Made by a program: the position numbers and the translations under genes
Part shown: positions 1 to 64,000 of the stretch, piece by piece
Position numbering within the stretch: position 1 is the first letter of the stretch
Layout of the letters: each line of letters begins with the position of its first letter
Source: a virus
Virus record (IMG/VR): IMGVR_UViG_3300036985_005342
Span: 1-64,000 of that record
DNA length: 64,000 nucleotides
Strand: one strand, 5' to 3'
The notes under the pieces: generated by a model
What the model was told of the DNA's origin: nothing
Database searches by the model: none
Seen by the model: only the letters and a program-made list of their open reading frames with translations

Positions 1-92
1 GCCGGGTGACGGTGCCGGGACGGTGCCAGTGCCAGTGCCAGTGCCGGTGCCGGGTGACGGTGCCGGGTGACGGGTGACGGTGCCGGTGCCGA
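1..92. repeat. GGTGCC/GGTGAC-rich tandem short repeats
   Basis: Degenerate tandem array of GTGCCG, GTGCCA and GGTGAC units. It is non-coding. Similar GGTGCC-rich DNA recurs at 63027-63113. Function unknown. From 93 to 247 the sequence is unique and GC-rich, with no gene seen, apart from the palindrome at 213-234. Confidence 0.8.
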
Positions 93-212
93 CCGGCCAG
101 CCAGAAAACCGCCTCCTCTTCGCCCGCCGACTCTGCCCTTAACGCCGCCCGTTAGTGTCCCTCGATCCCGGTCTTCAACTCTTGCTGGGGCGAAAATCTA
201 ACAGATTCTAAC

Positions 213-234
213 AACTACTAGATCCACAGTAGTT
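213..234. promoter_or_regulatory. 22-bp palindrome, site 1 of 8
   Basis: Arms AACTACTA and CAGTAGTT flank a 6-nt centre, matching AWCTACTA-N6-TAGTAGWT. The site lies just past the end of the leftward HTH gene at 248-871. It is one of the non-coding copies of the family. It is probably a protein-binding site, but its function is inferred only from symmetry and recurrence. Confidence 0.6.
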
Positions 235-247
235 CACCCGCTTTCCC

Positions 248-871
248 TTATTCTTCAACGGCTTCAAAGAAGCCCATCGGCGTAGCGTTTCGCATGTCCC
301 CGCCGTTCGCCGCCTCTTGCTGAGTCAATTTTTGCATCTCCAGCTTGGCCTTGCCCTTGGAAATTTCCTTAGCGCGGACGACCTCGATGTCCTTCAGATC
401 CACAATGCCCGAGAGCGTGGCGTGCTGCTTTTGTAAAGCTAAAAATTGCGACCGTAGGCTGGATTTTGTGCCGCTGGCGCGTTGCCAATCGTGGAAGATT
501 TGAATCGCCTTCTCAAACTCGTTTTCTCCACTGAATTTATCGAGCCAATCCTCCAATTTTTCAGTGATCGTGTCCATCGTATCTAGTTCATACTTAAGGA
601 CTTGCAACTGTTTTTCCAAGAAAACCATATTCGACTTGTGAAGATCCATCGTTTCCCTACTTAGGTTGAGAGCAAGGCCGGAACTTGATGCCCCCGACAA
701 GATCCCCTCGGCTTCCTTGAGCCATTGGGGCATCCTTTTCCTGATCGTCTCGATATGAAGCCCGGAAGCCTCGGCAAGTGCCTTTGCGTTCAGTATGCGC
801 CGACCATCCCCCGCCCCGTAGAGAAAGAGCTGCCGTGCTGTGTCCACCTCGAATTTTGTGCCTGCTGCCAT
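248..871 (-). CDS. HTH DNA-binding protein, possible small-terminase-like
   Basis: 207 residues. An N-terminal helix-turn-helix-like stretch (about residues 28-50, NAKALAEASGLHIETIRKRM) is followed by a long helical, coiled-coil-like middle (about 75-175) and a short tail. HTH plus helical oligomerisation region is the layout of small terminase subunits, but it also occurs in other phage DNA-binding proteins. The gene is far from the large terminase at 52.5-54.5 kb, so this assignment is a guess. It is transcribed leftward, away from the AT-rich control region at 872-1339. Real coding is well supported by the uninterrupted frame; the function is not. Confidence 0.65.
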   Translation of the reverse strand: MAAGTKFEVDTARQLFLYGAGDGRRILNAKALAEASGLHIETIRKRMPQWLKEAEGILSGASSSGLALNLSRETMDLHKSNMVFLEKQLQVLKYELDTMDTITEKLEDWLDKFSGENEFEKAIQIFHDWQRASGTKSSLRSQFLALQKQHATLSGIVDLKDIEVVRAKEISKGKAKLEMQKLTQQEAANGGDMRNATPMGFFEAVEE

Positions 872-1339
872 GCCGCTTTCTAACGATTCTCAGGATTTTG
901 TCCATAAAAATCGTCCAGACCTCCATCCCCTTTCTCATTTTTTAACGATTCACCGCTTCATTATTTTACGTCAAGTGGTTTTAGGATACAAATTTCGCTA
1001 ACTTAAACCCGCAAACCCTTGCGCCATAAACCCTCGTAAATTTTACCTAACCCTTTATAGCATTATAACCTATTAAGGGGGAGGTGCCCCCGCAGACGGA
1101 GACACGCTCTAAAAATCCAATAATTATTGACTTTCATCTTACCCCCCCCCTTAAATGATTATAATACAATATATATATAGATATATTTTTAGAGAGCAAT
1201 AAAATCAAGGGTTCCGGGACGAAAGTTAGCGAAATCTCAATCCTAATTTGAATTGACGAAAAATAATGCTCCCCATTTCCATAAAAAACGATAAAAACAG
1301 GCTTGACTCCGGCCTCAGACCCCACAAGCTGCTGCCGCT
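872..1339. promoter_or_regulatory. AT-rich divergent control region, candidate origin
   Basis: 468 bp without a gene, between a leftward gene (871) and a rightward operon (1340). It contains two TAACGATTC direct repeats (near 882 and 943), a GGGGG/CCCCC hairpin near 1076-1093, a run of nine Cs (1142-1150), a perfect TATAAT at 1160-1165 and an alternating AT tract (1166-1187). A long inverted repeat (981-1004 and 1223-1246) encloses these. It is far more AT-rich than its neighbours. It could be a replication origin or a divergent promoter region. No DnaA-box cluster was recognised. Confidence 0.55.
981..1246. repeat. 24-nt imperfect inverted repeat pair
   Basis: Left arm 981-1004 reads TTAGGAT-N4-ATTTCGCTAACTT. 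The reverse complement of the right arm, 1223-1246, has the same two blocks. 21 of 24 positions match and the inner 13 are identical. The arms bracket the AT-rich tract of the divergent control region. Confidence 0.75.
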
Positions 1340-1654
1340 ATGAATACAGAACCAACAATGCCAGCCGAAGCCCGTGAGAAGTATCTCCGGCTTCACCTAC
1401 ACCCCGAATTGCAAGCCGTCGCCCTCGCCAAGCATTACCTTGAAATGGCGAAACTTGCTCAACCCTTTCAAGACCTTGTGGACGAATGGCAGGCCGTTCG
1501 AGGCCGACCGAGAAAGCACAAGGGAAAATCCGTGGCACAGAGCCACGCCGAAGAGCAAATCGAAAAAGTCGTGGATCACATCAAGCTAAAGCACTTGGAA
1601 GATTTCGGCATCCCTCTCATCTGGAACAGAACCATCACCAACACCCCACAATGA
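1340..1654 (+). CDS. hypothetical protein, first gene of rightward early operon
   Basis: 104 residues, predicted largely helical, with a basic patch near the middle (GRPRKHKGK, about 54-62). No family recognised. The ATG at 1340 is preceded by GCTGCCGCT rather than a Shine-Dalgarno. The stop overlaps the next start (ATGA at 1651-1654), which indicates translational coupling with the following gene. Confidence 0.7.
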   Translation: MNTEPTMPAEAREKYLRLHLHPELQAVALAKHYLEMAKLAQPFQDLVDEWQAVRGRPRKHKGKSVAQSHAEEQIEKVVDHIKLKHLEDFGIPLIWNRTITNTPQ

Positions 1655-2760
1655 AAACACCAACACGCAAACCCCGCCAACGTATCAACGAAAAGCTCGG
1701 AGACTACAACGCCCGCCTCCGGGAATGGATAAAGGAAAACAACGCCTCCACCTACGCCATCCACCACGCAAGGCGCGGCGGAGAGCTATCCGAAGATGAA
1801 CAGGATCGCAACATCGAAGCCATCCGCGCCCGGATTGCCGACGAGCCGGATCTCCCGGTCAACCTCGCCCCATCCTACAAGCCCCACAAGCACGCCGAGG
1901 ACGAGCGCATGGAGGACTATGAGGCAGGGGACACCCCACAAGCCGCCCCCTTGGAGCTGGGGCACCTCCAGCACCAGCTCGCCGCCCTCACCGTGCGCGT
2001 GGTTGAGCTGGAAAAGCTCGTCGCCGCCTCGGTGGCCTACCGCTCGCTCAAACCCTCCGCAAAGGCCAAGGTGGACAAGATCGACCCCTCCGTCGGTGCC
2101 GCCTTCAAGGACAAGCGCACCCTCCTCGCCCTCACGGTCTTCGAGCATGTGGCCGAACTGCCCCGGAAGAAGAAAGTCGCCGCCAACTTCCCCAAGCTAC
2201 TTTTGGGCGAATACGTCGATTCCAGCGTGGACGAAACGGTCAACACCGTCCGCGTGATCCCATACACTGCCCTCCTGCACCGGCTCGCCGCCAAAAAGGA
2301 TTTCCGCCCGTCGCTGGATGAGACCTCCTCGCAGGACAATGCGCGCCGCGCCATCGAGAAGTCCGGCTTGATCGTCACCACGATGCACGAGGCCGGTATC
2401 CGGCAAGGCTCCGCTCTGCTCGTGGTCATGGATCGCACGGAAGCCGAGGCTTGTGGGCTGGTGCGAAAGAGCCGCGATGTGGAGATCCAGCCCGAGGACG
2501 AGCCGGAGATCCAGCCCGCCCCCACACCCAAGCAAAGCAACCCTAGATTCACCGAGTGGAACGAGCCTGAGCCAACTACTGAGGATGTAGTAGATGAACC
2601 AACTACTACGGATGTAGTAGGCGACGAAGAGATCGACACCGAGCCGTGGGAAGAAGAAGAAGATGACGGCTTCAACGACGACCCCATCGCCCTTTTTCAC
2701 GAGTCCGGGGAGCAGCAGAAAGCCGCGAAATCCTCGAAGGCTATTGACCTTTTCGCGTAA
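1651..2760 (+). CDS. hypothetical protein with acidic disordered tail
   Basis: 369 residues. A basic N-terminus is followed by a helical segment with a coiled-coil-like heptad (about 98-125) and a central globular region (about 130-275). The C-terminal tail is very acidic and looks disordered. The tail contains two copies of a TTxDVV peptide that are encoded by palindromes at 2574-2595 and 2601-2622. No known family recognised. The chosen ATG overlaps the previous stop; an in-frame extension upstream is only a readthrough of the preceding gene in another frame. Its position at the head of the early operon and its basic and acidic ends suggest a nucleic-acid-associated role, by inference only. 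Confidence 0.75.
   Translation: MKTPTRKPRQRINEKLGDYNARLREWIKENNASTYAIHHARRGGELSEDEQDRNIEAIRARIADEPDLPVNLAPSYKPHKHAEDERMEDYEAGDTPQAAPLELGHLQHQLAALTVRVVELEKLVAASVAYRSLKPSAKAKVDKIDPSVGAAFKDKRTLLALTVFEHVAELPRKKKVAANFPKLLLGEYVDSSVDETVNTVRVIPYTALLHRLAAKKDFRPSLDETSSQDNARRAIEKSGLIVTTMHEAGIRQGSALLVVMDRTEAEACGLVRKSRDVEIQPEDEPEIQPAPTPKQSNPRFTEWNEPEPTTEDVVDEPTTTDVVGDEEIDTEPWEEEEDDGFNDDPIALFHESGEQQKAAKSSKAIDLFA
2574..2622. promoter_or_regulatory. Paired 22-bp palindromes, sites 2 and 3 of 8
   Basis: Site 2 is 2574-2595 (arms AACTACTG/TAGTAGAT). Site 3 is 2601-2622 (arms AACTACTA/TAGTAGGC). Their centres are 27 bp apart. Both lie inside the acidic-tail codons of the upstream-operon protein and read there as TTEDVVD and TTTDVVG. 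Confidence 0.6.
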
Positions 2761-2783
2761 TCGAAAAATAAATTAAAATAAAG

Positions 2784-2812
2784 TTGACGAGTTCGTAGGC
2801 GTGCCCTACAAG
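2784..2812 (+). promoter_or_regulatory. sigma70-like promoter TTGACG-N17-TACAAG
   Basis: A -35 box TTGACG (2784-2789), a 17-bp spacer and a -10 box TACAAG (2807-2812). It sits in the gap after the 369-residue gene and points at the gene starting at 2911. The -35 matches 5 of 6 consensus positions and the -10 matches 3-4 of 6. Confidence 0.5.
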
Positions 2813-2910
2813 TAGCCCATCAACCGAGCGCACCGCGATGTCAATGCCGCGCTCTACGACGACAGCCCTTCAGGATGGGCACCCTCTCTCAATCGTAACT
2901 CAACGGAAAA

Positions 2911-3546
2911 ATGAAAACAACAATCGCAATCAACTTAGGCCACACCTTCGTGGCAATCGAAGCCGAACTCGTCGGGATCAAAGGATTAACCCTTGCCCTC
3001 CACAAAACCGTCGGCAAGTCCGGCTGGTCTATCTCAGATCCTCGAACTGGGTTTGCCGTTCACAGCGGGGCACCGAGTAAGGAAAGCGCACTCCACGAGG
3101 CCGCAGTCAAGATTGGCAAAGCTGGCGTGCAGGCTGTGAAAAACTCGATCCTCGCCCAGCCCAAGGCACCGGCAACCAACACCCTGAAACATCACTGCCC
3201 CGTGGTGAAGCCGAAGGCCGTGAAAGCCAACATCCCGGCCATTGTGGAAGCTATCCACAACACCGTGCCCCTCACCGAGCGCGAGCAGGCGGCAGTCGTC
3301 ACCGCCCTGAACAGCCGCACCGGCCAGCTCAAGGCAAAATCCCCCTCCGCTTTCGGCACCCCGGACGAGCAGCTTGCCTGCGCGGCTTGGCAAGGTCTCC
3401 AGCCCAACGGCTACAAAATCGGCACCCTCTCGTGCATCTGCCTGCGTGGCGAAGCTCGTGAGCTATTCGAGAAACTCTCGAAAGTCCGCTGGCCTGCCGC
3501 CCTCGACAAAGACAAGCTCGCGCTTTTGGCTTTGGGGGCGTGGTAA
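2911..3546 (+). CDS. hypothetical early protein
   Basis: 211 residues, alpha/beta-like, with no transmembrane segment. The N-terminal part contains a WSISDPRTGFAV segment (about 35-46). Then come a lysine- and alanine-rich linker (about 75-105) and a helical C-terminal part (residues about 110-211). No catalytic motif or family recognised. The start follows CAACGGAAAA and has no clear Shine-Dalgarno. It is the first gene behind the promoter at 2784-2812. Confidence 0.7.
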   Translation: MKTTIAINLGHTFVAIEAELVGIKGLTLALHKTVGKSGWSISDPRTGFAVHSGAPSKESALHEAAVKIGKAGVQAVKNSILAQPKAPATNTLKHHCPVVKPKAVKANIPAIVEAIHNTVPLTEREQAAVVTALNSRTGQLKAKSPSAFGTPDEQLACAAWQGLQPNGYKIGTLSCICLRGEARELFEKLSKVRWPAALDKDKLALLALGAW

Positions 3547-3582
3547 AATTCTCAGTATCAACATCAAACCAACACCACCACC

Positions 3583-4320
3583 ATGAAAGCAATCCAAACA
3601 AAATACCTCGGAGTAACCGACACTAAACCATCGCGCATCAAGGCTTCAGCCGAGGGCGTGCGTCCCGCAACCTACACGGCCGACTACCTCGACCAGCTCG
3701 CCGACCTCGACCACCTCAACCGGCACGAGCGGGCGGCGCACTGCTTCGCCCTTTCCCGCAACTGGCCGACCAACCTCGCCAGCGGCGGACTGCCGGACGG
3801 GACTTATGCACACTGCTTCTTGCCGGAGGAAAAACCGCTCGACAAGCTCCAGCAGCATGTCACCGGCAAGATCGAGCAGGGTGAGGCCGAGCCGGTTGTG
3901 GAGATCCCAGCCTTGCCGGAGACTGACAACCAGAAGCAGCAAGCTTATCTCGACTTTGTGAATAACTATCTGACGACGGAAGTTTTCGCCGAGCGGTATC
4001 AAATCACCACGGACGAGGCCTCGAAGCTGATCGCGGCGGGGCGCAATATCCACGAGGCACGAGCAGCGAAAAGCTTCACCGTGATCGCGGTATCCTCGAA
4101 CACGAATAGCTTCGGCCTCAAGTCGATCATCCTCCTCGCCGAGGATGGCGAAGCGTGGGAGATCCTCAAGTCCGCATACAGCGATCCGCTTCCAAAGCGG
4201 GGCGACACGATCAAGCGTGCCGGGGGCGTGTTCGCCATCGGTTGCGAGTGCCCGCGCCGTCTTGCGGATAGTAGCCCAGCCGTGGCGAAGAAAATCATCG
4301 CCGAAGCAAAAAGAAAATAA
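3583..4320 (+). CDS. hypothetical early protein
   Basis: 245 residues, predicted soluble. Recognisable features are limited to an N-terminal region with many charged residues and a mid-region TTDEASKLIAAGRNI that could be a helix-turn-helix-like pair (about 146-160). A C-terminal beta-rich part follows (about 165-235). The ATG follows AACACCACCACC, typical of the A/C-rich leaders in this genome. Function unknown. Confidence 0.7.
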   Translation: MKAIQTKYLGVTDTKPSRIKASAEGVRPATYTADYLDQLADLDHLNRHERAAHCFALSRNWPTNLASGGLPDGTYAHCFLPEEKPLDKLQQHVTGKIEQGEAEPVVEIPALPETDNQKQQAYLDFVNNYLTTEVFAERYQITTDEASKLIAAGRNIHEARAAKSFTVIAVSSNTNSFGLKSIILLAEDGEAWEILKSAYSDPLPKRGDTIKRAGGVFAIGCECPRRLADSSPAVAKKIIAEAKRK

Positions 4321-4333
4321 ATTAACAATCTGC

Positions 4334-4369
4334 TTGAAACTGCCCTGCCGGGTGGGCTATTTACCCGGC
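4334..4369 (+). promoter_or_regulatory. Hairpin overlapping a possible promoter
   Basis: TTGAAA (4334-4339), an 18-bp spacer and TATTTA (4358-4363) resemble a weak sigma70 promoter upstream of 4387. A perfect 7-bp hairpin GCCGGGT/ACCCGGC with a 9-nt loop (4347-4369) overlaps it. The hairpin could be an operator or an mRNA structure; no U-tract follows, so it is not a simple terminator. Confidence 0.35.
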
Positions 4370-4386
4370 GCAACACTACCACGACC

Positions 4387-4575
4387 ATGAAAAATTACAT
4401 CCTACTGCAATGTGAAAACAATACCGCAATTTATTTTGTCGGCAAGCCCCTTGCTGAATGGTCATTCGACCATTCCCAAGCCAAGCGTTTCGACGATTTG
4501 CTAAAATGCAAGCGCAAGCGCAACGCTCTTGTCAAAGCTCGCCGCCTACGCTCGCTCTGCATCATCCCTGCATGA
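4387..4575 (+). CDS. small hypothetical protein
   Basis: 62 residues with a basic C-terminus (KCKRKRNALVKARRLRSL). No family recognised. The leader is CGACC directly before ATG, with no Shine-Dalgarno. The stop overlaps the next start by ATGA at 4572-4575. Confidence 0.55.
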   Translation: MKNYILLQCENNTAIYFVGKPLAEWSFDHSQAKRFDDLLKCKRKRNALVKARRLRSLCIIPA

Positions 4576-4784
4576 ACCGCAACCCCTCCGCCCTATCCCT
4601 GAGCCTTGTCGAGCGCATGTCCACCGACCCCGCCAGCACCCCAGCCCTGCGAGCCTTCCACGCGAAGCAACTCGTGGAGCTGCTGGCGGCGGTCAAGGTG
4701 GATCGCCCGAACCGCCCATCACCCTTCTCCCGCTTCATTGAACACCTAGAAAAACACGACCATGAACACCACGCAAGACATTGA
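4572..4784 (+). CDS. small hypothetical protein
   Basis: 70 residues, mainly helical (LVERMSTDPASTPALRAFHAKQLVELL), ending in a histidine-rich tail (EKHDHEHHARH) that could bind metal. The ATG at 4572 couples to the previous stop. The gene overlaps the next gene by 23 bp. Function unknown. Confidence 0.5.
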   Translation: MNRNPSALSLSLVERMSTDPASTPALRAFHAKQLVELLAAVKVDRPNRPSPFSRFIEHLEKHDHEHHARH

Positions 4785-5022
4785 GAGACACGACAACCGC
4801 GAAGCCTACCTTCTCCCCGACTTTTGCGGGCAAGGCGACCGCATCATTGTTCACCCTCGCGGCCTTCCCCCCGGCTGGCGCGAGTCGAACATCAGCCCCG
4901 AAAAGCAGGCCGCTGCAAAGCTCGCCTGCCGCTACTCCCCGGAAAGGCGGGACGCATCGCACGCCGTCTATCATCTCGACGCGGAGACGCTCGAAGTAAT
5001 TCAAAAATTCACCATCAAATAA
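4762..5022 (+). CDS. small hypothetical protein
   Basis: 86 residues, soluble, mixed alpha/beta. No family recognised. The start follows AAACACGACC, the same A/C-rich leader type as the neighbouring genes at 4387 and 5031. It overlaps the 3' end of the previous gene. Confidence 0.6.
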   Translation: MNTTQDIERHDNREAYLLPDFCGQGDRIIVHPRGLPPGWRESNISPEKQAAAKLACRYSPERRDASHAVYHLDAETLEVIQKFTIK

Positions 5023-5030
5023 ACACGACC

Positions 5031-5273
5031 ATGAAAACATTTAAATACTGGTGGAAATTCACCGGCCTCCGTGACTACCACGCGACGGGCACCATCCAAG
5101 CCCGCAACCTGCCGGAAGCCCTCGAAAAGCTCACCCACAAGCAGGCCTTCAGGCTCTCCGGCCAAACCCTAAAACGCCACGGCAACCGCCGCATCCATTT
5201 CCACGGAAGATGCGCGTGCAGCGGCACCGGAATCTCCGCCCCGCTCGTCGAGGGCATTGTCGCCAACGCATAA
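5031..5273 (+). CDS. small hypothetical protein
   Basis: 80 residues. It begins MKTFKYWWKFTGLRDYHATGTIQA and contains a segment resembling the short antiparallel sheet-helix proteins common in phage early regions. A Cys/His cluster, HFHGRCACSG, lies near residues 57-66. The ATG at 5031, with leader AAACACGACC, was chosen because the longer frame upstream overlaps the previous gene. Function unknown. Confidence 0.6.
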   Translation: MKTFKYWWKFTGLRDYHATGTIQARNLPEALEKLTHKQAFRLSGQTLKRHGNRRIHFHGRCACSGTGISAPLVEGIVANA

Positions 5274-5285
5274 CCCCACAAAACC

Positions 5286-5438
5286 ATGCAACCATACTGG
5301 ATACCCCGCCAAGGCAAATCATTAAACCGTAAGCTTCACACCAAGCTCCGCCGCAACATCCTCCACGCTTCGCCGTGGGTGCTGTCCGCCGTCATCTCGC
5401 TTGGGGTCTTGCTGTGGCTCATCTCAATCTTCAACTGA
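5286..5438 (+). CDS. small single-pass membrane protein
   Basis: 50 residues. A basic N-terminus (residues 1-25) is followed by one hydrophobic span (WVLSAVISLGVLLWLISIF, about 31-49). This gives an N-in membrane anchor with almost nothing after it. It lies in the early operon, with start leader CACAAAACC. Such tiny early membrane proteins often target the host envelope; no specific function is evident. Confidence 0.55.
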   Translation: MQPYWIPRQGKSLNRKLHTKLRRNILHASPWVLSAVISLGVLLWLISIFN

Positions 5439-5442
5439 AGCC

Positions 5443-5691
5443 GTGAAACTCCACACCACAACCACCATCACCCGCGAGGACACGCTCGAAGACGGCACCG
5501 TCATCGGCGAGCATGAAATCGAGATCGAGGCCACATACTACGCTGGCTCAAACGCAACCTACGACCGCCCCGGCGACCCCGAGGACGTTCAAATTCTGTC
5601 CTCCACCATCAACGGCGAGGACGTGGATCTGACCGAGGACGAAGAAGAAAGAGCCATCGAAGAAATTCTCAGAAACCCCCCGCACAACTAG
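5443..5691 (+). CDS. small acidic hypothetical protein
   Basis: 82 residues from a GTG start at 5443, four bases after the previous stop. Strongly acidic, with beta-strand-like TTTTITRE and HEIEIEATYY segments and a C-terminal DLTEDEEERAIEEIL helix. A TTG start at 5401 would overlap the membrane protein and is less likely. Function unknown. Confidence 0.55.
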   Translation: MKLHTTTTITREDTLEDGTVIGEHEIEIEATYYAGSNATYDRPGDPEDVQILSSTINGEDVDLTEDEEERAIEEILRNPPHN

Positions 5692-5700
5692 AACACCATT

Positions 5701-5856
5701 ATGACCATTAACCGCACCAACAACACTGACCACATCACCATTGGCCGCAACGCCACCATCACCTACGGCGTTGTCGTAGCTATCCACGACCGCAATGTCC
5801 GCAGATACAAGCGCAAAGCCTTTATCCAAAAACTTCAATTCTGGAAACGACCATGA
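5701..5856 (+). CDS. small basic hypothetical protein
   Basis: 51 residues, basic C-terminus (RNVRRYKRKAFIQKLQFWKRP). The stop overlaps the next start by ATGA at 5853-5856. No family recognised; possible nucleic-acid binding by charge only. Confidence 0.5.
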   Translation: MTINRTNNTDHITIGRNATITYGVVVAIHDRNVRRYKRKAFIQKLQFWKRP

Positions 5857-6083
5857 ACCGATCCCTCGAAAAATTCCAAGACCGTTTCCCCGTCGGCTCG
5901 ACCGTCATGTATTCCAACTGCGGGCGGCGTGGCGACGGCAACCTTGCCAAGGTCTCGGCCTACCTCCACCGCACCGGAGAACCCGAGCGTGTGGCGGCGA
6001 TCCACCTGACATTCACCACGGGAGGCACCCACTTTGTCACCCCCAACCAACTCCAAAAATACTACCATAAAATCAGCGCATGA
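5853..6083 (+). CDS. small hypothetical protein
   Basis: 76 residues, likely a small beta-barrel-like fold (FPVGSTVMYSNCGRRGDGNLAKVSAYL then VAAIHLTFTTGGTHFVTPNQLQKYY). The pattern of a conserved turn plus a final LQKYY helix resembles small KOW/SH3-like phage proteins, but no family was identified. It couples by ATGA overlap on both sides (5853 and 6080). Confidence 0.6.
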   Translation: MNRSLEKFQDRFPVGSTVMYSNCGRRGDGNLAKVSAYLHRTGEPERVAAIHLTFTTGGTHFVTPNQLQKYYHKISA

Positions 6084-6595
6084 AAAACAACAACGCAATC
6101 ATCTCCGACATCATCCAAGCCCTCGAAGGCGACCAGCTCGTGCTGCGAGCCATCGACGGGAAGCTCTGCAAGTTTGCCACTGCCCGCACCAAGAGGCAGG
6201 ACGCGAAGAAGGTTTTCGCGGAGACCGGCCGTGTTACCCTTACCTTCGTTCACCGCCGTGACCTTAGAAGCGGTGCGCTTACCCTCCTCAGCAAGGATGG
6301 CGGGATTGTGGTTTATCGCAACAGCCTGACCGGCGAGGGTTGCCAGACGGTTGCCGGTATCCTCACCCGCCAATCCCCCAAGGACAAGATCGAAGCGGAG
6401 TCCGAGATCATCAAGGGTTGCCGCTTGCTGGGGGCAAAATACCTCGGTGAGGGCAAAATCAAGACGGCCTGCGGCTCCAGCTTCCACATCACCCTCGACA
6501 AGCCGGTGACGGCGCAGCAAGTCCGCGATGCGGTCATTTGCACGCTGGCGTGGAAAACAAAAATCTTATTCAAAATCGGCTTGACATCACTCTGA
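6080..6595 (+). CDS. hypothetical early protein
   Basis: 171 residues, alpha/beta, soluble. No known motif recognised. Translationally coupled to the previous gene. The promoter-like sequence at 6581-6608 starts inside its 3' end, so a new transcription unit may begin here. Confidence 0.6.
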   Translation: MKNNNAIISDIIQALEGDQLVLRAIDGKLCKFATARTKRQDAKKVFAETGRVTLTFVHRRDLRSGALTLLSKDGGIVVYRNSLTGEGCQTVAGILTRQSPKDKIEAESEIIKGCRLLGAKYLGEGKIKTACGSSFHITLDKPVTAQQVRDAVICTLAWKTKILFKIGLTSL

Positions 6596-6608
6596 ACGGA
6601 ACCAGAAT
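6581..6608 (+). promoter_or_regulatory. sigma70-like promoter TTGACA-N16-CAGAAT
   Basis: A perfect -35 TTGACA at 6581-6586 and a 4-of-6 -10 CAGAAT at 6603-6608, spaced by 16 bp. It points to the gene at 6648. Confidence 0.55.
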
Positions 6609-6647
6609 AAAACCCAACCCCAACACCAACCCCAAACCAACAATAGT

Positions 6648-6872
6648 ATGCAAGGTATCACTGAAATTCGTAAACAAAACCAAGTCAAGCGTGAAAACGC
6701 ATCCATCAGCAGCGAAGCTCGCTTCGCACCGCTCTCCAACGGAGGCGTGCTTGTCAACAACAGCGGCAGGGTGAAGACCCTCGTGGGGGATGCGGCTTCC
6801 GCTTTCCTCGACCGTGTTCGCGGCAAGAACGCCAACCAGCAGCGCGAGGTCATCCAAGCCTGCTTCGCCTGA
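6648..6872 (+). CDS. small hypothetical protein
   Basis: 74 residues, basic N-terminal half and a helical C-terminus (AASAFLDRVRGKNANQQREVIQACF). The first gene after the promoter at 6581. The downstream 155 bp (6873-7027) hold no convincing gene and read like a leader, with a short GAACG/CGTTC stem. Function unknown. Confidence 0.55.
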   Translation: MQGITEIRKQNQVKRENASISSEARFAPLSNGGVLVNNSGRVKTLVGDAASAFLDRVRGKNANQQREVIQACFA

Positions 6873-7027
6873 ACGTAAACAGCTACCCCGTTCGTCCCTC
6901 TTAACAATGGCCTCATTACGAACTGACGTATGAACACGCAGGACGCTGCGGACTAGGGGATCTTTTAAACTACCACATGACGCTGTCGCCTCTAGCAGAA
7001 AAGGGGCAACTTCTCAACACTACCAAT

Positions 7028-7306
7028 ATGAAAAACAAAAACATTTACTTCGCTGATTACAGCACTTTCGAGAGCCGATATTTCACCACCAACGGACTAG
7101 GCGAGCAAGTCACCGTGTCCGTCGGTCGCCGTGGACAAGCTCGCAACGAGAACAGTCACACCGCTTTCGATGATTGCTGCGGTGGCCTTCGCCTCCTCAC
7201 CGAGGAAGAAGTCCTTGACATTGTCGCCACGCTCAACGCCGAACAAGGCTACAAGCAGGGCGATGTGGAGGCCGATGGAACCCCTATCCTTACCTACGCA
7301 CAATGA
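7028..7306 (+). CDS. small hypothetical protein
   Basis: 92 residues from ATG at 7028 (leader CACTACCAAT). It has beta strands followed by the helix LLTEEEVLDIVATLNAEQGY. No family recognised. An upstream in-frame start at 6977 exists but would put untypical residues at the N-terminus. ATGA overlap with the next gene at 7303. Confidence 0.55.
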   Translation: MKNKNIYFADYSTFESRYFTTNGLGEQVTVSVGRRGQARNENSHTAFDDCCGGLRLLTEEEVLDIVATLNAEQGYKQGDVEADGTPILTYAQ

Positions 7307-7656
7307 TTCACATCCCCGACACCAAAAAAGGTCACGGCCTCGTCCTTGTCCGAGGCAAATACTTCGCCCTTCATTACGAGGACGGCAAGCAGAAACGCAC
7401 CCCCACGGGGACGGACGACTGGGATACCGCCCTGCGTGCCCGCAACCTCATTTACCGCCGCCTCAAAAAGGACGGCGCGACGGTTAAGCGCAAGCTCACC
7501 CCCGCCGAGAAACTGGCCGCTGGCCGTGCCGATCTCTACATCCATCACCGCCAGCCGTTCTTGGTTGTGGTAAAGGGCAAGAAAGTCGGCGAGTTTGCAA
7601 CGCGGAAACTTGCGCGGGAAGCGCGTGATGCTCATCTGGAGAACACAAAGCCATGA
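7303..7656 (+). CDS. hypothetical protein, AP2/integrase-arm-like beta-sheet
   Basis: 117 residues, very basic. The early part HGLVLVRGKYFALHYEDGKQKRTPTGTDDWDTALRARNLIYRRL (written here as a description of residues 8-50) looks like a three-stranded sheet plus helix, as in arm-type DNA-binding domains. LFIHHRQ- and FATRKLAREARDAH-like segments follow. DNA binding is an inference from fold pattern and charge; no catalytic integrase residues are present. Confidence 0.5.
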   Translation: MIHIPDTKKGHGLVLVRGKYFALHYEDGKQKRTPTGTDDWDTALRARNLIYRRLKKDGATVKRKLTPAEKLAAGRADLYIHHRQPFLVVVKGKKVGEFATRKLAREARDAHLENTKP

Positions 7657-8063
7657 ACACACCTGAGACAGACCATCTTGAGAGCAATTTAGGCAACGCA
7701 GCACACCCTGTATTGTCGTCCTTTTGCCGTAAACTCGAACGCGAGCGCGACGAGTGGAAAGCACTAGCCACGCAATACTCAGGCGAGCGGGAGCATAACG
7801 CTATGCAAGCCCTAGCCTACAAAGCCGAACGCGACGAATGGGAATCAAAATACATCCAGCAAAACAAAGACCTCGGCTGCGAAATGATGGACCCAAACGG
7901 GACTATCTGGGATCACGCCAAGACATTGCAACGCGAGCGCGACGAAGCGCGGGGGCAGCGGGATATGTTGGCGGGAGCTTTGCAGAAAGTTAGCACCTCT
8001 TGGAACTTTGTTGAAGTCGCCCGCGAAGCCCTCCAATCCCTAACCCCGAACGAAAAACCATGA
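7653..8063 (+). CDS. coiled-coil hypothetical, tandem family copy 1
   Basis: 136 residues. Rich in the coiled-coil pattern ERDEWKAL/ERDEARGQRDMLAGAL and ends in REALQSLTPNEKP. The next two genes share this C-terminal half, so this is one of three tandem paralogues. Function unknown. Start and stop overlap its neighbours by ATGA. Confidence 0.65.
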   Translation: MNTPETDHLESNLGNAAHPVLSSFCRKLERERDEWKALATQYSGEREHNAMQALAYKAERDEWESKYIQQNKDLGCEMMDPNGTIWDHAKTLQRERDEARGQRDMLAGALQKVSTSWNFVEVAREALQSLTPNEKP

Positions 8064-8518
8064 TAACACCAAAAACTAAAGGAGCCGATGCAATCATTGA
8101 CGCATGGCTGATTGAAGGAGTCCACCCCCCGACACACCAAAAACTAAAGAAGCAACTGCGACGGGAATGGCCGATGCTCGCAAAGGCCATCGAACGACTG
8201 GTGAATGCGGAAGATTCTCCAGAGAACGCTTCAGCTAATGAGAACCGCGAATGGGCTTTGAAGGCAGAAAAAGAGCGCGACGAGGCGCGGGGGCAGCGGG
8301 ATATGCTACTTGAGGAACGCGAACAATGGAGGCTATCATCAGTCTGCCGTGAGTTGGTTGAGCAGCGGGACATGCTGGCGGCGGCTTTGCGTATCGTAGC
8401 AGATGGAACAAGCTGCCGCGAGTGTGGAGGCGAGGATCAAGCTCTTATTGCTCGTGAAGCACTCCAATCCCTATTTTGTGATACCCTCCAATCCCTAACC
8501 CCGAACGCAAAACCATGA
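8060..8518 (+). CDS. coiled-coil hypothetical, tandem family copy 2
   Basis: 152 residues. The ERDEARGQRDML motif occurs around residue 72, then EQRDMLAAALRIVADG. A Cys pair CRECGGE lies near residue 118. Two ALQSL units follow (ALQSLFCDTLQSLTPNAKP), as if a copy had duplicated internally. Function unknown. Confidence 0.65.
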   Translation: MITPKTKGADAIIDAWLIEGVHPPTHQKLKKQLRREWPMLAKAIERLVNAEDSPENASANENREWALKAEKERDEARGQRDMLLEEREQWRLSSVCRELVEQRDMLAAALRIVADGTSCRECGGEDQALIAREALQSLFCDTLQSLTPNAKP

Positions 8519-8829
8519 ACACACCAAGAATGCAGGAAGCATGGGATAAATCCTCAAGAACGGCTGATGGATTTTATTCATCCCAAACTCCTGCGAGCGA
8601 ATACGCTACTAGTTGCTATGACGAAGGATGTAAGCTAGAACGCGAGCTTGCCGATGCAATCCGCGAGCGCGACGAGGCGCGGGAGCAGCGGGACATGTTG
8701 GCGGCGGCTTTAATAAATTGTATGCCATTCATCTCAGGAGAAGGATGCGGAGAATACAGTGACGCTAAACTAGCCCTCCAATCCCTAACCACGAACGCCG
8801 AGCCCATCCACGGCGAGAAACATGCCTGA
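8515..8829 (+). CDS. coiled-coil hypothetical, tandem family copy 3
   Basis: 104 residues with the shared core ERDEAREQRDMLAAAL and a KLALQSLTTNAEP tail. The N-terminal part differs from copies 1 and 2, so the family has a variable front and a conserved back. Function unknown. Confidence 0.65.
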   Translation: MNTPRMQEAWDKSSRTADGFYSSQTPASEYATSCYDEGCKLERELADAIRERDEAREQRDMLAAALINCMPFISGEGCGEYSDAKLALQSLTTNAEPIHGEKHA

Positions 8830-9013
8830 ATACACAATCGAGCTTATCGCCGTTGGATGCGGCGATTTGTTCATCCTCTTCCGAACTACCGACCAACCCC
8901 AATCATGCCAAAATACAGCCTATCAGCACAAATCACCGTCTCCGCATTCTGTGAGGTCGAAGCCGACTCACCAGAGGAAGCTATCGAAAAATCCCAATCC
9001 ATGGGCGCGGTGA
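8822..9013 (+). CDS. possible small overlapping gene or decayed remnant
   Basis: 63 codons beginning MPEYTIELIAVGCGDLFILF, overlapping the previous gene by 8 bp and most of the next gene in another frame. The first 27 residues look natural, while the rest is compositionally like a shadow of the next gene. It may be a truncated copy of the MPKYS-type gene that follows. Confidence 0.25.
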   Translation: MPEYTIELIAVGCGDLFILFRTTDQPQSCQNTAYQHKSPSPHSVRSKPTHQRKLSKNPNPWAR

Positions 9014-9114
9014 TCCACTCCTACAACACTGGAACGTCCCCGAAAGAATCATGGTGCGTCGAAGAGATCGACGGCGAACCCGTGGAAATCTCCGCCGAGG
9101 AAATTCTTCGATGA
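8905..9114 (+). CDS. small hypothetical protein
   Basis: 69 residues. The pattern MPKYSLSAQITVSAFCEVEADSPEEAIEKSQ (beta strand then helix with a DSPEEAIE-type turn) resembles many short phage proteins with a YcgL/DUF-like small fold. No precise family was identified. It is the last rightward gene before the terminator. Confidence 0.6.
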   Translation: MPKYSLSAQITVSAFCEVEADSPEEAIEKSQSMGAVIHSYNTGTSPKESWCVEEIDGEPVEISAEEILR

Positions 9115-9168
9115 ACACCCAAGATCAGGCGCGGCGATAGCCGTCTCCTGTATCGACCTGTTCGACAG

Positions 9169-9197
9169 CCCTCTCCCCTTTCGGGGAGGGGGTTTTT
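9169..9197. terminator. Strong intrinsic terminator
   Basis: A 10-bp GC-rich stem (9169-9178 with 9183-9192, one G-U pair) with TTTC loop is followed by TTTTT on the + strand. It ends the rightward early operon. It abuts the stop of the leftward primase-helicase, so it may also serve that strand. Confidence 0.85.
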
Positions 9198-11461
9198 CAT
9201 TTCAACCTCTTGAGATCCACTGAGAGCAAGACCCCGCGCAATGTCAGAAAACTATCGACAGCAACATCGGGACTGACCTTGGAAAACACGCCAGACTTGC
9301 ACAATGATTCGACAGCTTTCTCGAAAGCGGTCACGGCACCAAGCCGGTCACTGGCAAAGCTAGAATTGTTGATTACAAACTTCTTGAGGACGTGGAGAGG
9401 TATGAGATTCGCCTCCGGCGCAGTCTTCCGGTTGAAGCCCATCTTGAGCCGGTCGGCATGTGGCAGTTTTGAGATCGTCTTGCACGCCTTCAGGATTTCA
9501 AGTTCCTGCTTTACTTGACCGGAACCGACCTCGCCTGTATCGAAGCGGGCTAGGATCGCAGCGTCAGTCTGCTCGACAAATCGGATCGCCCATAGGGCGT
9601 GTTCCTTGCGGATGAGGGGGGTGTGGAAATCCGCCGACACGGCGAGCAGGGTAGCGATACGGACAACCTTGAGACCGGCGCGGTTGATGACCTCCTTCTT
9701 GGCCAAGCCCTCGGAACAAGCCATGATCTCGGCGCGTTTCGTGTTTCGGTAGTCCCGGAGGATCTCGCTGGCTTCCTTCGAGGACGCGACCGAATCGTAG
9801 TGACCAGTAGCATCCGCCGTGTCCATCATCAGCGCAAGCTGCTCCAGACGCTCCACAAGCTCTTGTGGCGGCTTTGCGCCGTGCCGGGGGTTCTCTTCCA
9901 ACGACCAGCTCGAAAGCGGCACGTCGAGGAGAATGAAGCGTTGCAGGAATCCCGTGGCCAGTTCCCTTGTGGTCATCGACCCGTAGAGCGATTCCGGCGT
10001 GGCCTCCCCGGCTAAACTAAGGCAGGGACGCTCGATGCAAACCTTCTCGTCGCTTGAGTTGGCCTTGCGCCGACCTTCGGAGCTGCCGCCCTGTCCGGCA
10101 GAGTTGAAGGAGTTCAGCAACCCGCGTGAAAGGGTTTTCGTGTATTCCTGAGCGTTGGGGTTAGCAAGGTTCTTGAACGTGTCCCCGAACTCGGGGATGT
10201 ATGAAATGTAGCGGAAGGTATCTTGAAACACCGTTTCCAGACCCGGCCCGGAAACGATCTCGCCGCCAAAGATGCGCCGGATCGACGGGTTCTTCTTCGA
10301 GACCGCCGTGATGAGTCGCTTCATACCGTTCTGGTATTCATCCTTGCCGCAGGAAGTTCCACCCACGAGGACGAGCCACAGGTTGAGACCGGACTTCGTG
10401 GGGGTAAGAAAGCCGCGCCCCGCGATCCCACTCATCAACATGAGGGAGGCGAGAAGAGACGCTTCTTGGAGGGGCAGGTAGGATGTGGAGAATGAATACC
10501 GCGCCATGTCTTTGACCAAGCCGTCCGGTAAACTCTCGATCAGATTGTCGTTGCCCTTGGCGGGGATTACATCTACTACGTCCGTAGTAGTTTCCTCCGA
10601 GAAGTCAAGTTGAATCCGCTTATTCCGAGCCTCTTCGCGAGCTTGACTTGAACGGATTTTCCTGATTGTCCTGTTCACATACCCGTCGAAGCCGTGACCC
10701 GCTTTCTTTGCGGCACGCTCTTCATTCCACATGCCGGAGTGACCGAAAAACCATCTCACTTGATCGTTGGATTCGGTCAGATCGCAAAGCATCGCGATGA
10801 AAGCGTGGTCGGCTGTGGAGTGGTCGTTGTGAAACTCCTCGAACTGCTCCCAGCGTCCGCAGCATAGTTCGGAAAATTTCAGGAAACGGTCACAGCCCAT
10901 GTCGAAGACGGTCTGGTCGGGGATCTGGGACTTGTATTCCACAAGCTCGACCTCGGCGTGGCCGTGACCGCCACCGAGCCAAGTGTGGATCGACTGGAGA
11001 TCCGCATCATTTACTACGTTTATGGTAGATCGGCCATCTACTACGTCTCCAGTAAATAGGCAGAAGCGGTTTTCTTTGAAGAGACCTGCCGCAGGGAAAG
11101 CGGGGTGCTTGCCGGAGCCGTTGAAGTTCCCCTTGCAAATGACGTGGACACCATGACCGCCGACACTGCGCTGGGCGTATGAGGCGATACGCTCCAGAAC
11201 CCGTTGCTGGTCTTCGTCATCGGGATCGTCCAAGTCGATGAAGACGTAGGGGTCGGTCGAAGCAAAGCAGAAGCCAAGATGCTGCCGCTTGCCGGATTCC
11301 ACATCCTTCAACGCTGCGCGATAGGATCGCCAGTCGCGGGGGCGGTTGGATGCGGCCATCGAGTCTGTTCCGGGTGTGTAGGGGACTTTTCTTGCCTCCT
11401 CAACATCGAAACAGACCCACTGCTGGAGCTTCTTCAGCTCCTCGGGGATGTGGTCAAACAT
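9197..11461 (-). CDS. primase-helicase (AEP-like primase plus DUF3987-like ATPase)
   Basis: 754 residues. The N-terminal region (about 1-160) carries VFIDLDD (73-79) and SVGGHGVHV (about 99-107). These fit the metal-binding acidic pair and the nucleotide-site SxGGxGxH pattern of archaeo-eukaryotic primase/polymerase domains. The C-terminal region (about 320-620) has a Walker A-like GGTSCGKDE (about 362-370) and the general layout of DUF3987-type phage primase helicases. Likely role: priming and unwinding at the phage replication fork. It is the only large gene on the minus strand inside the rightward early half. Three of the 22-bp palindromes lie inside its coding sequence. It follows the small HTH gene with an 8-bp overlap. 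Confidence 0.8.
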   Translation of the reverse strand: MFDHIPEELKKLQQWVCFDVEEARKVPYTPGTDSMAASNRPRDWRSYRAALKDVESGKRQHLGFCFASTDPYVFIDLDDPDDEDQQRVLERIASYAQRSVGGHGVHVICKGNFNGSGKHPAFPAAGLFKENRFCLFTGDVVDGRSTINVVNDADLQSIHTWLGGGHGHAEVELVEYKSQIPDQTVFDMGCDRFLKFSELCCGRWEQFEEFHNDHSTADHAFIAMLCDLTESNDQVRWFFGHSGMWNEERAAKKAGHGFDGYVNRTIRKIRSSQAREEARNKRIQLDFSEETTTDVVDVIPAKGNDNLIESLPDGLVKDMARYSFSTSYLPLQEASLLASLMLMSGIAGRGFLTPTKSGLNLWLVLVGGTSCGKDEYQNGMKRLITAVSKKNPSIRRIFGGEIVSGPGLETVFQDTFRYISYIPEFGDTFKNLANPNAQEYTKTLSRGLLNSFNSAGQGGSSEGRRKANSSDEKVCIERPCLSLAGEATPESLYGSMTTRELATGFLQRFILLDVPLSSWSLEENPRHGAKPPQELVERLEQLALMMDTADATGHYDSVASSKEASEILRDYRNTKRAEIMACSEGLAKKEVINRAGLKVVRIATLLAVSADFHTPLIRKEHALWAIRFVEQTDAAILARFDTGEVGSGQVKQELEILKACKTISKLPHADRLKMGFNRKTAPEANLIPLHVLKKFVINNSSFASDRLGAVTAFEKAVESLCKSGVFSKVSPDVAVDSFLTLRGVLLSVDLKRLK
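10571..10592. promoter_or_regulatory. 22-bp palindrome, site 4 of 8
   Basis: Arms ATCTACTA and TAGTAGTT around CGTCCG; the inner CTACTAC/GTAGTAG arms are perfect. It lies inside the primase-helicase coding sequence, where the minus strand reads TTTDVVD. Confidence 0.6.
11009..11057. promoter_or_regulatory. Paired 22-bp palindromes, sites 5 and 6 of 8
   Basis: Site 5 is 11009-11030 (arms ATTTACTA/TGGTAGAT). Site 6 is 11036-11057 (arms ATCTACTA/CAGTAAAT). Centres are 27 bp apart, the same spacing as the pair at 2574-2622. Both lie in the primase domain codons. Confidence 0.6.
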
Positions 11462-11666
11462 TGTCGAGTGAGATAAAAGTTTTTCCTGTTAGCGCGATAG
11501 CGACTTTCTCCGCATCCTCGATGGACAACGGACGACCTTCCAGCTTCAAACTACGAAGGTTATAGTAGTTCACGTCGGCCTCTCGGGCGAGCGCGGAAAG
11601 GTTTACAGTGGGGTTTGAAATTTGTTCTCGCAGAGTCGCGAGAAGTAGGGTAGCGTTGGCAGACAT
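11454..11666 (-). CDS. small HTH regulator candidate
   Basis: 70 residues starting MSANATLLLATLRE. A helix-turn-helix-like core, NLSALAREADVNYYNLRSLKLE (about residues 22-43), is followed by a SIEDAEKVAIALTG helix, typical of short Xre/Cro-like or LacI-type DNA-binding folds. It overlaps the primase start by 8 bp and is transcribed with it. A 22-bp palindrome (11549-11570) falls inside this gene. It is a candidate for the protein that recognises the palindrome family, by proximity only. Confidence 0.65.
   Translation of the reverse strand: MSANATLLLATLREQISNPTVNLSALAREADVNYYNLRSLKLEGRPLSIEDAEKVAIALTGKTFISLDNV
11549..11570. promoter_or_regulatory. 22-bp palindrome, site 7 of 8
   Basis: Arms AACTACGA and TAGTAGTT. 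It lies in the HTH gene but in a different reading frame from the other coding copies (reads NYYNLRS), which argues for selection on DNA rather than peptide. Confidence 0.55.
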
Positions 11667-11738
11667 GACCGCCGATGTAAGCTGGAGAAAGGATTTTGGC
11701 AAGGGGAAAATTATTTTCATTTTTTTGCAATTTCTCTG

Positions 11739-11767
11739 TTGACAGTCCAAATGTCCCATGATTAACT
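11739..11767 (+). promoter_or_regulatory. sigma70-like promoter TTGACA-N17-TTAACT
   Basis: A perfect -35 (11739-11744), 17-bp spacer, and -10 TTAACT (11762-11767). It lies between the divergent HTH gene and the gene at 11793 and would drive the rightward replication module. Confidence 0.65.
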
Positions 11768-11792
11768 CCGCTCGTTCCAAGAACACTACCAC

Positions 11793-12179
11793 ATGAAAAC
11801 AACACCGAAGAAGAAAGTAATCAAGCGTGATGACCTCGTCATCGCCCGTGACCGTTTGTTTGAACTCAAAGAGCTTCAGAACAGCGCACGGGAAGAAGAG
11901 CTGAAGATCCGCGAGTATCTCGCAGACAACCTCCACACCGCCGAAGAAGGTTCTAAGACCTTCGACATCGACGGCGTGAAAGTCACCATTACCCGCACGC
12001 TCTCCCGCACCATCGGCCAGACCGAGGCGGAGGAGTTCTGCAAGCAGCACGGCGATCTTTCGCTGGAGTGCCTGCGGTGGAAGCCGGAAGTCAAGGTCTC
12101 GGGCTACAAGGCTCATCGTGAGATCCTTGACGAGTTCATCGTAACGAAGGCCGGTCCTCCTTCCGTCGCTTTCAAATAA
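11793..12179 (+). CDS. hypothetical protein, first gene of replication module
   Basis: 128 residues. A basic start (KKKVIKRDD) is followed by a long helix pair, probably coiled coil (about 20-48), and then a beta-rich half with GSKTFDIDGVKVTITRTLSRTI. The architecture recalls host-nuclease-inhibitor or Gam-type phage proteins, but this is not certain. The leader AACACTACCAC lacks a Shine-Dalgarno. The tmRNA gene starts 10 bp after its stop. Confidence 0.6.
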   Translation: MKTTPKKKVIKRDDLVIARDRLFELKELQNSAREEELKIREYLADNLHTAEEGSKTFDIDGVKVTITRTLSRTIGQTEAEEFCKQHGDLSLECLRWKPEVKVSGYKAHREILDEFIVTKAGPPSVAFK

Positions 12180-12189
12180 TCTCAACAAC

Positions 12190-12574
12190 GGGGCTGTAAT
12201 GGTTTCGACACAACACGATAGAATACATAAGCAAGTAGAGGTTGATCGGATGGCCTCTTTAAAAATCCGATCAAAACAAATAAAAGCAGACTCCAACGAG
12301 TTCGCTCCTTCCCTTGAGGAAGCCAACGCAATCCTCTCCTTCCACGGTTTCGTGGAGCGTGAGCTTGCCGCAGCCTGAAAGGTGAGGACACAACGCTCTC
12401 CGATACGCCCGCGCTACGGAGAGAAACAAACCGGGCAACCAACGCAACTCAGCGGCGTAAAGACTGAGTGGTGGAAGGTCGCCTAACCAGCGTCCCCAAT
12501 GTCCGAAAGGACTAAGCTTGTAGAAAATGTATTTAACAGTGTTGTGAACGCGGGTTCGATCCCCGCCAGCTCCA
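12190..12574 (+). ncRNA. ssrA: transfer-messenger RNA
   Basis: The 5' end GGGGCTGTAATGG and 3' end CCAGCTCCA form a 7-bp acceptor stem with a G-U at the third pair, the alanine-identity signature. The T arm is GCGGG-TTCGATC-CCCGC (12550-12566). A 10-bp PK1-like stem (12242-12251 with 12265-12274) lies 11 nt before the resume codon GCA at 12286. The tag frame runs 12286-12378 and encodes 30 residues, starting ADSNEF and ending ERELAAA before TGA. A P2 helix (AATACAT/ATGTATT) and a GNRA hairpin (GTCC-GAAA-GGAC) are also present. It acts in ribosome rescue, charged with Ala. CCA is not encoded (the discriminator A is followed by AAA). It is phage-borne; the tag is much longer than the usual roughly 10 residues. 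Confidence 0.96.
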
Positions 12575-12580
12575 AAAGTC

Positions 12581-12609
12581 TTGACAAGTCCATACGGCTC
12601 CGCTAAAAC
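12581..12609 (+). promoter_or_regulatory. sigma70-like promoter of HNH gene, TTGACA-N17-TAAAAC
   Basis: The -35 TTGACA (12581-12586) begins 6 bp after the end of the tmRNA, with a 17-bp spacer and -10 TAAAAC (12604-12609). A CGCTA...TAGCG stem lies around the -10 and the leader. It drives the HNH gene at 12618 and implies the element carries its own promoter. Confidence 0.6.
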
Positions 12610-12617
12610 TAGCGGAC

Positions 12618-13073
12618 ATGAAAATTTGTGAACAGTGCGAAAAAACATACGCCCCATCATCTAACCACAGAAAATGCCCCTCATGCAGAAAACAGAACAG
12701 CAAGATCAAATGTCCGCAGTGCGGCTTTCTTATGCAGCGCAACTCAACGTCGTGTTCCGCCTGTGTGGATCGCTCGGGAACGCTGAACGGAAACTGGAAA
12801 GGTGGGAACATCTATCACAAAAAAGGGTATGCTATGCGGGCGGTAAAAAACCACCCTTCGGGAAAACGATATGTTTTCGAGCATACTCTGGTAATGGAAG
12901 CGCATCTCGGACGCTCTCTTTTCGCCGGAGAAAATGTGCATCACATCAACGGCAAGAAAGACGACAACCGAATAGAAAATTTAGAGCTGTGGCGCAGGCC
13001 GCAACCTTCGGGGATCAGAGTAGCGGATGCTGTTAAATGGGCTAAAGAAATTTTAAGACTTTACAGCAAATAA
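12618..13073 (+). CDS. HNH homing endonuclease
   Basis: 151 residues. The N-terminal half has Cys pairs CEQC, CPSC and CPQC plus CSAC, giving a zinc-ribbon-like region (about 4-50). The C-terminal half has an HNH core (FEHTLVMEAHLGR then ENVHHINGKKDDNRIENLEL, about 86-125). This family includes free-standing homing nucleases of phages. It lies directly behind the tmRNA with its own promoter. A copy of the tmRNA 3' end lies right after its stop, suggesting insertion at the tmRNA gene. Confidence 0.85.
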   Translation: MKICEQCEKTYAPSSNHRKCPSCRKQNSKIKCPQCGFLMQRNSTSCSACVDRSGTLNGNWKGGNIYHKKGYAMRAVKNHPSGKRYVFEHTLVMEAHLGRSLFAGENVHHINGKKDDNRIENLELWRRPQPSGIRVADAVKWAKEILRLYSK

Positions 13074-13074
13074 C

Positions 13075-13095
13075 CGATCCTCCCCAGCTCCACCA
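13075..13095 (+). repeat. Second copy of tmRNA 3' terminus with encoded CCA
   Basis: Positions 13075-13092 match tmRNA positions 12557-12574 at 16 of 18 bases, and CCA follows (13093-13095). It looks like an original tmRNA 3' end that was displaced by the HNH element, or an att-like scar. Confidence 0.6.
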
Positions 13096-13117
13096 ACTTT
13101 CCAACAGTAAACATAAA

Positions 13118-13200
13118 GGGATCTCAGGATGAGAAGCGCAAAATAAGTTGATGTCGCGCAAACATCGACGTTAGGGTTAGTTCGATTCTAACCCGTCCCA
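13118..13200 (+). other. tRNA-like element, possibly degenerate
   Basis: A canonical T arm GTTAG-TTCGATT-CTAAC (13176-13192) is followed by CCGTCCC and a discriminator-like A at 13200. The 5' GGGAT at 13118 pairs with five bases of that strand, leaving two mismatches. An 8-bp hairpin GTTGATGT/ACATCGAC with a 7-nt loop (13147-13169) occupies the anticodon or variable-arm position, but base 33 is not U. I cannot make a full canonical tRNA, so this is a remnant or unusual RNA. Confidence 0.3.
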
Positions 13201-13233
13201 CCTCTCTCAGCAACAATTAAGAAAACAACAACC

Positions 13234-14049
13234 ATGTCCACACTATCACTTAAATCCATCACGCACGGCATTGTCGAGCGTCCACCACGTATGCTCATCC
13301 TCGGGGTCGAGAAGATCGGGAAGTCCAGCTTCGCTGCTGGCGCACCTAACGCGATCTTTATCCCCATCAAGAAGGAAGAGGGCATCGACTCCCTGAATGT
13401 CGCCAAGTTCCCCGCCGTTGATTCCTTTGACGGCCTGATCGAGGCAATCAAGCTCCTCGGCGAGGGCGGGCACGAGTTCAAGACAGTCGTGATCGACTCT
13501 GCCACCGCGCTTGAATACATCATCTGGGAGGCTGTCTGCGAGGAGAACCAAGTCGCCAGCATCGAGCTTGCTGGAGGCGGCTACGGCAAGGGCTACGGCT
13601 TCGCTCTCGACAAGTGGAAAACCCTCCTCGACTACCTCGACTACCTCAGAGACGAGTGCGCCATGTCCGTGATCTTCATCGGCCACGTCAAGGTGAAAAC
13701 CTTCAACGACCCTGAACGTCCGTCCTACGACCAATACCAGTTCGACATTAACGAAAAGGTTGCACATCTCATCATGCGCTGGGCTGACTTCATCGGCTTC
13801 GCCAACAAGAACATCGGTGTGGTTGAAGAAAAGTCAGGCTTCAACAAGAAGATCATCAAGGGCGACGATGTTGACCCCGACACCAACTATCTTTTCACCA
13901 AGAAGACACCAGCTCACCCCGGCGGCGGGCGCGGTATCTACGGCCAGCTCCCATCGGAGATTCCCCTTTACTGGGATAGTCTCCAAGAAGAACTTAATGA
14001 CCTTCGACAACCGAAGGTCAGCAAGAAAACAAAACAACAAACCAAATAG
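13234..14049 (+). CDS. Sak4-like recombination ATPase
   Basis: 271 residues. Walker A LGVEKIGKSS (about 23-32), Walker B-like TVVIDSATAL (about 87-96), and a SVIFIGHVKVK strand (about 148-158). These are RecA-core motifs of the short Sak4/AAA phage family (single-strand annealing partner proteins). It probably promotes strand annealing together with the SSB-like protein encoded right after it, the usual Sak4-SSB neighbour pair. The start follows AACAACAACC. Confidence 0.8.
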   Translation: MSTLSLKSITHGIVERPPRMLILGVEKIGKSSFAAGAPNAIFIPIKKEEGIDSLNVAKFPAVDSFDGLIEAIKLLGEGGHEFKTVVIDSATALEYIIWEAVCEENQVASIELAGGGYGKGYGFALDKWKTLLDYLDYLRDECAMSVIFIGHVKVKTFNDPERPSYDQYQFDINEKVAHLIMRWADFIGFANKNIGVVEEKSGFNKKIIKGDDVDPDTNYLFTKKTPAHPGGGRGIYGQLPSEIPLYWDSLQEELNDLRQPKVSKKTKQQTK

Positions 14050-14061
14050 AACAACACCAAT

Positions 14062-14592
14062 ATGTCATTTAACATTGATCGTAAAAAAACGGGCGGACTC
14101 TCCGCAGGCGGATTGAAACTCAAAGTCGGCAAGCACGCCTACGAGATCACCGCAGCGGAGTATCTGCCGAATAAGAGCGACCCCACAGGGAAGGAAAAGC
14201 AAGTCGTCGTCAGCCTCACCGATAGTGACGGCACGGCCAAGCTCTACCTCGCCGTGAACGCTGCCAACGACAATCAGCAGGAGATCGCGCAAAAGACTCT
14301 CGTGAGTCTTTGCGATGCGGCTGGCTACACCGGCCCGATCAAGCCGGAAGCCCTCCGCAAGCTTGTCGGCAGCGTCGTCATCGTCGAAGCCCGCGAGACG
14401 CAGGGCAAGGGCGCGAACGCCTCCAAAACCTACGTCAACGTCGCCAGCATCGAAGCTGGGGAAAGCGACGACAAGGAGGAGGAAGAGACCGAGGAAGAGG
14501 AAACTGAGGAAGAATCCGAAGAGGAGGAATCCGAAGAGGAGGAGCCTGCTCCAGCTCCGAAGTCCGGTGCCAAGAAGAAACCTTGGGAGTGA
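14062..14592 (+). CDS. DUF669/SSB-like single-strand DNA-binding protein
   Basis: 176 residues. The N-terminal domain (about 1-125) matches the DUF669-type SSB-like pattern (LKVGKHAYEITAAEYLPNK...). A long acidic repeat tail (EEEETEEEE-type, about 130-165) follows, then the final KKPWE. Acidic tails of SSBs recruit partner proteins. Neighbour of Sak4, consistent with an annealing pair. Twelve bases separate it from the previous stop. Confidence 0.75.
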   Translation: MSFNIDRKKTGGLSAGGLKLKVGKHAYEITAAEYLPNKSDPTGKEKQVVVSLTDSDGTAKLYLAVNAANDNQQEIAQKTLVSLCDAAGYTGPIKPEALRKLVGSVVIVEARETQGKGANASKTYVNVASIEAGESDDKEEEETEEEETEEESEEEESEEEEPAPAPKSGAKKKPWE

Positions 14593-14710
14593 TCCCGCAG
14601 CGGGCGCGGATGCCGATACAAGCCGCCACTCCCCAGCGCGGGGACGAGACTTAATGACAACTCGCTCGTAAAAATTGTTCCTTTGTCCGATTGACTGCCG
14701 TAAGCAGTCA

Positions 14711-14798
14711 CCACATTCCAGCACCCCTTTAGGTGTAACCCAGCCTCTCTCTGAGGGGACTCTCTGTGAAATCCAGTGAAGGGGGTGTTGGAGTGTGG
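14711..14798 (+). ncRNA. Large hairpin RNA, 20-bp stem
   Basis: 14711-14730 (CCACATTCCAGCACCCCTTT) pairs with 14779-14798 over all 20 positions, four of them wobble pairs. The 48-nt interior contains smaller stems. Near-perfect pairing with wobbles suggests an RNA under selection. Function unknown. Confidence 0.55.
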
Positions 14799-14834
14799 TA
14801 GGGCGTTCCCTGAAAAGAACAGTGACCACAAACA

Positions 14835-14912
14835 GAAGCGGCGGCGGGGGACACTCCCGAGATCGCAGGAGGTTAGTCACCTCTAGTGTCGGCAGACTAC
14901 CGACCCGCTTCA
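14835..14912 (+). other. Cloverleaf-shaped RNA with tRNA geometry
   Basis: Acceptor GAAGCGG (14835-14841) pairs perfectly with CCGCTTC (14905-14911). A 2-nt linker, a 4-bp D-type stem (GCGG/TCGC), one base, a 5-bp anticodon-type stem (GGAGG/CCTCT) with 7-nt loop TTAGTCA, three bases, and a 5-bp T-type stem (GTCGG/CCGAC) with 7-nt loop follow. Spacing equals a tRNA and U33 is present (anticodon position AGT). The T loop CAGACTA and the D loop lack the conserved tRNA bases. So it is a tRNA-like structure or a coincidence, not a normal tRNA. Confidence 0.3.
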
Positions 14913-14930
14913 CCCACTTTCCAAACCACA

Positions 14931-15338
14931 ATGTTCAAAGATCTCCGCAAACCCGCAAAGCTCGCATGGCAGAAGTCCGAAGACTATCTGCAACAGGAGT
15001 GCGCCAAGTTCGCCAAGAAGGCTCTCTACAACGCCAAGCTCCCGCAGGTATTTCACGCCATCCCCAACGGGGGCAGGCGCACCCAGCGGGAAGCTGCGAA
15101 GCTGAAGCTGACCGGCGTGTTGCCGGGGGTTGCTGACACGTTCCTGCCGCTGAAATCCGACGAGTTCTCCGGCCTCTACATCGAGCTGAAGAAAGCCGGT
15201 GGCAGCATCAAACCAGAACAAAAAACCTTCCTCAACGCTGTCGCCGCAGAAGGCTACCTCGCCGTTGTGGTCAATGACCTCGAAACTTTTCAAGCGGTGT
15301 TTACCGCTTACCTCAACGATAGAAAACAACAAATATGA
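14931..15338 (+). CDS. VRR-NUC domain nuclease
   Basis: 135 residues. It matches the phage VRR-NUC pattern: FHAIPNGGRR (41-50), GVLPGVADTF (62-71) with the catalytic D, and YIELKKAGG (83-91) with the E-x-K, then EQ (96-97). It is a PD-(D/E)XK-type nuclease that cuts or resolves branched DNA, and sits in the replication-recombination module. It is coupled by ATGA to the next gene. The start at 14931 was chosen over an upstream GTG because the leader CAAACCACA is typical here. Confidence 0.85.
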   Translation: MFKDLRKPAKLAWQKSEDYLQQECAKFAKKALYNAKLPQVFHAIPNGGRRTQREAAKLKLTGVLPGVADTFLPLKSDEFSGLYIELKKAGGSIKPEQKTFLNAVAAEGYLAVVVNDLETFQAVFTAYLNDRKQQI

Positions 15339-15523
15339 AAATGACCAAATACCACAGTGAACATGTAGGGGCATACCAATGCAAAGGAGCAACCGGAAGC
15401 TGCGAAAATCCCAAAAACCGCTATTCCCCCGAGCAGGAAGCATGGCTCCGTGAGCGCAAGCTCTACACCGGGCGCATGATTGTTGACATCGCGCATCTTC
15501 CACCTGAACTGAAATTTCTGTAA
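15335..15523 (+). CDS. small hypothetical protein
   Basis: 62 residues. YSPEQEAWLRERKL and a Cys pair CKGATGSC are seen. No family recognised. It couples to both neighbours by overlapping start/stop (ATGA upstream, TAATG downstream). Confidence 0.55.
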   Translation: MKMTKYHSEHVGAYQCKGATGSCENPKNRYSPEQEAWLRERKLYTGRMIVDIAHLPPELKFL

Positions 15524-16377
15524 TGCTCGACATCACGAAAATCCTCGAAGCCCTCGACCGCTTCATCATGTCCAACCCGACTGAAGACTACCACGTCTTC
15601 ATTGAGAAGGACGACCGCCAGCGGCCTTACCTTGGCCTGAGCGGCCTCGGTGAGAAGTGTCTGCGAAAAGTGTGGTATCAGTGGCGGCACGCGGCAAAGC
15701 CCGTGTTTCCGCCCCGGATGCTGCGCTTGTTCCGCAGGGGCGACCGGGAGGAGTTCGTGATGTGCTGGATGCTCCGTGGCATCGGCTTTGAGATTTTCGA
15801 GGTCGATGAGCAGGGCAAGCAATTCTCGGTGCGGGACTTCGAGAACCACCTCAAAGGTAATCTCGATGGGGTGGCGAAGATCCCCGCCGAGTTCTGGCTG
15901 TCAGGCCAGAAGCCAACCCCGCTGCTCACGGAATACAAGACCGTCAACGACAAGGGCTTTCAAAAGTTCGTCAAAGAGGGCGTAGAGAAAACAAACCCGA
16001 AATACTACGGCCAGATGCAGGGCTATTGCGGCTACATGGGGCTGAAAGGTGCGCTTTTCATTGCGGTCAACAAGAACGATGATGATCTCTACATCGAGTT
16101 TGTTCCTGCCAAGAAGAACAAGTTCTCCGCGCTCGTGGACAAGGCTCAGGCAGTCATCGAGTCGCAGGAGCCGCCGGAGCGGATGAGTGAGATCGCTTCG
16201 CATTGGGAGTGTAAATTTTGCGACTTCCACGGGATTTGCCACAAGAAAGAACCCGCCCAGAAGCTTTGCCGGACGTGCAAGTTTGCTTCGCCTGCTGCCG
16301 GTGGGAGCTGGGCTTGTGCGAAGGGCAAGGAGTATGGTGAGGTTTGCAAGGACTACAAAGACATCACCAAGCAATGA
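15523..16377 (+). CDS. RecB/Cas4-like PD-(D/E)XK exonuclease
   Basis: 284 residues. GLSGLGEKCLRKVWYQ (about 39-54) is the N-terminal motif of this nuclease superfamily. KGNLDGVAK (about 109-117) and LLTEYKTV (about 133-140) supply the catalytic D and E-x-K. YGQMQGYCGYMGL (about 164-176) is the QxxxY motif. A C-terminal ECKFCDFHGIC cluster may hold an iron-sulfur site as in Cas4/AddB. Likely a DNA-end resection exonuclease. The next gene is a helicase that overlaps it by ATGA. Confidence 0.85.
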   Translation: MLDITKILEALDRFIMSNPTEDYHVFIEKDDRQRPYLGLSGLGEKCLRKVWYQWRHAAKPVFPPRMLRLFRRGDREEFVMCWMLRGIGFEIFEVDEQGKQFSVRDFENHLKGNLDGVAKIPAEFWLSGQKPTPLLTEYKTVNDKGFQKFVKEGVEKTNPKYYGQMQGYCGYMGLKGALFIAVNKNDDDLYIEFVPAKKNKFSALVDKAQAVIESQEPPERMSEIASHWECKFCDFHGICHKKEPAQKLCRTCKFASPAAGGSWACAKGKEYGEVCKDYKDITKQ

Positions 16378-18014
16378 CCTTCAACGACCGCCAATACCAA
16401 GACGACATTTACAATGCCGTCTTTGAATACCTCTTCGAGAAAGAAGGCAATCAGGTTGTCGCCAGCCCCGGCGGCACCGGCAAGTCGCACGTGATGAACC
16501 GAATCATCAAAACGCTTGTGACGAAGTGGCCGGGAACCCGCGTGATCTCCCTCGTGCATGACGCGAAGGTGATCGGCCAGAATCACGCCTCCATGCTGAA
16601 GTATTGGCCGAAGGCTCCGGCAGGGGTCTATTCCGCTGGCCTCAAGCGCAAGGAAGCCCACTTCCCTATCACCTTCGCAGGGATTCAATCTGTGGCCAAG
16701 AAGGCCGAGCAGATCGGCAAGCTCCACATCATCATCGTCGATGAGTGCGATCTCGTATCCCCCAAGGAGGAGACCCTTTACCAACGATTCATCACTGACT
16801 GTCAGAAGCTCAACCCCGCCCTCCGGGTCATTGGTTTCACCGCAACACCCTACCGCCTCGGTATGGGGTGCCTCACGAACAGCGACCTGTGGGACGAGAT
16901 CAGCATTGACCTTACCCGCACCGAAAAATTCAACTGGTTCGTCGAACATGGATACCTGACCCCGCTGGTCACGAAGCGGGCTTGCGCCGAGATCGACATC
17001 ACGAACATCTCGATGCGTGGCGGCGAGTTCGATGAGAAGGAAATGCAGGAAGCTGCCGACACCGACGAGCTGAACGCGGCTGTGGTTTCGGAGTGCATCA
17101 AATACGGCCATGACCGCAACCACTGGCTCGTATTTGCCTCCGGTGTAAAGCACGGCCACAAGATCGCCAAGATGTTCAACGCCCGAGGCGTGCCCGCCGT
17201 GATGCTCTCCGGCGCGGACTCGATGGAATACCGTGAGGAGATGGAGGAACGCTTCCGTGCCGGTGAGTTCCGTGTGCTGGTCAACGTCGGTCTCTACGGA
17301 CGCGGCTGGGACTTCCCTGCACTGGATCTAGTTGCTTGGGCACGAGCCACCCAGTCGGTCGCTTTGTGGGTGCAGGGTAACGTGAGGCTTACCCGCATCC
17401 ATCCTGATAAGCGCAACGGCCTCGTGCTGGATTTTGCAGGTAACACCCGCCGCCTCGGGCCGGTCAATGATCCAGTTGTCCCCGCACCTCGGCGCAAGGG
17501 TCAGGACGTGAAGGGGGAGGCACCTGTCAAGGAGTGCCCCCAGTGTTACAGTTATCTCCACACGCGCACGATGGTTTGCCCAGATTGCGGCTATGTCTTT
17601 CCCCCGCCGAAGAGCATTGAGAAGAAAGCTGCTAACGAGGAAATTATGAAGCAGGCGGCTCCGGTCGAGCCTGTCATCGAAGAGTTTGTCCCTCTCGGCG
17701 TTAGGTTCAAGCCTATGGTTTCCAAGAAGGGTCTTTCCTATCTATCGGTCGGCTACTCCATAGGCACCTACACCTTCAACGAGGCCATCTTTTTCCATAG
17801 CGGCTCCATGCGCCATCTCAAGCTCTGGTGGGAACATCGTAGCGGAAAATTCCCGCTGCCCACATCCGCGCAAGAAGCCGCCGACCGTTCCGGCGAACTC
17901 CGCACGCCTTCCTTAATCCGTGTGGACGTGACCCCGCAGAATAAATATCCCAAAGTTTTGGGTTGCGAGTTCGGGGAAACCCCGGATGATGCCGACGACA
18001 TTGAACCTTTCTAA
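16374..18014 (+). CDS. SF2 DEAD/DEAH-type helicase
   Basis: 546 residues. Motif I SPGGTGKSHV (31-40), motif II VDECD (about 121-125), motif III GFTATPYR (about 154-161), and motif VI-like RLTRIHPDKR in the C-terminal lobe (about 337-346). A zinc-ribbon CPQC...CPDC follows (about 386-410). It unwinds DNA in replication or recombination and is probably paired with the upstream RecB/Cas4-like nuclease. The ATG at 16374 overlaps the previous stop. Confidence 0.9.
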   Translation: MTFNDRQYQDDIYNAVFEYLFEKEGNQVVASPGGTGKSHVMNRIIKTLVTKWPGTRVISLVHDAKVIGQNHASMLKYWPKAPAGVYSAGLKRKEAHFPITFAGIQSVAKKAEQIGKLHIIIVDECDLVSPKEETLYQRFITDCQKLNPALRVIGFTATPYRLGMGCLTNSDLWDEISIDLTRTEKFNWFVEHGYLTPLVTKRACAEIDITNISMRGGEFDEKEMQEAADTDELNAAVVSECIKYGHDRNHWLVFASGVKHGHKIAKMFNARGVPAVMLSGADSMEYREEMEERFRAGEFRVLVNVGLYGRGWDFPALDLVAWARATQSVALWVQGNVRLTRIHPDKRNGLVLDFAGNTRRLGPVNDPVVPAPRRKGQDVKGEAPVKECPQCYSYLHTRTMVCPDCGYVFPPPKSIEKKAANEEIMKQAAPVEPVIEEFVPLGVRFKPMVSKKGLSYLSVGYSIGTYTFNEAIFFHSGSMRHLKLWWEHRSGKFPLPTSAQEAADRSGELRTPSLIRVDVTPQNKYPKVLGCEFGETPDDADDIEPF

Positions 18015-18016
18015 TT

Positions 18017-18214
18017 ATGAAACACAAAACACTACCACTGGACAAAGCCAAAGGCTACACCGTCATCACCCACGATTACAACCCCAACAGCCCAAAGGAC
18101 ATGGGTCTGCTTGACAAGGCGATAGCCGACATGCAGGGCACCGACTTTGTTCTCGTTGACATTCACGGCAAGATTGCCATTGCGCGGGCGAAGGGGGAGG
18201 TGAAGGGACTATGA
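18017..18214 (+). CDS. small hypothetical protein
   Basis: 65 residues, alpha/beta (YTVITHDYNPNSPKDMGLLDKAIADM then FVLVDIHGKIAIAR). No family recognised. ATGA overlap with the following gene. Confidence 0.55.
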   Translation: MKHKTLPLDKAKGYTVITHDYNPNSPKDMGLLDKAIADMQGTDFVLVDIHGKIAIARAKGEVKGL

Positions 18215-18435
18215 AGATGCGGATAACTTTCATCGAAGATGAGTCGGAACAGTTCTTCAACCTGACAGAAAAGGAAATTAAAGCTTTTCACACGCTGGCC
18301 AACTGTCCCGTTTTCAAGATGCTCACGGGGTCGGACGCGCCGGTTTTCAGCGTCCCTATCTGTCACAGATGCCACATCCGCGATTCCAACACTGACACCG
18401 GCCTATGCTTTACCTGTGAATATACCGAACCATAA
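18211..18435 (+). CDS. small zinc-ribbon-like protein
   Basis: 74 residues with two Cys pairs, CHRC (about 51-54) and CFTC (about 66-69), spaced as in a zinc knuckle. No catalytic motif. It abuts the clamp-like gene. Could be a small adaptor of the replication module, by context only. Confidence 0.6.
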   Translation: MKMRITFIEDESEQFFNLTEKEIKAFHTLANCPVFKMLTGSDAPVFSVPICHRCHIRDSNTDTGLCFTCEYTEP

Positions 18436-19367
18436 TGAAACACGCCCTCTCCCTCTGCTCCCTCGCGCTCAACCCACTCGCTCCGTCTCCCACGGCCAGC
18501 ATGGTCAAGATCGAGGGAGGTCACATGACCTCATTCGGCGGCACCGCCTGTGTCCGCGTCCCTGTGGGCGTGGAAGTTGGCGCGTGCTTTAGCCCTTCAC
18601 TGTTTGCCACGTTCTTCAGGAAAGAACGCGAGGCGGTTTCCTACACTCTCAGCAAGGGCAAGCTGGTGCTGAAAGAGGGCAAGGAGAAACTCTCCATCCC
18701 TTTCCTCCCGACGGACGAGATGCCTACGCTCGATGTGCTGTCACCTCCCATAGCATGTGAGCTGAACCTCGAACACCTGAAGCTTTGCGCCGATGTGGTC
18801 GATCCGACTCACCACAAACCTGAGTGTCAAGGTGTCAACTTCCGCTTCGGGGTCATGGAGGCTTCCGACGGGCGCGTGCTAGTGTCAGCCACCTCCGGCC
18901 TCGACGACGATATGTGGTTCAATCTACCGCTTGTGTCGGCCAAGATCCTGCTCAAGTTAAAGTCAAAAGTCGTGTCCGTTGCGCTGGAGAAAGCCGCCGT
19001 GAAGTTCAACTGTGCGGACGGCACTTCGGTCTGCTCCGTGTTGATTTATGAACAGCTCACTGACACCTCGCCGTTCTACAAGCACGAATGGATCAAGGCT
19101 GGAATCAAACAGTCGTTTGCAGCGGATGTTGCGAAGATTGAATGTGAGAGTTTTGCATTTACCGAAGGCGGGGTCAAATATGTTCAAGAGAAGTCGGAAG
19201 GCTTTATCGAAGATGTTTGCGACAAGAGCTGCAAGATGAGGATCTCAAAAACCTGTTTGGGTGTTTTACTCAAGGTCGGTAACGACATTAGGGTATCAGC
19301 GACAGGATCTTTAGCGATGTCTGTCAGTGAAGATCTTCGTGCGGTCAGTGTCCTTTACAGCTCTTAA
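18435..19367 (+). CDS. DNA sliding-clamp-like protein
   Basis: 310 residues. Repeated strand-rich segments resemble bacterial beta clamp domains, for example KLVLKEGKEKLSIPFLPTDEMPTL (residues about 76-99) and GVNFRFGVMEASDGRVLVSATSGL (about 134-157). Shorter than a full three-domain beta clamp (about 366). It sits directly before the family A DNA polymerase, as expected for a processivity factor. Certainty is moderate because the match is by pattern only. The 3' third has lower GC than the 5' part. Confidence 0.6.
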   Translation: MKHALSLCSLALNPLAPSPTASMVKIEGGHMTSFGGTACVRVPVGVEVGACFSPSLFATFFRKEREAVSYTLSKGKLVLKEGKEKLSIPFLPTDEMPTLDVLSPPIACELNLEHLKLCADVVDPTHHKPECQGVNFRFGVMEASDGRVLVSATSGLDDDMWFNLPLVSAKILLKLKSKVVSVALEKAAVKFNCADGTSVCSVLIYEQLTDTSPFYKHEWIKAGIKQSFAADVAKIECESFAFTEGGVKYVQEKSEGFIEDVCDKSCKMRISKTCLGVLLKVGNDIRVSATGSLAMSVSEDLRAVSVLYSS

Positions 19368-19368
19368 A

Positions 19369-21348
19369 ATGCTACTCTGGCCTGAAGACTCACCGAAGAA
19401 GGGCAAGCGGTTCTCTCCGAACCCGACTCCTCGTGTCCCGAACACGGGGTGGAAGCCCTGCACCAATTTCCCTTCGCTCTCCGGCGCGAAGGCGATTGCC
19501 GTGGACGTGGAGACCTACGACCCCGAGATCGAAGATCACGGCCCCGGCTGGGGTCGCGGTAAGGGTCACATCATCGGGATCTCACTGGCTACCAATGACG
19601 GCTTCAACCAGTATTTCCCAATCCGGCACGAGACCGGCTTCAACCACGATCCGCAGCAGACACTCCGCTATGTCCGGCAGCAGCTCTCGCTGACGCATCA
19701 ACCCAAGGTCGGTCACAACCTCCTCTACGACCTCGGCTGGCTGGCTCACGAGGATGTGCCGGTCGTCGGGCAGGTTTACGACACATGGACGGCTGAAAAG
19801 CTGTTAGACCACACAGCGTCGGCCACCCTTGAAGACACCGCCCAGCGGCACGTCGGCGGGGGCAAGTCCTCGGATGCTCTCTACGATTGGGCGTGGCAGG
19901 CGTGGGGGCGTGGCACACCGAAGACTCTGAGCGACAAGCGCAAGTGTGCCATGAAGAACCTGCGGAACATCCCCGCCGAGCTTGTGGGCTTCTACGCCGA
20001 GTCGGACACCGCTCTGCCGCTGGAGATACTGCCCAAGCAGTTCTCGAAGCTCGACGAGCTGGGGCTGCTCGATGTTTTCCACATGGAGTGTGACCTGATT
20101 CAAGTTCTCGTCCAGATGCGGCTCCTTGGGGTGAGTGTGGATCTCGACGCGGCGGAACGTGCCCGCGACCAATTCCTCAACGCCGCCGCCGAGATCCAGA
20201 AGAAGGTCGATGAGATCGCAGGGAAGCCGATCAACACCGGCTCTGCACAGGAGATCGCCAAGGTTTTCGACCGTCTGAAGATCGCCTATCCGCGCACCGA
20301 GAAAACAGGGGCACCGTCGTTCAAGGGAGAGTTCCTGAAGACCGTCACCCACCCCATCGGTGCGCTGATTGTGGAGCTGGAGGAGGTTAAGAAATACACG
20401 TCCACGTTCATCGAAAACGCCATCCTCGGGTCGAACGTCAACGGCAAGATCCACTGCGAGTTCAACCCGATGCGGGCAATCACTGGGCGCATGTCGTCCA
20501 GCTCTCCCAACCTTCAGCAAGTTCCCTCACGGAACGATCTGGCGAAGGTTGTGCGGTCGATCTTTGTGCCGGATACAGGGGATGTGGCCATCGGTAAATG
20601 GGATTACTCTTCAGTGGAGTCAAGAATCTTGGCGCATTATGCCGTAGGGCCGGGGTCAGTGGCTCTGCGTAAAGAATACAACGACAATCCTCTCGTAGAT
20701 TACCACAAGTGGACTATCGCGAAAGTGAAAGAGATGACGGGAATTTTGCTGGAACGTAAGCCTGCGAAGATTATTTCCTTTGGTCTTGGCTATGGCGCAT
20801 CCCCTAAGAAATTGGCCTCCATGTTAGGGCTGACATTGGAAGAAGCGATGCCTTTGTTTGAAGCTTATCATGGAGGTCTCCCGTTCGTTCAGTCAACGAT
20901 GAGTCATTTGAGTAAGTTTGCGGAAGAGAATGGATACACCCGCACTGTCTTAGGGCGGCGTGCTATATTTAATCATTGGGAGCCACGATACACACCCAAA
21001 GGCGCACCTAGACCCATGCCTCTTGTATTTGACCAAGCAATTCGTTTCTACGGACCGAATATAAAAAGAAGTAATCTCCATAAAGCAGTCAACTACACCA
21101 TTCAAGGGGCGGCTGCGGATTTAATGAAGATGGCGATGGTTAAGTGTCACAAGGAAGGTGTTTTTGATGCAACAGGTTTTCCTCGTCTTGTAGTGCATGA
21201 CGAACTTCTATACAGCATGAAAGAAGGCTACAAGCGTGAAGATTTCCTAGCCATGCAGGAAGTCATGGAAACCGCCGTTAAATTCAAAGTTCCGATCCGA
21301 ACCGAAGGAGAGATCGGCCCGAACTGGGCGCAGACGGAAAAGTTTTGA
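19369..21348 (+). CDS. polA: family A DNA polymerase with 3'-5' exonuclease
   Basis: 659 residues. Exonuclease motifs: AVDVETYDP (about 43-51), GHNLLYDLGW (about 116-125) and YAESDTALPLEI (about 208-219). Polymerase motifs: WDYSSVESRI (about 409-418; motif A usually DYSQIE), KIISFGLGYG (about 466-475) and VVHDELLYS (about 609-617; motif C). There is no 5'-3' exonuclease domain. It replicates phage DNA together with the clamp-like protein. Composition changes near 20600: the last 750 bp are AT-richer than the first 1.2 kb. ATG at 19369; a GTG upstream overlaps the previous gene. Confidence 0.92.
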   Translation: MLLWPEDSPKKGKRFSPNPTPRVPNTGWKPCTNFPSLSGAKAIAVDVETYDPEIEDHGPGWGRGKGHIIGISLATNDGFNQYFPIRHETGFNHDPQQTLRYVRQQLSLTHQPKVGHNLLYDLGWLAHEDVPVVGQVYDTWTAEKLLDHTASATLEDTAQRHVGGGKSSDALYDWAWQAWGRGTPKTLSDKRKCAMKNLRNIPAELVGFYAESDTALPLEILPKQFSKLDELGLLDVFHMECDLIQVLVQMRLLGVSVDLDAAERARDQFLNAAAEIQKKVDEIAGKPINTGSAQEIAKVFDRLKIAYPRTEKTGAPSFKGEFLKTVTHPIGALIVELEEVKKYTSTFIENAILGSNVNGKIHCEFNPMRAITGRMSSSSPNLQQVPSRNDLAKVVRSIFVPDTGDVAIGKWDYSSVESRILAHYAVGPGSVALRKEYNDNPLVDYHKWTIAKVKEMTGILLERKPAKIISFGLGYGASPKKLASMLGLTLEEAMPLFEAYHGGLPFVQSTMSHLSKFAEENGYTRTVLGRRAIFNHWEPRYTPKGAPRPMPLVFDQAIRFYGPNIKRSNLHKAVNYTIQGAAADLMKMAMVKCHKEGVFDATGFPRLVVHDELLYSMKEGYKREDFLAMQEVMETAVKFKVPIRTEGEIGPNWAQTEKF

Positions 21349-21377
21349 TTGACATAGGGAAGTCAGCGTGGTATAGC
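21349..21377 (+). promoter_or_regulatory. sigma70-like promoter of second HNH gene, TTGACA-N17-TATAGC
   Basis: A perfect -35 TTGACA at 21349-21354, immediately after the DNA polymerase stop, then 17 bp and TATAGC (21372-21377; 4 of 6 consensus). It points at the HNH gene at 21384. Confidence 0.65.
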
Positions 21378-21383
21378 TTTTCC

Positions 21384-21893
21384 ATGAAAGCTACACCTCT
21401 TCCACCTCTCGCCTACTTGAAAGAAATTTTCACATACGAGCCTGAATCAGGACTTCTTATTTGGAACAAGCGGCTATCTATTAGGGTGTGGCCGGGTAAA
21501 CCCGCAGGAAGACTAAACAATAGGGGTTATCTCCGTGTGGGTATTTGCGGAGTGCAGTATCTAGTTCATCGCATCATCTACTACATGGTCAATAAGATAG
21601 ACCCCGGAGATTTTCAGATAGACCACGTAGATAATAATAGGCTTAACAACAAAGCCTGTAACCTGAGATTAGCTACAAATTCGCACAACGGTCAAAACAC
21701 CTTGAAATGTTCTTCAAATAAGAGCGGGTATAAAGGTGTCTGTTTTCACAAAAACACTTCAACGTGGAGAGGTTACGTTATGCTGAACCGAAAGCAATAC
21801 AGTTGCGGCTATCACCCAACCCCCGAAGCTGCCGCCGAAGCTGTCCGCAAGCGACGGGAAGAGCTTCACGACAAATTTACCAACCACGGATAA
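21384..21893 (+). CDS. HNH homing endonuclease with AP2 domain
   Basis: 169 residues from ATG 21384. An HNH core (QIDHVDNNRLNNKACNLRLATNSHNGQN, about 74-100) and a C-terminal AP2 DNA-binding segment (GYKGVCFHKNTSTWRGYVMLNRKQ, about 112-140). This is the common phage free-standing homing nuclease. It lies between polymerase and a small gene, with its own promoter. The leader GCTTTTCC has no Shine-Dalgarno. Confidence 0.92.
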   Translation: MKATPLPPLAYLKEIFTYEPESGLLIWNKRLSIRVWPGKPAGRLNNRGYLRVGICGVQYLVHRIIYYMVNKIDPGDFQIDHVDNNRLNNKACNLRLATNSHNGQNTLKCSSNKSGYKGVCFHKNTSTWRGYVMLNRKQYSCGYHPTPEAAAEAVRKRREELHDKFTNHG

Positions 21894-21895
21894 TT

Positions 21896-22093
21896 ATGTT
21901 TGGCTACTCCGACGAATTTCTAGGCACAGTTACGCCGCCTCTTTCCCGCGACAAGGCGGTTGTGGTCGCCGCGATCCTGAAGCATTCGATCAGCTACCCG
22001 CACCATGAGGAGATCAAGGTGTCGGTCGATTCGGGGAACCGGATGCTGTGGCTGAACGGGATTCTCTATACGTTCAAGGAGCTGGGGTTTTAG
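21896..22093 (+). CDS. small hypothetical protein
   Basis: 65 residues, predicted soluble. No family recognised. It is the last gene of the rightward module and overlaps the giant leftward gene's stop by 4 bp. The ATG was chosen at 21896; upstream in-frame residues belong to the HNH gene in another frame. Confidence 0.55.
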   Translation: MFGYSDEFLGTVTPPLSRDKAVVVAAILKHSISYPHHEEIKVSVDSGNRMLWLNGILYTFKELGF

Positions 22094-25000
22094 AACCTGA
22101 TCCAGTTGTATTCAGGCTCTTTCTTCTCGGTCTTTTCCCAAGGTGTCCGCACACCCACACCGAAGAACAGGGCTGTGGCCAGCACTGAGCCGTCACGGAC
22201 TCCATGCGTCTCGAAGATGTTCACCAGATCCTCGACGATGATCGGTTCCAAAAGTTGACGGGTGAAGCTGGTTGGGGTCATTGCGATGTCGCCAAAATGC
22301 TTCTGGGTGATTGTGTCGAGGATCATCGCCATGTTGATGTTCTCGCGGTTCCTCACGAAGTCGTAGAGAGAATCGCGGAAGTCCTGCTTGCCGAAACCGA
22401 TGGAGCCTTCCCCACGGAGCGGGATGACCTCTCCCTTGGAGTTCAGCTTGTAGCCCATGATGCCCTGCGCCAGCAGGTTGATGTAGGGGCGCATACCGCC
22501 GCCGAGGTCGATCATGGTGCCCTTGTAACTGATCCCGCCGAACTTGCCGGATGTGGGGTTCCACACGATGTCTTCCTCCTCATCGTCCGGCGTGATGGCA
22601 CGCACGATGCCCACGATGACCGTGCCGAGGATAGCGCGGCCTACAATGGCCTTTCCATAAACATCGGCAGCGACGGTTGCCCGGATCTTCATCGTGCCGT
22701 CAAAACTCGCTCTGCGCGTCCAGATCGGCTCAAGGGCATTCATCTTGGCGCGGCTGACCGCCCACCGAGCCGAGATCGTCACCGTGTTGGCAAGGGCGAG
22801 GCCAGCATCGAGGCTGGGATTTTTGAGCGAACCACGGCCAGTCGCGTTCATCACGGCGTTGCCGATGATTGCAAGCTCATCCTTCGAGGGGTTGCCTTCG
22901 TCGCGGATTCCCTTCTCGATGAGCGTGTCGGCCATCTGGGCGCGGGTGAGGTTCGTGACGATGCGGTTGAAGCGTTCCACACCGAGGCCAAGCTCAGTGA
23001 CCCAGCGGAGGGGGATGAACTTCGGCAGCTTCTTGTTGATGGTCTCCATCAGCTCGGGGTCGATTGCATCGGCCTCCTGCATTCTGTCGAGATCGGCGAA
23101 GGGACTCATAAACCGGAGATCCATTCGCTTATCGTAAACGGAGTTGGGACGGTCGATGACATCGTTGTAGTAAGCGATCTCCTTGTCGCGGCTGAACATG
23201 CCGGAGAAAGCCTTCGCAAAGGTTGTGGTGACTTTGATCGGATTGGCCCAAGCGCGGAGCGTGTAGAAGTAGGCTTGGCGCATACCAATACCAAGCTCGA
23301 AGCCAAGCGTGGTGATCTTGCGGAGCTTGAATGCCCCGCCGACGTAGTGCCAGAAACGCTGGCTCGCGCTCATGTTAGCGATGGCATATTTCCGACCTTC
23401 CTCCAACCATTCGGCCTTTGCTTTCGCCTCGTCGATCTTGGTCTGGGTGAGTCGGGAATCCTCTTTGGTGTCCCGCTTCACGGCCTTCGCGAAGTCGCCA
23501 GCGGCCAAACGCCTCTCGTAATTTTCCTTGCGTTTCTTCGACGCGGCGATCATGCGCTGGATGCGCTTCTCTTCAGGGCTGGTAGGCTTGAGCGCATCTT
23601 TCTTGAGCTGGTCGAGGGTTGCACGCAGGCTAACCACAGTGGCCTTGAGGTTGCGAACTGCCGGGTCGGTGGACTCGGGCTTTTTGGCACGCTTCGAGAA
23701 GTCGCGCTTGGCGATCCGTGCGTTGAGGTCGGCGATGGTCTTGTTGAGCTGCACGATGGCACGCCTGCGGGCGATCACTTCTGGCGGGGTCAGGATGCGA
23801 CGATCCTTCTGGATCTCGCGCACGGTGTCGCGGAGACGGTCACGGGTAGCCATCATCTCTTTCAACACGCTGTTGAGGGTCGGAGCCACGCCCTTAGCTG
23901 TGGGTGGGTAGGTGCCATTTTTGATGAAATACTCGAAGCGTTCGATGGACTTATTAACCGAATCGTAAAGTCGATTTGTTGCGATCTCAGCGGCGGTCTT
24001 CTTGGGGTTGCGGGCTTCCTGCGCGATGCGCTTGGCCTCACGGAGGGATTCCAGACGCTCGCGCTTCGCCTTTAGCTCAGGGCTGTCCAGCTTGACCTTC
24101 GTAGGCTTGTCGAGGATCTCACCGCGCATCTCCGCTTCCAGCAGGTTGATCTGGCGGTCGAGCATCTTGGAAGCGCGTTTGATCTGCGCTTCGAGGGAGA
24201 TTTTCTTGCTGTCGATGCCGAAGATCGCCCTGTATTCTACCAGCATTTCATCACGACGTTTTTTAAGATCGTCGAGGATTGGATCTGTCACCGGATCACG
24301 CTTAGGGCGGTCGATGCGGATACGTTCATCAATCGCATATTTCATGTCCCTGAGTTGATTCTCAAGTTGCCGCTTGATAGCGTCACGCGCACCTGCAAGG
24401 CGGGTCTTCTTATCTTGCTCCTCGGTGTAGTTCATCCCTGCGTCAATCATCGCCTGCTTGATCTGCTTCATCAATGAGCGGACGGGCGATGTGGTTGGGT
24501 CACGAGGAAGTCCCGTCTTCTTGGGGAAGAAACCTTTGGCGATGTCAAGGAGTTGTGCCCCGAGACGTTCAACAACTTTGAGTTCGCGGATGTCAACTTT
24601 GAGTTGCTCCTGAGAGACATTCTTGACCCGCCCATAATTTGTGAACGCAACCACAACCTCTTCGCGGGTGAGGTTTGGGTAATCGTTCTGGAGGAGCTTG
24701 GTGACAGCGTCCAGCACTGCTTCACCTTTGAGACCTTGGCGCATGAAGCCGAGGGCCATATTATAGACCATCTTTTCACTGATACCCTTACTTGGGTCGA
24801 TGAGCGAGGAAAGCTCCTGCGGGGTCTTCTGGCGTGCCGTCGAGGCCAACTTCGCCAGCTTGTCCTTGGCCAATCCGAAGACTGTTTCGGCCTGATCGCG
24901 AAACTCCTCACCGAACTCACTCACGAGCTTCTCGGTGAACGCTTCAATGGTCTTGGCATTACCGGCGAGGTATTCCGTGCCCACGTCCGAGAGCGCGTCG

Positions 25001-28000
25001 AGGATCTCGACTTGGGTAGATTCGGAGTCTTGGAAGAGAGTATCAGCTTCCCAAACTACCTTACTGCCATTGTAATTATCAGTCGTGATGGATGTATAGC
25101 CAACACTTTCGGCATGTGTGATAAGTGCTTTTCTTTGAGACGGCGTGAGTGTGTTTTTACTTTCACCAAAATCGACGTAGAGATTATTACCATCAACCAC
25201 AACTCTTGCGAAGCCTGATTGTAAAGCAACTTGGAGAGCTTTGTTGATGTCTTGACTATTGCCTTTTTCTTTCAAAGCAATCTGCGCTTTGTATGCGTGG
25301 GTTTCATCAGAAGCCAACTCCAAGAAATTACCGCTTCGATCAAGTAAAGCAGCGACTTTCTTTTTTGGGGTTTCGGGAAGCTGACTCAACCGCGTCACCC
25401 CCACCCCCATCGCCCGCAGACGATCACGCGCCGACGTGGCGACAGCAGCGGCTTTCTCGACCAGCACGCCACGAGGTTTAGTGGGCTTCCTCTCCTTCGC
25501 CACATCTTTTTCTTTTTTGGAGATAATGGCGGCAGCTTCCTCACGATTATACTTGTCCTCAAGCTCCTTCATCAGACGCTCACGCTCCTTGATGAGTTCG
25601 AGGATCTTCTTGGATTGCTTCTCAGTGTCGCGCATTTCTGCCGGGGTGAGCGGGTCTTTCGCCTGCCCCGGTTTCTTCCCGGTGTTTTTCCAGATCGCAC
25701 GGCGGCGGAGCATCGCATCCACGCTGTAAACTTCGTTGGCCACAAGCTTCATCGCCTGCAAGGCCAGACCGGCGCGGGAGCCTTGGAGCTGGGTGATGTT
25801 GACGAGGTCTTGGAAGTCGGCGAACAGGGCTTCCTGAAGCGTCTCGAATGCCTTCCGCTTCTGCGTCTCACCGGGATCAAGCTTCGTGATCTTGTTGTCG
25901 AGATCCTTGAGTGCCTTCTGAATCTCGAATCCGTGAATGGCGAGCAGCGCGACCTCGACCTTGTTGGTGCCCCTGTTGTCGCCCATCAGATCCAGCACAA
26001 GCTCTTGGCCGACAAGCGCGGACTCATCTCCCTTATCACGCTTCGCCAATCGAGCATACGCCTCATCAAGAGACTCCTCATCGGTCATGCGGACAACCAT
26101 CCCTTGCCGCTCGGGGATACCGTAACGCCTACGGGCAGCGTCAAGGTCTTCACGCTTCACGCCGAAGGGGAGCGGTGCCGGGATTTTCCGTGCTGGGATC
26201 TTGCGTTTGGGCGCGGGCTGTGGTTTGGCTTTCGTTTCGGCTTTGGGCTTCGGTGCCTGACGCTTGATGTCAACGGGGAGAACAATAGGCTTCTTACCTT
26301 CGGCTTCCAGCTTTGCTCCTCGTGAAAGGAGGTCGTTGAAAATCTTCTCAATGTTCGGCGGGATGTCGATGTCAACGCTGCTGCCTTTGATGCCCTTGTA
26401 GATGTTGAGCATGATCTCGGCGATACGTGCAAACGCACGGTCAACCGATTCCACACCCGTCTTCACACCGTTGATAACAAAACGCTCAAAGCCTCGGGCG
26501 ATATATTCACGCTTCTTGCGCCAGTCATCGCCGACGTTCTCTTTGGCCCACGCTTCAAGCGCATCGGCTTTTTCACCTTCACCGATCTCACGGAGGAAAT
26601 CTTCGATGGCGTGACCGGCCTCGTGAATCCCTGTTGTGGTGTCCGCTTTGCCCTCGATCAGCCCGAGGACTGTGTTGCTGACGTTCTGCGCTGCCGCTAC
26701 GGCCTTGGGGGTGTAGGTGCCTTTGGGTCCTTCAGTGTCTTGGAAGAGGATGGACCGGGATTCTGGATTAAACCGCTGCGAGAGCGGGATCACGTTGCCT
26801 TGCTCGTCGTAGGTGACGGGGTCGGCGGATTTGATGTTTTCCGGGGAGAAGACAGCAAAGGATGTAATCACCCCATTACCACTTTCACTTTCGTAGTATC
26901 CGTCGTAGCCAAGGTCTTTCAGGCTTTGCTGGACTCTCGCGTCCTCAAATACCCCATAATCTGCTTGGTTGATTTCCTGTTTGGAAATGCCGGTTTCCTT
27001 AGCAAGTAATTCAACTTGCTTGGTGTCCTTGGGATCAAAGTATCTCCCTTTAGTGAGCAGGTTGAGGACGATGGGTTCTGTGGATTCGTAAGGCATCTGA
27101 TCGCCTTCACGATCCACTATGTCTCGAACATTTGCCGCTGCTGCATTTGCGAAATCCTCTGCAATTTCTTTGTCTGCGGTGAGGTGCGCTGCAACACCAC
27201 GGTAGCCTTTGGGGACAGTGAATTTATACGCTGTTCCGTGATACCCTCGAATGATGAACCCCGCAGCCCTCGCCGCCTCATCCACCATCCGCTGCGCCAT
27301 CTCCATATCCCCCGCCTCGACGGCGGCGAGATAGGCTTGGTCATCTACACCAACTTCTGTATCTTGGAAAAGAGTCCCTTGCTCTCCGCCAGCGGCACGT
27401 CCCTCTTGAGTCCGCGCACCAGTTCCTTTGCCGCTTCGTCCGTTTCCGCGTCCTCCCCCGGAACGTAGCCCATCAGATTGATTCCCGCTATCTTCGACAG
27501 AGTAAGTGGATGTCCTGTTCCAAGAAGTGCCACTATCCCCGAGACCAAGTTCGGGTTGTTGATACCATGAGGGGAAAGAATATCCTCCACCTGCTTCGTA
27601 AGCTCTTTGCCTGATTGTTTCATACGATTCCTTTGTTCTTCCGCGTGAGAAATTATTCCACATTTCACGGAGCTGGTCAACTTTTCCCGTATTCCGTTTG
27701 AAAGCCGCCGGGAAGATGTCGCGGATGGCTTCCCATGTGACGCTCTGCATCTCGGAAGGCTTGACCCCGCGCTTCTTGGCGGCAAGGCGATAGGCTTCGG
27801 TGATGAAGGCGTAGGTTCCACGATAGCCGTCCGTAGTGATCCCGCCGAAGTTATCGGTAACTTCTTTGGCCGCACCGGACAGCGGCATCATATAGACCAC
27901 AGCGACGGCGTGGGTGTCGCTCGTCACGGTCACGTCCGAGTCAGGGTTGATGATGTTGTTGTAGAAACTGCGGATCTTGTGGGCGTGACCGAGTTCCTTG

Positions 28001-31000
28001 GATATGTTGTCGAGCGACGGATTCTCAAGCATGGAAACCGCCGAGGCCGTCATGTGGACCGTGCCCCAAGCGATTTTGGTGGGTGAACCGTCCTTGTTGA
28101 TGTGGTCTTTCCCGAAACGCCCGTCGGGGGTAATCATCGCATAGGATCTGGGATTGTAGGTCTCATCGTAAAGGCGGATGAAAAAAGCTTTATCGAGGAT
28201 ACCGAGATCCTCGAACTTGCGCCCCGTCAGTTCCTTGAGACGCTGCCCATGCTCGAAGAGTTCTTCGCGGACACCGTCAATGATGAGATACTTCTTGCCC
28301 TTGGCCTGCTCCTTCTGTGCCGCGTCCATCTTGGCGGCGGCGGCTTGCATCTCGGGGCCAAACACATCGGTCTTGCGGTTTTTGCCTGTCCAGATGTCTA
28401 GCACGCGCTCGGCGAGAGATACATTCTGGAACCAGTCTTTCTGGGGCGACAAAGCGGCGATCACACCGGCGACAGACTCGGTGGAAACGGCATACTGTTC
28501 AGACCACATGTTAGCGATCCTGTTGGCCCCCTTATACCACTTCTTCGACTCGGTGCGGATGTTCTCAGGCACACTGTCATACACGAAGAGAATGTTATCC
28601 GTCATCTGCTTGAGGATTTTCTTACCGATCTCCTCAATGCTCAGGTTATCCAAGCTGCCCGCACGGAAGACGTGATGGCTCATAAGGCGTTTAACAATCT
28701 TCGTAAACGCCGCCTCGTTGGCCTTGAGCTTGCGGTAGGAAAGATCGCTCGCCGGAGCCTTGTCCGTGCCTTGTTTCGCAGGGATCTCCGACTGGGGTTG
28801 TGGCGTGTGGGTCTCAGGAAGCTGTTCGAGCGTATCCATCCCCACCACACGAGCGGCCACACGATCCACAGGCTTGCGCTTGATGTCATCCTGCATCGGC
28901 GAGGCGTTGGTGCTGGAAGGGAGTGCTGCACGACGACCATTTACGTTGCGGCGAAGATCGGACAGCATGGTCAGGCGGCGGTTGTCGGCACCCCCCGTCA
29001 GACGGCGAAGTGTGGTATCATCGAGTTTCTCGGTGACAGCCATCATGTCGCTCGGACTGACACGCGCCAGCACGTCCACAATCTCACGAGCGGAAAGCTT
29101 GCTCTTCTGGATGTTGCGGACAACCATGTTTCGCTGCTCCTTCGAGAGAGAGCTTGGGACAGTCCCAGCGGTGCGCTCAACACCTTGGAACAGCTCACCC
29201 TGCACAAGGCTGGGCTGGGTCGTTGGAGCCTCCTGCCCCGGCAAACTGGCCGGACGGGTGCCAGCGGCAGCAAACACCAACAGTGCGGCGTTCACATCGT
29301 TCGGGTTCTCGATGACCGCTCTGGCGATGTCCTCGATAGGGGCGTTGCGGAGGTCTTTTTTGTCCTCAGTCTTGTCCACCGTAACTGCTTCAGCCTTAGG
29401 TTGTTGCGCTGGTTTTGGGGAGGGCTTTGTCCCTACTTCTTGACCTTCACCTTCCCGCTGTGCAGCTCCTTTTTGAGCTTGGCCTTCTGCTGCGGGTTGA
29501 GCGGGCTGTTTTTGCTCAGGAGCAGGCCGACCTGTTTTTTCGATTTTTCTTTCATTGGTTGTTGGGGTTGTGAGTTGTGGTGTGGCGGGTTTTTGCGCGG
29601 AAGGTTGCGCGGGATTTTCATCAACCAACGCCTTGTCCTGCGCCTCCATAGCGTCGTAGTCAACTTCCGGGGTGTAGATCATCGTCTCGCCATCTTCCTG
29701 CAACTCAAAACCCTGTTTTGAATACCAGTTGATGAGCGTAGGCTTCGACATCTCATCCGAAGGTTCAACCGTGAGTGAGATCGGTAACTGCTTCTCATCG
29801 GCCACACGCTTCAAATCGGTGATAGCCGCTGTGGCACGACCCTTTCTTTGCTGCGACTTGTCAGTGGTGATCCCGAGAAGTTGGATACCGGATTTGTTCT
29901 CTTCCACGCGAAGGTCAACGCCGTTGGTTTTTGCAGCAGTGGCTACCGCCGCAACCCCTCCCGCCTCTGGAGAGGGCGCGGTCGGCACAGCCGCAGTCGC
30001 GGTGGGTGTGGTGGGTGCAGGGACCACAACCGGCTCACTAGCAGCACCCGGCTGCTGAGATTCTTTGGCGAAGACAATGGCTTTGACCTTCTTGACAAAG
30101 CTGGGGGCCATACCTTTCCAGTTCTTGTCGAAGTCCTCTTCGGTCCAATCGAGAACCTCTTCGGCGGCACCAAGTTCTTCGAGTTGCTTTGCTTTCGCAG
30201 CGCGGGCCGGATCTACTGCCGGTGTGGTTACTGGAGGCGTAGTATTTTCCACTTTGGCTTTCTCACCCACAACCTTCACCGGCTTCAGATCAAACCCATA
30301 GCGATCAGCCACAGCCTTGTGATCCATGTTGTCCCCAACGTTCGCTTCGAGGAAGTCGAGTTCCTCCTGCTCCTCCTTGGTGAGTTCTTGCGGGCGATCT
30401 GAAAAATTGACAGCCTCCCCCGGCATTGGCTCACGACCTTCTTTTTTGCGAAGAAGATCGGACCGTCTCTTGGAGGCCGCTATTTCAAGTCCCCTGTTAG
30501 AAATGAGTTTCAGCTCCACACCCCACTCCCCGGCAAGTTCTTCCGGCGCGGCCTCGGCCAAGGTCTTCTTCTCCTCGGGGTCCTCGGTCAGCTCGATCTG
30601 CGCGGCTCTTTCGCGTTCAATTTCTGCCAAGCTAACTGGGCCTGATGTCGGGAAAGCCCTTCCCGCTGTTTCAGCTTCAGGAAGGTTTTCTTGGGTGGCA
30701 CGGGCGGTGTATTCTTCATCGGATAGGTCATGGAGTTCTTCGGTAGTCTTGTCGCGTGTGGAAAGGTTTTTAACGTCGCCAACGAGAGTGATTGTCCCTT
30801 TTGTTCCAGCAATACTGCCGGAGGCAAAAGCAGTGGCGATGATTGTATCGCCGATGGCTTTGCGGACCTGCTCGTCCGTCATGTCGGGATTGAGCTGCTG
30901 CTGGACGTGGACAGCGTCAAGGGCTGTGATGAGGCTCTCCTCGAAAGCTTCCGAGATCGGGGCGAGCGCAAAGTTGTCAGCAGCTCGCAGCACAGCGGCA

Positions 31001-32523
31001 GAAGCGGATTTGGCGAAGGCTTCCCGTGTGGCTTTTGACGCAAGGGCCTTGCCCATATCTTCCACACCTTTCAGCCCAATCATGCTCATCCCTGTGGTGA
31101 CTCCGAACTCGCTCAAGAAAGACTTAGCGGCAAGTTCCCCAGCACGCGCACGAATGGCAGGGTCGTCGGACTGGGATGCACGCTCCCAAGTGTCCAACGC
31201 CTGTTCACCGCCGTAGATTGCTGCCGTAGGCGCGACAGTGAGACCGGCCTTGACTCCGCCTAGAACAGCGGCTCCAACCTTGCCAGCGCGGGCTATGCGC
31301 TCGGCCTTGATGAGGTTCCCCGCACCACCGGTTACGGCGGTGAGAGCTACCGACTCCACAACGGAAGCCGCACCTTGACCGATACTCGCAGCATCTGTTC
31401 CGAAGATCCGAACCTTGTCCTGCTGGATCTTGTCGGAGAGGGCGTTGATACCGTCAATGCGCTTGGCCTCGTCTTCCGCGACTTTCTTGAACTCGCCCGC
31501 GACGGCTCCGATAAAGGGGTCTTCTGTGGTTTTTTGTTTGGCCCACATTACATCCCCAACTCTACCAAGAGCGTAAGGCGCAACCCCCGAAAGAGCCTGA
31601 GCCGTCTTCGACTTGTTCGTGGCATCAACAATCTTGCGGTAGTTCTCGTTGATGTCGTCGCCGAGACCAAGCTCCTTTGCAAGCTCGGGGAAGTTCTGCT
31701 TGGCGGTTTGCACTACGTTCTCTTTGAAGAGGGCCACACGCTGCGGAGCCTCGTCCTTCGCCTTGGCTTTCGCCTGATCGGGAAGATTGGACTTGTCCAC
31801 AATGGCTTCGATCTCATCAGTGTTCTTGACAAGCGCACTGTCCTTGAAGTGAAGAGTTCCGAAGGCATCACGGGAGACATCGCCCTCATACTTGTTGAGG
31901 CGATGGCGCATGACATCATCGACTTCCTCGGGAGCGAGGTTGAAGTCCTTGGAGACAGTGTCGCGGAGCTTTTCGTAGCGGACCTTGTCCTCGGCAGCTT
32001 TCTTGGAGAAGGCTCCGAACGTGACCCCATCAGCCGCAACCGTGGCTGCGCCCTTGAGACCGCCTTCTCCACCGAAGTAGCCGCTGTCCGAAGCGTAGCG
32101 GTCGAGTGCCTTCCACGTCGGCTCCATCTCTTTCGCAACCTCCGGCTTGAACAGGGAGAAGGTCTTGTCGAGCTGCTGGCGTTTGGCTTCGAGTTCAGCC
32201 TTGCGTTGGCCGATCATTTGCTCGCGCTGCTGTGGTGATTCCCACCCGCCGTCAGCGTCGAGGTTGTTGACCACAAGCTGAGTCTCGGCCTGATCGCGCT
32301 GGAACTCCAAGGCACGCTTGGAAAGGGGGTCGGCTGAAGCAAGTGCCGCTGTGGATTCCAACGCCCTGCGCGAAGCCTGCGCCTGCGACTCACCCCACTT
32401 ATCGCCGGGGTTCTCGCGTTGATAGGCGTTCCAATACTTGTCGTTCAGCGCAAGCTTTTCTTCGGCGGAGGCGTTTGCGAAAAATGGGTCCTTGATCGCG
32501 TCAGAGTATTTCGGAAGAGGCAT
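22090..32523 (-). CDS. giant polyvalent internal virion protein
   Basis: 3477 residues from ATG 32523. It is the last gene of the late strand. Segments, by approximate residue: glycine/alanine-rich possible membrane-active stretches (380-560); GNAT acetyltransferase-like with QQRKGRATAAI (about 880-960); a helical region with VTVTSDTHAVAV, resembling the DNA-glycosylase HhH-GPD signature (1270-1640); ADP-ribosyltransferase-like with GYHGTAYKF (1730-1900); zincin-like with HEAGH (about 1960-2080); long coiled coil (2500-3040); and a C-terminal domain like the polyvalent-protein-associated domains (about 3040-3477). A recurring LFQ(D/G)xE motif lies near residues 1111, 1718, 1926 and 2496. It is probably injected with the genome. 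Enzymatic activities are inferred from motifs. Confidence 0.8.
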   Translation of the reverse strand: MPLPKYSDAIKDPFFANASAEEKLALNDKYWNAYQRENPGDKWGESQAQASRRALESTAALASADPLSKRALEFQRDQAETQLVVNNLDADGGWESPQQREQMIGQRKAELEAKRQQLDKTFSLFKPEVAKEMEPTWKALDRYASDSGYFGGEGGLKGAATVAADGVTFGAFSKKAAEDKVRYEKLRDTVSKDFNLAPEEVDDVMRHRLNKYEGDVSRDAFGTLHFKDSALVKNTDEIEAIVDKSNLPDQAKAKAKDEAPQRVALFKENVVQTAKQNFPELAKELGLGDDINENYRKIVDATNKSKTAQALSGVAPYALGRVGDVMWAKQKTTEDPFIGAVAGEFKKVAEDEAKRIDGINALSDKIQQDKVRIFGTDAASIGQGAASVVESVALTAVTGGAGNLIKAERIARAGKVGAAVLGGVKAGLTVAPTAAIYGGEQALDTWERASQSDDPAIRARAGELAAKSFLSEFGVTTGMSMIGLKGVEDMGKALASKATREAFAKSASAAVLRAADNFALAPISEAFEESLITALDAVHVQQQLNPDMTDEQVRKAIGDTIIATAFASGSIAGTKGTITLVGDVKNLSTRDKTTEELHDLSDEEYTARATQENLPEAETAGRAFPTSGPVSLAEIERERAAQIELTEDPEEKKTLAEAAPEELAGEWGVELKLISNRGLEIAASKRRSDLLRKKEGREPMPGEAVNFSDRPQELTKEEQEELDFLEANVGDNMDHKAVADRYGFDLKPVKVVGEKAKVENTTPPVTTPAVDPARAAKAKQLEELGAAEEVLDWTEEDFDKNWKGMAPSFVKKVKAIVFAKESQQPGAASEPVVVPAPTTPTATAAVPTAPSPEAGGVAAVATAAKTNGVDLRVEENKSGIQLLGITTDKSQQRKGRATAAITDLKRVADEKQLPISLTVEPSDEMSKPTLINWYSKQGFELQEDGETMIYTPEVDYDAMEAQDKALVDENPAQPSAQKPATPQLTTPTTNERKIEKTGRPAPEQKQPAQPAAEGQAQKGAAQREGEGQEVGTKPSPKPAQQPKAEAVTVDKTEDKKDLRNAPIEDIARAVIENPNDVNAALLVFAAAGTRPASLPGQEAPTTQPSLVQGELFQGVERTAGTVPSSLSKEQRNMVVRNIQKSKLSAREIVDVLARVSPSDMMAVTEKLDDTTLRRLTGGADNRRLTMLSDLRRNVNGRRAALPSSTNASPMQDDIKRKPVDRVAARVVGMDTLEQLPETHTPQPQSEIPAKQGTDKAPASDLSYRKLKANEAAFTKIVKRLMSHHVFRAGSLDNLSIEEIGKKILKQMTDNILFVYDSVPENIRTESKKWYKGANRIANMWSEQYAVSTESVAGVIAALSPQKDWFQNVSLAERVLDIWTGKNRKTDVFGPEMQAAAAKMDAAQKEQAKGKKYLIIDGVREELFEHGQRLKELTGRKFEDLGILDKAFFIRLYDETYNPRSYAMITPDGRFGKDHINKDGSPTKIAWGTVHMTASAVSMLENPSLDNISKELGHAHKIRSFYNNIINPDSDVTVTSDTHAVAVVYMMPLSGAAKEVTDNFGGITTDGYRGTYAFITEAYRLAAKKRGVKPSEMQSVTWEAIRDIFPAAFKRNTGKVDQLREMWNNFSRGRTKESYETIRQRAYEAGGGYSFPSWYQQPELGLGDSGTSWNRTSTYSVEDSGNQSDGLRSGGGRGNGRSGKGTGARTQEGRAAGGEQGTLFQDTEVGVDDQAYLAAVEAGDMEMAQRMVDEAARAAGFIIRGYHGTAYKFTVPKGYRGVAAHLTADKEIAEDFANAAAANVRDIVDREGDQMPYESTEPIVLNLLTKGRYFDPKDTKQVELLAKETGISKQEINQADYGVFEDARVQQSLKDLGYDGYYESESGNGVITSFAVFSPENIKSADPVTYDEQGNVIPLSQRFNPESRSILFQDTEGPKGTYTPKAVAAAQNVSNTVLGLIEGKADTTTGIHEAGHAIEDFLREIGEGEKADALEAWAKENVGDDWRKKREYIARGFERFVINGVKTGVESVDRAFARIAEIMLNIYKGIKGSSVDIDIPPNIEKIFNDLLSRGAKLEAEGKKPIVLPVDIKRQAPKPKAETKAKPQPAPKRKIPARKIPAPLPFGVKREDLDAARRRYGIPERQGMVVRMTDEESLDEAYARLAKRDKGDESALVGQELVLDLMGDNRGTNKVEVALLAIHGFEIQKALKDLDNKITKLDPGETQKRKAFETLQEALFADFQDLVNITQLQGSRAGLALQAMKLVANEVYSVDAMLRRRAIWKNTGKKPGQAKDPLTPAEMRDTEKQSKKILELIKERERLMKELEDKYNREEAAAIISKKEKDVAKERKPTKPRGVLVEKAAAVATSARDRLRAMGVGVTRLSQLPETPKKKVAALLDRSGNFLELASDETHAYKAQIALKEKGNSQDINKALQVALQSGFARVVVDGNNLYVDFGESKNTLTPSQRKALITHAESVGYTSITTDNYNGSKVVWEADTLFQDSESTQVEILDALSDVGTEYLAGNAKTIEAFTEKLVSEFGEEFRDQAETVFGLAKDKLAKLASTARQKTPQELSSLIDPSKGISEKMVYNMALGFMRQGLKGEAVLDAVTKLLQNDYPNLTREEVVVAFTNYGRVKNVSQEQLKVDIRELKVVERLGAQLLDIAKGFFPKKTGLPRDPTTSPVRSLMKQIKQAMIDAGMNYTEEQDKKTRLAGARDAIKRQLENQLRDMKYAIDERIRIDRPKRDPVTDPILDDLKKRRDEMLVEYRAIFGIDSKKISLEAQIKRASKMLDRQINLLEAEMRGEILDKPTKVKLDSPELKAKRERLESLREAKRIAQEARNPKKTAAEIATNRLYDSVNKSIERFEYFIKNGTYPPTAKGVAPTLNSVLKEMMATRDRLRDTVREIQKDRRILTPPEVIARRRAIVQLNKTIADLNARIAKRDFSKRAKKPESTDPAVRNLKATVVSLRATLDQLKKDALKPTSPEEKRIQRMIAASKKRKENYERRLAAGDFAKAVKRDTKEDSRLTQTKIDEAKAKAEWLEEGRKYAIANMSASQRFWHYVGGAFKLRKITTLGFELGIGMRQAYFYTLRAWANPIKVTTTFAKAFSGMFSRDKEIAYYNDVIDRPNSVYDKRMDLRFMSPFADLDRMQEADAIDPELMETINKKLPKFIPLRWVTELGLGVERFNRIVTNLTRAQMADTLIEKGIRDEGNPSKDELAIIGNAVMNATGRGSLKNPSLDAGLALANTVTISARWAVSRAKMNALEPIWTRRASFDGTMKIRATVAADVYGKAIVGRAILGTVIVGIVRAITPDDEEEDIVWNPTSGKFGGISYKGTMIDLGGGMRPYINLLAQGIMGYKLNSKGEVIPLRGEGSIGFGKQDFRDSLYDFVRNRENINMAMILDTITQKHFGDIAMTPTSFTRQLLEPIIVEDLVNIFETHGVRDGSVLATALFFGVGVRTPWEKTEKKEPEYNWIRF

Positions 32524-32531
32524 GAGTGTTT

Positions 32532-33719
32532 TTACCGCAATTCGGGAACATTCCAAGGACTATTTGAAGGGGGTGTGGTCGTCGATCCAGTCATCCCGAA
32601 CTTCTTCTGCGCGTAATTCCATACGCGTTTACGTGCAGCTTTTCCAGCCGGACTGAGGCCGGGAACCTTGTTGACATACTCATTTTCTTCCATGTTGGAA
32701 GCAGATGTCAGCTCGTTTGACACCTTATCTTTTTCGTAAAGTTTGGCTTCTTCAACTTGCTGAGATGTTGGATTCTTTCCAACGGGAGGAGGGAAGAAGG
32801 TCTTGTTGTCAAACAGTCCCAATGTTTCTTTTTCCTCTGCTGTGGTCGAAGGTGCCTTTGGCGCATCAGGTTTCGCAGTAAGGCGCATCTCCTCATCCTT
32901 CAGCTCTTGGCTTCTGACTTCAGCGTTGACCCGCGCCTCGCCTTGGAGAGCAGGGTCTTTCAAGTCCATTTCCACTCTTGCACGCTCCTCGCGAGTTTTA
33001 CGAAGATTGTCGGGTGCCGGAGTTTCCGCAGGACTGAGCATATCAGCGGAGGACGGAACCTGCCGGGGCAATCTTGGGTTTTGATCTTCCACATCAGCTA
33101 TGATGTTTTTAGACCGAGTATCGGCGGCATTATCTTTGACACCGAACAGGTTACGGGCACCTATCATATTACCCTCATCGCGCTTGAGTTTTTCGTTCGC
33201 CACGATCTCAGGATTGTTAATTGGCGTTCCTGTTCCTGTTCCTGTTCCTGTTCCTGTTCCTGTCCCATCACCATACCGCTCACCGAACCGCAGTAAATCC
33301 TCCGCACGCTTACGCTTTTCCTCTTCAGCCGCAGCTTGCTCAGACTCAAATTGAGACTCAAGCAGTCCCATTTTCCGGCTCTGGATGTCCCGAGAAAAAG
33401 CATCATTGGCAGAAATTCTTGATTGTGTCTGCTGATCCAAACCATACCGGCGATCCGACTCGAAGGCGGAGCGGTTGAAACGCATGGCATCTTCCATGTC
33501 CTGCTGCGTGTTCTCGGCCCTGCGCTGCATCAGGTTTGTCTCCTGCTGACGCATGGCGAAAAGGTCCCGTTCCTGTGCGAGCTGCTTGTCGGCCATCGAA
33601 CGCCCGAGCGAAATCGCTTGGTTCATAATGCTGCTAATTGCCTCGGGACCGGCACGCAGAAGACCCTCAATGGAGTTCGAGCCATTGTTCTGAAACATCT
33701 GGATTGGTGATAGAGCCAT
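32532..33719 (-). CDS. internal virion-like protein with Gly-Thr linker
   Basis: 395 residues. A strongly helical, glutamine-rich coiled-coil N-terminal half (about 30-150) is followed by a GTGTGTGT linker (about 152-164, from six GTTCCT units at 33226-33267) and a charged C-terminal half. It lies just upstream of the giant protein and could be a co-injected core protein. No family recognised. Confidence 0.65.
   Translation of the reverse strand: MALSPIQMFQNNGSNSIEGLLRAGPEAISSIMNQAISLGRSMADKQLAQERDLFAMRQQETNLMQRRAENTQQDMEDAMRFNRSAFESDRRYGLDQQTQSRISANDAFSRDIQSRKMGLLESQFESEQAAAEEEKRKRAEDLLRFGERYGDGTGTGTGTGTGTGTPINNPEIVANEKLKRDEGNMIGARNLFGVKDNAADTRSKNIIADVEDQNPRLPRQVPSSADMLSPAETPAPDNLRKTREERARVEMDLKDPALQGEARVNAEVRSQELKDEEMRLTAKPDAPKAPSTTAEEKETLGLFDNKTFFPPPVGKNPTSQQVEEAKLYEKDKVSNELTSASNMEENEYVNKVPGLSPAGKAARKRVWNYAQKKFGMTGSTTTPPSNSPWNVPELR
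33226..33267. repeat. GTTCCT tandem hexamer microsatellite
   Basis: Six perfect GTTCCT units plus a degenerate seventh. It encodes the Gly-Thr linker of the leftward gene. Copy-number changes keep the reading frame. Confidence 0.85.
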
Positions 33720-33721
33720 GA

Positions 33722-34507
33722 TTAGCGTTTGTAGAAGTTGGAAATATCACCTTGACTTGAGACTAAGTCAAGACTTCGTGGATTGGTTTTCTTGCTCATT
33801 TTTCGGATACCTACGACAGTTCCTCCGAAAGAGTTGCTGCCTTTGGTTTCATAGAGATCGACGGTTTCGGGAAGGGGCTTTCCTTTATACGTTGTTGGCA
33901 CAGTGTCGTCGTAAGTGCGAACCATGACCTCGCCGTCAGCCGTCAGAACCTCGAACTCGTCGCCTGTTTTCAGACCGTATCGTCTGGCGAGACTTTTGGT
34001 GAGTGCAGCAGAACGTCCATCAACAAGCTTGTTATTGGCGTGGCCGATCTTCAGAACATTGGAATTGTAATCAGGAGAACTGTCGGAAGTGTAGCCGTAG
34101 TTGGCGAGCTTGAGCTTGACCTTGTTGAAGTCACCAGCGTTGGCCTGAACCACATCCTCTTTGGAAAGATTGATGTTAGGCTGTGGCAAATCAGCGGGAG
34201 GTTTAGGGTTGTAGCTGGCGACGGGGTCCTCGTCGTTTTCCATGAGCGAAGCCTGCCGCTTGGCCCGGAACTGTTGAATGAAATCCTCATCTTCCTGTGC
34301 CGCGAACATCTCATTCTGCATCTGGCGGGAGGTATTCTCATCGCGCCGACGCTTGGCATCATCAAGACCGGCGGGATCTTCATCTAACAGATCGAGGAAA
34401 GAGTTGACCTGTGGAACCACAGACTCGTTGAAAATCTCCGCGCCGCGTTTTCCAGAAAAATCCATGATCTTTCCGGGGTCTGTTGAGAATAGCCCTTGAG
34501 TGGTCAT
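33722..34507 (-). CDS. virion-associated hypothetical protein
   Basis: 261 residues. Helical N-terminal half; C-terminal half (about 165-245) with KIGHANNKLVDGRSAALTKSLARRYG and a beta-rich DEFEVLTADGEVMVRTYDD pattern suggestive of a small globular domain. No known family. It lies in the block of internal virion genes. Confidence 0.6.
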   Translation of the reverse strand: MTTQGLFSTDPGKIMDFSGKRGAEIFNESVVPQVNSFLDLLDEDPAGLDDAKRRRDENTSRQMQNEMFAAQEDEDFIQQFRAKRQASLMENDEDPVASYNPKPPADLPQPNINLSKEDVVQANAGDFNKVKLKLANYGYTSDSSPDYNSNVLKIGHANNKLVDGRSAALTKSLARRYGLKTGDEFEVLTADGEVMVRTYDDTVPTTYKGKPLPETVDLYETKGSNSFGGTVVGIRKMSKKTNPRSLDLVSSQGDISNFYKR

Positions 34508-35595
34508 ACACGTTGCGCCCTAAGAGGGTTCTCCCATGAGCCGGGTTGGCCCGCCGGTGCGCCCGTCCGTCCGCCAGAATACCCTTCTTGTGATTGGTTA
34601 GGTGCCCCGAAGAAGTGACTGCTGTTAGCATTACTGATCGCCTGACCGATACTTCCAACAAGTCCGGTGATATTGCTCATCGTAGGTGAAGGAACAATAG
34701 CTGCGAAGTTGGGAACGTGGGTGTTGACGAGCAACGCCTCGGAAGCCTTCTGCTGAAGACGCACGATGTCGCGCTGCATCTTGAGCTGCAACTCGGCCAT
34801 GAGAAACGGTTCCTTCTGGGCTAGAGCATTGTTCTTGTTCTGAAGAGACTGCTGGATGAGCTGTGCTTGCTGGAGAGCGAGCTGAATCCGCATGGTTGGA
34901 TTGACCATCATGTCCATGAGGTTGACTTGACGATTTTGGGGGCTGACGGCAGAGTTGACCCACGCTGTCGCTTCGCGGAACTCGCGACGGCCCTCGGACT
35001 GCGCCCTGAGCTTGGAGATCCCGAGATCGCGGGCCGTGGTTTTGCGGGTGTTGCCAATACGTCCTGTCAGCGAAGCGCGTTCCGCATTGTCTGTCAGAAC
35101 CTCAACCACGTCCCCTACCGGCAGGATTCCCCGTGTGAGGTCTTGAACCGATTGGGATTGGATGTCGAGGGTGACGAGGAACCGTGGATCGAACTGGAGA
35201 ACGTGGACGAGATCGTTGCGCTCGTGGAGCCGGTTGATGTTTTGAGCGAACACGTCCGCCCGCTCGGATTTGTCGATGTTGCACTCTATGGTCGCGCCTT
35301 GAACACAGCAGGCATCCACAGGGACAAACTCTGCGGCGATAGGCACGTCCGGGAAAGCATTCTCGAAATCGTCACCGTCGAGGAGGTCCTGCGTGTTGAC
35401 AAGGTAGAAGTCAATGGCAGCGTTAAGGATCTCCCGCTGCTCTTTGCTGATCGCGTCGTAATGCTCCTTTTGGAGACGCAGCACTTCCTTGTTTGCCTCG
35501 GCTTGAAGCTTCGGCATTCTCTTGGCCTCGGACCAAGAATAGATATTTGACGCGGCGTAAATAACAGCCGCCACTGCTGCACCTGTATCACCCAT
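34504..35595 (-). CDS. internal virion-like hypothetical protein
   Basis: 363 residues. Starts with a glycine/alanine segment and possible membrane-active helix (VAAVIYAASNIYSW, about 8-21), then a long helical region (about 25-300) with QQAQLIQQSLQ-type heptads, and a glycine-rich tail. It looks like a core or ejection protein by composition and position. No family recognised. ATGA overlap with the next gene downstream. Confidence 0.6.
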   Translation of the reverse strand: MGDTGAAVAAVIYAASNIYSWSEAKRMPKLQAEANKEVLRLQKEHYDAISKEQREILNAAIDFYLVNTQDLLDGDDFENAFPDVPIAAEFVPVDACCVQGATIECNIDKSERADVFAQNINRLHERNDLVHVLQFDPRFLVTLDIQSQSVQDLTRGILPVGDVVEVLTDNAERASLTGRIGNTRKTTARDLGISKLRAQSEGRREFREATAWVNSAVSPQNRQVNLMDMMVNPTMRIQLALQQAQLIQQSLQNKNNALAQKEPFLMAELQLKMQRDIVRLQQKASEALLVNTHVPNFAAIVPSPTMSNITGLVGSIGQAISNANSSHFFGAPNQSQEGYSGGRTGAPAGQPGSWENPLRAQRV

Positions 35596-36061
35596 TTGGT
35601 TTATCCTCCTCTAAGTGTTTGATGAAAATCTTTTCTTGCGGCTCGAAGCCCGCGTCGATCCACATCTTTGATGTGTCCTTGGCTCCCCGGTAAATCCATG
35701 AAGTTCCTATGACCGAATCCGCCCCGTTCAGTCTGGCGTAATTCTCCGCCGTGCGGAGAAGAACCTCAACCACATCAGCATCGCCTCTCTTCTCGGGGAC
35801 GATGTAGATGAGGTTGATAAAAGCCATCATGTTGAACGTGGCCATGCCGGGGAAGTGTGTCATAATGAGGACGACCTTTGGGTCTTCGACACTGTCAGCA
35901 TAAGCCCCGAGATACTTGCCGTCATATCCGCGCTCGGCGTTAAACAGGCAAAGCTCGGGGGTGGATCGCATCTGAAGGTTCGATTCCTTGATGCGGTCGG
36001 CGAACACTTTCTTCAGGCTGGAAAGCTGGTTCTTTTTCAGGGGCTTGAGAATAATGCTCAT
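35588..36061 (-). CDS. GNAT N-acetyltransferase-like protein
   Basis: 157 residues. Typical GNAT order: beta strand with INLIYIVPEKRG (about 83-94), helix, strand, and a final AENYARLNGADSVIGT then WIDAGFEPQEKIFIK (about 137-151). The usual acetyl-CoA motif R-x-x-G-x-G/A is not obvious (EKRGDADVVEVLL), so activity is uncertain. Found among virion genes, as in some other phages where it may modify host or virion proteins. Confidence 0.65.
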   Translation of the reverse strand: MSIILKPLKKNQLSSLKKVFADRIKESNLQMRSTPELCLFNAERGYDGKYLGAYADSVEDPKVVLIMTHFPGMATFNMMAFINLIYIVPEKRGDADVVEVLLRTAENYARLNGADSVIGTSWIYRGAKDTSKMWIDAGFEPQEKIFIKHLEEDKPNG

Positions 36062-37050
36062 ACTGCGTATCCGGGGAGTGATTTACGGGGCACCGCTGCG
36101 GCACCACGGTAAGGGTTTTCGTCCTGCATGGCACGGCCACGAAAACGACTCATCTCACTGAGAATGAGTCGTTCCATCTCCTGCCGGTCGAGCTGGGCGC
36201 GATTGATTTCTTTGACTTCGGTTGTGGCCTCCCCGAATTTGAAGTAACGGGATGCGGCTTCGATGATGAGGCGGTTGCCAAGTTCAACAATGTCGTGGTC
36301 GAAAAACACGTCCCGGTAGCGGCGGTTCCCATGAAGCAAGACCACACCCGTCGGGCAGATCGAGCGGAGCTTCATCCGGCGATAGCTTGGGACGGTCTCC
36401 CACGGCACGTATTCGGAAAGTTCGTAGCCATCGTCCTGCATGAGCCTGACGCTGCCCTTGCGGTTGCCGGGAAGGGACACGCTGTGGATCTTGGAAACCT
36501 TGACTGGCGAAACCACAAAACTGTCACCGATGAGGTCGAAGCAGATTTTCTTGAGCCTGCCGGAAGCGTCGGTCGCTTCCATGTTCACAACCTTGCCCGT
36601 ATCATCCGTGCTGGTAGCGAACAACTTGACCTTCGTGGTTTTCTGGAGGTCACGCTCGGTCGGAAAGGTTTCCGCCATCATCAGGGCTTCGACACGCCCT
36701 TGACCATCGACACCAAGGCCATTGTGGGCCTCGCGCCAACGGGAACGGAGCTTGAGGGACTGCCCGTAGCTGAAGACAGCCTCGGGACCGGCGACATCCT
36801 CGGGGAGGGTGAAACCTTGGTATTCCTCCACACAATCGCCGAGATTACACTCCTTGAACTTGGCTACGCAGATCGTGTGAAAAACGTCATCGAAAAGCTT
36901 GAATTTGTCGTATTCGGTATAGACCAAAAGACGATACTTGTTGATGTATTTGACAACCTCGGCTCTATCAGAAGACCAGTCGAGGCCCATCGCCTCGGCC
37001 ACGATTGGACCGGCTTCTGCAACGGTGATAGGATTTATGCCGAGGGCCAT
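36058..37050 (-). CDS. head-tail connector or tail-tube-like virion protein
   Basis: 330 residues. Soluble, mixed alpha/beta; no catalytic motif. Its position between the nozzle-like gene and the core genes, and its length, fit a tubular neck or tail protein. Assignment by context only. Confidence 0.5.
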   Translation of the reverse strand: MALGINPITVAEAGPIVAEAMGLDWSSDRAEVVKYINKYRLLVYTEYDKFKLFDDVFHTICVAKFKECNLGDCVEEYQGFTLPEDVAGPEAVFSYGQSLKLRSRWREAHNGLGVDGQGRVEALMMAETFPTERDLQKTTKVKLFATSTDDTGKVVNMEATDASGRLKKICFDLIGDSFVVSPVKVSKIHSVSLPGNRKGSVRLMQDDGYELSEYVPWETVPSYRRMKLRSICPTGVVLLHGNRRYRDVFFDHDIVELGNRLIIEAASRYFKFGEATTEVKEINRAQLDRQEMERLILSEMSRFRGRAMQDENPYRGAAAVPRKSLPGYAV

Positions 37051-38456
37051 CTTTCTTCAAAAGGTTGGTTGTTGAGCCTGAAGTAGTCGTCCTTTGGAGT
37101 ATCCACCACATAGCTTTGCTTCCTGCCATCCTTGATGACGGTCGGGGAAAAGTCAAGTTGCAATAAGCGAAGCTCCATTTCGCCAATTCCTGTCAAGCGA
37201 ATTTGAATCCAAGTGAACTCGGCGCACTTCTTGGGCGGCTTGCCGAAAGACTCGGTGAAGAGGATTTTCTGGCCTTCGGTAAGCGGCTTGGGAGGGGCCT
37301 CGACAAGGTGCCAGCGTTGCCATTCGAGGCACGCATCCGTGCGGCATTCCACAAGAAGCTTGGAGAAAGTCTGACCGCCGAGAACCTCCATCGCAAGGCC
37401 GAGGCAACTGTTTTTGGACATCAGGCCGGAGGGCGCGATTTGGCCGGTGATAAGCTCCCACTCGATAGGGATCTCGACGGCATCGCGCAAATCAACGGTG
37501 CTTAGGGAGTTTATCTTTGAAACATAAACTTCACCCCCTTTGTCCGAAGCGATGAATCGAAAGCCATCCTCGCTGGGGTCTTCCGTGTGGTCAATGAAGC
37601 AGTGGATTCCAGCGATTCCCGGATCGGGCAACCACAACCCCTCCCAGATTGCGATGGGCGTGCGGTCATCGGTGAAAGTAAAAGCTTGGTTCCACGAGAC
37701 AAATCCTTTTCCGAAAGAACCGGAAGAATGGTCGTAACTCATTGATAATCCAGTAGTTGCAAACATTCGGTCGCCACGGAACCAGAAGCCACATGCCGCA
37801 CCTTGGAGGTTCGTGTCGGCAGCGAGCAACGGCTCCACGTCGGAGGAGAGCTTGTTGACGTTTTCGCTGCGGAAGGTTTCCACACCGGCCATGATGCTCA
37901 GGAAATGAAGGCCTTTGGTCGAACGGAAAAGGTGGTCGCGCTGAAGCACGGCGACGGCGTAGCGTCCAGTCGCGGAGACGGAGTTAAGCATGTGGTTGAC
38001 AAGACGCTTGGTGTCCCAGCCCTTCTGGATGACTGTGCCCTTGCCGTCGTGGCGGGTCTCGCGGGGAACCTCGAAGGTGTTGAAGCTCACGACCCCGTGT
38101 TCGTAGTAAGCCACAAGCACACCCTCGCCGTTTGCGCTGTTCATCGCCGGGAGGACAGCCATTGCCTTGAGATCGCCGAGGCGGGAGTTCGTGGACAGCG
38201 GCTCCCCCATCGAGAGGAGGTTCTGCTCCTCCATGAGCAGAATGTCGCTGGACATCAGGTGCCCACGCTTGTGGATGAGATCCGAGACGTAGATCGTGTG
38301 GCCGATCTCCTGATGGATGCGCCCGTGCGCGTAGATCCCCAGACCGGCGTTGTTCTCAAGCCAGTTGCGAAACTTGTCCTCATCGAACGAATCGTGCGAG
38401 GCCTCCTTCGTGTGAAGGGCCTGCGCTCCGAAATATGGTGTGAGGTTTTCGCTCAT
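37035..38456 (-). CDS. tail nozzle-like protein, C-terminal portion
   Basis: 473 residues. Sequence features such as YAHGRIHQEIGHTIYVSDLI (residues about 42-61) followed by repeated strand-rich FEVP...ETRHD and KGLHFLSIMAG segments suggest a beta-propeller tail protein. The upstream protein at 39741-41945 begins like the N-terminal part of such proteins. The two may together form the nozzle, separated by two glycosyltransferase genes. Function is inferred. Confidence 0.55.
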   Translation of the reverse strand: MSENLTPYFGAQALHTKEASHDSFDEDKFRNWLENNAGLGIYAHGRIHQEIGHTIYVSDLIHKRGHLMSSDILLMEEQNLLSMGEPLSTNSRLGDLKAMAVLPAMNSANGEGVLVAYYEHGVVSFNTFEVPRETRHDGKGTVIQKGWDTKRLVNHMLNSVSATGRYAVAVLQRDHLFRSTKGLHFLSIMAGVETFRSENVNKLSSDVEPLLAADTNLQGAACGFWFRGDRMFATTGLSMSYDHSSGSFGKGFVSWNQAFTFTDDRTPIAIWEGLWLPDPGIAGIHCFIDHTEDPSEDGFRFIASDKGGEVYVSKINSLSTVDLRDAVEIPIEWELITGQIAPSGLMSKNSCLGLAMEVLGGQTFSKLLVECRTDACLEWQRWHLVEAPPKPLTEGQKILFTESFGKPPKKCAEFTWIQIRLTGIGEMELRLLQLDFSPTVIKDGRKQSYVVDTPKDDYFRLNNQPFEERWPSA

Positions 38457-39037
38457 TTGAATGGCGGGTATGAAATAGCTTTACCCAGTTTTTCGGGCCA
38501 TGTCCACTCGTTATCGCTGCGCTCCCTGTCGCCGTGCTGGTAAAACCTATAACCCTCCAGAATTTTAACCTCAAAATGATTCCGATGACGACGATATTGA
38601 ATCCTGTGGTCAACTGACATCTGCACCATGTTGACGGGGTTCACACAACGAATATGCTCCTCCAAAAGAACGGCGGCAGACGCTGGGGTTACAACATAGG
38701 CGTGAGTATTACATCTTTCAGTGAAGAACAAAACTTCGTTACCGAAAAACTCGTCAACGTGATCGTTCAGTTTTTGCCAATCAATCTCAGCATCGCATAA
38801 AACATCATCTTCAAAAATCAATACGTTTTCTTGAAGCGCGATACACTTCATCCACGCGAGAGCGTGGGAGGCGCGACAGCAAAGATCGCCCCGGCACTCG
38901 ACATAATCGGAGACGAAATGATTCTCGTCTTTGTCAATAGCGTCGAGATATTCAAACGGACATCCTTTGCCCACCCCCTCGATGAACGAGCGGTGCCGGT
39001 CAATTCTACGCGCAATGTGTATGCAGAGGATTTTCAT
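38453..39037 (-). CDS. GT25-family glycosyltransferase 2
   Basis: 194 residues. SHALAWMKCIALQENVLIFEDDV (about 57-79), with the EDDV metal/donor-site motif, matches GT25 (LPS-type) glycosyltransferases. It lacks a signal peptide. The ATG at 39037 overlaps the previous stop (39034-39036) by ATGA; earlier GTG codons are less likely. It lies directly downstream of another GT25 gene and the Ser-Gly-rich virion protein, so those Ser residues are a plausible substrate, by inference. Confidence 0.85.
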   Translation of the reverse strand: MKILCIHIARRIDRHRSFIEGVGKGCPFEYLDAIDKDENHFVSDYVECRGDLCCRASHALAWMKCIALQENVLIFEDDVLCDAEIDWQKLNDHVDEFFGNEVLFFTERCNTHAYVVTPASAAVLLEEHIRCVNPVNMVQMSVDHRIQYRRHRNHFEVKILEGYRFYQHGDRERSDNEWTWPEKLGKAISYPPFK

Positions 39038-39738
39038 TTCCACCACCCTTCGTCATTCCACCATTCTTCAGGCTTTTCCTGACCGTTAATTTGGGAAGGC
39101 CCCGCCGCCTGACCGCAAAGCCACGGATGGGCCGCAAGGATGATCTGCTGGCCGCGTTCGTGGAGGTAGCCGAGCTGGTGGTCAATGTGGGGGAAGAACT
39201 CCTTGACCTTGTCCTTCGGTGCGATGTGCTTCGCAAGATAGTCCGGCGCATGAAGGATATGCTGATAGAACTTCAGCATGAACTTCCTGTTGATCGCCAT
39301 CGCGTGCGTTCGGTTGACGTTCCGGCACCTGACCACACCCTCGGCGTAAGGCCACGGTGGGGAGGTCTCCTTGTAGAGGTGTTGCCCGCCAAGATAAAGC
39401 TGATCCCACTGAACGCCCTTTAGAGTCTCCATTGTCTTAGCCAGCCGGTCGCAGAAGTCGTCCGAGAAAACCACATCGTCCTCGAAGACAAGGTAATTCT
39501 GCAACCCGTCCATAAGGGCCTGCTGCGCGATCCCAGCGTGCGACATGAGACAGCCCCACGCACCGTTACCGGCACGCCACCAAGCCGGGTGACAACAGGC
39601 ATTGCCGTGGACACCACGGTATCTCTCGAAGCCGGTGATGCCTTTCTCGGCAGCGCGTTCTTGGAACTGTTCCCAACGCTCGGGATTTTTGTCGAGGTTG
39701 ATGACGAAAGTTCTGCTGAAGTAGTTAGTAAAGTTCAT
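39034..39738 (-). CDS. GT25-family glycosyltransferase 1
   Basis: 234 residues. INLDKNPERWEQF (about 13-25) and CLMSHAGIAQQALMDGLQNYLVFEDDVVFS (described; about 63-92), with EDDV, are GT25 hallmarks, plus a later NRTHAMAINRKFML segment. The gene follows the Ser-Gly-rich virion protein with a 2-bp gap and precedes a second GT25 gene. Confidence 0.9.
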   Translation of the reverse strand: MNFTNYFSRTFVINLDKNPERWEQFQERAAEKGITGFERYRGVHGNACCHPAWWRAGNGAWGCLMSHAGIAQQALMDGLQNYLVFEDDVVFSDDFCDRLAKTMETLKGVQWDQLYLGGQHLYKETSPPWPYAEGVVRCRNVNRTHAMAINRKFMLKFYQHILHAPDYLAKHIAPKDKVKEFFPHIDHQLGYLHERGQQIILAAHPWLCGQAAGPSQINGQEKPEEWWNDEGWWK

Positions 39739-39740
39739 GG

Positions 39741-41945
39741 TTAAGGCGCAGAATAAATTCTAAATGTCATCGTTCCCTCGTTATCATCATAAAGTAGGTC
39801 GTAGAAATAGAAACAATAATCACCTGCCTTGTCTGCATCGACTGTGAAGGTTTTGGGACTCATCGCTTCAGCACTCTCTGTTGCCGCCGCCTCTGTTTCT
39901 GCTGCACCAGTAACAAATACCCCTCTCCGAGGACCATCCGGCAACAATCTTATGTAAAGAGCAACTATGTATTTCGGAAGTATGCTGTCATCGGGTCGAA
40001 ATTGAGCCACACCAGAAATATATTCACAAATATAGTCCCCCGCTGGGAGCGTGAAAGTTGAGGCACACGCGGATGTTGTGGCATTTAACGTAATCGTTTC
40101 ATCGAAGCTGGAGCCAGAGCTGGAGCCAGAGCCAGAGCCAGAGCCAGAGCCGGAGCCGGAGCTGGAGCCGGAGCTGGAGCCGCATCCTGTGCAAGGTCCG
40201 AAGGTGTATTCAATGCCCCCGTAAGTAATTGGGCCGGTGTTTGGACAGTCAACACTATCATACCACATGGCTTCTCCCTCCGCCCCAACTGGACCCACAC
40301 TCAAATACCAGTCTCCTTCGTCACGGATCAAAACAACACCCTGATCCAGAACAAGGTCGTAGTAAGAATAAGCATCATTTTGTGGCGAATAATTCATTTC
40401 AGCACACACTTCCTCCCCGGTGCCGGGGCGTATGTAATTGATCTGAACACAACAAGGAGATCCAGAGCTGGAGCTAGAGCTGGAGCTGGAGCTGGAGCTG
40501 GAGCCGGAGCTGGAGCCGCATCCTGTGCAAGGTCCGAAGGTGTATTCAATGCCCCCGTAAGTAATTGGGCCGGTGTTTGGACAGTCAACACTATCATACC
40601 ACATGGCTTCTCCCCCATCCACAGATAAATACCAATCTCCTTCGTCGAGGGTGAGTGTAATATCTTCAAATGTGTAAACCCCGTCGGCAAACGTCATCTC
40701 AGCACAAACTTCCTCCCCGGTGTCGGGGCGTGTGAAATTGATCTGAACACAACAAGTAGAGCCAGAGCTGGAGCTGGAGCTACCGCCACCGCCGCCGCTA
40801 GTTGAGCCGGAGCCGGAGCTGGAGCCAGAGCCGGAGCTGGAGCCGGAGCTGGAGCCAGAGCCGGAGCCAGAGCCGGAGCTGGAGCTGGAGCCAGAGCCGG
40901 AGCCAGAGCCAGAGCCGGAGCCAGAGCCGGAGCTGGAGCTGGAGCCGGAGCCAGAGCCGGAGCTGGAGCTGGAGCCAGAGCCGGAGCTGGAGCTGGAGCC
41001 GGAGCCAGAGCCGGAGCTGGAGCTGGAGCCAGAGCCTGAGCCTGAGCCGGAGCCGGAGCAGGAGCTGGAGCTGGAGCCAGAGCCGGAGCTGGAGCTGGAG
41101 CTGGAGCTGTAATCAGGATCTTTGCAAAGCAATACAAGAATGTCTCTTTCCCCGCCAACAAGAAGTTGGGGGTCAACACAGGTATCGAACTCATATTCCA
41201 CACCTTCTCCGGTGATGACAAATGGGACATCCTCGGCGGGAAGATAGCCGAGTTTCCTGACATCGTAATTGTAGGAGCGCGAAACTGGATTTAACGAAAA
41301 GCGGCCCTCGTCATCGCCCATTCCCGAATATGCTCTGTGGTTGTTGTGGCGGATCTCCCACAGAGGCTCGGGGATCGGTTCGCGTGTGTCGCAGTCAAGA
41401 ACGAGGAAACGAAGCTCGATCCCGCTTTCAGGGAAGCCAATCTCGCACTCAGGAATATCAGCGACGGGTGCCACATATTCAATCTCCTTGATGGGTGTCT
41501 CGCTCTCAACCCAATCGACTTCGTTCATGCCGGGGCTACGTGTTAGGGTCATACCATCCCACCAAAACGTATCGCAATTCGGGCTTTGAAACACGAGATA
41601 GTTCTCGGCTTGGAAAACGTGGACATCCTCGCAACATCCAAGTGATTCACCGAGAGGGTGACAACCAAGGATCGGAACCCCATCGACCACAACGGCAATA
41701 CCGGAAAGTGCCTGCGAGAGAGGTGCGGCGGAGATCCCCCGGCGCGGGCGGAAACTGGCAGCTCCGTTGAACTGACCTACGGCACCAGTAGTAGTATAGA
41801 CAAATCCGGGGCGTGTCTTGACCACGCCCTCATCGAAGACAAGATTGGTAGCCGAGTGAACCCTCCGCTTTTCCCCTACAAGAAGCGGGCTGGACTTCAT
41901 GTCCACACCTTGCGTCCCGAGCTGGATGATGTTGATTTTAGGCAT
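39741..41945 (-). CDS. Ser-Gly-repeat virion protein with duplicated Cys domains
   Basis: 734 residues from ATG 41945 (a GTG at 41966 is possible). N-terminal segment (about 1-170) [15 protein letters not shown]...[14 protein letters not shown] resembles nozzle-type tail proteins. Next comes a carboxypeptidase-regulatory-like region (about 180-265). A long Ser-Gly linker (about 278-390) follows. Two related Cys-rich domains (about 397-477 and 495-588), each ending [14 protein letters not shown], are separated by Ser-Gly linkers. A C-terminal domain (about 614-734) ends the protein. Probably surface-exposed. The Ser linkers sit next to two GT25 genes. Confidence 0.75.
40165..40614. repeat. 114-bp exact direct repeat
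   Basis: 40165-40278 and 40501-40614 are identical over 114 bp (336-bp offset). They encode the shared end of the two Cys domains and part of the Ser-Gly linkers. Recent duplication or gene conversion within the virion gene. Confidence 0.85.
40805..41109. repeat. AGCCGG/AGCTGG low-complexity array encoding Ser-Gly
   Basis: About 300 bp of hexamer-like units made of AGCCGG, AGCTGG and AGCCAG. The minus strand reads as alternating Ser/Gly. Similar short arrays occur at 40107-40181 and 40462-40514. The opposite strand gives a spurious Arg/Ser-rich open frame. Confidence 0.9.
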
Positions 41946-42693
41946 CTGCTGACCAATGGTAGCCACTTACGGAGTTCCACTTCAAGATCGAAGTTACCGT
42001 TGGTGTCGGCAGAAATTCGGCGACGGATGCGAAAGATCCTTCGGGGTCACACACGTCGCCCACGGTGGCAACTGGCTTGACCACAATGATACCCTCGCCT
42101 TGAAGCGTGGACAGGCAGCGGATTTCGTTCTCGTCGCCGTTGGCAGCAATATGCTTGTAACCGATGATCTCCAGTGTCGTGCGCCTTGGCAAGAGACCCT
42201 TCACACACTTGGGGATCTCCTCCACAGGAGTCTGGACGAACTGCTTTGCGGAAGCGTCCCACAACGTCAGGCTGTCCTTCTCGGGCGTGCCTTGGATCGC
42301 GTGCATGTCACCGAGGCAATCGGCGATGACTTGGAACTTGAAAGGCAGCGGCTCACCGGGAATCGGTGTGGACGAAGGCGTTTGCTTCCAGAAGTTGTGG
42401 TAGAGTTGAGTGACCTTCAGCGGAACCGATTTCACCACGCTGGCGAGACCCTCAACGATCTTGATGAATCCCGAACCCGAGAAACGTGCGAGCTTGTCGC
42501 CCTTTCGACCGAGGATGACAATCTCATCGACAGAGCAAGTGGAATCGAGCCAAGTGCTTGCGAGCGTAGTGCCCTCGCTGTTGTCCGACTTGAGCGAATC
42601 GTCCGTGGTCGGACAAACGCGGCAAAGCGGGACTGTCTGCGGGGTGGCGCAGGTATCAGCGAGGGTCGGGAGTTGGTTGCAGTTGCAGGACAT
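41938..42693 (-). CDS. virion-associated hypothetical protein
   Basis: 251 residues, starting MSCNCNQLP with several cysteines in the first 30 residues. Beta-rich middle and C-terminal parts. No family recognised. It lies between a tail-fibre gene and the Ser-Gly protein on the late strand. Leader AATAAGCCACC is Shine-Dalgarno-free. Confidence 0.55.
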   Translation of the reverse strand: MSCNCNQLPTLADTCATPQTVPLCRVCPTTDDSLKSDNSEGTTLASTWLDSTCSVDEIVILGRKGDKLARFSGSGFIKIVEGLASVVKSVPLKVTQLYHNFWKQTPSSTPIPGEPLPFKFQVIADCLGDMHAIQGTPEKDSLTLWDASAKQFVQTPVEEIPKCVKGLLPRRTTLEIIGYKHIAANGDENEIRCLSTLQGEGIIVVKPVATVGDVCDPEGSFASVAEFLPTPTVTSILKWNSVSGYHWSADA

Positions 42694-42699
42694 GGTGGC

Positions 42700-42858
42700 T
42701 TATTTGTTAGATTCCGTTGCGATGATGATCCCCCGCGCCACTTCCTCGCCATCCAATGCCCATGTGCGCGTGCCGTCCGGCGAGACGGTCAGTGAGCATC
42801 CCGAGCATCCGTAAATCACGAGGGCGAGGAGTGCGGCGGTGAGGAGAGTGGTTTTCAT
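42700..42858 (-). CDS. small putative lipoprotein
   Basis: 52 residues, MKTTLLTAALLALVIYGCSGCSLTV... A short hydrophobic signal (about 1-17) ends in an LVIYGC lipobox-like motif. It lies in the late tail gene cluster, six bases before the preceding gene's start. It may be a spanin-like or superinfection-exclusion lipoprotein, or a lysis accessory, by context only. Confidence 0.6.
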   Translation of the reverse strand: MKTTLLTAALLALVIYGCSGCSLTVSPDGTRTWALDGEEVARGIIIATESNK

Positions 42859-42861
42859 GGA

Positions 42862-44868
42862 TCAGTAGTTCATGTTCTGTTGGCTGTAATCGGTGACGAA
42901 CTTCGGCGCGATCTCCATGCTGAAATCCGTGATCCAGCATTCCCGCACACCGCCGGGAGTGGTTGGGGTCGTGCCGGTGATGAGGGCGAAGTAGGTCGAG
43001 GAATCCGAGCTGCCGCCCACGGTGATTGTGCCGCTCCAGTCGGCGATCATGCGGCGGGCGGGCAGTCTGGTGCTTGACCCTGCCGCTGTCGCGGGCTGAT
43101 GCCATGCCCGGAAACGCTTGGTGACACTTGTGCCATTGCCGATGTATTCAATCCAGTAGATGTTATCCGTACTCGTAATCCATGTGCCTCCAGCATATGG
43201 CGCGGCTGCGGTGGTGGTGGAGTGGTAGATTTTCGGCGAGACGGTTTCCGTGATGCCCGATCCTTTTACGGCGAACTGGATGTATGGCACGGACTGACTG
43301 GAAATGACATCAACACCGTGGATGATCCTGAATCCGTTCCAACTCGTGTTGGTCATGCCGACCGCTTCGGTCGAAGAGGCTCCCCCGCAAAGGATGACGG
43401 CTTGGATGTCATCCAGTAGCTGCCCGTCGAAAAGCCGATATTTGAAAATCTGCCGCTGCCCCATTTGTGGCCCGAAGTCCATGATTTTCCCGGATCGGCC
43501 CGTGGATGCAACGGGCGCGGGCGAGGCCGTGAAGGTGTAAGTCATCTTGCCGTGATCCGGCGAAGTGACCCCGAAATTGCTCGCCCCGATCAACTGACTT
43601 GATTGTGCCCAGATCGTCGCCCGCGTGGTGGTGTCGGAAAGGGTGCGCATCGCGCTGGATTCTGCCGTCTGGAGGTTGAACCGTCCTCCCGGCACGTGAA
43701 GGTTGAGAAGTAGCTTGTCGATGATCCACGCCGCGATGAATCGGCGGGCGGGAATGGTGAGGTGAGGCGCGATGGCGGATTCATTCCACCCATCCGCCGT
43801 GCTGCCGACGGTGTCCATGTAGGCGACGGTGCGGAGGAGTTTCTGGCCGTCCACGAACGCCCATTTGTAGGTCGCGCATTTCGTCCGGATCGCCGCGTTG
43901 GTGGTTACGTCAAGCCCGCCGTCTCCCGATGGCGAGGATGTGTTGCCGACCCACACGTGCGAGCAATTCGGATGTTGCTCATACCATCGGGTCATCATCG
44001 CGTCGAGGTCGCTGAGGTCGGTATCCTCTTCCTTGACGGCGTGGAAAATGAGACGTGCATCCATCGCCGCGCAGAGGGTGGCGAGGTTCGCGGCGGGCGA
44101 GGTGAGGGCTTGCGCGTAGCTTGATCCGCCTCGCCCGACCGTGACCGGAATCACGCCGGAATCTAGATACATGTAGGTGCCGAGGTAGTGGGAAACGCCG
44201 GTTGCATTCGATACCACGAGCGTCGGCTTGCCGTTTTTCAGGAGTCCATCCGCAGCCTCAAAATCCACGTATCCGATGGTTCCTGCCGTTCCCGCCCCCG
44301 TGTCGGCGGTTTTCGCCGTGATCGCCACGCCGTATTGGGAGACAGTGAAAGTGAGTGTTCCGCCGCCGGATCTCCGCGCATACCAACAACGGATTTTCGT
44401 CCATCCGGCGTGGATGTTTGCGGATTGAGGCGTTTCCGTAACTGTGCCTGCAATGGGCAGGGAATAATACTCGCCATTGGGGAGGTATGTGAAATCACCG
44501 GAAAGCAACGCAGCGGAACCACCGAGCGTTACCGTCGTGGATTGTTGTCCAGAACCGAACGCGATGCCTCCAGTAAAAGTGGACGTGCCGACGCATCCCT
44601 GACCAAAGCGACGGATCATTTCCAACGCGACATAAGGGGGAAATGCTGATCCAGCGGTCGCCATGCTGTCCCCGCCCGTGCCGAACACTACGTATTTCCC
44701 ATCGCCGGGGTATTCGGTGACGCTGAAATCAATCAACTGATCGTAGAAATGATGGATCGCCTCGGGGGAGGTGTCGATGGGGTAGGCGTTTACAGCCTCC
44801 CCTATTTCAATAGTAATATCCGCCGGATTAAGATCCTCCTGTCGATACAATGGTCGTGTGAGTGGCAT
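42862..44868 (-). CDS. SGNH/GDSL-hydrolase-like tail fibre or spike
   Basis: 668 residues. Block I-like GTGGDSMATAGSAF (about 63-76) gives the GDS serine. A late DGWNESAIAPHLTIPARRF (about 358-376) may hold the Asp-His dyad. The N-terminal part has virion-linker features and the C-terminal 250 residues are beta-rich as in spikes. Probably a receptor-binding spike with esterase-like deacetylation activity. The catalytic motif block V is only partly convincing. Confidence 0.6.
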   Translation of the reverse strand: MPLTRPLYRQEDLNPADITIEIGEAVNAYPIDTSPEAIHHFYDQLIDFSVTEYPGDGKYVVFGTGGDSMATAGSAFPPYVALEMIRRFGQGCVGTSTFTGGIAFGSGQQSTTVTLGGSAALLSGDFTYLPNGEYYSLPIAGTVTETPQSANIHAGWTKIRCWYARRSGGGTLTFTVSQYGVAITAKTADTGAGTAGTIGYVDFEAADGLLKNGKPTLVVSNATGVSHYLGTYMYLDSGVIPVTVGRGGSSYAQALTSPAANLATLCAAMDARLIFHAVKEEDTDLSDLDAMMTRWYEQHPNCSHVWVGNTSSPSGDGGLDVTTNAAIRTKCATYKWAFVDGQKLLRTVAYMDTVGSTADGWNESAIAPHLTIPARRFIAAWIIDKLLLNLHVPGGRFNLQTAESSAMRTLSDTTTRATIWAQSSQLIGASNFGVTSPDHGKMTYTFTASPAPVASTGRSGKIMDFGPQMGQRQIFKYRLFDGQLLDDIQAVILCGGASSTEAVGMTNTSWNGFRIIHGVDVISSQSVPYIQFAVKGSGITETVSPKIYHSTTTAAAPYAGGTWITSTDNIYWIEYIGNGTSVTKRFRAWHQPATAAGSSTRLPARRMIADWSGTITVGGSSDSSTYFALITGTTPTTPGGVRECWITDFSMEIAPKFVTDYSQQNMNY

Positions 44869-44869
44869 A

Positions 44870-45091
44870 TTAAAGAATCCTTACGTTAGCTGCTCCGGTT
44901 AGGCGTGCGCGGTTATGTCCAACACCGACAAAGTTGCCGGGAGCGATGATGTCAATTTCAGGACCGTAGGCTTTAAGTCTTGGATTCCAGAAAGCGATGG
45001 TGATGTCAGCATCCGTGTGGATTTGAACTTCTTGTCCTTCGGGGAGGTTGTAAACCTCATCGGTCGTGGTGATTTCGTTGTCGTAGAGCAT
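44870..45091 (-). CDS. small virion-associated hypothetical protein
   Basis: 73 residues from the second start at 45091 (the longer frame begins in the previous gene). Compact beta-strand pattern with VQIHTDADITIAFW. No family recognised. Sits between fibre genes. Confidence 0.5.
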   Translation of the reverse strand: MLYDNEITTTDEVYNLPEGQEVQIHTDADITIAFWNPRLKAYGPEIDIIAPGNFVGVGHNRARLTGAANVRIL

Positions 45092-45096
45092 GGTGA

Positions 45097-45831
45097 TTAT
45101 GCAGTGTAGTTTTGTCCAAGGACTTGTCCAATCCAACTTGTTCCATCAGCCTTGAATTGGAGCATGTCAAATTTGCTGGCGGTTACTGTGATGGTGGGTG
45201 CCGAAGCTCCCGGCCATTTGACTCCAGTAAAGGCGGCGGTAAAGCTGCCTGCGCCGGTAAATAGTTTGAGCGTTAGTGTCTTTCCTGCCGTCGCAGTGGG
45301 CATGGTAAATACGCAGTTCCCTGTGAGGGTGCAAATCTGGAAAGTGCCGGAGGTCAGCACAAGCGTTTCCAGCGTGCCACTAGGTCCAATGTTGATCGAA
45401 GCTTCAGTGGGGTTGACAAGCGTTTGGTTTGTGGACGTGCCGTCGGCTATTAGAACCCTGAGGGCATCTGCGGCGATTCGAGCAGCCTCCTCCGCAGCCG
45501 CATCGGCAATGCGGTCGGCGATCTCTTGGTCAAGCGCGTTGGCTACGACTTGTATCTGCGAAACCACAGCGGTTCCGCTGAGGATTGCTCCCGTGGTAAG
45601 AAGGCTGACCACAAGAAGATCGGCCTCATCATACTCAATGTTGTAGGAAGTGGCAGTCTCGCAGTTGACCTTGGTGATGGGGTGCTGGATCGTCCCGAAA
45701 ATGAACTCGGGCCAACCGGGGTTCACGTCCTGATCGAGGAACAGTTTGACCTGATCGCCAACCTGAGCTTCCGGTCCCGTGTCGTATTGATACAGGGCGG
45801 GTTCGACAATAAGATCTTCGAGGAGTTCCAT
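45097..45831 (-). CDS. tail fibre/decoration-like protein
   Basis: 244 residues. The C-terminal 120 residues (TLTLKLFTGAGSFTAAFTGVKWPG then MLQFKADGTSWIGQVLGQNYTA, roughly 195-244) match the short beta-rich repeats that end many phage fibres. The N-terminal half has an alanine-rich helix (DQEIADRIADAAAEEAARIAADAL). Attached to the virion by inference. Confidence 0.6.
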   Translation of the reverse strand: MELLEDLIVEPALYQYDTGPEAQVGDQVKLFLDQDVNPGWPEFIFGTIQHPITKVNCETATSYNIEYDEADLLVVSLLTTGAILSGTAVVSQIQVVANALDQEIADRIADAAAEEAARIAADALRVLIADGTSTNQTLVNPTEASINIGPSGTLETLVLTSGTFQICTLTGNCVFTMPTATAGKTLTLKLFTGAGSFTAAFTGVKWPGASAPTITVTASKFDMLQFKADGTSWIGQVLGQNYTA

Positions 45832-45910
45832 GAGCGTAAGAGGAAAAAGGGAGGAGGGGCGAGCCGGGGTTTTCCCAACCCGCCCCTCGGTTATAGGTTA
45901 GACCAAAAGG

Positions 45911-47725
45911 TCAGGAGTTGTCAACAAGTGTGACAGTGGTGACGTTCGCGCCAGTTCCGAGGGTTGCGCCGACCGGAGTGGTAAGCGTGACCGTGAAGGT
46001 CTGATCGGTTGCAGCAACGGCAGTCGCGAGGATGTCGATCTCGATGAACTTCGGATCGTTGTCGCCCGCTTCCCATTCCAACGTGCCGGTTCCGTCGAGG
46101 AAGTCGGTGTCGTTGGTGGTGACGTGGGCGGTCGTCCAAGTGACCGAAGCTGCGCCAGCGTTTCCACCGGTGCGGTTGACCGCGATGCGGAGGGTGTAGG
46201 CATCGCCCTCGAACACCGTAGTAGCGGTTCCAGCAGGGGAGAGACCCAACACGGAAGCGTCGGCGGACTCAGGAGCCACGCACTCGCCATCGTGTTCAGC
46301 GACCTTACCGCACTGGGCGCACTCGGCTTGCGAGCAGGCATCGGCAGCGGTGGTGTCGAACTCTTCTGGTCCGGCGAAGTTGTCGATACCGGGGCCGTAG
46401 TTGCGCTCGGTGACTTCGAGAACGTAGCCGGGGCGTTGGCTGTGGCGATAGGCAATGAAGCCCGAGAACTCGGGGTATTTTGCCTTGAAGCGGAACTCGT
46501 GGCGAGCGGCAAGCTTGAACTTGTCGTTATGCTCGTTGCACGAGAGGAAGCTTCCGTCCACAACCTTGACCGCGTAGTTCACGCCGGAGTTGTCTCCGCC
46601 GACAGGCTTGATGGGTTTCATCAAACCGTAACGCTTGAAGGAGCGCGGGTCAACGTGAGGGATCAGCGTGACCATGTCATGCTTGATGCCGTCAACCACA
46701 ATGGAATCCTTGCGGTATTGGTGGTTGGTTCCGGTGATGAGACCGCCATCCTCACCGAGGGTGTTGACCCAGTCGTAAACACGAACGAAGGCATAGACGG
46801 GGTTTCCGCCAGCGGTGCCGGTCTGCTTGAAGTAACCACGGATCGGGGTCTCGTTGAAGTAGCACTTGATACCGCCGTAGGTATCATACATGCGTCCCTT
46901 CATCGGGCCTTCGGTGTCCTTGAGTTGATCGTTGAGATACTGCGTTCCGGTGATGTCGCGCTCGATTTTGTCTTTGATGACTGCGTCCTGCCAGTCAAGG
47001 CGGGGCATTTCAACTTCGAGCATGTAATCCTCGGAAGCCGCGAAACCGCGACCGCGAAGTTCGGCCATGATGTGATCGCGATAGTCCTGAAGGAAGTGAA
47101 TCGTGATGCGATATTGTGGAGGGGCTTGCCATCCACCAGCGGACACGTTGAACTGATCTCCTGCGAGAACCGAAGCGTTGGCTTCACCGTGACGGATCAC
47201 GAGGTTCAGGAGGTTGTCCGAGAAGTTGGACATACCCCAGCGGGTGAATTGGTTCTTCATGCCGTTGAAGTAGCCACGAATGTGGGCTTCTCCAAGACGG
47301 TCGAGTTCACGAGCGCACTTGACGGGAGTATCGAGCGAAAGCTCGAAGTCCTCGAACTCACGGATACGGAAGCCCTGCGAAAAGTCGATGGTGTGCTGGC
47401 CGTGGCAAGCATTGTCATCAATATCGTTGGTCAGGTTTCCGAAGATACCGTTTGTGCCGTGGAGGGTGCGACCTTTGAAGTCACCACCCTCAACGAGGGC
47501 ACGCTCGGAATGATCGACGGAGTTGTAGGCCACGGAAGCCTGTTTGGCCTCGCCGTAAATAACGGACGAGCTGTTAGCATTGCGACGAACGACCCCACCA
47601 TCGGGGATCATACGAAGTGCGAGATTCGGGGAGTCTTTAATCTCCTCACGGACGATGTCGGTGATTACCTCGGTCTGCTCGTAAAGGGCAGCGATAATCT
47701 TGTCTGGATTACATGCGGTTGACAT
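45911..47725 (-). CDS. major capsid protein candidate with C-terminal Calx-beta-like domain
   Basis: 604 residues. Follows the scaffold-like gene, with a long 5' leader. The first 460 residues look like a globular capsid subunit (no catalytic motif). A short Cys cluster CSQAECAQCGKVAEHDGEC (about 469-487) links to a C-terminal Calx-beta-like domain (504-604), with VFEGDAYTLRIAV, NRTGG, VTWTTAHVTTNDTDF and FTVTLTTPVGATLGTGANVTTVTL. It is assigned as capsid from gene order (portal, scaffold, this gene). The Calx-beta region would be an outward decoration. Confidence 0.7.
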   Translation of the reverse strand: MSTACNPDKIIAALYEQTEVITDIVREEIKDSPNLALRMIPDGGVVRRNANSSSVIYGEAKQASVAYNSVDHSERALVEGGDFKGRTLHGTNGIFGNLTNDIDDNACHGQHTIDFSQGFRIREFEDFELSLDTPVKCARELDRLGEAHIRGYFNGMKNQFTRWGMSNFSDNLLNLVIRHGEANASVLAGDQFNVSAGGWQAPPQYRITIHFLQDYRDHIMAELRGRGFAASEDYMLEVEMPRLDWQDAVIKDKIERDITGTQYLNDQLKDTEGPMKGRMYDTYGGIKCYFNETPIRGYFKQTGTAGGNPVYAFVRVYDWVNTLGEDGGLITGTNHQYRKDSIVVDGIKHDMVTLIPHVDPRSFKRYGLMKPIKPVGGDNSGVNYAVKVVDGSFLSCNEHNDKFKLAARHEFRFKAKYPEFSGFIAYRHSQRPGYVLEVTERNYGPGIDNFAGPEEFDTTAADACSQAECAQCGKVAEHDGECVAPESADASVLGLSPAGTATTVFEGDAYTLRIAVNRTGGNAGAASVTWTTAHVTTNDTDFLDGTGTLEWEAGDNDPKFIEIDILATAVAATDQTFTVTLTTPVGATLGTGANVTTVTLVDNS

Positions 47726-47915
47726 AATTTTTGTTGGTTGAAGTTTCGATTTCTCGTTTCCGCAACTAACGAGCCACCGTCAGTCTCCTATGGACACCGT
47801 TGGAGGGACGCTAAATCCTCCGGTAAGCTGAACGTGATGCTCAAAGGCTGTGGCTTGGAAAACCACTAGGCTGAGAGCAATTCAGCACGTCTCCGAGGAA
47901 CTGTCAACATAAAAA
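47726..47915 (-). promoter_or_regulatory. Capsid-gene leader with sigma70-like promoter
   Basis: 190 bp. On the minus strand TTGACA (47902-47907), 17 bp and TGAATT (47879-47884) form a promoter (-10 weak, 3 of 6). The transcript would carry about 150 nt of leader with nested hairpins, GTGG/CCAC near 47850 and GGAGG/CCTCC near 47808. It gives the capsid gene its own promoter within the late operon. Confidence 0.55.
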
Positions 47916-49247
47916 TCACCAGTCGTCTTCTTCGGATGGGCCGAAGATACCGGCGAGAGGATCGCGCTTGCGCGGATCTTCTTTTGCTTTCTTGCCGTCA
48001 AGTTTAACTCTTTTTCTCGATGCCTTCTGAACGGCATCAAACTCGGTCTCAGCTTCATCATCATTATCTGAAGCCTTGGAAGCTTTCTCGACGTATTTGG
48101 AAAACTCGGCGCGGGTGACGAGAGCTTGCACAAACATCGGTGCGAGCTTTTTAAGTTTGGTTTGATGAAGTCTATCTCGCTCAACGAGATACTCTTTGAT
48201 GTCGGTGCCGTTGGCTTCGAGTTTGTCGATGTCATCCTGAGTCAAGACACGCGGACCCACAAGCACGTCTAAAACATCCTTCTGAGCTTTTTCAAAACGC
48301 TTTTTGGCTTCAGGTGAACTCTTGATGAGCTTGGCTACAATGGCTTCAATAGAGTGTGGCTTGGCTTCAAGAACTTCATCAGGCACGTCACCAACTTTGT
48401 CGATGATCGGCTTGAACTCATTGGTTTTGTTTTCATATTCCTTGTAGCCAACGGAAAGCTTGCCGGTTTTGGCGCGGCTTTCGAGCTTGGTGTAGAGATT
48501 CTGAAGATCGCGTGTTTTCTCGGAGTTACGTTCGAGCAAGCCCATGATTCGGTCAACGGTGGGCATAGCCGCGCTGCGTTCATCTTCGTCCATCTCCTCA
48601 TACGGCACGTCTGAAAGTTTGAGGTTATCCACAATCGCGCCCGTTAGTTTTTCGTCGGCCTCGGCGGCTTTTTCAGAGGGCACCTCGGAAGCTTCGAGAA
48701 AGGCATCCATTAGAAAACCGAACTTCTTCACAAGGAGAGTCTTCGTTTCGCCGGGGAGGCGACGGGAAACCACACGAACGTCGGACAGGATGGTCTCCCG
48801 TGCGCTGACGTAATCGGGATGTTCAAAAGGTTTGATCTGAGTAGCCTCAACCTCCTCAAGGCGAGACTTTTTCTCCTCAAGCTCCTTGGTGACTCGGGCG
48901 AGTTCAAGGTCCTTTTCGGTGAGCTTGGCTTTCAGCTCTTTCGCCTCACGCCCACGAATCTTTGCTTGTTCTCGGGCCTTGGATTCGATCCGGGGTGATT
49001 CCTCCTGCTCGTCTTCTTGGTCGTCGTCCTTACTCAGAACCTCATCGTAGTCGATGTCATCATCCGTGGAATCGGTGTCGTCGGATTCCTCTTCGGTGTC
49101 TTCGATTTCGTCCTCCACAGTATCCTCGATTTCATCATCCACGGTGTCCTCGACCCTATCGCTTTCCTGCGACTCGGAGCCGAAAAGTTTGTCCATGATT
49201 TCCTCTGAACGCGGCGAAGCTACATCAATATCGTTGTTTTCTGACAT
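47916..49247 (-). CDS. scaffold-like coiled-coil protein
   Basis: 443 residues, very acidic N-terminus (DDEIEDTVEDEIED... and DSTDDDIDYDE, about 1-80). Long heptad-rich helix (about 85-160) and charged helical C-terminal half. Typical of phage scaffolds by composition and by position between portal and capsid. It must be co-assembled and removed. No sequence family was recognised. Confidence 0.6.
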   Translation of the reverse strand: MSENNDIDVASPRSEEIMDKLFGSESQESDRVEDTVDDEIEDTVEDEIEDTEEESDDTDSTDDDIDYDEVLSKDDDQEDEQEESPRIESKAREQAKIRGREAKELKAKLTEKDLELARVTKELEEKKSRLEEVEATQIKPFEHPDYVSARETILSDVRVVSRRLPGETKTLLVKKFGFLMDAFLEASEVPSEKAAEADEKLTGAIVDNLKLSDVPYEEMDEDERSAAMPTVDRIMGLLERNSEKTRDLQNLYTKLESRAKTGKLSVGYKEYENKTNEFKPIIDKVGDVPDEVLEAKPHSIEAIVAKLIKSSPEAKKRFEKAQKDVLDVLVGPRVLTQDDIDKLEANGTDIKEYLVERDRLHQTKLKKLAPMFVQALVTRAEFSKYVEKASKASDNDDEAETEFDAVQKASRKRVKLDGKKAKEDPRKRDPLAGIFGPSEEDDW

Positions 49248-49259
49248 ATTTTATTGTTT

Positions 49260-49520
49260 CTATTTTTGTTTTTCTTGAGATTGTTTGAGATCGTAAGCTG
49301 CTTTGAAAAGCAGAAAGATGTCGTCAATGTGTTTCATGGCAAGAATGGTTGGACCAATCTTGTCAATGTTATTAGGCGTGATGACGGCACGTTGGATGTC
49401 GGTCAATACTTCCCTGATGTCAGGGTAGGCCGATCCGATGGATGCTACGAAACGGGGGTCCTTGAGAGCCGCATCAAGTTGCACGGTCTTGTGGACCGAT
49501 AAAGGGGTGTGTTCGATCAT
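49260..49520 (-). CDS. small virion-assembly hypothetical protein
   Basis: 86 residues, mainly helical. No family recognised. It lies between portal and scaffold genes and overlaps the portal gene's stop by 4 bp (ATGA). Confidence 0.55.
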   Translation of the reverse strand: MIEHTPLSVHKTVQLDAALKDPRFVASIGSAYPDIREVLTDIQRAVITPNNIDKIGPTILAMKHIDDIFLLFKAAYDLKQSQEKQK

Positions 49521-51808
49521 TCTTTTCTTTGTTGTTGTTTCCGCATTTCAGCCTGCTTCTCGATCCGCTTGTCGTCAAGCTTCAAACGCGCTGACTCGTT
49601 AATCTCACGAACGTATTGGCCACGTTGGGCGAGAGCCTGACGTGAAGCGGCATTCTTGTTCAGCCTGTCCATATTCTCAGCCTTGAGACCAAGTTCAACG
49701 GAACGCTGTCGGAGAGTTTCAAGCTTTAACGTGTAATCTGCCTGCTCCTTTGCACTCATCCCCATCCCTTCGTCGGGCGTAGCCTCGTCGATTTCTTGGA
49801 CGATAGTCTGTGCCGACTCGGAGATCATCTGATAATCTTGAAGGAAAAGCTTTGCCTCCCCCGCCGTGACAGGGTCGCCCATAAGTGTCTGGAGGTGTTG
49901 GCCGGTGTGTTCGACAAGGCCAGCAAAAGAAATGACATCGAGCTTGTCCCAAGGGCGAACGCTGTGAGCGGCCACATGGGCTTGCATGTCGAGAAGGTGA
50001 ATCGGGATGTGGTCCTGATGGATGTCGTCTTGTGAGACTGGGAGTATCTGACCGAGCGCGGCACGACGGCGGATCGTGTCGTATTCATTCTCGGCGGTGA
50101 TCTTCTGGGTGTTGATGATAGCCTTTGGAACCTTGACCAAGCTTTCAGCAAGGTCGGGGTCCTGAGTGCGAAGAAGGAGGGCCTGCTGGATCGCCAGCGG
50201 TCGAGCGATGGGTTCAAGGGCCATGCGGTTCGCCATGATCCAGTCGGCTGTCTCAAGCTGCTGCTGGCGATCACCGTTGCCGATGGTCCGCTTGACACGG
50301 ATGCGGAGCCAAGTGAATTTTCCGTATTTCCTCTCGGCGAGCTTCTTGTAATCAATCCCGGAGGCTTCAAGCTTTTCGCGCACGCGCATTGTCTCACGGT
50401 GTCCGGCAGTCCCCGGCTTGGTATCACCGGCGAGAAGCCGCCACACGACGGTCTCAAGAATGGATTCCATGTGGTTGTAGGCTTCGGAGACACGGTTGGT
50501 CTGAAGCATGACCGAGTTTTTCTGGCGTTCGACTGCCTGCTGGCGAAGCTCGCCGCCGCGACCTGAGTTCGCCGTGTCCGACGTGGCCAGACCGGCAGCG
50601 TTCTGCGAAAGCAGCGAGAAGGGGGTCATCAGGCTCGCGGAATTGTTCCTGATCTGCATTTCCTCGATACCTTGCGGGACGAAAGCGTCGGACACCGAGT
50701 TCCACTTCAGGACCTCCTCTGGGTCGGCCCCGTCGGTGAGTTTCCACTTGGGCTTGGCGCGTGCCTTGTCACCTTCGATGATGAGGTTGAGCAACTCCTC
50801 CATCTCCGCGCCCGAGGCGTAGCTCATCTCAGCCACACCACGAAGGGTGTCGGTCGTCTTGACTCCGCCAATTTCGGAATCGACCGTGACCATGTGAAGC
50901 CAATCGGAAGCGTTCTCATACGCCTTGTCAAAATAGGCTATGATGCAGTGGGCAGAAGCATCCTCGGATTTTGACTTCAGCTCAATGCCCTCAATGTTGT
51001 CAATGAAGAGAGTGGCCGACACATACTGGTCGCTGCTTCTTTCCTTGGTTTTTATTTCGTAATACCAGCACGCGGAAATCGTAATCTGCCTGTCAAACAA
51101 ATCGTTTTGGCGGACAGACTGGGCAATCGCAAAATCGTTTGAACTCTTCTTACTGTTTTCGCCGATTTGCTCTTCGATTGCCTCAATGAGCCTGTCGATG
51201 TTATCGACGGCGATGTGCTTGCCCTTTTCACCGCCTACGGCTTCACGGAGATTCTTGAGATCCATGACCCCAAGTTCAACCGATTGGAAAGCGTAGGGGA
51301 TCTCTTCAGCGTCCAAAGACGTATTCCGTGGGAAATACATATCTGGCGATGGGGTGGGAAGCCAGCCGTATTTCTGTGGAAAAACCACAGGACATCCCCC
51401 GGCAATGACAATCTCCCCGGCGACCTTGCGCCAAAGGTTTGCAAAACGGCCTTTGTGGTGGATGGCGTTCTCGTTGATTGCTTGGCTGATCCGTTGACTG
51501 GTGACAAAGTCCTGCTCCGGGTTGTCGGTGTCCACGATGACCTCAAGGAGCGAGTTCGTGACCGTCACCATTGAAGTGAGCTGGGTCTCGTTCTGGAGCA
51601 TGTCCCGGTGCGTGAGACCGTGGTTGACGATCTCGGTCCGGTTGAGTTGCTTGGCCTCCTCTTCGGAGAGCGTGTTCATCATGTTTGTGAACTTGCGAAC
51701 AATCCCCAACCGGTCACGCCTGTCCCTGATATTTTCCCAAGCATCCTCACGAGCCTGTGCAAGTTCGGTGGCGTTTTCAAAATACTCGGAGTCAAATTTC
51801 ATGTCCAT
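49517..51808 (-). CDS. portal protein
   Basis: 763 residues, longer than T7 gp8. It lies directly before the scaffold and after the terminase block. The N-terminal part (about 1-180) and a beta-rich domain (about 250-330) precede a long helical C-terminal region (about 390-763) ending in a charged QKQAEMRKQQQRKE-type tail, typical of a portal crown. No portal motif is diagnostic; gene order and length make this the best assignment. Confidence 0.75.
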   Translation of the reverse strand: MDMKFDSEYFENATELAQAREDAWENIRDRRDRLGIVRKFTNMMNTLSEEEAKQLNRTEIVNHGLTHRDMLQNETQLTSMVTVTNSLLEVIVDTDNPEQDFVTSQRISQAINENAIHHKGRFANLWRKVAGEIVIAGGCPVVFPQKYGWLPTPSPDMYFPRNTSLDAEEIPYAFQSVELGVMDLKNLREAVGGEKGKHIAVDNIDRLIEAIEEQIGENSKKSSNDFAIAQSVRQNDLFDRQITISACWYYEIKTKERSSDQYVSATLFIDNIEGIELKSKSEDASAHCIIAYFDKAYENASDWLHMVTVDSEIGGVKTTDTLRGVAEMSYASGAEMEELLNLIIEGDKARAKPKWKLTDGADPEEVLKWNSVSDAFVPQGIEEMQIRNNSASLMTPFSLLSQNAAGLATSDTANSGRGGELRQQAVERQKNSVMLQTNRVSEAYNHMESILETVVWRLLAGDTKPGTAGHRETMRVREKLEASGIDYKKLAERKYGKFTWLRIRVKRTIGNGDRQQQLETADWIMANRMALEPIARPLAIQQALLLRTQDPDLAESLVKVPKAIINTQKITAENEYDTIRRRAALGQILPVSQDDIHQDHIPIHLLDMQAHVAAHSVRPWDKLDVISFAGLVEHTGQHLQTLMGDPVTAGEAKLFLQDYQMISESAQTIVQEIDEATPDEGMGMSAKEQADYTLKLETLRQRSVELGLKAENMDRLNKNAASRQALAQRGQYVREINESARLKLDDKRIEKQAEMRKQQQRKE

Positions 51809-52536
51809 AGGTTCTTAGCGGCGTATTGGTCAAAATTTCCATCAAACAGTCCGAGATCGTTTATGGTCGCCCACAACCACTGCCTTGCGGCTTCGACGGT
51901 GTAGGTCGGTATGTCGGATAAGTTTTCAAGGTTTAGGATGATCTTTTGGAAGTCGGAAGAGGTCCCCGAAAACGGGGATTTCTCGGGACTATAAAGGTCC
52001 TTGACAACTTCCGCAAGCATAATGAATCGACCGTAACTGAACCGGCTAGGAGCAACGCAAAGGTAGAGTTCAAGCAAGGACCACAATGAGCGTTGGGTCG
52101 CTGTGTCGAAGGGTCGTGTCTTGGTGTGAGGGTCGGATGACTTCTGGTATTTGATCGGAATGGCGACGGACATAAGCGTGAAAAGGTCAATCCTGCGGTA
52201 TTTCTTCGGCACCCGCTGGAGCCATTGAATGTTCAGGTTGAGCCACAGGTCGGCGCGGGTGTAGTCGATGAGGTTAAGGTCAAAGTTCCGTGCGACATTC
52301 TGGTAAACGATCTCGGCTGTCGCCCCCTCGAAATGCGTCTGGATTGAATTAACGAAGAAGTCCACACCCCATCCACCGAAAGGGCTGTGTGGTTTCTTGG
52401 CAATGGGTTGGGAGAGATCAACGATCTTGCCGAACCTGTCGCTAATAGGCTGGGCTTCAGGTTCCAACTGGTAGTTCAGCCCCGAGTGCCCCATCGAGAT
52501 AGGGGCTTTGATTTTGTTGCATGTTTGGCAGCTCAT
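51799..52536 (-). CDS. hypothetical protein between terminase and portal
   Basis: 245 residues, soluble, helical. Starts MSCQTCNKIKAP (CxxC), like the MSCNCNQ start of another late gene. Sequence has no catalytic motif. It could be a portal-associated or packaging-accessory protein, by context. Confidence 0.5.
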   Translation of the reverse strand: MSCQTCNKIKAPISMGHSGLNYQLEPEAQPISDRFGKIVDLSQPIAKKPHSPFGGWGVDFFVNSIQTHFEGATAEIVYQNVARNFDLNLIDYTRADLWLNLNIQWLQRVPKKYRRIDLFTLMSVAIPIKYQKSSDPHTKTRPFDTATQRSLWSLLELYLCVAPSRFSYGRFIMLAEVVKDLYSPEKSPFSGTSSDFQKIILNLENLSDIPTYTVEAARQWLWATINDLGLFDGNFDQYAAKNLWT

Positions 52537-54536
52537 ATTTTCTTGATGATACGGCTTTTACCCAGACCTTTCTTTTCAAGCAAGCTCCAAAGTGACTCGC
52601 TGCGCTTTCCGTTCGTTACAGTTTTTGCTCGGAATCCGACACGTTGAAGTAACCCTGAGATCCCCATTAGAACGTCTCGATCATCTGGCGATACTTGCTG
52701 CCAGCGAGCCTTGTATTCCTTCTTGCCTTCGGAGACGTATTTCTTGTTGACAGTCTCATAAAGCGTCCGGCTGAGTTGAATGACAGCAGTTTCAATGTTG
52801 CTGCCACCACGAACCTGCTTAGTTAGAAATAGGTCACTCGCGAGGAAAGCAAGTTCCGTGCATCGGTTTTTACAACAATCCTCGCTGTTCTTTTTGATGT
52901 TCTGGAGAAAGACACCTTCTGGGGCTTGATTGTAATCGAAAGCGTGGATGGAGTAGCCGAGCATCCGAGTCATCGACGAGACAATATCCGGCCTCATCGA
53001 GAAGTCATACCCGAAGTGAGAAGGTTTGATTCCGTGCGCGAGATTTAGTTCAGCGCACTGGATAGCAATCTGATCCTCGTAGGAAACCATTCCTCCGATA
53101 GTGAAGCCAGAGGTCTCGACCCTTGCCGCACGCATTCTACCGAACCAGTAGTCGTTGTAGGTGGCATCCTTGACCAACTTGAGGGTCTTGAAGAAGTCCT
53201 TGAAAAGAACGACTTCCTGTGTTTCGTCATTGCCGTTGGCATCAGTGACCTTGGCGATCCCGTATTGCGCGTAGCCCCACTTCGACTTGTCGCGTCCTCC
53301 GAAAGCAGGGTCGCAAAAGGAAACTGCACCGTCGATGCGGATCATGGTAAAGTATGGGTCCTTGTAGCGGGAGGACGAGAGCTTGGCCTTCGAGAGGACT
53401 GAGTTCATGTCGTCGCCCCGCGCCGGGAACGAACGCACCTGAGAATAGTAGTCCGGCGACTGCTCGCCGTAATCATCGAGCATCTGCTGGAGGTTTGACT
53501 GCTTGAAGAGCTTGGGGTAGAGGGTCTTGCCCGAGAGAATGTTCGGCGACTTGTGGCCATCGAAGCGAAGCGTGATCGAAGAGGCTTCGCTGTGCCACCA
53601 AGCATGTTCTTCGATGTCGAGATCATCGAAGGAAGCGGGACCCCCGTAAGTTGGTTTCGGACTGGTGAGCCTACCGCCCATGTCATCCTCGTTTTTGAAG
53701 TTCTGGGATGTGATGGCGAAGAACGCATCCTGCTGCGAGATGTTTGCCAGTGTGGTCAGGAAGGCCATGTTCTCGATCTCGTTGACCTCATCGACCACAA
53801 TAAGCATCACGCCACGGTCGGTGTCCTTACCCCGAGTTTTTGATCCCTTGTATTTTCCAACATGCTTGGTGTTCCGCAGCTCGATCCTCGCGGCTTTCGG
53901 AATGTTGGGCATGAACTCAAGGCAGCGGTTGGCGTATTTTCGACCGTAAGGAAACAGCACGGAGGCATCTCCGAATCCTTGTCCGGTCGTGTTCGGGTGG
54001 GCTTCGCAGAGTTGATCCCACAGCTCTTCAATGTCGCCCCACACGGTCGAATCGGAAGCGGAGTCGAAGGGGTTGGCGACATAGACAACCGTGTATTCTG
54101 GGTCAATATACATCAGGGCAAAGGCGATGCGGCAACCGGAAGCGGATTTGCCTGAGTTTGCGCTACCGATGAGATTGAGTATTTTTTTGTTGGCTCCTCC
54201 AATACCCCGACAAAAAAACATCACAGCATCCGCAAGGGACGGTGTGATGTCTGTTTCTGGAAACAGTAATTTTATCAGTGTGAGAAAGTGCTGGTAATAC
54301 GGTTTGCCATGCTTTGAAAGACCGCCCCAGTTTGGACGCTTGGCCTCGAAAAGGATTTCACGCTCGATCTCCCACGGTTTCTTGTCCGGTTGAAGGACCC
54401 AGTATTTGCGGGGGCTGTTGCCGATCAGGGTGGAACTGATGCGGTCAGCCGTCAGGTTTTGGTCCGACCAGTCGAGCCGGTCGTGATTGAGAACGATCCC
54501 CTCGAAGGGATCTTTCCTGACTTCCTCTTCGATCAT
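52533..54536 (-). CDS. large terminase subunit
   Basis: 667 residues from ATG 54536. Walker A LIGSANSGKSAS (about 119-130), Walker B GVMLIVVDEVNEI (about 250-262), and a coupling-type FFAITSQNF (about 277-285). A C-terminal nuclease domain begins with GAVSFCDPAFGGRDKSKWG (about 398-416), supplying the first catalytic Asp. Packages DNA into the prohead through the portal. Near-complete motif set. Confidence 0.93.
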   Translation of the reverse strand: MIEEEVRKDPFEGIVLNHDRLDWSDQNLTADRISSTLIGNSPRKYWVLQPDKKPWEIEREILFEAKRPNWGGLSKHGKPYYQHFLTLIKLLFPETDITPSLADAVMFFCRGIGGANKKILNLIGSANSGKSASGCRIAFALMYIDPEYTVVYVANPFDSASDSTVWGDIEELWDQLCEAHPNTTGQGFGDASVLFPYGRKYANRCLEFMPNIPKAARIELRNTKHVGKYKGSKTRGKDTDRGVMLIVVDEVNEIENMAFLTTLANISQQDAFFAITSQNFKNEDDMGGRLTSPKPTYGGPASFDDLDIEEHAWWHSEASSITLRFDGHKSPNILSGKTLYPKLFKQSNLQQMLDDYGEQSPDYYSQVRSFPARGDDMNSVLSKAKLSSSRYKDPYFTMIRIDGAVSFCDPAFGGRDKSKWGYAQYGIAKVTDANGNDETQEVVLFKDFFKTLKLVKDATYNDYWFGRMRAARVETSGFTIGGMVSYEDQIAIQCAELNLAHGIKPSHFGYDFSMRPDIVSSMTRMLGYSIHAFDYNQAPEGVFLQNIKKNSEDCCKNRCTELAFLASDLFLTKQVRGGSNIETAVIQLSRTLYETVNKKYVSEGKKEYKARWQQVSPDDRDVLMGISGLLQRVGFRAKTVTNGKRSESLWSLLEKKGLGKSRIIKKI

Positions 54537-55000
54537 CAAGCCTTGGCCAGCTCGGCGAGCTGCTTCAGTTTGGCGACGGGGACCCCGAGATGCTCGGCGG
54601 TATCAGGCAGCTTGTTGAGCTGGTAGAGGTCGATGGTCGTGATCTCACCGCGAAGGAGGATGTTGACCAGCTCCTTTGGCTCCTTGACCACAAGGGTAGT
54701 CTTGCCGGGTTTCTCCTTGGAGATTTCCAGCTCGGTGACGAGGCCGGTGATTGCGTCCTTGAGGAAGAAGCGTTGTTCGATCACGGGGTCGGGTTCCGGC
54801 TCAGGAGCCTTGGCGGCAGCGGGCTTTTTCTTCTTCGGTCCGAAGTCATCCGGGTAGGTCGTCTTCAGTGCCGCGATGTAACCTGTCATTACGCTCTCGT
54901 CCTCGGTGGCGAGGAAAGCGAGAATGTCGTCAGCTTCAGTGGAGCCGCCATTGAGGAAGTAATCCCGGAGGTCGGCTAGTTTATTTTTGTTGATGTCCAT
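54536..55000 (-). CDS. hypothetical protein, small-terminase candidate
   Basis: 154 residues. A helical N-terminal part, a basic proline-rich linker (KKKKPAAAKAPEPEPDP) and a C-terminal domain. Immediately upstream of TerL with a 1-bp overlap, the usual place for a small terminase or packaging accessory. No HTH is obvious. Confidence 0.45.
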   Translation of the reverse strand: MDINKNKLADLRDYFLNGGSTEADDILAFLATEDESVMTGYIAALKTTYPDDFGPKKKKPAAAKAPEPEPDPVIEQRFFLKDAITGLVTELEISKEKPGKTTLVVKEPKELVNILLRGEITTIDLYQLNKLPDTAEHLGVPVAKLKQLAELAKA

Positions 55001-55054
55001 GTTATTTCTATTGTTGAGAGTGTGACCCCGGCTCGCCTACAATTTAGAGGTGAA

Positions 55055-55105
55055 CAAAAAACCCCGCAAGGTTTCGCCCTTGCGATTAACTCAGCGCACC
55101 GGGGT
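55055..55105 (-). terminator. Intrinsic terminator on minus strand
   Basis: Minus-strand stem CCCC...GGGG enclosing a GCAAGG/CCTTGC hairpin, followed by a T-rich tail (complement of the A-run at 55056-55061). It ends the phosphoesterase transcript before the packaging genes. Confidence 0.7.
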
Positions 55106-55136
55106 CGCGTGAGGGTTTCATGGGGGTATGAGTTTG

Positions 55137-56147
55137 TCAATGTTTCATGCGGCTGTGCATCGAACCCACAAGCGACCGACCTTCCCAGATCGGAATGTTG
55201 AGATGGAGGAACTCGCCCGAGGATGCGACAAACTGCACACCATAGCCGTGACTCCAACCCGTCGGATTTGAGTGTCTCCACAGTGGTTGGCGCAGGCAAA
55301 GGCATCCGGGGTTGAAAGCCTTGACGAGGCCGACACCGGGAAGCACGAGCGAAGAGGTGTCCTCTTGGTGGGTGTGGGCATAGACGACATTGCCGCCGGT
55401 CCGCCCCACGGCGGACGAAGCCGCGTTCTTGCCGCTGCCAAGTTCATGCACGAAGAAAACCTTTCCGAGCTTGAGCCAACCCGGCGGAAGTGTGGGACAA
55501 GTCTTTTCGCCGCGTCGATAAAATTTAATCCCCCGTTCTTCAAGACGCATCAGCTTGTCGGGCGCGAGCATGGAGCGAAGGAACTCGGCATCGCGGTTGT
55601 GGCGCATGGTCTGGTCCACAACCCAACGCTCGACGCGGTCTTCGTGGTTGCCTTCGAGGTAATGGATCTCGGCGCGGGGGGCGGCTTCCATCACGCGGTC
55701 GAGGAACCAGTTTCCGCAGGCGATGTCATCCTGCCAAGAATACTCGGTCTGGGCCACATACCCGAGAGTGTGGTGAGCCGCGAGGAAACCCCCGCACTCA
55801 ACAATGTCACCGAGGAGGACAATCTCATCAGGGTCCCACTTTTTCAAGTCTGTTAGAAACGCTTCAACGGCATCACGATCCATACCGCTACCGTGAACAT
55901 CGCAGCAGATCACGCGAACGAGATCCTTGGATTTCCCCTTTCGTGGCTTGCTTGGAATCGGCTCTGGGTATTTTGCCTTGTGGAGATTGTCGAACTCGAC
56001 GAGAAGCTCGTCGCGGTCCTTGGTGACGGCGTTGAGTTCGCGCTTGATTTTCGCGAGAGCCGTTCTGGCGCGTGTTACTTCTGAGACTGCTTCGTCGCTT
56101 GAGACGCGCATCTTGCTAAGATCATGTCCGTTGGTGGGTTCATTCAT
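55137..56147 (-). CDS. metallophosphoesterase
   Basis: 336 residues. Calcineurin-like motif order: CDVHG (DxH, about 79-83), LLGDIVECG (GDxxxE, about 103-111), YLEGNHEDR (GNHE, about 159-167), VHEL (about 233-236) and YAHTHQED (about 255-262). Two-metal hydrolase with unknown substrate. It overlaps the HTH gene upstream by 4 bp (56144-56147), a pairing seen in other phages. A coiled coil (about 15-60) precedes the domain. Confidence 0.88.
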   Translation of the reverse strand: MNEPTNGHDLSKMRVSSDEAVSEVTRARTALAKIKRELNAVTKDRDELLVEFDNLHKAKYPEPIPSKPRKGKSKDLVRVICCDVHGSGMDRDAVEAFLTDLKKWDPDEIVLLGDIVECGGFLAAHHTLGYVAQTEYSWQDDIACGNWFLDRVMEAAPRAEIHYLEGNHEDRVERWVVDQTMRHNRDAEFLRSMLAPDKLMRLEERGIKFYRRGEKTCPTLPPGWLKLGKVFFVHELGSGKNAASSAVGRTGGNVVYAHTHQEDTSSLVLPGVGLVKAFNPGCLCLRQPLWRHSNPTGWSHGYGVQFVASSGEFLHLNIPIWEGRSLVGSMHSRMKH

Positions 56148-56572
56148 AATGCGTATTTTTCTGCTGTTTCGGGATTCATAATTAAAGCGACCCAGTCATC
56201 CTCACTGACTTCAACGTATTTGAGGCAACCCATTTCGCGAGCGTGTTTACGGATGGTCTCTTCGCTCATCCCCCACTCCTGCGATAATTTCTTGGGGTCA
56301 AAACCGCGACCATTCGCAAGACGCTTGATGTATTTAGTGGCACTCTCAGCAGGACGGCGAGGAAGCACACGCTTACCTTGAAGGTTGTATGATCCGCCAG
56401 TGGGCTGAACAGTCGCCGGTGTAGGCGTTGGGACCTCGCCGGTGACAAGCGCGTCCCTGACTACCTGAACGTCAGCGGCGTTTACCTTGTTCATATTCCG
56501 GCTAATGGCCCAGTTGCTTTTCTCAGGGTAGCGTTGCAGTGCCTCTGCTATCTTTTGTTGCTTTGTTGTCAT
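56144..56572 (-). CDS. HTH DNA-binding protein, packaging-associated
   Basis: 142 residues. Two helix-turn-helix-like regions: KSNWAISRNMNKV (about 18-30) and KKLSQEWGMSEETIRKHAREMG (about 95-116). The phosphoesterase gene follows with a 4-bp overlap. Could be a small terminase or a regulator. The pairing with a phosphoesterase is the strongest context. Confidence 0.65.
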   Translation of the reverse strand: MTTKQQKIAEALQRYPEKSNWAISRNMNKVNAADVQVVRDALVTGEVPTPTPATVQPTGGSYNLQGKRVLPRRPAESATKYIKRLANGRGFDPKKLSQEWGMSEETIRKHAREMGCLKYVEVSEDDWVALIMNPETAEKYAL

Positions 56573-57084
56573 GCTTTAATGAGTTTCTCTTGCCTGAAAC
56601 GGATACGGCTACGGATCTTGGAAACATGACGGAGTTTTCGGTAAACCCCGCCGCCCTCACGGCTTCCACTGGCATCGGTATTACCTTCGATAGTGGCGAT
56701 GTTTCCCGAGCTATCGGGAGACGACATGGCAAAGCCAATGTGTGAGAAGGTGAAGACCACAATGTCGCCGGGGAGAATGTCGTCGGCGTGGGGCTTGCGC
56801 GTCCATGTAGTCGCGTCCTGAGCCAGAGACCAATTTTCCATGTCGTAGGCACCGGCGGTCTTCGGGCGTTTGAAGGATTTGGTTTCCTTGGCACCGCAGG
56901 ACTTCAAAGCTTCGCGAACGACCCAGCACACGAAAGCTGCACACCAAGGCCAACCTTTTTTTGGGGTGAGCCAAGTTGCGGCTTTATACTCGTTCACACG
57001 GGGGCCACAGTTGCTCCCGTTGACTTCCTCAATTCCCACCTCGCCATTGGCTATGCGGATGATTTCTCTTACGAGATCCGTCAT
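56569..57084 (-). CDS. CHAP-domain endolysin
   Basis: 171 residues. GWPWCAAFVCWVVREAL (residues about 44-60), with catalytic Cys near 48, is the CHAP signature. LPGDIVVFTFSHIGFAM (about 104-120) supplies the His, and TIEGNTD the polar residue. It cuts peptidoglycan peptide bonds or amides. No signal peptide, so it depends on holin-like proteins, and the next gene encodes a two-span membrane protein. ATGA overlap with the HTH gene (56569-56572). Confidence 0.9.
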   Translation of the reverse strand: MTDLVREIIRIANGEVGIEEVNGSNCGPRVNEYKAATWLTPKKGWPWCAAFVCWVVREALKSCGAKETKSFKRPKTAGAYDMENWSLAQDATTWTRKPHADDILPGDIVVFTFSHIGFAMSSPDSSGNIATIEGNTDASGSREGGGVYRKLRHVSKIRSRIRFRQEKLIKA

Positions 57085-57087
57085 AAA

Positions 57088-57516
57088 TTATTTGGTTGCG
57101 TCAATCTCACGAGCGAGCGGGCCGCTAACTTGACCGACTCCGATTAGCTTGCCCTGATCGTCATAGACTGGGATGCGGACGGACGCACGAGGCGGTTTGC
57201 CCGGCTCAAAAACAAGACCGCCCTTGGCTCCGGTTTCGGGGTCGAGGTAGCTGATCTGGCCAACGAGCGGATACTCGGAATCCGCGCACGACGGCAGGAA
57301 TAGAATCGCGGCGGCAAGGGGGATGACAAGTATGCCAATGCGCTTGGCAAGTTCAGGCGCGTATTTGACAACCGCCCATGTGGCTGTTCCAATAGCGAGT
57401 AAGGCAATAGCGTTAGCTGCGTCTTCGGCCCCCTCGACAGGTAGCTTGGCTCGCTCGATGAGCAAGAGGACAGCAGTGACAATCAAATGGCGGATGTAGC
57501 TGGATATAGCAGTCAT
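57088..57516 (-). CDS. holin/spanin-like membrane protein
   Basis: 142 residues. Two hydrophobic spans (about 35-53 and 60-78), the second followed by LFLPSCADSEYPL, a lipobox-like motif. The C-terminal half is polar, with QISYLDPETG. Context next to the CHAP endolysin supports holin or an outer lysis component. The precise role is uncertain. Confidence 0.65.
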   Translation of the reverse strand: MTAISSYIRHLIVTAVLLLIERAKLPVEGAEDAANAIALLAIGTATWAVVKYAPELAKRIGILVIPLAAAILFLPSCADSEYPLVGQISYLDPETGAKGGLVFEPGKPPRASVRIPVYDDQGKLIGVGQVSGPLAREIDATK

Positions 57517-57549
57517 AGTTTTTGTTGGTTGGTAAGCAGTGCCTGACGC

Positions 57550-57578
57550 AGAAAAGCACCCTTTGACGAACGTGTCAA
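57550..57578 (-). promoter_or_regulatory. sigma70-like promoter of lysis cassette
   Basis: Minus strand TTGACA (57573-57578), 17-bp spacer and TTTTCT (57550-57555, 3 of 6). It lies between the tail-fibre gene end and the membrane-protein start at 57516, so it may drive the lysis genes. Confidence 0.55.
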
Positions 57579-57584
57579 GATAAT

Positions 57585-58730
57585 TTATGCAAGCGATACA
57601 GAAATGTTCAACGCATGAACTTTCAAGTCATCGGTCGAGGATGTGTTAGCGACAAAGATCTCGACGTAGTCGTTGGTGGCTAGGGATACGAGAGCTGTCA
57701 CGTTTACTTGATGGACTTCAGCAACGGTTTTGACTTCGCTCAGTGTCCGACTTTCGGAAATAACTGCCCCGTTTTTTGCAACAGCAAAAAGCGCAAGATC
57801 ACTCGCACCGCCGGAGTGGGATACCGTGGCGTGAACACTGAAAATCCTTGGGGTGATAATTCCGGTGTATTGGAGCCTGCCCAACGAGCCTGTGCCCCCT
57901 GTAAACTCATTGCTGGTGCCGGACACCGCTGTTGCAGGATTAACCACAACGAAGTTGTTCGTGCCGTCCGAGATGGTGCTAATCACGATGGTCTGCCCCG
58001 CGATGCTGAAATAGCTGGCGTAGCCTTTTGGCGTGGAGGAGCTTGTTCCTAAACCGAGGTTGGTGATGGTCGTCTCATGCTCGTTGAGGAGCGCAAGATA
58101 CGCCGGGGTAAACATGATGTTCCCTGCGAGTGTCCACGTCTCACCGTCATCAAAAAGGATGTCGGCAAGGTCGGCTGCGTCCGGGGTGTAAGGGACTGTC
58201 TCAACAACCCATGCCGGGGTGCCGTTTGGGTTCCACCAGTAGCGAGCGAAGGCCGGTCCGGCGACTGTGACGTAATCACCGACCGCAGGAACAGGGCTAA
58301 AAGAGAAAGCGTTGACCGCTGCGATGTTCGCAAAGTTGCCACGGAAAAACCCAGCGGCGGGGAGATTGTCCAACTTGGTTTTCAGCGTGTTGGTAAAATC
58401 ATTTGCGGAGAGAACTTTGGCACCGTCAACATCGACCTTGTTAGCGAGGTCGGCGACAAAGGCCAGCGAGGAGGCAGGGATTGAGCTGCGCTTGACCAGT
58501 TTGCCGGTGGTGCCGTTAAAGAGAACGAGTTCATCGTTGACCGGAGCGGTTCCGCCGAAGACCACAGCATCCGTGCCGTCAGGTGCCTCGACCCATTCGG
58601 TCGCGTAATCGGTGCCAGAAGATTTGACGAGGATCTGGCCCGCACTTCCCCCGGTAGGGATACCTTTTCCTGCGGGCCCCTTGTGGCGAATGATGACCCT
58701 GTTCGGGCCGGATGTGTATGACTCAGGCAT
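57585..58730 (-). CDS. tail fibre-like protein
   Basis: 381 residues. AGQILVKSSGTDYATEWVEAPD near the start (about 30-51) is typical of phage fibre/appendage N-termini. The rest is beta-strand-rich and repetitive in style, ending with a VTALVSLATNDYVEIFVANTS-type module. Virion-associated; receptor contact inferred. Confidence 0.75.
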   Translation of the reverse strand: MPESYTSGPNRVIIRHKGPAGKGIPTGGSAGQILVKSSGTDYATEWVEAPDGTDAVVFGGTAPVNDELVLFNGTTGKLVKRSSIPASSLAFVADLANKVDVDGAKVLSANDFTNTLKTKLDNLPAAGFFRGNFANIAAVNAFSFSPVPAVGDYVTVAGPAFARYWWNPNGTPAWVVETVPYTPDAADLADILFDDGETWTLAGNIMFTPAYLALLNEHETTITNLGLGTSSSTPKGYASYFSIAGQTIVISTISDGTNNFVVVNPATAVSGTSNEFTGGTGSLGRLQYTGIITPRIFSVHATVSHSGGASDLALFAVAKNGAVISESRTLSEVKTVAEVHQVNVTALVSLATNDYVEIFVANTSSTDDLKVHALNISVSLA

Positions 58731-58734
58731 GGCG

Positions 58735-59058
58735 TTAATTTTTGTCGTCGATTTTGTTTAAGACCGTGATGAGCTTATTGTTCTGTTCCTTCCAATCGTC
58801 TCGAATTTCTTTTTCGAGATCGTCCTTGGCTTTGATGAACGCCGCACGTTCGGCGGTAAACTCCCTGCGTTGTTCCTGCAATGATTTCCAAAGGGTAATG
58901 CACCCGTAGGAAAGTCCGCCGATCAGCCCCGCCGTCCCGCCGACCTGAAGCCAAGGTGCGTGAGCGGGCACGGTTTCAGCAAGCCACATGATTCCCGACG
59001 AAGCCGCCGCAAGCATGTATCCGAGGACAGGTTGGAGTGGGTCGATGTGAGGTGTCAT
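58735..59058 (-). CDS. small membrane protein, holin candidate
   Basis: 107 residues. A hydrophobic span (about 12-30, GYMLAAASSGIMWLAETV), a second weaker span (about 37-55) and a charged coiled-coil tail (about 60-107). Typical of small phage holins or membrane adaptors. ATGA overlap with the upstream gene. Function inferred. Confidence 0.6.
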   Translation of the reverse strand: MTPHIDPLQPVLGYMLAAASSGIMWLAETVPAHAPWLQVGGTAGLIGGLSYGCITLWKSLQEQRREFTAERAAFIKAKDDLEKEIRDDWKEQNNKLITVLNKIDDKN

Positions 59059-59402
59059 GGCAAAGTGGGGCGGTTGTTCACAGCGATTGGCTCGGTATCA
59101 AGAAGCGGTTCGTCGCTCTCGTCGAGGCTCCCGATTACGTCGATCTGATAGATACTGTTTTTCAGTGCCAAGGTCTGCTCGCGGGTCAGCGAAAGGGTGA
59201 GAACAGAGTCTTCGGTTGAAACGCTAACGTCAACAACGAGGGCATTTTCAAAAATGCCTGTGACCTTATTCTTGACCGCGTCCTTTTCTCGAATCTGAGA
59301 TTTGATTGTGTCGAAGATCGAGAGATCAGTCATGGGGCCGTCCTCATTATCGAGAACGGTAAAGTCTTGTTGCCAAGAACGGCCCCTGACGATTTCGAGC
59401 AT
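59055..59402 (-). CDS. baseplate/fibre accessory-like protein
   Basis: 115 residues, beta-strand-rich: LEIVRGRSWQQDFTVLD then SLTREQTLALKNSIYQIDVIG. Resembles short fibre- or baseplate-associated proteins such as BppU-like N-termini, but no firm match. It lies upstream of a fibre-like gene. Confidence 0.55.
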   Translation of the reverse strand: MLEIVRGRSWQQDFTVLDNEDGPMTDLSIFDTIKSQIREKDAVKNKVTGIFENALVVDVSVSTEDSVLTLSLTREQTLALKNSIYQIDVIGSLDESDEPLLDTEPIAVNNRPTLP

Positions 59403-59405
59403 GGC

Positions 59406-59789
59406 TTACGCTTGTGCGGTCCAAGTTCCGTTGTGGTTCTCAACATCCCAAGTTCCGGGAGTGAGACAGACCAAGGAGATCGTTTCACCGATTGCGTCGG
59501 CAACGATGTATTTCCCTGCTGTTTGTTGCACGCCGTTGGCAAGGGCAGCGGTCTCGGTCCCGTTGGGATCAAGGCGAAGCTCTTGCGCGGCTTGCACGAT
59601 AGCGGTTACTCGCATTCCCCGCTCTGCGGCAGGGAGGGCGAAGGTTACAGCTCCCGTAGCGGCCTTGTTACTCACGACGACTTCATTCCAAGCCTGATCG
59701 CGGGTTACTGTGGTGTTTGCGGTAGCTACGACGGCGGCGGGGCGAAGTCTCGCCTCGATACGTTGGATTATTCTGAATAATGCACTCAT
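59406..59789 (-). CDS. fibre-like protein
   Basis: 127 residues from ATG 59789 (an upstream in-frame extension is the terminator hairpin region). The C-terminal part (about 50-127) is a beta-rich sequence seen in many phage appendage proteins. Virion-associated by context. Confidence 0.55.
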   Translation of the reverse strand: MSALFRIIQRIEARLRPAAVVATANTTVTRDQAWNEVVVSNKAATGAVTFALPAAERGMRVTAIVQAAQELRLDPNGTETAALANGVQQTAGKYIVADAIGETISLVCLTPGTWDVENHNGTWTAQA

Positions 59790-59830
59790 AGCGACGGCAA
59801 GCTGAATGACGTTAGTAGAAAAGTCAACAA

Positions 59831-59869
59831 CAAAAGAAAACCCCCGCCAAGGGGTTTCCTCGGCAGGGG
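59831..59869 (-). terminator. Intrinsic terminator on minus strand
   Basis: On the minus strand CCCCTGCC (complement of 59869-59862) pairs with GGCGGGGG (59848-59841), enclosing AGG/CCT. The 3' side runs into TTTTCTTTTG. It lies between the end of the promoter's first 70 nt and the fibre-like gene's start. Confidence 0.75.
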
Positions 59870-59903
59870 CCACACATCGCACGAACACTACCAAATGATC
59901 TGC
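59831..59903 (-). ncRNA. Candidate short RNA or attenuator leader
   Basis: A minus-strand promoter (59910-59938) is followed within about 75 nt by a strong terminator (59831-59869), ahead of the fibre-like gene. Either the fibre gene is regulated by attenuation, or the promoter makes a free-standing sRNA of about 75 nt. No homologue is known to me. Confidence 0.35.
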
Positions 59904-59909
59904 GCGGGA

Positions 59910-59938
59910 GAATTACGACTTATCGACGGACGTGTCAA
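59910..59938 (-). promoter_or_regulatory. sigma70-like promoter TTGACA-N17-TAATTC
   Basis: Minus strand TTGACA (59933-59938), 17-bp spacer and TAATTC (59910-59915). It overlaps the 3' end of the upstream zinc-knuckle gene. Confidence 0.6.
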
Positions 59939-60266
59939 GCTTTTTCATCCAGCACTTGTCGGGACGTTTTTTGGCTTCTTCGGGTGAGTCCTTGTGGAGA
60001 TCATCTTCTGTGGCAGGGATGAGCAGCATGAAGGAGCAACCACACACGCCGCACTTCTGGCCGTTGAGATCCGCAGGAACGCGATGCTTGTTGGCCAGCA
60101 CTCCGAGATAGCGAGAAATCTTGGACGGTGCGCCTGTCACGCGCCGTTTCATAGGGCACTTAGCGCAGATGGTAGCGCGGCGGAAGACTTCGTCAGGGGA
60201 AACCACATTCCCGTTGACGGCTTCGGTGAACGCCTTGATGGCGGCGATGGCTCCGGTGATGTTCAT
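59913..60266 (-). CDS. small zinc-knuckle protein
   Basis: 117 residues. CAKCPM (residues about 34-39) and CGVCGCS (about 72-78), with a nearby C further on, form a likely zinc knuckle. No known family. Sits in the accessory block upstream of the fibre genes. Confidence 0.55.
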   Translation of the reverse strand: MNITGAIAAIKAFTEAVNGNVVSPDEVFRRATICAKCPMKRRVTGAPSKISRYLGVLANKHRVPADLNGQKCGVCGCSFMLLIPATEDDLHKDSPEEAKKRPDKCWMKKLDTSVDKS

Positions 60267-60302
60267 GTCGGTATTTTGGTTAGGTAATTGCGCCGGTGAT
60301 AT

Positions 60303-60722
60303 TCATCCCCAAACCTTCAGTATGTGGTTGCAGGTTTCAAGCGCGGATTTCAACGGCTCGACGGAACGTGGCGAAGCATGGGCGCAGTAGAGGTGGTTCA
60401 AAGCCAAACCCAAGAAGCCCGAGAAGCGTGACTCCCAACTCAGCACGGCCTTGATGGATGTAGGTCCGTCGTTACGCGGGAGATAGGACGGGTCCTCGCG
60501 CATGAACTTCCAGCGGAAGCCTTCGCGCCGTTTGATCTCGTCCTCGATATACCAGATCGCCTTCTTGATGTCCTGCATCGTGTTCTCTTTTTTGTCGCAG
60601 CGGTAGAGATACTTGAAAGCGTTGCCCACGTTGAAGGACATTTCGCGGGTGATGGTGATTGCCTCAATGCCGGAGGGGTGAGAGCAATAGTGGGTGGGGT
60701 GGTTGACGGGGTCGTGGTTCAT
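60303..60722 (-). CDS. DUF3310-family protein
   Basis: 139 residues from the internal ATG at 60722. Begins with DPVNHPTHYCSHPSGIEAITI and then FNVGNAFKYLYRCDKKENTMQDIKKAIWYIEDEI, the core of DUF3310 (a small helical nucleotide kinase-adjacent phage family whose function is unsettled). The leading residues of a longer frame are an upstream shadow. Confidence 0.8.
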   Translation of the reverse strand: MNHDPVNHPTHYCSHPSGIEAITITREMSFNVGNAFKYLYRCDKKENTMQDIKKAIWYIEDEIKRREGFRWKFMREDPSYLPRNDGPTSIKAVLSWESRFSGFLGLALNHLYCAHASPRSVEPLKSALETCNHILKVWG

Positions 60723-60723
60723 G

Positions 60724-60870
60724 TTATTTCGGTTCCTTACAGATGTGATATTGACTGCACTTCTCGCACTGGTAGCAGAACCACGGATTGACGCGGCCCG
60801 GCTCGACGCAGGCGAAGATGGCTTTGCAGGCTTCCGCAAGGGTGCCTCCTTTCTTGGTGCATCTGCTCAT
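60724..60870 (-). CDS. small Cys-rich protein
   Basis: 48 residues, MSRCTKKGG... Cysteines in CKAIFACVEPG and CYQCEKCSQYHIC suggest a zinc ribbon. Starts with an ATGA overlap at 60867-60870. Function unknown. Confidence 0.5.
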   Translation of the reverse strand: MSRCTKKGGTLAEACKAIFACVEPGRVNPWFCYQCEKCSQYHICKEPK

Positions 60871-61136
60871 CTCCACTCCTCCAGAAATTCGTTCATCATC
60901 GCCTCGGTCTCGAAGCCGATCCATGTGTGGCCGCGCACGGTGGCGGAACCTATCATCCAGTTGCCGTCGTTGCGCCCGATGGGGCACCGGCCACGGCCAT
61001 AGCGGTCGCACAGCCATTCGTAGATCTCCTCGTAGCGGATGCTGCCGAGGTGGTCGGTCCAGTGGTTCACCATCCAAGGCGTGTGTATCCACACGAACTT
61101 CAGGCTCTTGTCGAGATTTTGGTAGAGTTCAGTCAT
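60867..61136 (-). CDS. small hypothetical protein
   Basis: 89 residues from ATG at 61136 (chosen because the upstream frame is a shadow). Tryptophan- and tyrosine-rich core KFVWIHTPWMVNHWTDHLG then YEEIYEWLCDRYGRG. No family recognised. Overlaps the previous gene's end by 8 bp. Confidence 0.55.
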   Translation of the reverse strand: MTELYQNLDKSLKFVWIHTPWMVNHWTDHLGSIRYEEIYEWLCDRYGRGRCPIGRNDGNWMIGSATVRGHTWIGFETEAMMNEFLEEWR

Positions 61137-61314
61137 CTTCGTCTTCAAGTTGTTCCATGTCCTCCTCGAAATCCAGATCGGTCTGAATCCGGTGCATCGT
61201 GCGGGCGAGGTAGCCCAGCACGAAAAAAGCATCCAGATCGAACTCGTCGGCAATCTGGTCGATGCGCTTGTCAACCTCACGGATGAAGATTTGTTCTTGC
61301 TCGTAGCGGTCCAT
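61129..61314 (-). CDS. small acidic helical protein
   Basis: 61 residues from ATG 61314, helical, ending in a very acidic tail (LDFEEDMEQLEDEDD). No family recognised. Overlaps the following gene by 8 bp. Confidence 0.5.
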   Translation of the reverse strand: MDRYEQEQIFIREVDKRIDQIADEFDLDAFFVLGYLARTMHRIQTDLDFEEDMEQLEDEDD

Positions 61315-61315
61315 A

Positions 61316-61519
61316 TTACTTTCCCAAAAGATCTTCCCACGAACAGCCCAGCGCACGGCGTAATTTGCGTAACGCTGTGGTGGATGGCTCGCGGCGGTAG
61401 TTCTCGTAGTGCGAGACCGTGCCGGGGCCAAAACCACAGACATGCTCCAGATGCTTCTGGGTGATCCCCATTGCAATCCGCACGCGATGGAGCTGGTCTC
61501 CGAATGTGGTGTTGTTCAT
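61316..61519 (-). CDS. XRE-family HTH regulator
   Basis: 67 residues from ATG 61519. Core FGDQLHRVRIAMGITQKHLEHVCGFGPGTVSHYENYRREPS (described by residues 5-45) is the classical XRE helix-turn-helix, with GxxxxTxxxYE spacing. Likely a small phage regulator of the accessory/late operon. ATGA overlap with the ACP gene upstream. Confidence 0.8.
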   Translation of the reverse strand: MNNTTFGDQLHRVRIAMGITQKHLEHVCGFGPGTVSHYENYRREPSTTALRKLRRALGCSWEDLLGK

Positions 61520-61746
61520 GCTATCTGTTTTTCGATCTGGCTCACCAGCTCGGCGATAGTGGTAGGCCACACGTTCTCGATGTCAATCTCAATCCCAAGA
61601 CGTTGACCGACCTCGATCACAAAACGTGTGATGTCAAGGCTGTCCATGTTCAACTCTTGGAAGGTGACGTTCGGATCGAAGGGGTCTTCGCCTTGGATGA
61701 AAGCGTTTTCCTCCAGCACTTCTTGGATGACTTTGATGACGTTCAT
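61516..61746 (-). CDS. acyl carrier protein
   Basis: 76 residues. The core ELNMDSLDITRFVIEVGQRLGIEI (residues about 31-54), with DSL motif and Ser36 as the phosphopantetheine attachment site, is diagnostic of an ACP; the length (76) is normal. In the cell it would need a host holo-ACP synthase and accepts acyl chains. No acyltransferase or synthase partner is seen in this window. Phage-encoded ACPs are uncommon; the role is unknown (lipid or host-factor engagement). Confidence 0.93.
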   Translation of the reverse strand: MNVIKVIQEVLEENAFIQGEDPFDPNVTFQELNMDSLDITRFVIEVGQRLGIEIDIENVWPTTIAELVSQIEKQIA

Positions 61747-61931
61747 ACCAGCCCGAATTTGAGGATGAGCTTCTTCAACTGCCGCTTGGGATTGATCCGG
61801 CGGTGTTGGCGATAACCGTGGCGATTGGGGCGATTGAACTGACGATCCACAAGCTGATTGATTTGCTCGTCTCCGTTGTTCATGTATCGGGTGATTGCTG
61901 CGTTGAGCAGTTTGTTTCTTGTTGCGTTCAT
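61743..61931 (-). CDS. small basic hypothetical protein
   Basis: 62 residues, very basic (NRPNRHGYRQHRRINPKRQLKKLILKFGLV). No family recognised. Possible nucleic-acid binding by charge. ATGA overlap with the ACP gene. Confidence 0.45.
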   Translation of the reverse strand: MNATRNKLLNAAITRYMNNGDEQINQLVDRQFNRPNRHGYRQHRRINPKRQLKKLILKFGLV

Positions 61932-61938
61932 AGAGTTG

Positions 61939-62049
61939 TTATCTGTTCATTACCCACATCATTGTGGCCAAGCCGAAGACCGTTCCAACGAGGGCGAAGG
62001 CTTCGGACCATGTTGTTGCCGAGTTTGTTATTTCTGCTATTGCGTTCAT
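61939..62049 (-). CDS. tiny single-pass membrane protein
   Basis: 36 residues, one hydrophobic span (SEAFALVGTVFGLATMMWVMN, about 15-35). It is supported by the A-rich leader-like sequence before the ATG and the hydrophobic profile only. Confidence 0.4.
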   Translation of the reverse strand: MNAIAEITNSATTWSEAFALVGTVFGLATMMWVMNR

Positions 62050-62053
62050 AGAT

Positions 62054-62842
62054 TTATTGCTTTGCTGCTTTAATGATGAGATCGACGAAGATGTCAAGCC
62101 CAGTGTCGCGGATGTCCGCGTAACATCCAAAATATCTCTGGAGGATGTTCTTCGCCTCGGCGGCGTAATCGGGTTCAGGGTGGGGTCTCACCACATCCAA
62201 TGCGGGGTCGCACATCGCCTTCACCAACCCCGGCACCTTGGCGCACAACACATCCTCCTGCGTGGTGCCATCGTCGCTGGTGTATGCGGCTTTCCCGATG
62301 GCTTGCCCACACTGGATGACTAGGTCGCGATAGTATTCCCGCGCTTTGTTGAAATCCGTTGCGGTCGCCTCCCAGTTGTCGCGTTCTTTTTTCAGTTGCT
62401 CGATCATGTCCGGCAACCTCGCGACCATGGGATCAGCAGCGAAGTTGGAATCAATTTTGTGGCAACATTTAATCAGAAGCGCAGCCATCCCGTCGGCACG
62501 GCTAGTCTCGTTTTTGTAGATGGATTTGTAGGTGTTCAGCTCCATCTTTAGCAGCTCGACTTCCTTCTCCAACGCTTCCGCGATCCCTTGCGCTGCATCC
62601 AGCTCGGTGCAGAGTTTCTCGATGAGGGGGATGTCGGAGGTGGAAGCCACAGCTTCCCAGTAGTGGTAGTCGGCGAGGCCGTTGGGGGTGGCGTAGGGGC
62701 GATACGCCGGATCACCCCGGAGTTCGTCCCACACCGTCAAGTATCCTGCGATTTCCCGTCCGGGGTTCCACCCCATGCCACGGTATTGCCACGTGTGGCC
62801 GGTCGGGGGTTCTGGTAGTTGTATTTCTGGTTCGTTGTTCAT
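62054..62842 (-). CDS. coiled-coil hypothetical protein, head of leftward operon
   Basis: 262 residues from ATG 62842. An N-terminal domain with PTGHTWQYRGMGWNPGREIAGYL (described) is followed by a coiled-coil segment (about 85-105) like the ERDE-type helices of the tandem early paralogues, and a helical C-terminal part. First gene behind the promoter at 62853-62881. Function unknown. Confidence 0.6.
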   Translation of the reverse strand: MNNEPEIQLPEPPTGHTWQYRGMGWNPGREIAGYLTVWDELRGDPAYRPYATPNGLADYHYWEAVASTSDIPLIEKLCTELDAAQGIAEALEKEVELLKMELNTYKSIYKNETSRADGMAALLIKCCHKIDSNFAADPMVARLPDMIEQLKKERDNWEATATDFNKAREYYRDLVIQCGQAIGKAAYTSDDGTTQEDVLCAKVPGLVKAMCDPALDVVRPHPEPDYAAEAKNILQRYFGCYADIRDTGLDIFVDLIIKAAKQ

Positions 62843-62852
62843 GTCGGGGGCA

Positions 62853-62881
62853 GTCGTAGGCTGGGCATACGGATGTGTCAA
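62853..62881 (-). promoter_or_regulatory. sigma70-like promoter TTGACA-N17-TACGAC
   Basis: Minus strand TTGACA (62876-62881), 17-bp spacer and TACGAC (62853-62858). It lies 11 bp before the first gene of the leftward operon (62842) and probably drives the first part of the long late strand. Confidence 0.65.
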
Positions 62882-63026
62882 GAAAAAAGTTTGACGGGTT
62901 GGTATAGTGGGGTAGTTGACGGATACGTCAGGTAGGGGTCGATTGAGAAAATCGAGATTCTGTATTTGTGCGCCCACCGCTGGCGACCTCCCGCGCTGGC
63001 GATTCTGCCCGGGAAGCCCCCCCACC

Positions 63027-63113
63027 GGTGCCCGTGCCGGTGCCGGGGAACCTTCAACCCACCCCATACCCCCCGCCCCGGTGCCGGTGCCCGCCGGTGC
63101 CGGTGCCCGGTGC
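63027..63113. repeat. GGTGCC-rich tandem repeats
   Basis: Runs of GGTGCC/GTGCCG/CCGGTGCC units in a non-coding divergent region, similar in style to 1-92. A further GTGCCGGTGCC lies at 63268-63278. Function unknown; possible terminal or intergenic repeat family. Confidence 0.75.
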
Positions 63114-63128
63114 CCGCTTCAATCCAAA

Positions 63129-63256
63129 GATTGAAACGCTTGTTTCAATCAAATGACATACGACAAAATTGTCGCATGTTCTATTTACTAGAAACGTAGT
63201 AAATGGACGCATGAAATACGACAAAATTGTCGCATGTTGGTATCTGAAAATAAAAT
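63129..63256. promoter_or_regulatory. Palindrome-dense operator region
   Basis: A perfect 22-nt hairpin GATTGAAAC/GTTTCAATC (63129-63150). Two exact 23-bp direct repeats (63158-63180 and 63216-63238), each with CGACAAAATTGTCG. The 22-bp palindrome, site 8 (63183-63204, arms ATTTACTA/TAGTAAAT). A + strand promoter-like TTGTCG-N18-TAAAAT (63227-63256). The arrangement is that of a multi-operator switch for divergent transcription. Confidence 0.65.
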
Positions 63257-63329
63257 GAAAAAAGCTTGTGCCGGTGCCTTTCCTTTTCTACCTTGTCCGC
63301 GTGCCCGCAAACAAGGGCACGCTTTACAC

Positions 63330-63548
63330 ATGAAAATAAGAGAGATTATTGAAAGTTGGAAACCGGAGCTTTGCCTTTCTGGCATTTTTTCGGCAGTCAT
63401 AGCCATGGCTATTTTAGGTATCAATGGAGCATCAGAGAAACGCTATTCAGAAGAAAATTTTCGCGCTTGGAATAAAATCCACGGCACGGAGTTGACTTTC
63501 CAAGAATGGAAAAGTCTAAGCCTCAACGGCCTTTTAGGAAACAAGTAA
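63330..63548 (+). CDS. small membrane-anchored protein
   Basis: 72 residues from ATG 63330. A hydrophobic span (PELCLSGIFSAVIAMAILGING, about 13-34) follows a short basic N-terminus, and a soluble tail (AWNKIHGTELTFQEWKSL) comes after. A hairpin GTGCCC/GGGCAC lies in the leader just before the ATG, so the upstream in-frame ATGs at 63234 and 63255 are less likely. Confidence 0.5.
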   Translation: MKIREIIESWKPELCLSGIFSAVIAMAILGINGASEKRYSEENFRAWNKIHGTELTFQEWKSLSLNGLLGNK

Positions 63549-63562
63549 GAAAAAGTAAGAAC

Positions 63563-64000
63563 ATGAAAACACTGGAAATAAACATCGGCCTAAGCTCGAA
63601 AGAGTTTGGGGAAATTCACCCGGAAACGGCCTTGAATGAGCTACGCATTCAAGGCTTTGAAATTCTAACCTACCGCTTGCAAGAATCCACTTGCGACGAC
63701 GGCGCGGAAACGTGCCTATCGGCGCGCGTCGGCCTTCCTGATGATTGGCAAGTTGGCCTCTCCTATCTTGCCGACAAGCTCGGACAAGATTGTATCGCCA
63801 TTGCCGGTTTCACCGGTGCCCGCCCCTATGCAAGTTTTGACGCTTCGCTATGGGTGCCGGTGGATGAGCAGGAAAACACGGCAGACTTTGAAACGGAGGA
63901 AAGGCTTTTCCGTGCATCACGTAAAGGTGGCACTGTGGAAACTTGGGAGCTTGTGCTTTCTTCACCGGATACCGGAGAAGACTTGCAAGAGCAGGCCTTC
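63563..64000 (+). CDS. hypothetical protein, partial (runs off window)
   Basis: At least 146 codons with no stop before the window edge. Starts MKTLEINIGLSSKEFGEIHP. Alpha/beta character (GFEILTYRLQESTCDDG then VGLSYLADKLGQDCIAIAGF). No family recognised. Gene is 3'-truncated by the window, so the genome continues to the right. Confidence 0.6.
   Translation, partial: MKTLEINIGLSSKEFGEIHPETALNELRIQGFEILTYRLQESTCDDGAETCLSARVGLPDDWQVGLSYLADKLGQDCIAIAGFTGARPYASFDASLWVPVDEQENTADFETEERLFRASRKGGTVETWELVLSSPDTGEDLQEQAF

What the first reader, a model, noticed from the sequence alone, without database searches (positions are those of the whole stretch)
213..63204. A dispersed 22-bp palindrome family (8 copies)
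The motif AWCTACTA-N6-TAGTAGWT occurs at 213-234, 2574-2595, 2601-2622, 10571-10592, 11009-11030, 11036-11057, 11549-11570 and 63183-63204. Copies sit in non-coding DNA at both ends, in two operons and in coding DNA of both strands. This repetition with conserved arms and variable centre is what a dedicated DNA-binding protein or a replication/segregation element would leave. None of the gene calls explains it.
Basis: seen in the sequence. Interest (0 to 1): 0.85.

Follow-up and report, generated by a model that had tools for sequence, protein, structure and literature searches.

The report
Eight palindromic protein-binding sites in phage
A virus of (probably) Verrucomicrobiota bacteria carries eight near-identical mirror-image DNA sites, most of them written into its genes with rare codons, which almost certainly mark where an as yet unidentified protein grips the early, replication end of its genome; sets of such sites are known in other phages and plasmids, but this motif and its binder are new.

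Summary
All eight sites are at the stated coordinates (8 found, 0.11 expected in shuffles). With a matrix built from the other seven, each site scores 21-31 bits, while no other place in the genome exceeds 11. In the five coding sites read in one frame, the rare Val codon GTA (8% of Val codons) occurs twice in a row every time, so selection acts on the DNA, not the protein. The arms do not covary, which argues for a DNA site rather than an RNA hairpin. The record closes to a circle of about 64.5 kb, so the sites 'at both ends' are 1.6 kb apart, and all eight fall in one 13-kb early/replication arc. Two pairs in unrelated genes are both spaced exactly 27 bp. The motif is not conserved: the only colinear relative found (primase 57%, terminase 73% identical) has no copy. 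The tmRNA gene and terminase relatives point to a Verrucomicrobiota host. Best reading: operator or roadblock sites of a dimeric HTH repressor-type protein, shown as sites, inferred as repression; the binder is unknown. No ParA, ParB, integrase or BlaI gene was found. A single host locus carries a tandem pair of the same palindrome over the start of a BlaI-family repressor gene.

The parts
213..234 (.). site 1, AACTACTAGATCCACAGTAGTT, non-coding, just beyond the stop of the 248-871(-) gene
2574..2595 (.). site 2, in the 3' part of the 1651-2760(+) gene (encodes PTTEDVVD); first of a 27-bp pair
2601..2622 (.). site 3, same gene (PTTTDVVG); second of a 27-bp pair
10571..10592 (.). site 4, only perfect consensus match, in a variable linker of the primase gene
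11009..11030 (.). site 5, in the primase gene; first of a 27-bp pair
11036..11057 (.). site 6, written into the conserved TGDVV motif of the primase; second of a 27-bp pair
11549..11570 (.). site 7, inside the small HTH gene upstream of the primase
63183..63204 (.). site 8, in the intergenic region between the leftward 62054-62842 gene and the rightward 63234 gene; identical in the near-clonal contig G001
63156..63177 (.). a different palindrome, CATACGACAAAATTGTCGCATG, first copy flanking site 8
63214..63235 (.). second copy of the different palindrome; overlaps a weak promoter-like match at 63227-63256
248..871 (-). 207-aa protein with predicted N-terminal HTH and helical tail; no detectable relatives; candidate binder (unproven)
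1651..2760 (+). 369-aa protein with acidic tail that carries sites 2 and 3; no detectable relatives; candidate binder (weak)
9197..11461 (-). DNA primase/helicase (phrog_3022, DUF3987), gene that carries sites 4-6
11454..11666 (-). small HTH protein co-encoded with the primase in many phages; carries site 7; candidate binder (unproven)
61316..61519 (-). HTH_3 (Cro/C1-type) regulator, conserved in G010, which lacks the motif

Best explanation
The eight 22-bp palindromes (AWYTACTRNR-NN-YNYAGTARWT) are binding sites of one sequence-specific dimeric DNA-binding protein, most likely a helix-turn-helix repressor. SHOWN: they are one family, far above chance, under selection at the DNA level, palindromic without RNA-type covariation, and confined to the early/replication arc. 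INFERRED: two dimers bind cooperatively at the 27-bp pairs; the site in the 63.2-kb intergenic region acts as a promoter operator; the intragenic sites (primase operon, HTH gene, 1651-2760 gene) act as roadblocks or silencing nucleation points that shut off early and replication transcription ('stoperator' or KorB-like logic). The binder is probably encoded in the variable accessory arc (about 61.7 kb through 0 to 6.6 kb), because the colinear relative, in which that arc was not found, also lacks the sites; the 207-aa HTH protein at 248-871 is the first candidate.
For: Eight sites against 0.11 expected. Leave-one-out scores 21-31 bits against at most 11 elsewhere. De novo discovery ranks it first. 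GTA is 8% of Val codons, yet GTA GTA occurs in all five coding sites of that frame, and the chance of the synonymous choices per site is 1.7e-7 to 3.7e-6. The relative G010 encodes the conserved primase stretch with other codons (GTG ATC instead of GTA GTA). Arm mismatch within sites (1.38) is close to that between sites (1.64), permutation p = 0.27, so there is no covariation. Information content is 24.9 bits, more than the 13 needed to find 8 sites in the phage alone, as expected if the protein must also ignore the host chromosome. Eight sites within one fifth of a circle has probability about 8 x 0.2^7 = 1e-4, or 2e-3 if pairs count once. Two unrelated pairs share 27-bp spacing. A tandem pair of the same palindrome overlaps the start of a repressor gene in a Verrucomicrobiota genome.
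Against: Most sites are far from any recognisable promoter. No binder is identified, and the 207-aa candidate has no family match and only a low-confidence model. No integrase was found in the proteins scanned, so a lysogeny repressor is not obviously needed. The motif is absent from the only colinear relative.
Confidence: 0.5

Rival explanations
1. Centromere-like partition or clamp-loading sites (as in N15 or the KorB operators of RK2): the protein loads at dispersed palindromes and serves segregation of a plasmid-like prophage, and perhaps long-range silencing.
For: Scattered inverted repeats in early and replication genes, some paired. Centromere/operator inverted repeats are known to be found either at one locus or scattered across a genome (PMC5016525), and KorB silences promoters from operators kilobases away together with a second operator near the promoter (PMC11790492). 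Here site 8 is flanked by two copies of another palindrome. The genome closes to a circle and no integrase was seen.
Against: No ParA-type ATPase: the only Walker-A motifs with a plausible context are in the Sak4-like and terminase proteins. No ParB family match among the proteins scanned.
Confidence: 0.15
2. Sites of a host regulator (for example a BlaI-family repressor) that the phage has taken over or must titrate.
For: In Verrucomicrobiota genome G931 two tandem copies (22.8 and 17.6 bits) overlap the start of a gene matching Penicillinase_R (PF03965, E 1.2e-23), followed by a membrane-protease-like gene. The host phylum is probably Verrucomicrobiota.
Against: Thirty strong BlaI loci of the same order show no comparable match (best 7.8 bits); several have the canonical CTACANNTGTAG-type element instead. 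In 240 genomes the motif is only slightly commoner than its control, by my count of the table about 43 against 28. The phage has no BlaI gene.
Confidence: 0.13
3. Replication-initiator or packaging-recognition sites of the phage.
For: The arc holds the primase operon, an AT-rich non-coding stretch at about 1100-1290 with inverted repeats at 959-1268, and an HTH protein with a helical tail reminiscent of small terminases.
Against: The sites are spread over 13 kb and not clustered at the AT-rich stretch. The skew follows transcription, not a clear origin. The terminase large subunit lies about 9 kb outside the arc.
Confidence: 0.1
4. Recombinase core sites or remnants of a mobile palindromic element.
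For: Inverted arms around a 6-bp centre look like a tyrosine-recombinase core.
Against: All eight centres differ, so strand exchange between sites would be blocked. The sites arose in place in conserved codons, without insertion in the primase alignment at the TGDVV site. No integrase was found.
Confidence: 0.04

Closest known systems
Stoperators of Cluster A mycobacteriophages (L5, Bxb1)
   Same: Many copies of one repressor site over a phage genome, most not at promoters, thought to block elongation (PMC6550527).
   Different: Those are 13-14 bp, lack dyad symmetry, are bound by a monomer, are oriented with transcription and number 20-30; these are 22-bp palindromes, eight, confined to one arc, partly in 27-bp pairs.
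KorB operators (OB) of plasmid RK2/RP4
   Same: Dispersed palindromic sites for a dimer; a site can act kilobases from the promoter, with a second operator near the promoter (PMC11790492).
   Different: No ParB/KorB or ParA/IncC homologue found here; different sequence; most sites inside coding DNA.
Scattered inverted-repeat centromeres of linear plasmid-prophage N15
   Same: Inverted repeats scattered over a prophage genome (PMC5016525).
   Different: No SopA/SopB-like genes detected; different sequence.
BlaI/MecI/CopY operators (TACANNTGTA)
   Same: CTAC/GTAG half-sites; tandem palindromes over the repressor start; one matching host example.
   Different: Half-sites here are TAC-N10-GTA, not TAC-N4-GTA; no BlaI gene in the phage.

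Membership tests
L5-type stoperators | asymmetric 13-14 bp site, oriented with transcription | tested here: not met
   sites are dyad-symmetric over 22 bp; definition from PMC6550527
L5-type stoperators | multiple sites away from promoters | tested here: met
   six of eight sites lie inside genes
L5-type stoperators | cognate repressor that confers immunity | not testable with these tools
   binder unidentified; needs experiment
KorB/ParB-type operators or parS | ParB-fold binding protein in the element | tested here: inconclusive
   no family match in the ORFs scanned; two candidates have no relatives
KorB/ParB-type operators or parS | ParA-type ATPase (partition) | tested here: not met
   Walker-A scan of the listed genes finds only Sak4-like, terminase and spurious matches
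KorB/ParB-type operators or parS | dispersed inverted repeats | tested here: met
BlaI/MecI/CopY operator | TACANNTGTA core | tested here: not met
   TAC and GTA are 10 bp apart, not 4
BlaI/MecI/CopY operator | Penicillinase_R repressor in the genome | tested here: not met
   profile of 31 BlaI proteins against all six-frame ORFs of the phage: nothing significant
Tyrosine-recombinase core sites | identical overlap region between partner sites | tested here: not met
   eight different centres
RNA hairpin or terminator family | compensatory changes between arms | tested here: not met
   no covariation, p = 0.27; Rfam finds only the tmRNA in the window

The most novel reading that the evidence does not exclude
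A new type of phage silencing or segregation system: a protein without detectable relatives loads on palindromic sites written into the replication genes of a Verrucomicrobiota phage, without a ParA partner, and controls the early arc over kilobases.
Probability: 0.12. Interest if true: 0.75.

Novelty: new member of a known kind. Interest (0 to 1): 0.45.

Why it matters
Regulation of Verrucomicrobiota phages is, to my knowledge, almost unstudied. A clean eight-site family with strong codon-level selection gives a direct handle: the motif can serve as bait to fish out the binder, which has no recognisable family. If the sites act as intragenic roadblocks, they would show that stoperator-like control arose with palindromic sites in an unrelated phage lineage.

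Tried and rejected
Close relatives by DNA: none in the phage collection. Motif scan of viral contigs: the hits are mostly AT-rich contigs with one or two sites, consistent with chance. Tandem-pair pattern in viral and genome contigs: hits are other coding repeats or isolated. Other overrepresented palindromes (for example TCACCGA-N5-TCGGTGA) looked stronger in a simple count but fail the leave-one-out test, so they reflect codon structure. Two motif neighbours shared between host genomes (mnmG, and an FAD-protein gene) looked like a lead; position and centre differ between genomes, so I treat them as chance or local hairpins. Relatives of the 248-871 and 1651-2760 proteins: none in the collections searched. 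Structure models of both: low confidence (pLDDT 58 and 43), and the fold search for the first gave best E 0.5, uninformative. Terminase search in 388 Verrucomicrobiota and 399 Pseudomonadota genomes with a single sequence found nothing; with a two-sequence profile it found two distant relatives in Verrucomicrobiota.

Full report
WHAT WAS CHECKED. Because a reader could have picked the best of many palindromes by eye, I tested the family by leave-one-out: for each site a weight matrix was built from the other seven and scanned over the whole record. Every site scores 20.9-31.1 bits, and no other place exceeds 11.0. An unbiased search over palindromes with 8-bp arms and gaps of 0-14 bp puts this family first, with all eight members 10-20.5 bits above background. 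Palindromes that look commoner in a simple count collapse in the same test.

ANATOMY. The consensus is AWYTACTRNR-NN-YNYAGTARWT: arms of 8 bp, and a 6-bp centre that differs in all eight sites except for purine at position 10 and pyrimidine at position 13. The information content is about 25 bits, whereas finding eight sites in 64.6 kb needs only 13; the surplus is what one expects if the recogniser must also tell the phage from a host chromosome (inference). Two pairs, 2574/2601 and 11009/11036, lie in unrelated genes and are both spaced 27 bp.

GENOME CONTEXT. The window is 64,000 of 64,657 bases of a virus record. Its end repeats its start, and an independent, nearly identical contig (G001) reads through the junction, so the genome is circular or terminally redundant and the 'two ends' are adjacent. 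Site 63183 and site 213 are about 1.57 kb apart, and all eight sites lie in about 13 kb. Eight random points would fall in one fifth of a circle with probability about 8 x 0.2^7, or 1e-4; counting the pairs once gives about 2e-3. The arc carries orphan early genes, a primase operon and an AT-rich non-coding stretch; the rest carries polymerase, helicase and recombination genes, a giant polyvalent protein, the terminase (52533-54539, assigned from its Walker A/B-type motifs by eye; no PDB sequence match) and presumed structural genes, without a single site.

SELECTION ACTS ON THE DNA. Six sites are in coding DNA. In five of them the frame requires two consecutive Val codons in the right arm, and all ten are GTA, a codon used for 8% of Val in this genome; the chance of the observed synonymous choices is 1.7e-7 to 3.7e-6 per site. 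One site is written into the primase motif TGDVV; the relative G010 encodes TGDVI there with different codons, and other sites fall where the amino acids differ from relatives. The sites thus arose in place and were not inserted. Arms of one site are no more complementary to each other than to arms of other sites (p = 0.27), which argues against an RNA hairpin. Rfam finds nothing at the sites.

RELATIVES. The replication module resembles that of Pseudomonas, Stenotrophomonas, Vibrio and Escherichia phages (about 27-46% identity), including a small HTH gene directly upstream of the primase. The only colinear relative found is G010 (57 kb; primase 57%, terminase 73%). It has no site within three mismatches and no palindrome family of its own. 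No homologues were found in its contig for most of the accessory arc (about 61.7 kb through zero to 6.6 kb), including 248-871 and 1651-2760; the contig may simply end there. The sites in the conserved primase and HTH genes are nevertheless absent. The simplest inference is that binder and sites came together with the accessory arc. This lowers the odds for the 61316-61519 and 11454-11666 proteins, which G010 keeps, although their specificity could have changed.

HOST. The phage encodes a tmRNA whose best matches, up to 87% over 75 bases, are in Verrucomicrobiota and not in Pseudomonadota; distant terminase relatives occur in two Verrucomicrobiota assemblies. In 240 genomes of one order the motif is only slightly commoner than its control, about 43 against 28 by my count. 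One locus stands out: in G931 two tandem copies overlap the start of a BlaI-family repressor gene. Other BlaI loci of the order show the canonical TACANNTGTA-type element instead, and the phage has no BlaI gene. I keep this as a lead: it suggests that the palindrome can serve as a repressor operator, not that BlaI binds the phage.

INTERPRETATION. Sequence-specific binding by a dimeric protein is, in my judgement, about 90% likely. What the binding does is inference. I favour repression of the early/replication arc, with one promoter-region operator (site 63183, flanked by two copies of another palindrome) and intragenic sites that block or nucleate silencing. Known parallels are the L5 stoperators (asymmetric, oriented, 20-30 sites; PMC6550527) and the KorB operators of RK2 (palindromic, dispersed, acting over kilobases; PMC11790492). 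Neither membership test is passed: the sites are symmetric, and no ParA partner was found. Partition, a host regulator, replication or packaging, and recombination remain as rivals in that order.

LIMITS. The binder is unknown; single-sequence structure models were poor. Not every small ORF was scanned against the family libraries.

Noticed in passing
12190-12577 (+): Complete phage-encoded tmRNA gene (Rfam RF00023, 127.8 bits) with an unusually long predicted tag, ADSNEFAPSLEEANAILSFHGFVERELAAA; best matches in Verrucomicrobiota.
   Followed up: partly
63156-63177 and 63214-63235: Two copies of another near-palindrome, CATACGACAAAATTGTCGCATG (second copy AATACG...), flank site 63183 and occur nowhere else in the window; perhaps operators of the HTH_3 regulator.
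   Followed up: partly
22090-32556 (-): Giant 3488-aa ORF with DUF7178 and a weak ART-PolyVal match (polyvalent protein).
   Followed up: no
40106-41107: Long hexanucleotide-repeat region (GAGCCG and related units, up to about 50 copies) inside the 39741-41966 gene.
   Followed up: no
1-100 and 63000-63115: GGTGCC-rich simple repeats next to the circular junction, which may explain the contig ends there.
   Followed up: partly
61516-61746 (-): Small ORF that reads like an acyl carrier protein (by eye, not searched).
   Followed up: no
959-1021 and 1206-1268: 63-nt imperfect inverted repeat around an AT-rich non-coding stretch; possible origin or regulatory region.
   Followed up: no
about 13110-13202: tRNA-like 3' end (GGTTAGTTCGATTCTAACC) in non-coding DNA that ARAGORN does not call.
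   Followed up: no
L288:3170-3214: In a Verrucomicrobiota genome, a tandem pair of the same palindrome overlaps the start of a BlaI-family repressor gene, with TAC-N10-GTA spacing instead of the canonical N4.
   Followed up: partly

Follow-up and report, generated by a model that had tools for sequence, protein, structure and literature searches.

What lets a giant injected phage protein deliver a whole set of unrelated enzymes is an open question, and a 2017 proposal that zincins within such proteins process their own chains came without sites. The window (the whole stretch of 64,000 nucleotides analysed here, positions 1 to 64,000 of IMG/VR record IMGVR_UViG_3300036985_005342) encodes a giant multi-module protein in which a short motif, LFQ[DG]xE, recurs between modules. 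This locus raises the question of whether such motifs are processing sites for a zincin carried in the same chain. If a site code readable from sequence is real, cultured phages would allow a direct test of processing, product boundaries would become predictable for thousands of giant phage proteins, and a protease family with short, mutually distinct recognition sites could come of it.

The giant protein and its repeated motif

The gene stands at the end of a presumed structural operon. Its features are as follows:

22090-32556, minus strand: giant polyvalent protein of 3488 aa, open reading frame from a TTG start at 32556, with an alternative ATG start at 32523
29677-29949, minus strand: GNAT-like stretch, residues ~870-960, recognised by eye only, without a Pfam match
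29176-29193, minus strand: border motif 1, LFQGVE, residues 1122-1127, at the border of the N-terminal part and the DUF7178 module
27487-28620, minus strand: DUF7178 module, residues ~1313-1690, Pfam PF23802, E = 5.8e-32
27355-27372, minus strand: border motif 2, LFQDTE, residues 1729-1734, at the DUF7178/ART border
26767-27351, minus strand: ART-PolyVal module with a helical leader and a DPVTYDEQGNVIPLSQRF tail, residues ~1736-1930, assigned by Pfam PF18760 and alignment A1
26731-26748, minus strand: border motif 3, LFQDTE, residues 1937-1942, at the ART/zincin border
26302-26664, minus strand: zincin module, type A, residues ~1965-2085, with ADTTTGIHEAGH, a downstream E and all of A, D, H, E, H and E, the invariant residues of the alignment
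26611-26625, minus strand: HEAGH, predicted from sequence as the zinc-binding and catalytic motif, residues 1978-1982
25021-25038, minus strand: border motif 4, LFQDSE, residues 2507-2512, preceding the C-terminal part

Polyvalent proteins are recognised by several unrelated effector-type modules in one chain; here these are DUF7178, the zincin, called by alignment, and ART-PolyVal, whose match (residues 1768-1911, E = 5e-5) lies under Pfam's own gathering cut-off. A nearly identical copy of the locus exists in another IMG/VR contig, L001 (99.98% over 18,464 bp). The C-terminal part has no close relatives among the viral contigs beyond one near-identical contig and none among the phage records, and the bacterial genome contigs scanned with the ART module alone gave no match.

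The zincin that the initial annotation placed in this chain is borne out by the alignment. All residues that are invariant among 38 sequences are present, and HEAGH is joined by the downstream glutamate ligand by which zincins are recognised (the invariant E of alignment A6, segment position 95). The AF2 model of the zincin reaches a pLDDT of 80, but neither model had a significant Foldseek match, and the zincin fold was thus not confirmed by structure comparison. The zincin profile found only weak matches among the PDB sequences, to FtsH (0.045) and lethal factor (0.23). By sequence alignment the module is called a zincin-like MPTase, with predicted activity.

LFQ occurs exactly four times in the giant protein and is followed by [DG]xE in all four cases, the LFQ codons and their contexts being 29185-29193 (GELFQGVE), 27364-27372 (GTLFQDTE), 26740-26748 (SILFQDTE) and 25030-25038 (DTLFQDSE). 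The initial annotation had located the motifs at these bases, and its residue numbers (~1111, 1718, 1926 and 2496), counted from the ATG at 32523, become 1122, 1729, 1937 and 2507 when counted from the TTG at 32556. As it had also described, the motifs bracket the ART-like module, those at 1729 and 1937 flanking the match at 1768-1911, and one precedes the zincin-like module, the 1937 motif standing 41 residues upstream of HEAGH (1978). In 5000 shuffles of the protein, one LFQ[DG]xE appeared in 18 and two in none. Elsewhere in the window, 23 proteins scanned (10,074 aa in all) contain no LFQ and one unrelated VFQDT. In an AF2 model of residues 1923-2090, motif 3 is located in a linker (block pLDDT ~41-52) beside a core above 90, and in the alignment it falls in the same column as the Phi-x-Q of 37 other proteins.

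Synonymous codons vary among the four copies (CTG/CTT/CTC; GAT/GAC; GAA/GAG), no excess of codon identity is present (p = 0.19), and the flanking sequence is random. The repetition is therefore one of peptide, and recent DNA duplication of linkers is ruled out by codons and flanks for the window protein, not for all families.

Private border words in other giant proteins

The initial annotation had staked its reading on recurrence among relatives, and LFQ or equivalent words do recur at the module borders of very distant giant proteins. Rhodobacteraceae phage LS06 (OP947163), whose distant giant protein was reached via the DUF7178/ART part, carries four LFQ, located after the zincin, directly before ART, before DUF7178 and after DUF7178, and adjoining zincin, ART, methylase and DUF7178 modules. 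In contigs whose ART module is homologous but whose words differ, NYSI stands at both ART borders; LFQ is thus one case of a broader pattern. In a non-redundant set of ~90 giant polyvalent proteins, all from viral contigs, many have a repeated word of their own at module borders, including LFQ, [VI]SFSI, RFDD, RFMPE, NYSI, SRRA, LFSS and others.

With the ART leader as query, 76 loci were found, in which de novo counting revealed the repeated words [VI]SFS[IA], [VIL][RK]FDD, RFMPE, DIRRMPE, TFST, SFS[MI] and YSLP, and further AASLD, DIRYA[KR]G, PDIR[FY]QPS and NYSVR. The same picture emerged from a scan with the FYSxL module, with four LFQ in L250 and with SRRA, LFSS, SFSIG, FSIDD and KRE words. 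Among the close relatives of the NYS group the word changes in concert, being NYSI[GAS] in L017, L018 and L038-L040 and YS[VI]R in each of the five copies of L024. Most of the DUF7178-anchored giants carry zincins yet have no detectable repeated word, and several phage proteins examined have no repeated motif. Universality is hence rejected, and the border-word pattern is common, not universal.

Words before and after the ART module are alike within proteins and not between them (n = 33, 21.9 vs 14.2, 0/20,000 permutations; n = 47, again 0/20,000), and a second pair of homologous borders, where the 'ITPxM..GQP' module ends and where the FYSxL module starts, behaves likewise (n = 39, 0/20,000); owing to the common ancestry of the sequences, the evidence is weaker throughout than the permutation and Fisher values make it seem, and the p-values are indicative. 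In addition, 61 of 77 word copies lie near the ends of homology blocks, against 22.8+-4.2, and with the ART borders left out 27 of 48 lie <=10 aa from such ends, against 8.3+-2.6. Open reading frames were taken from stop to stop, and some are clipped by contig ends.

Border words of this kind might alternatively be scars of module shuffling, with modules gained at short shared sequences and the word copied along. Codon identity among copies is above expectation in six of the 16 proteins (LS06, L057, L062, L068, L070 and L089), to which recent copying therefore contributes, and adjacent copies in L057 and L054 could represent deleted modules. The other ten, however, show no excess at p<0.05 (L024 borderline, 0.05), and among the copies in the window protein, L088, L066, L026, L058 and L018 the synonymous sites are free, the peptide is fixed and the flanks are random. 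Scars, moreover, would not foretell the zincin subtype in new data, and they are a very improbable source of the border words.

Border words and the zincin subtype

Zincin types were defined here as regular-expression classes, type A ('ADxST..HExxH') being that of the window protein. A Q word is present in 13/13 type-A proteins (the window protein, L222, L248, L250, L256 and the FEQAA group) against 5/56 others, and LS06, which is not anchored in this table, also fits the rule. Furthermore, the RFMPE word pairs with 'NPLKPL.AHE' zincins and the SRRA word with 'KMKGAGSLAHEW' zincins. Motif similarity follows zincin similarity with the adjacent module controlled (partial Mantel r = 0.40, n = 39; r = 0.32, n = 29; 0/2000 each). 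In the FYS set, with the RFMPE clan cut to one member, the Mantel value fell short of significance (n = 20, r = 0.12, p = 0.13).

Since the association had been noticed in the original data, it was tested on freshly fetched sequences. The type-A query was a narrower alignment, the broad one having no searchable stretch; the scans report 191 type-A and 217 type-C loci, and 80 loci fetched by the type-A zincin alone yielded 65 new non-redundant proteins. Phi-x-Q is present in the pre-zincin linker of 62 of these 65, where random windows gave 26.4+-4.0 and the linkers before other zincins 17/65. Counts at the ITP end contain false anchors in this set, and the test therefore rests on the border before the zincin and that at the ART tail. 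The latter, a border of another kind, has NI[LY]xQ in 11/11 type-A cases against 1/5 others, and in the DUF7178 set the Q word occurs in 4/4 against 2/17. All six cultured phages found by the type-A zincin carry Phi-x-Q, as follows (the slash marks the supposed bond):

Bordetella phage BPP-1, Bbp10: FYQ/GGG
Pseudomonas phage AF: LNQ/ND
Cobetia phage Carin1, gp32: YNQ/GG, with TLNQ, VLFQ and AYNQ as the words of the protein
Xanthomonas phage CP2: LNQ/GG
Vibrio phage 1.021.A: LRQ/EK
Caulobacter phage Jess A, gp039c: LAQ/GE, in the context LLAQ/GE upstream of the zincin

A type-A zincin is likewise present in the cultured Microcystis phage Mel-JY33.

The nearest site often lies 20-45 residues upstream of HExxH, as it would if Phi-x-Q were merely the N-terminal edge of the type-A domain and the other repeats were chance. 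Such a reading is hardly credible, for the Q motif stands at other borders too (the ART tails above; window residues 1122, 1729 and 2507), and the pre-zincin site is found at variable distance in a low-confidence linker.

In the 52 new type-C zincin proteins, FSR is present at 2.8x and LFQ at 0.7x, whereas type-A proteins show LFQ at 2.2x and FSR at 1.4x, a double dissociation. Within the large type-A set Q alone is shared, and exact-tripeptide repetition is weak (p = 0.02). In related phage proteins, numbering in the hundreds, each kind of joint peptide goes with a kind of embedded metalloprotease, which suggests self-cutting polyproteins.

Could another protease (of phage maturation, the host, or another embedded peptidase) cut at the border words while the zincin acts elsewhere? 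Private words also occur in proteins without recognisable HExxH; L089, L068 and L209 bear motifs and have no recognisable zincin, and the annotation of P1 suggests that a host protease takes part in head processing. But the class of word tracks the zincin subtype, double dissociation included, and none of the other scanned window proteins contains LFQ, which sets it apart from the sites of general maturation proteases. Cutting by another protease is accordingly considered unlikely.

A peptide-binding partner would likewise give rise to short motifs that are private and co-vary. The words would then be docking or assembly peptides that stay uncut, and the zincin module itself, or else an internal virion protein, would bind them in folding, packaging or threading the chain. 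A zincin serving as a non-catalytic reader would fit the motif-keeping EExxH variants (the NYS group and L035) and the vRNAP of N4, which contains HExxH and is packaged unprocessed (PMC5512222). One linker copy per module border nevertheless suits cutting, where docking would need fewer, and every sequence of the type-A alignment keeps the catalytic H, E, H and E. Uncut docking peptides are quite unlikely.

Proposed processing and known systems

The protein is probably a phage polyprotein, in which LFQ[DG]xE would mark processing sites in flexible inter-module linkers and the zincin of the same chain would recognise Phi-x-Q and cut there, in cis or on a sister copy. The bond is probably that after Q. 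About five products would result, namely residues 1-1124, 1125-1731 (DUF7178), 1732-1939 (ART), 1940-2509 (zincin) and 2510-3488, and cutting may occur before ejection, while the chain is still in the capsid, or after entry into the host. Self-cleaving polyproteins are marked by repeated junction peptides at module borders, which are present here, and by a match between junction peptide and embedded protease, to which the comparison among proteins points. Both the recurrence of border words and their tracking of the zincin subtype, in the later-fetched data as well, support self-processing.

Counted against self-cutting are the motif-bearers with no zincin or with EExxH, the weak exact repetition in the type-A set, the non-significant FYS-set Mantel value without the RFMPE clan, the zincin-bearing DUF7178 giants without a repeated motif, the unprocessed N4 vRNAP, P1 DdrB with no obvious motif near residue 700, and the Foldseek searches, which found no zincin fold for the models.

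A wider proposal, for which the chances appear about even, is that polyproteins are made by a large class of tailed phages, as giant chains in which one zincin would free every module at a subtype-specific code (Phi-x-Q, FSR, RFMPE, SRRA and others), the code and the protease co-evolving, the modules being shuffled, and processing remaining orthogonal between phages.

Polyproteins of RNA viruses with 3C/NIa proteases likewise combine an embedded protease with repeated junction peptides, LFQ/G and Q/G. Their protease is chymotrypsin-like, whereas the window protein belongs to a DNA phage and carries a metalloprotease; the LFQ likeness is convergence at most. Pfam searches covering the giant protein plus ten of its neighbours, together with PHROGs scans, revealed no peptidase family of the 3C type, and a 3C-like LFQ/G protease is rejected. 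The self-processing polyprotein of the initial annotation thus gains from the recurrence and the subtype match, while the resemblance of LFQ to 3C-type sites is a likeness only, no such protease being found in the proteins scanned. Prohead maturation proteases, such as gp21 of T4 and gp175 of phiKZ, process phage proteins at short motifs and cut several head proteins. In the window, by contrast, LFQ is confined to the one giant protein among those scanned, and a prohead-protease substrate was rejected because the other window proteins (0 LFQ in 10,074 aa) share no such site.

The closest precedents are the polyvalent proteins, defined by Iyer et al. 2017 (PMC5512222), a paper that gives zincins as their commonest domain, in 12 clades, and proposes zincin self-processing, likened to RNA-virus polyproteins. 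One of them, P1 DdrB, has a C-terminal zincin and is processed to ~76 kDa (PMC5512222). It differs from the window protein in its single cut and in its zincin sequence, and no LFQ-like or other obvious motif is present near its residue 700. The available text of PMC5512222 contains no 'LFQ' and no site motif, and a literature search of open-access papers found no description of a site code. Zincin processing had thus been proposed before; new here are the words that mark the candidate sites, the finding that each protein has its own, and their correspondence with the zincin type. The window protein shares with the polyvalent proteins the multi-module chain, ART-PolyVal and the zincin. Whereas cleavage sites are not named for those proteins in the available text of PMC5512222, the class represented by the window protein adds a private, subtype-matched border motif that provides candidate sites.

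Divergence of the window phage and its nearest copy

Judged by its gene matches, the window derives from a very divergent phage, in which the presumed structural genes 5' of the giant protein (window 32532-54539) had no match among the PHROGs families and hardly any in Pfam, whereas matches were obtained for the replication genes. Across 18,464 bp, IMG/VR contig 3300037493_003170 and the window share 99.98% identity; the contig is therefore uninformative on evolution.

Border words and the zincin-like stretch

Among the fetched viral loci, codon sharing between border words exceeds expectation in L068, L062, L089, L070, L057, and Rhodobacteraceae phage LS06 (L005), although their flanks are random, a hint that these words were copied recently or that 9-12 bases are constrained at the DNA level. 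Single linkers also hold two to four clustered border words with no intervening module (L057, residues 1214-1265; L054, residues 2347-2368).

In the zincin-like stretch, EExxH replaces HExxH in L017 (~701), L018 (~898), L024 (~841), L038 (~814), and L035 (~1172), and the variant is conserved throughout this group, whose border words are retained. Such a stretch may represent a metal site that has been altered, or a reader that lacks catalytic activity.

Counterparts in other phages

In other phages, namely Mycobacterium phage Pio (gp110; L257) and locus L255, modules that the giant proteins carry in fused form are encoded by genes of their own, which is consistent with modules that function independently. 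A candidate polyvalent polyprotein is encoded by Bordetella phage BPP-1:

L419, 4206-10364: bbp10; product annotation, crystallin-motif protein; called a lysin elsewhere

In Bbp10, FYQ-GGG (hyphen, supposed bond) precedes a type-A zincin, the window's own class, and the protein looks like a polyvalent polyprotein.
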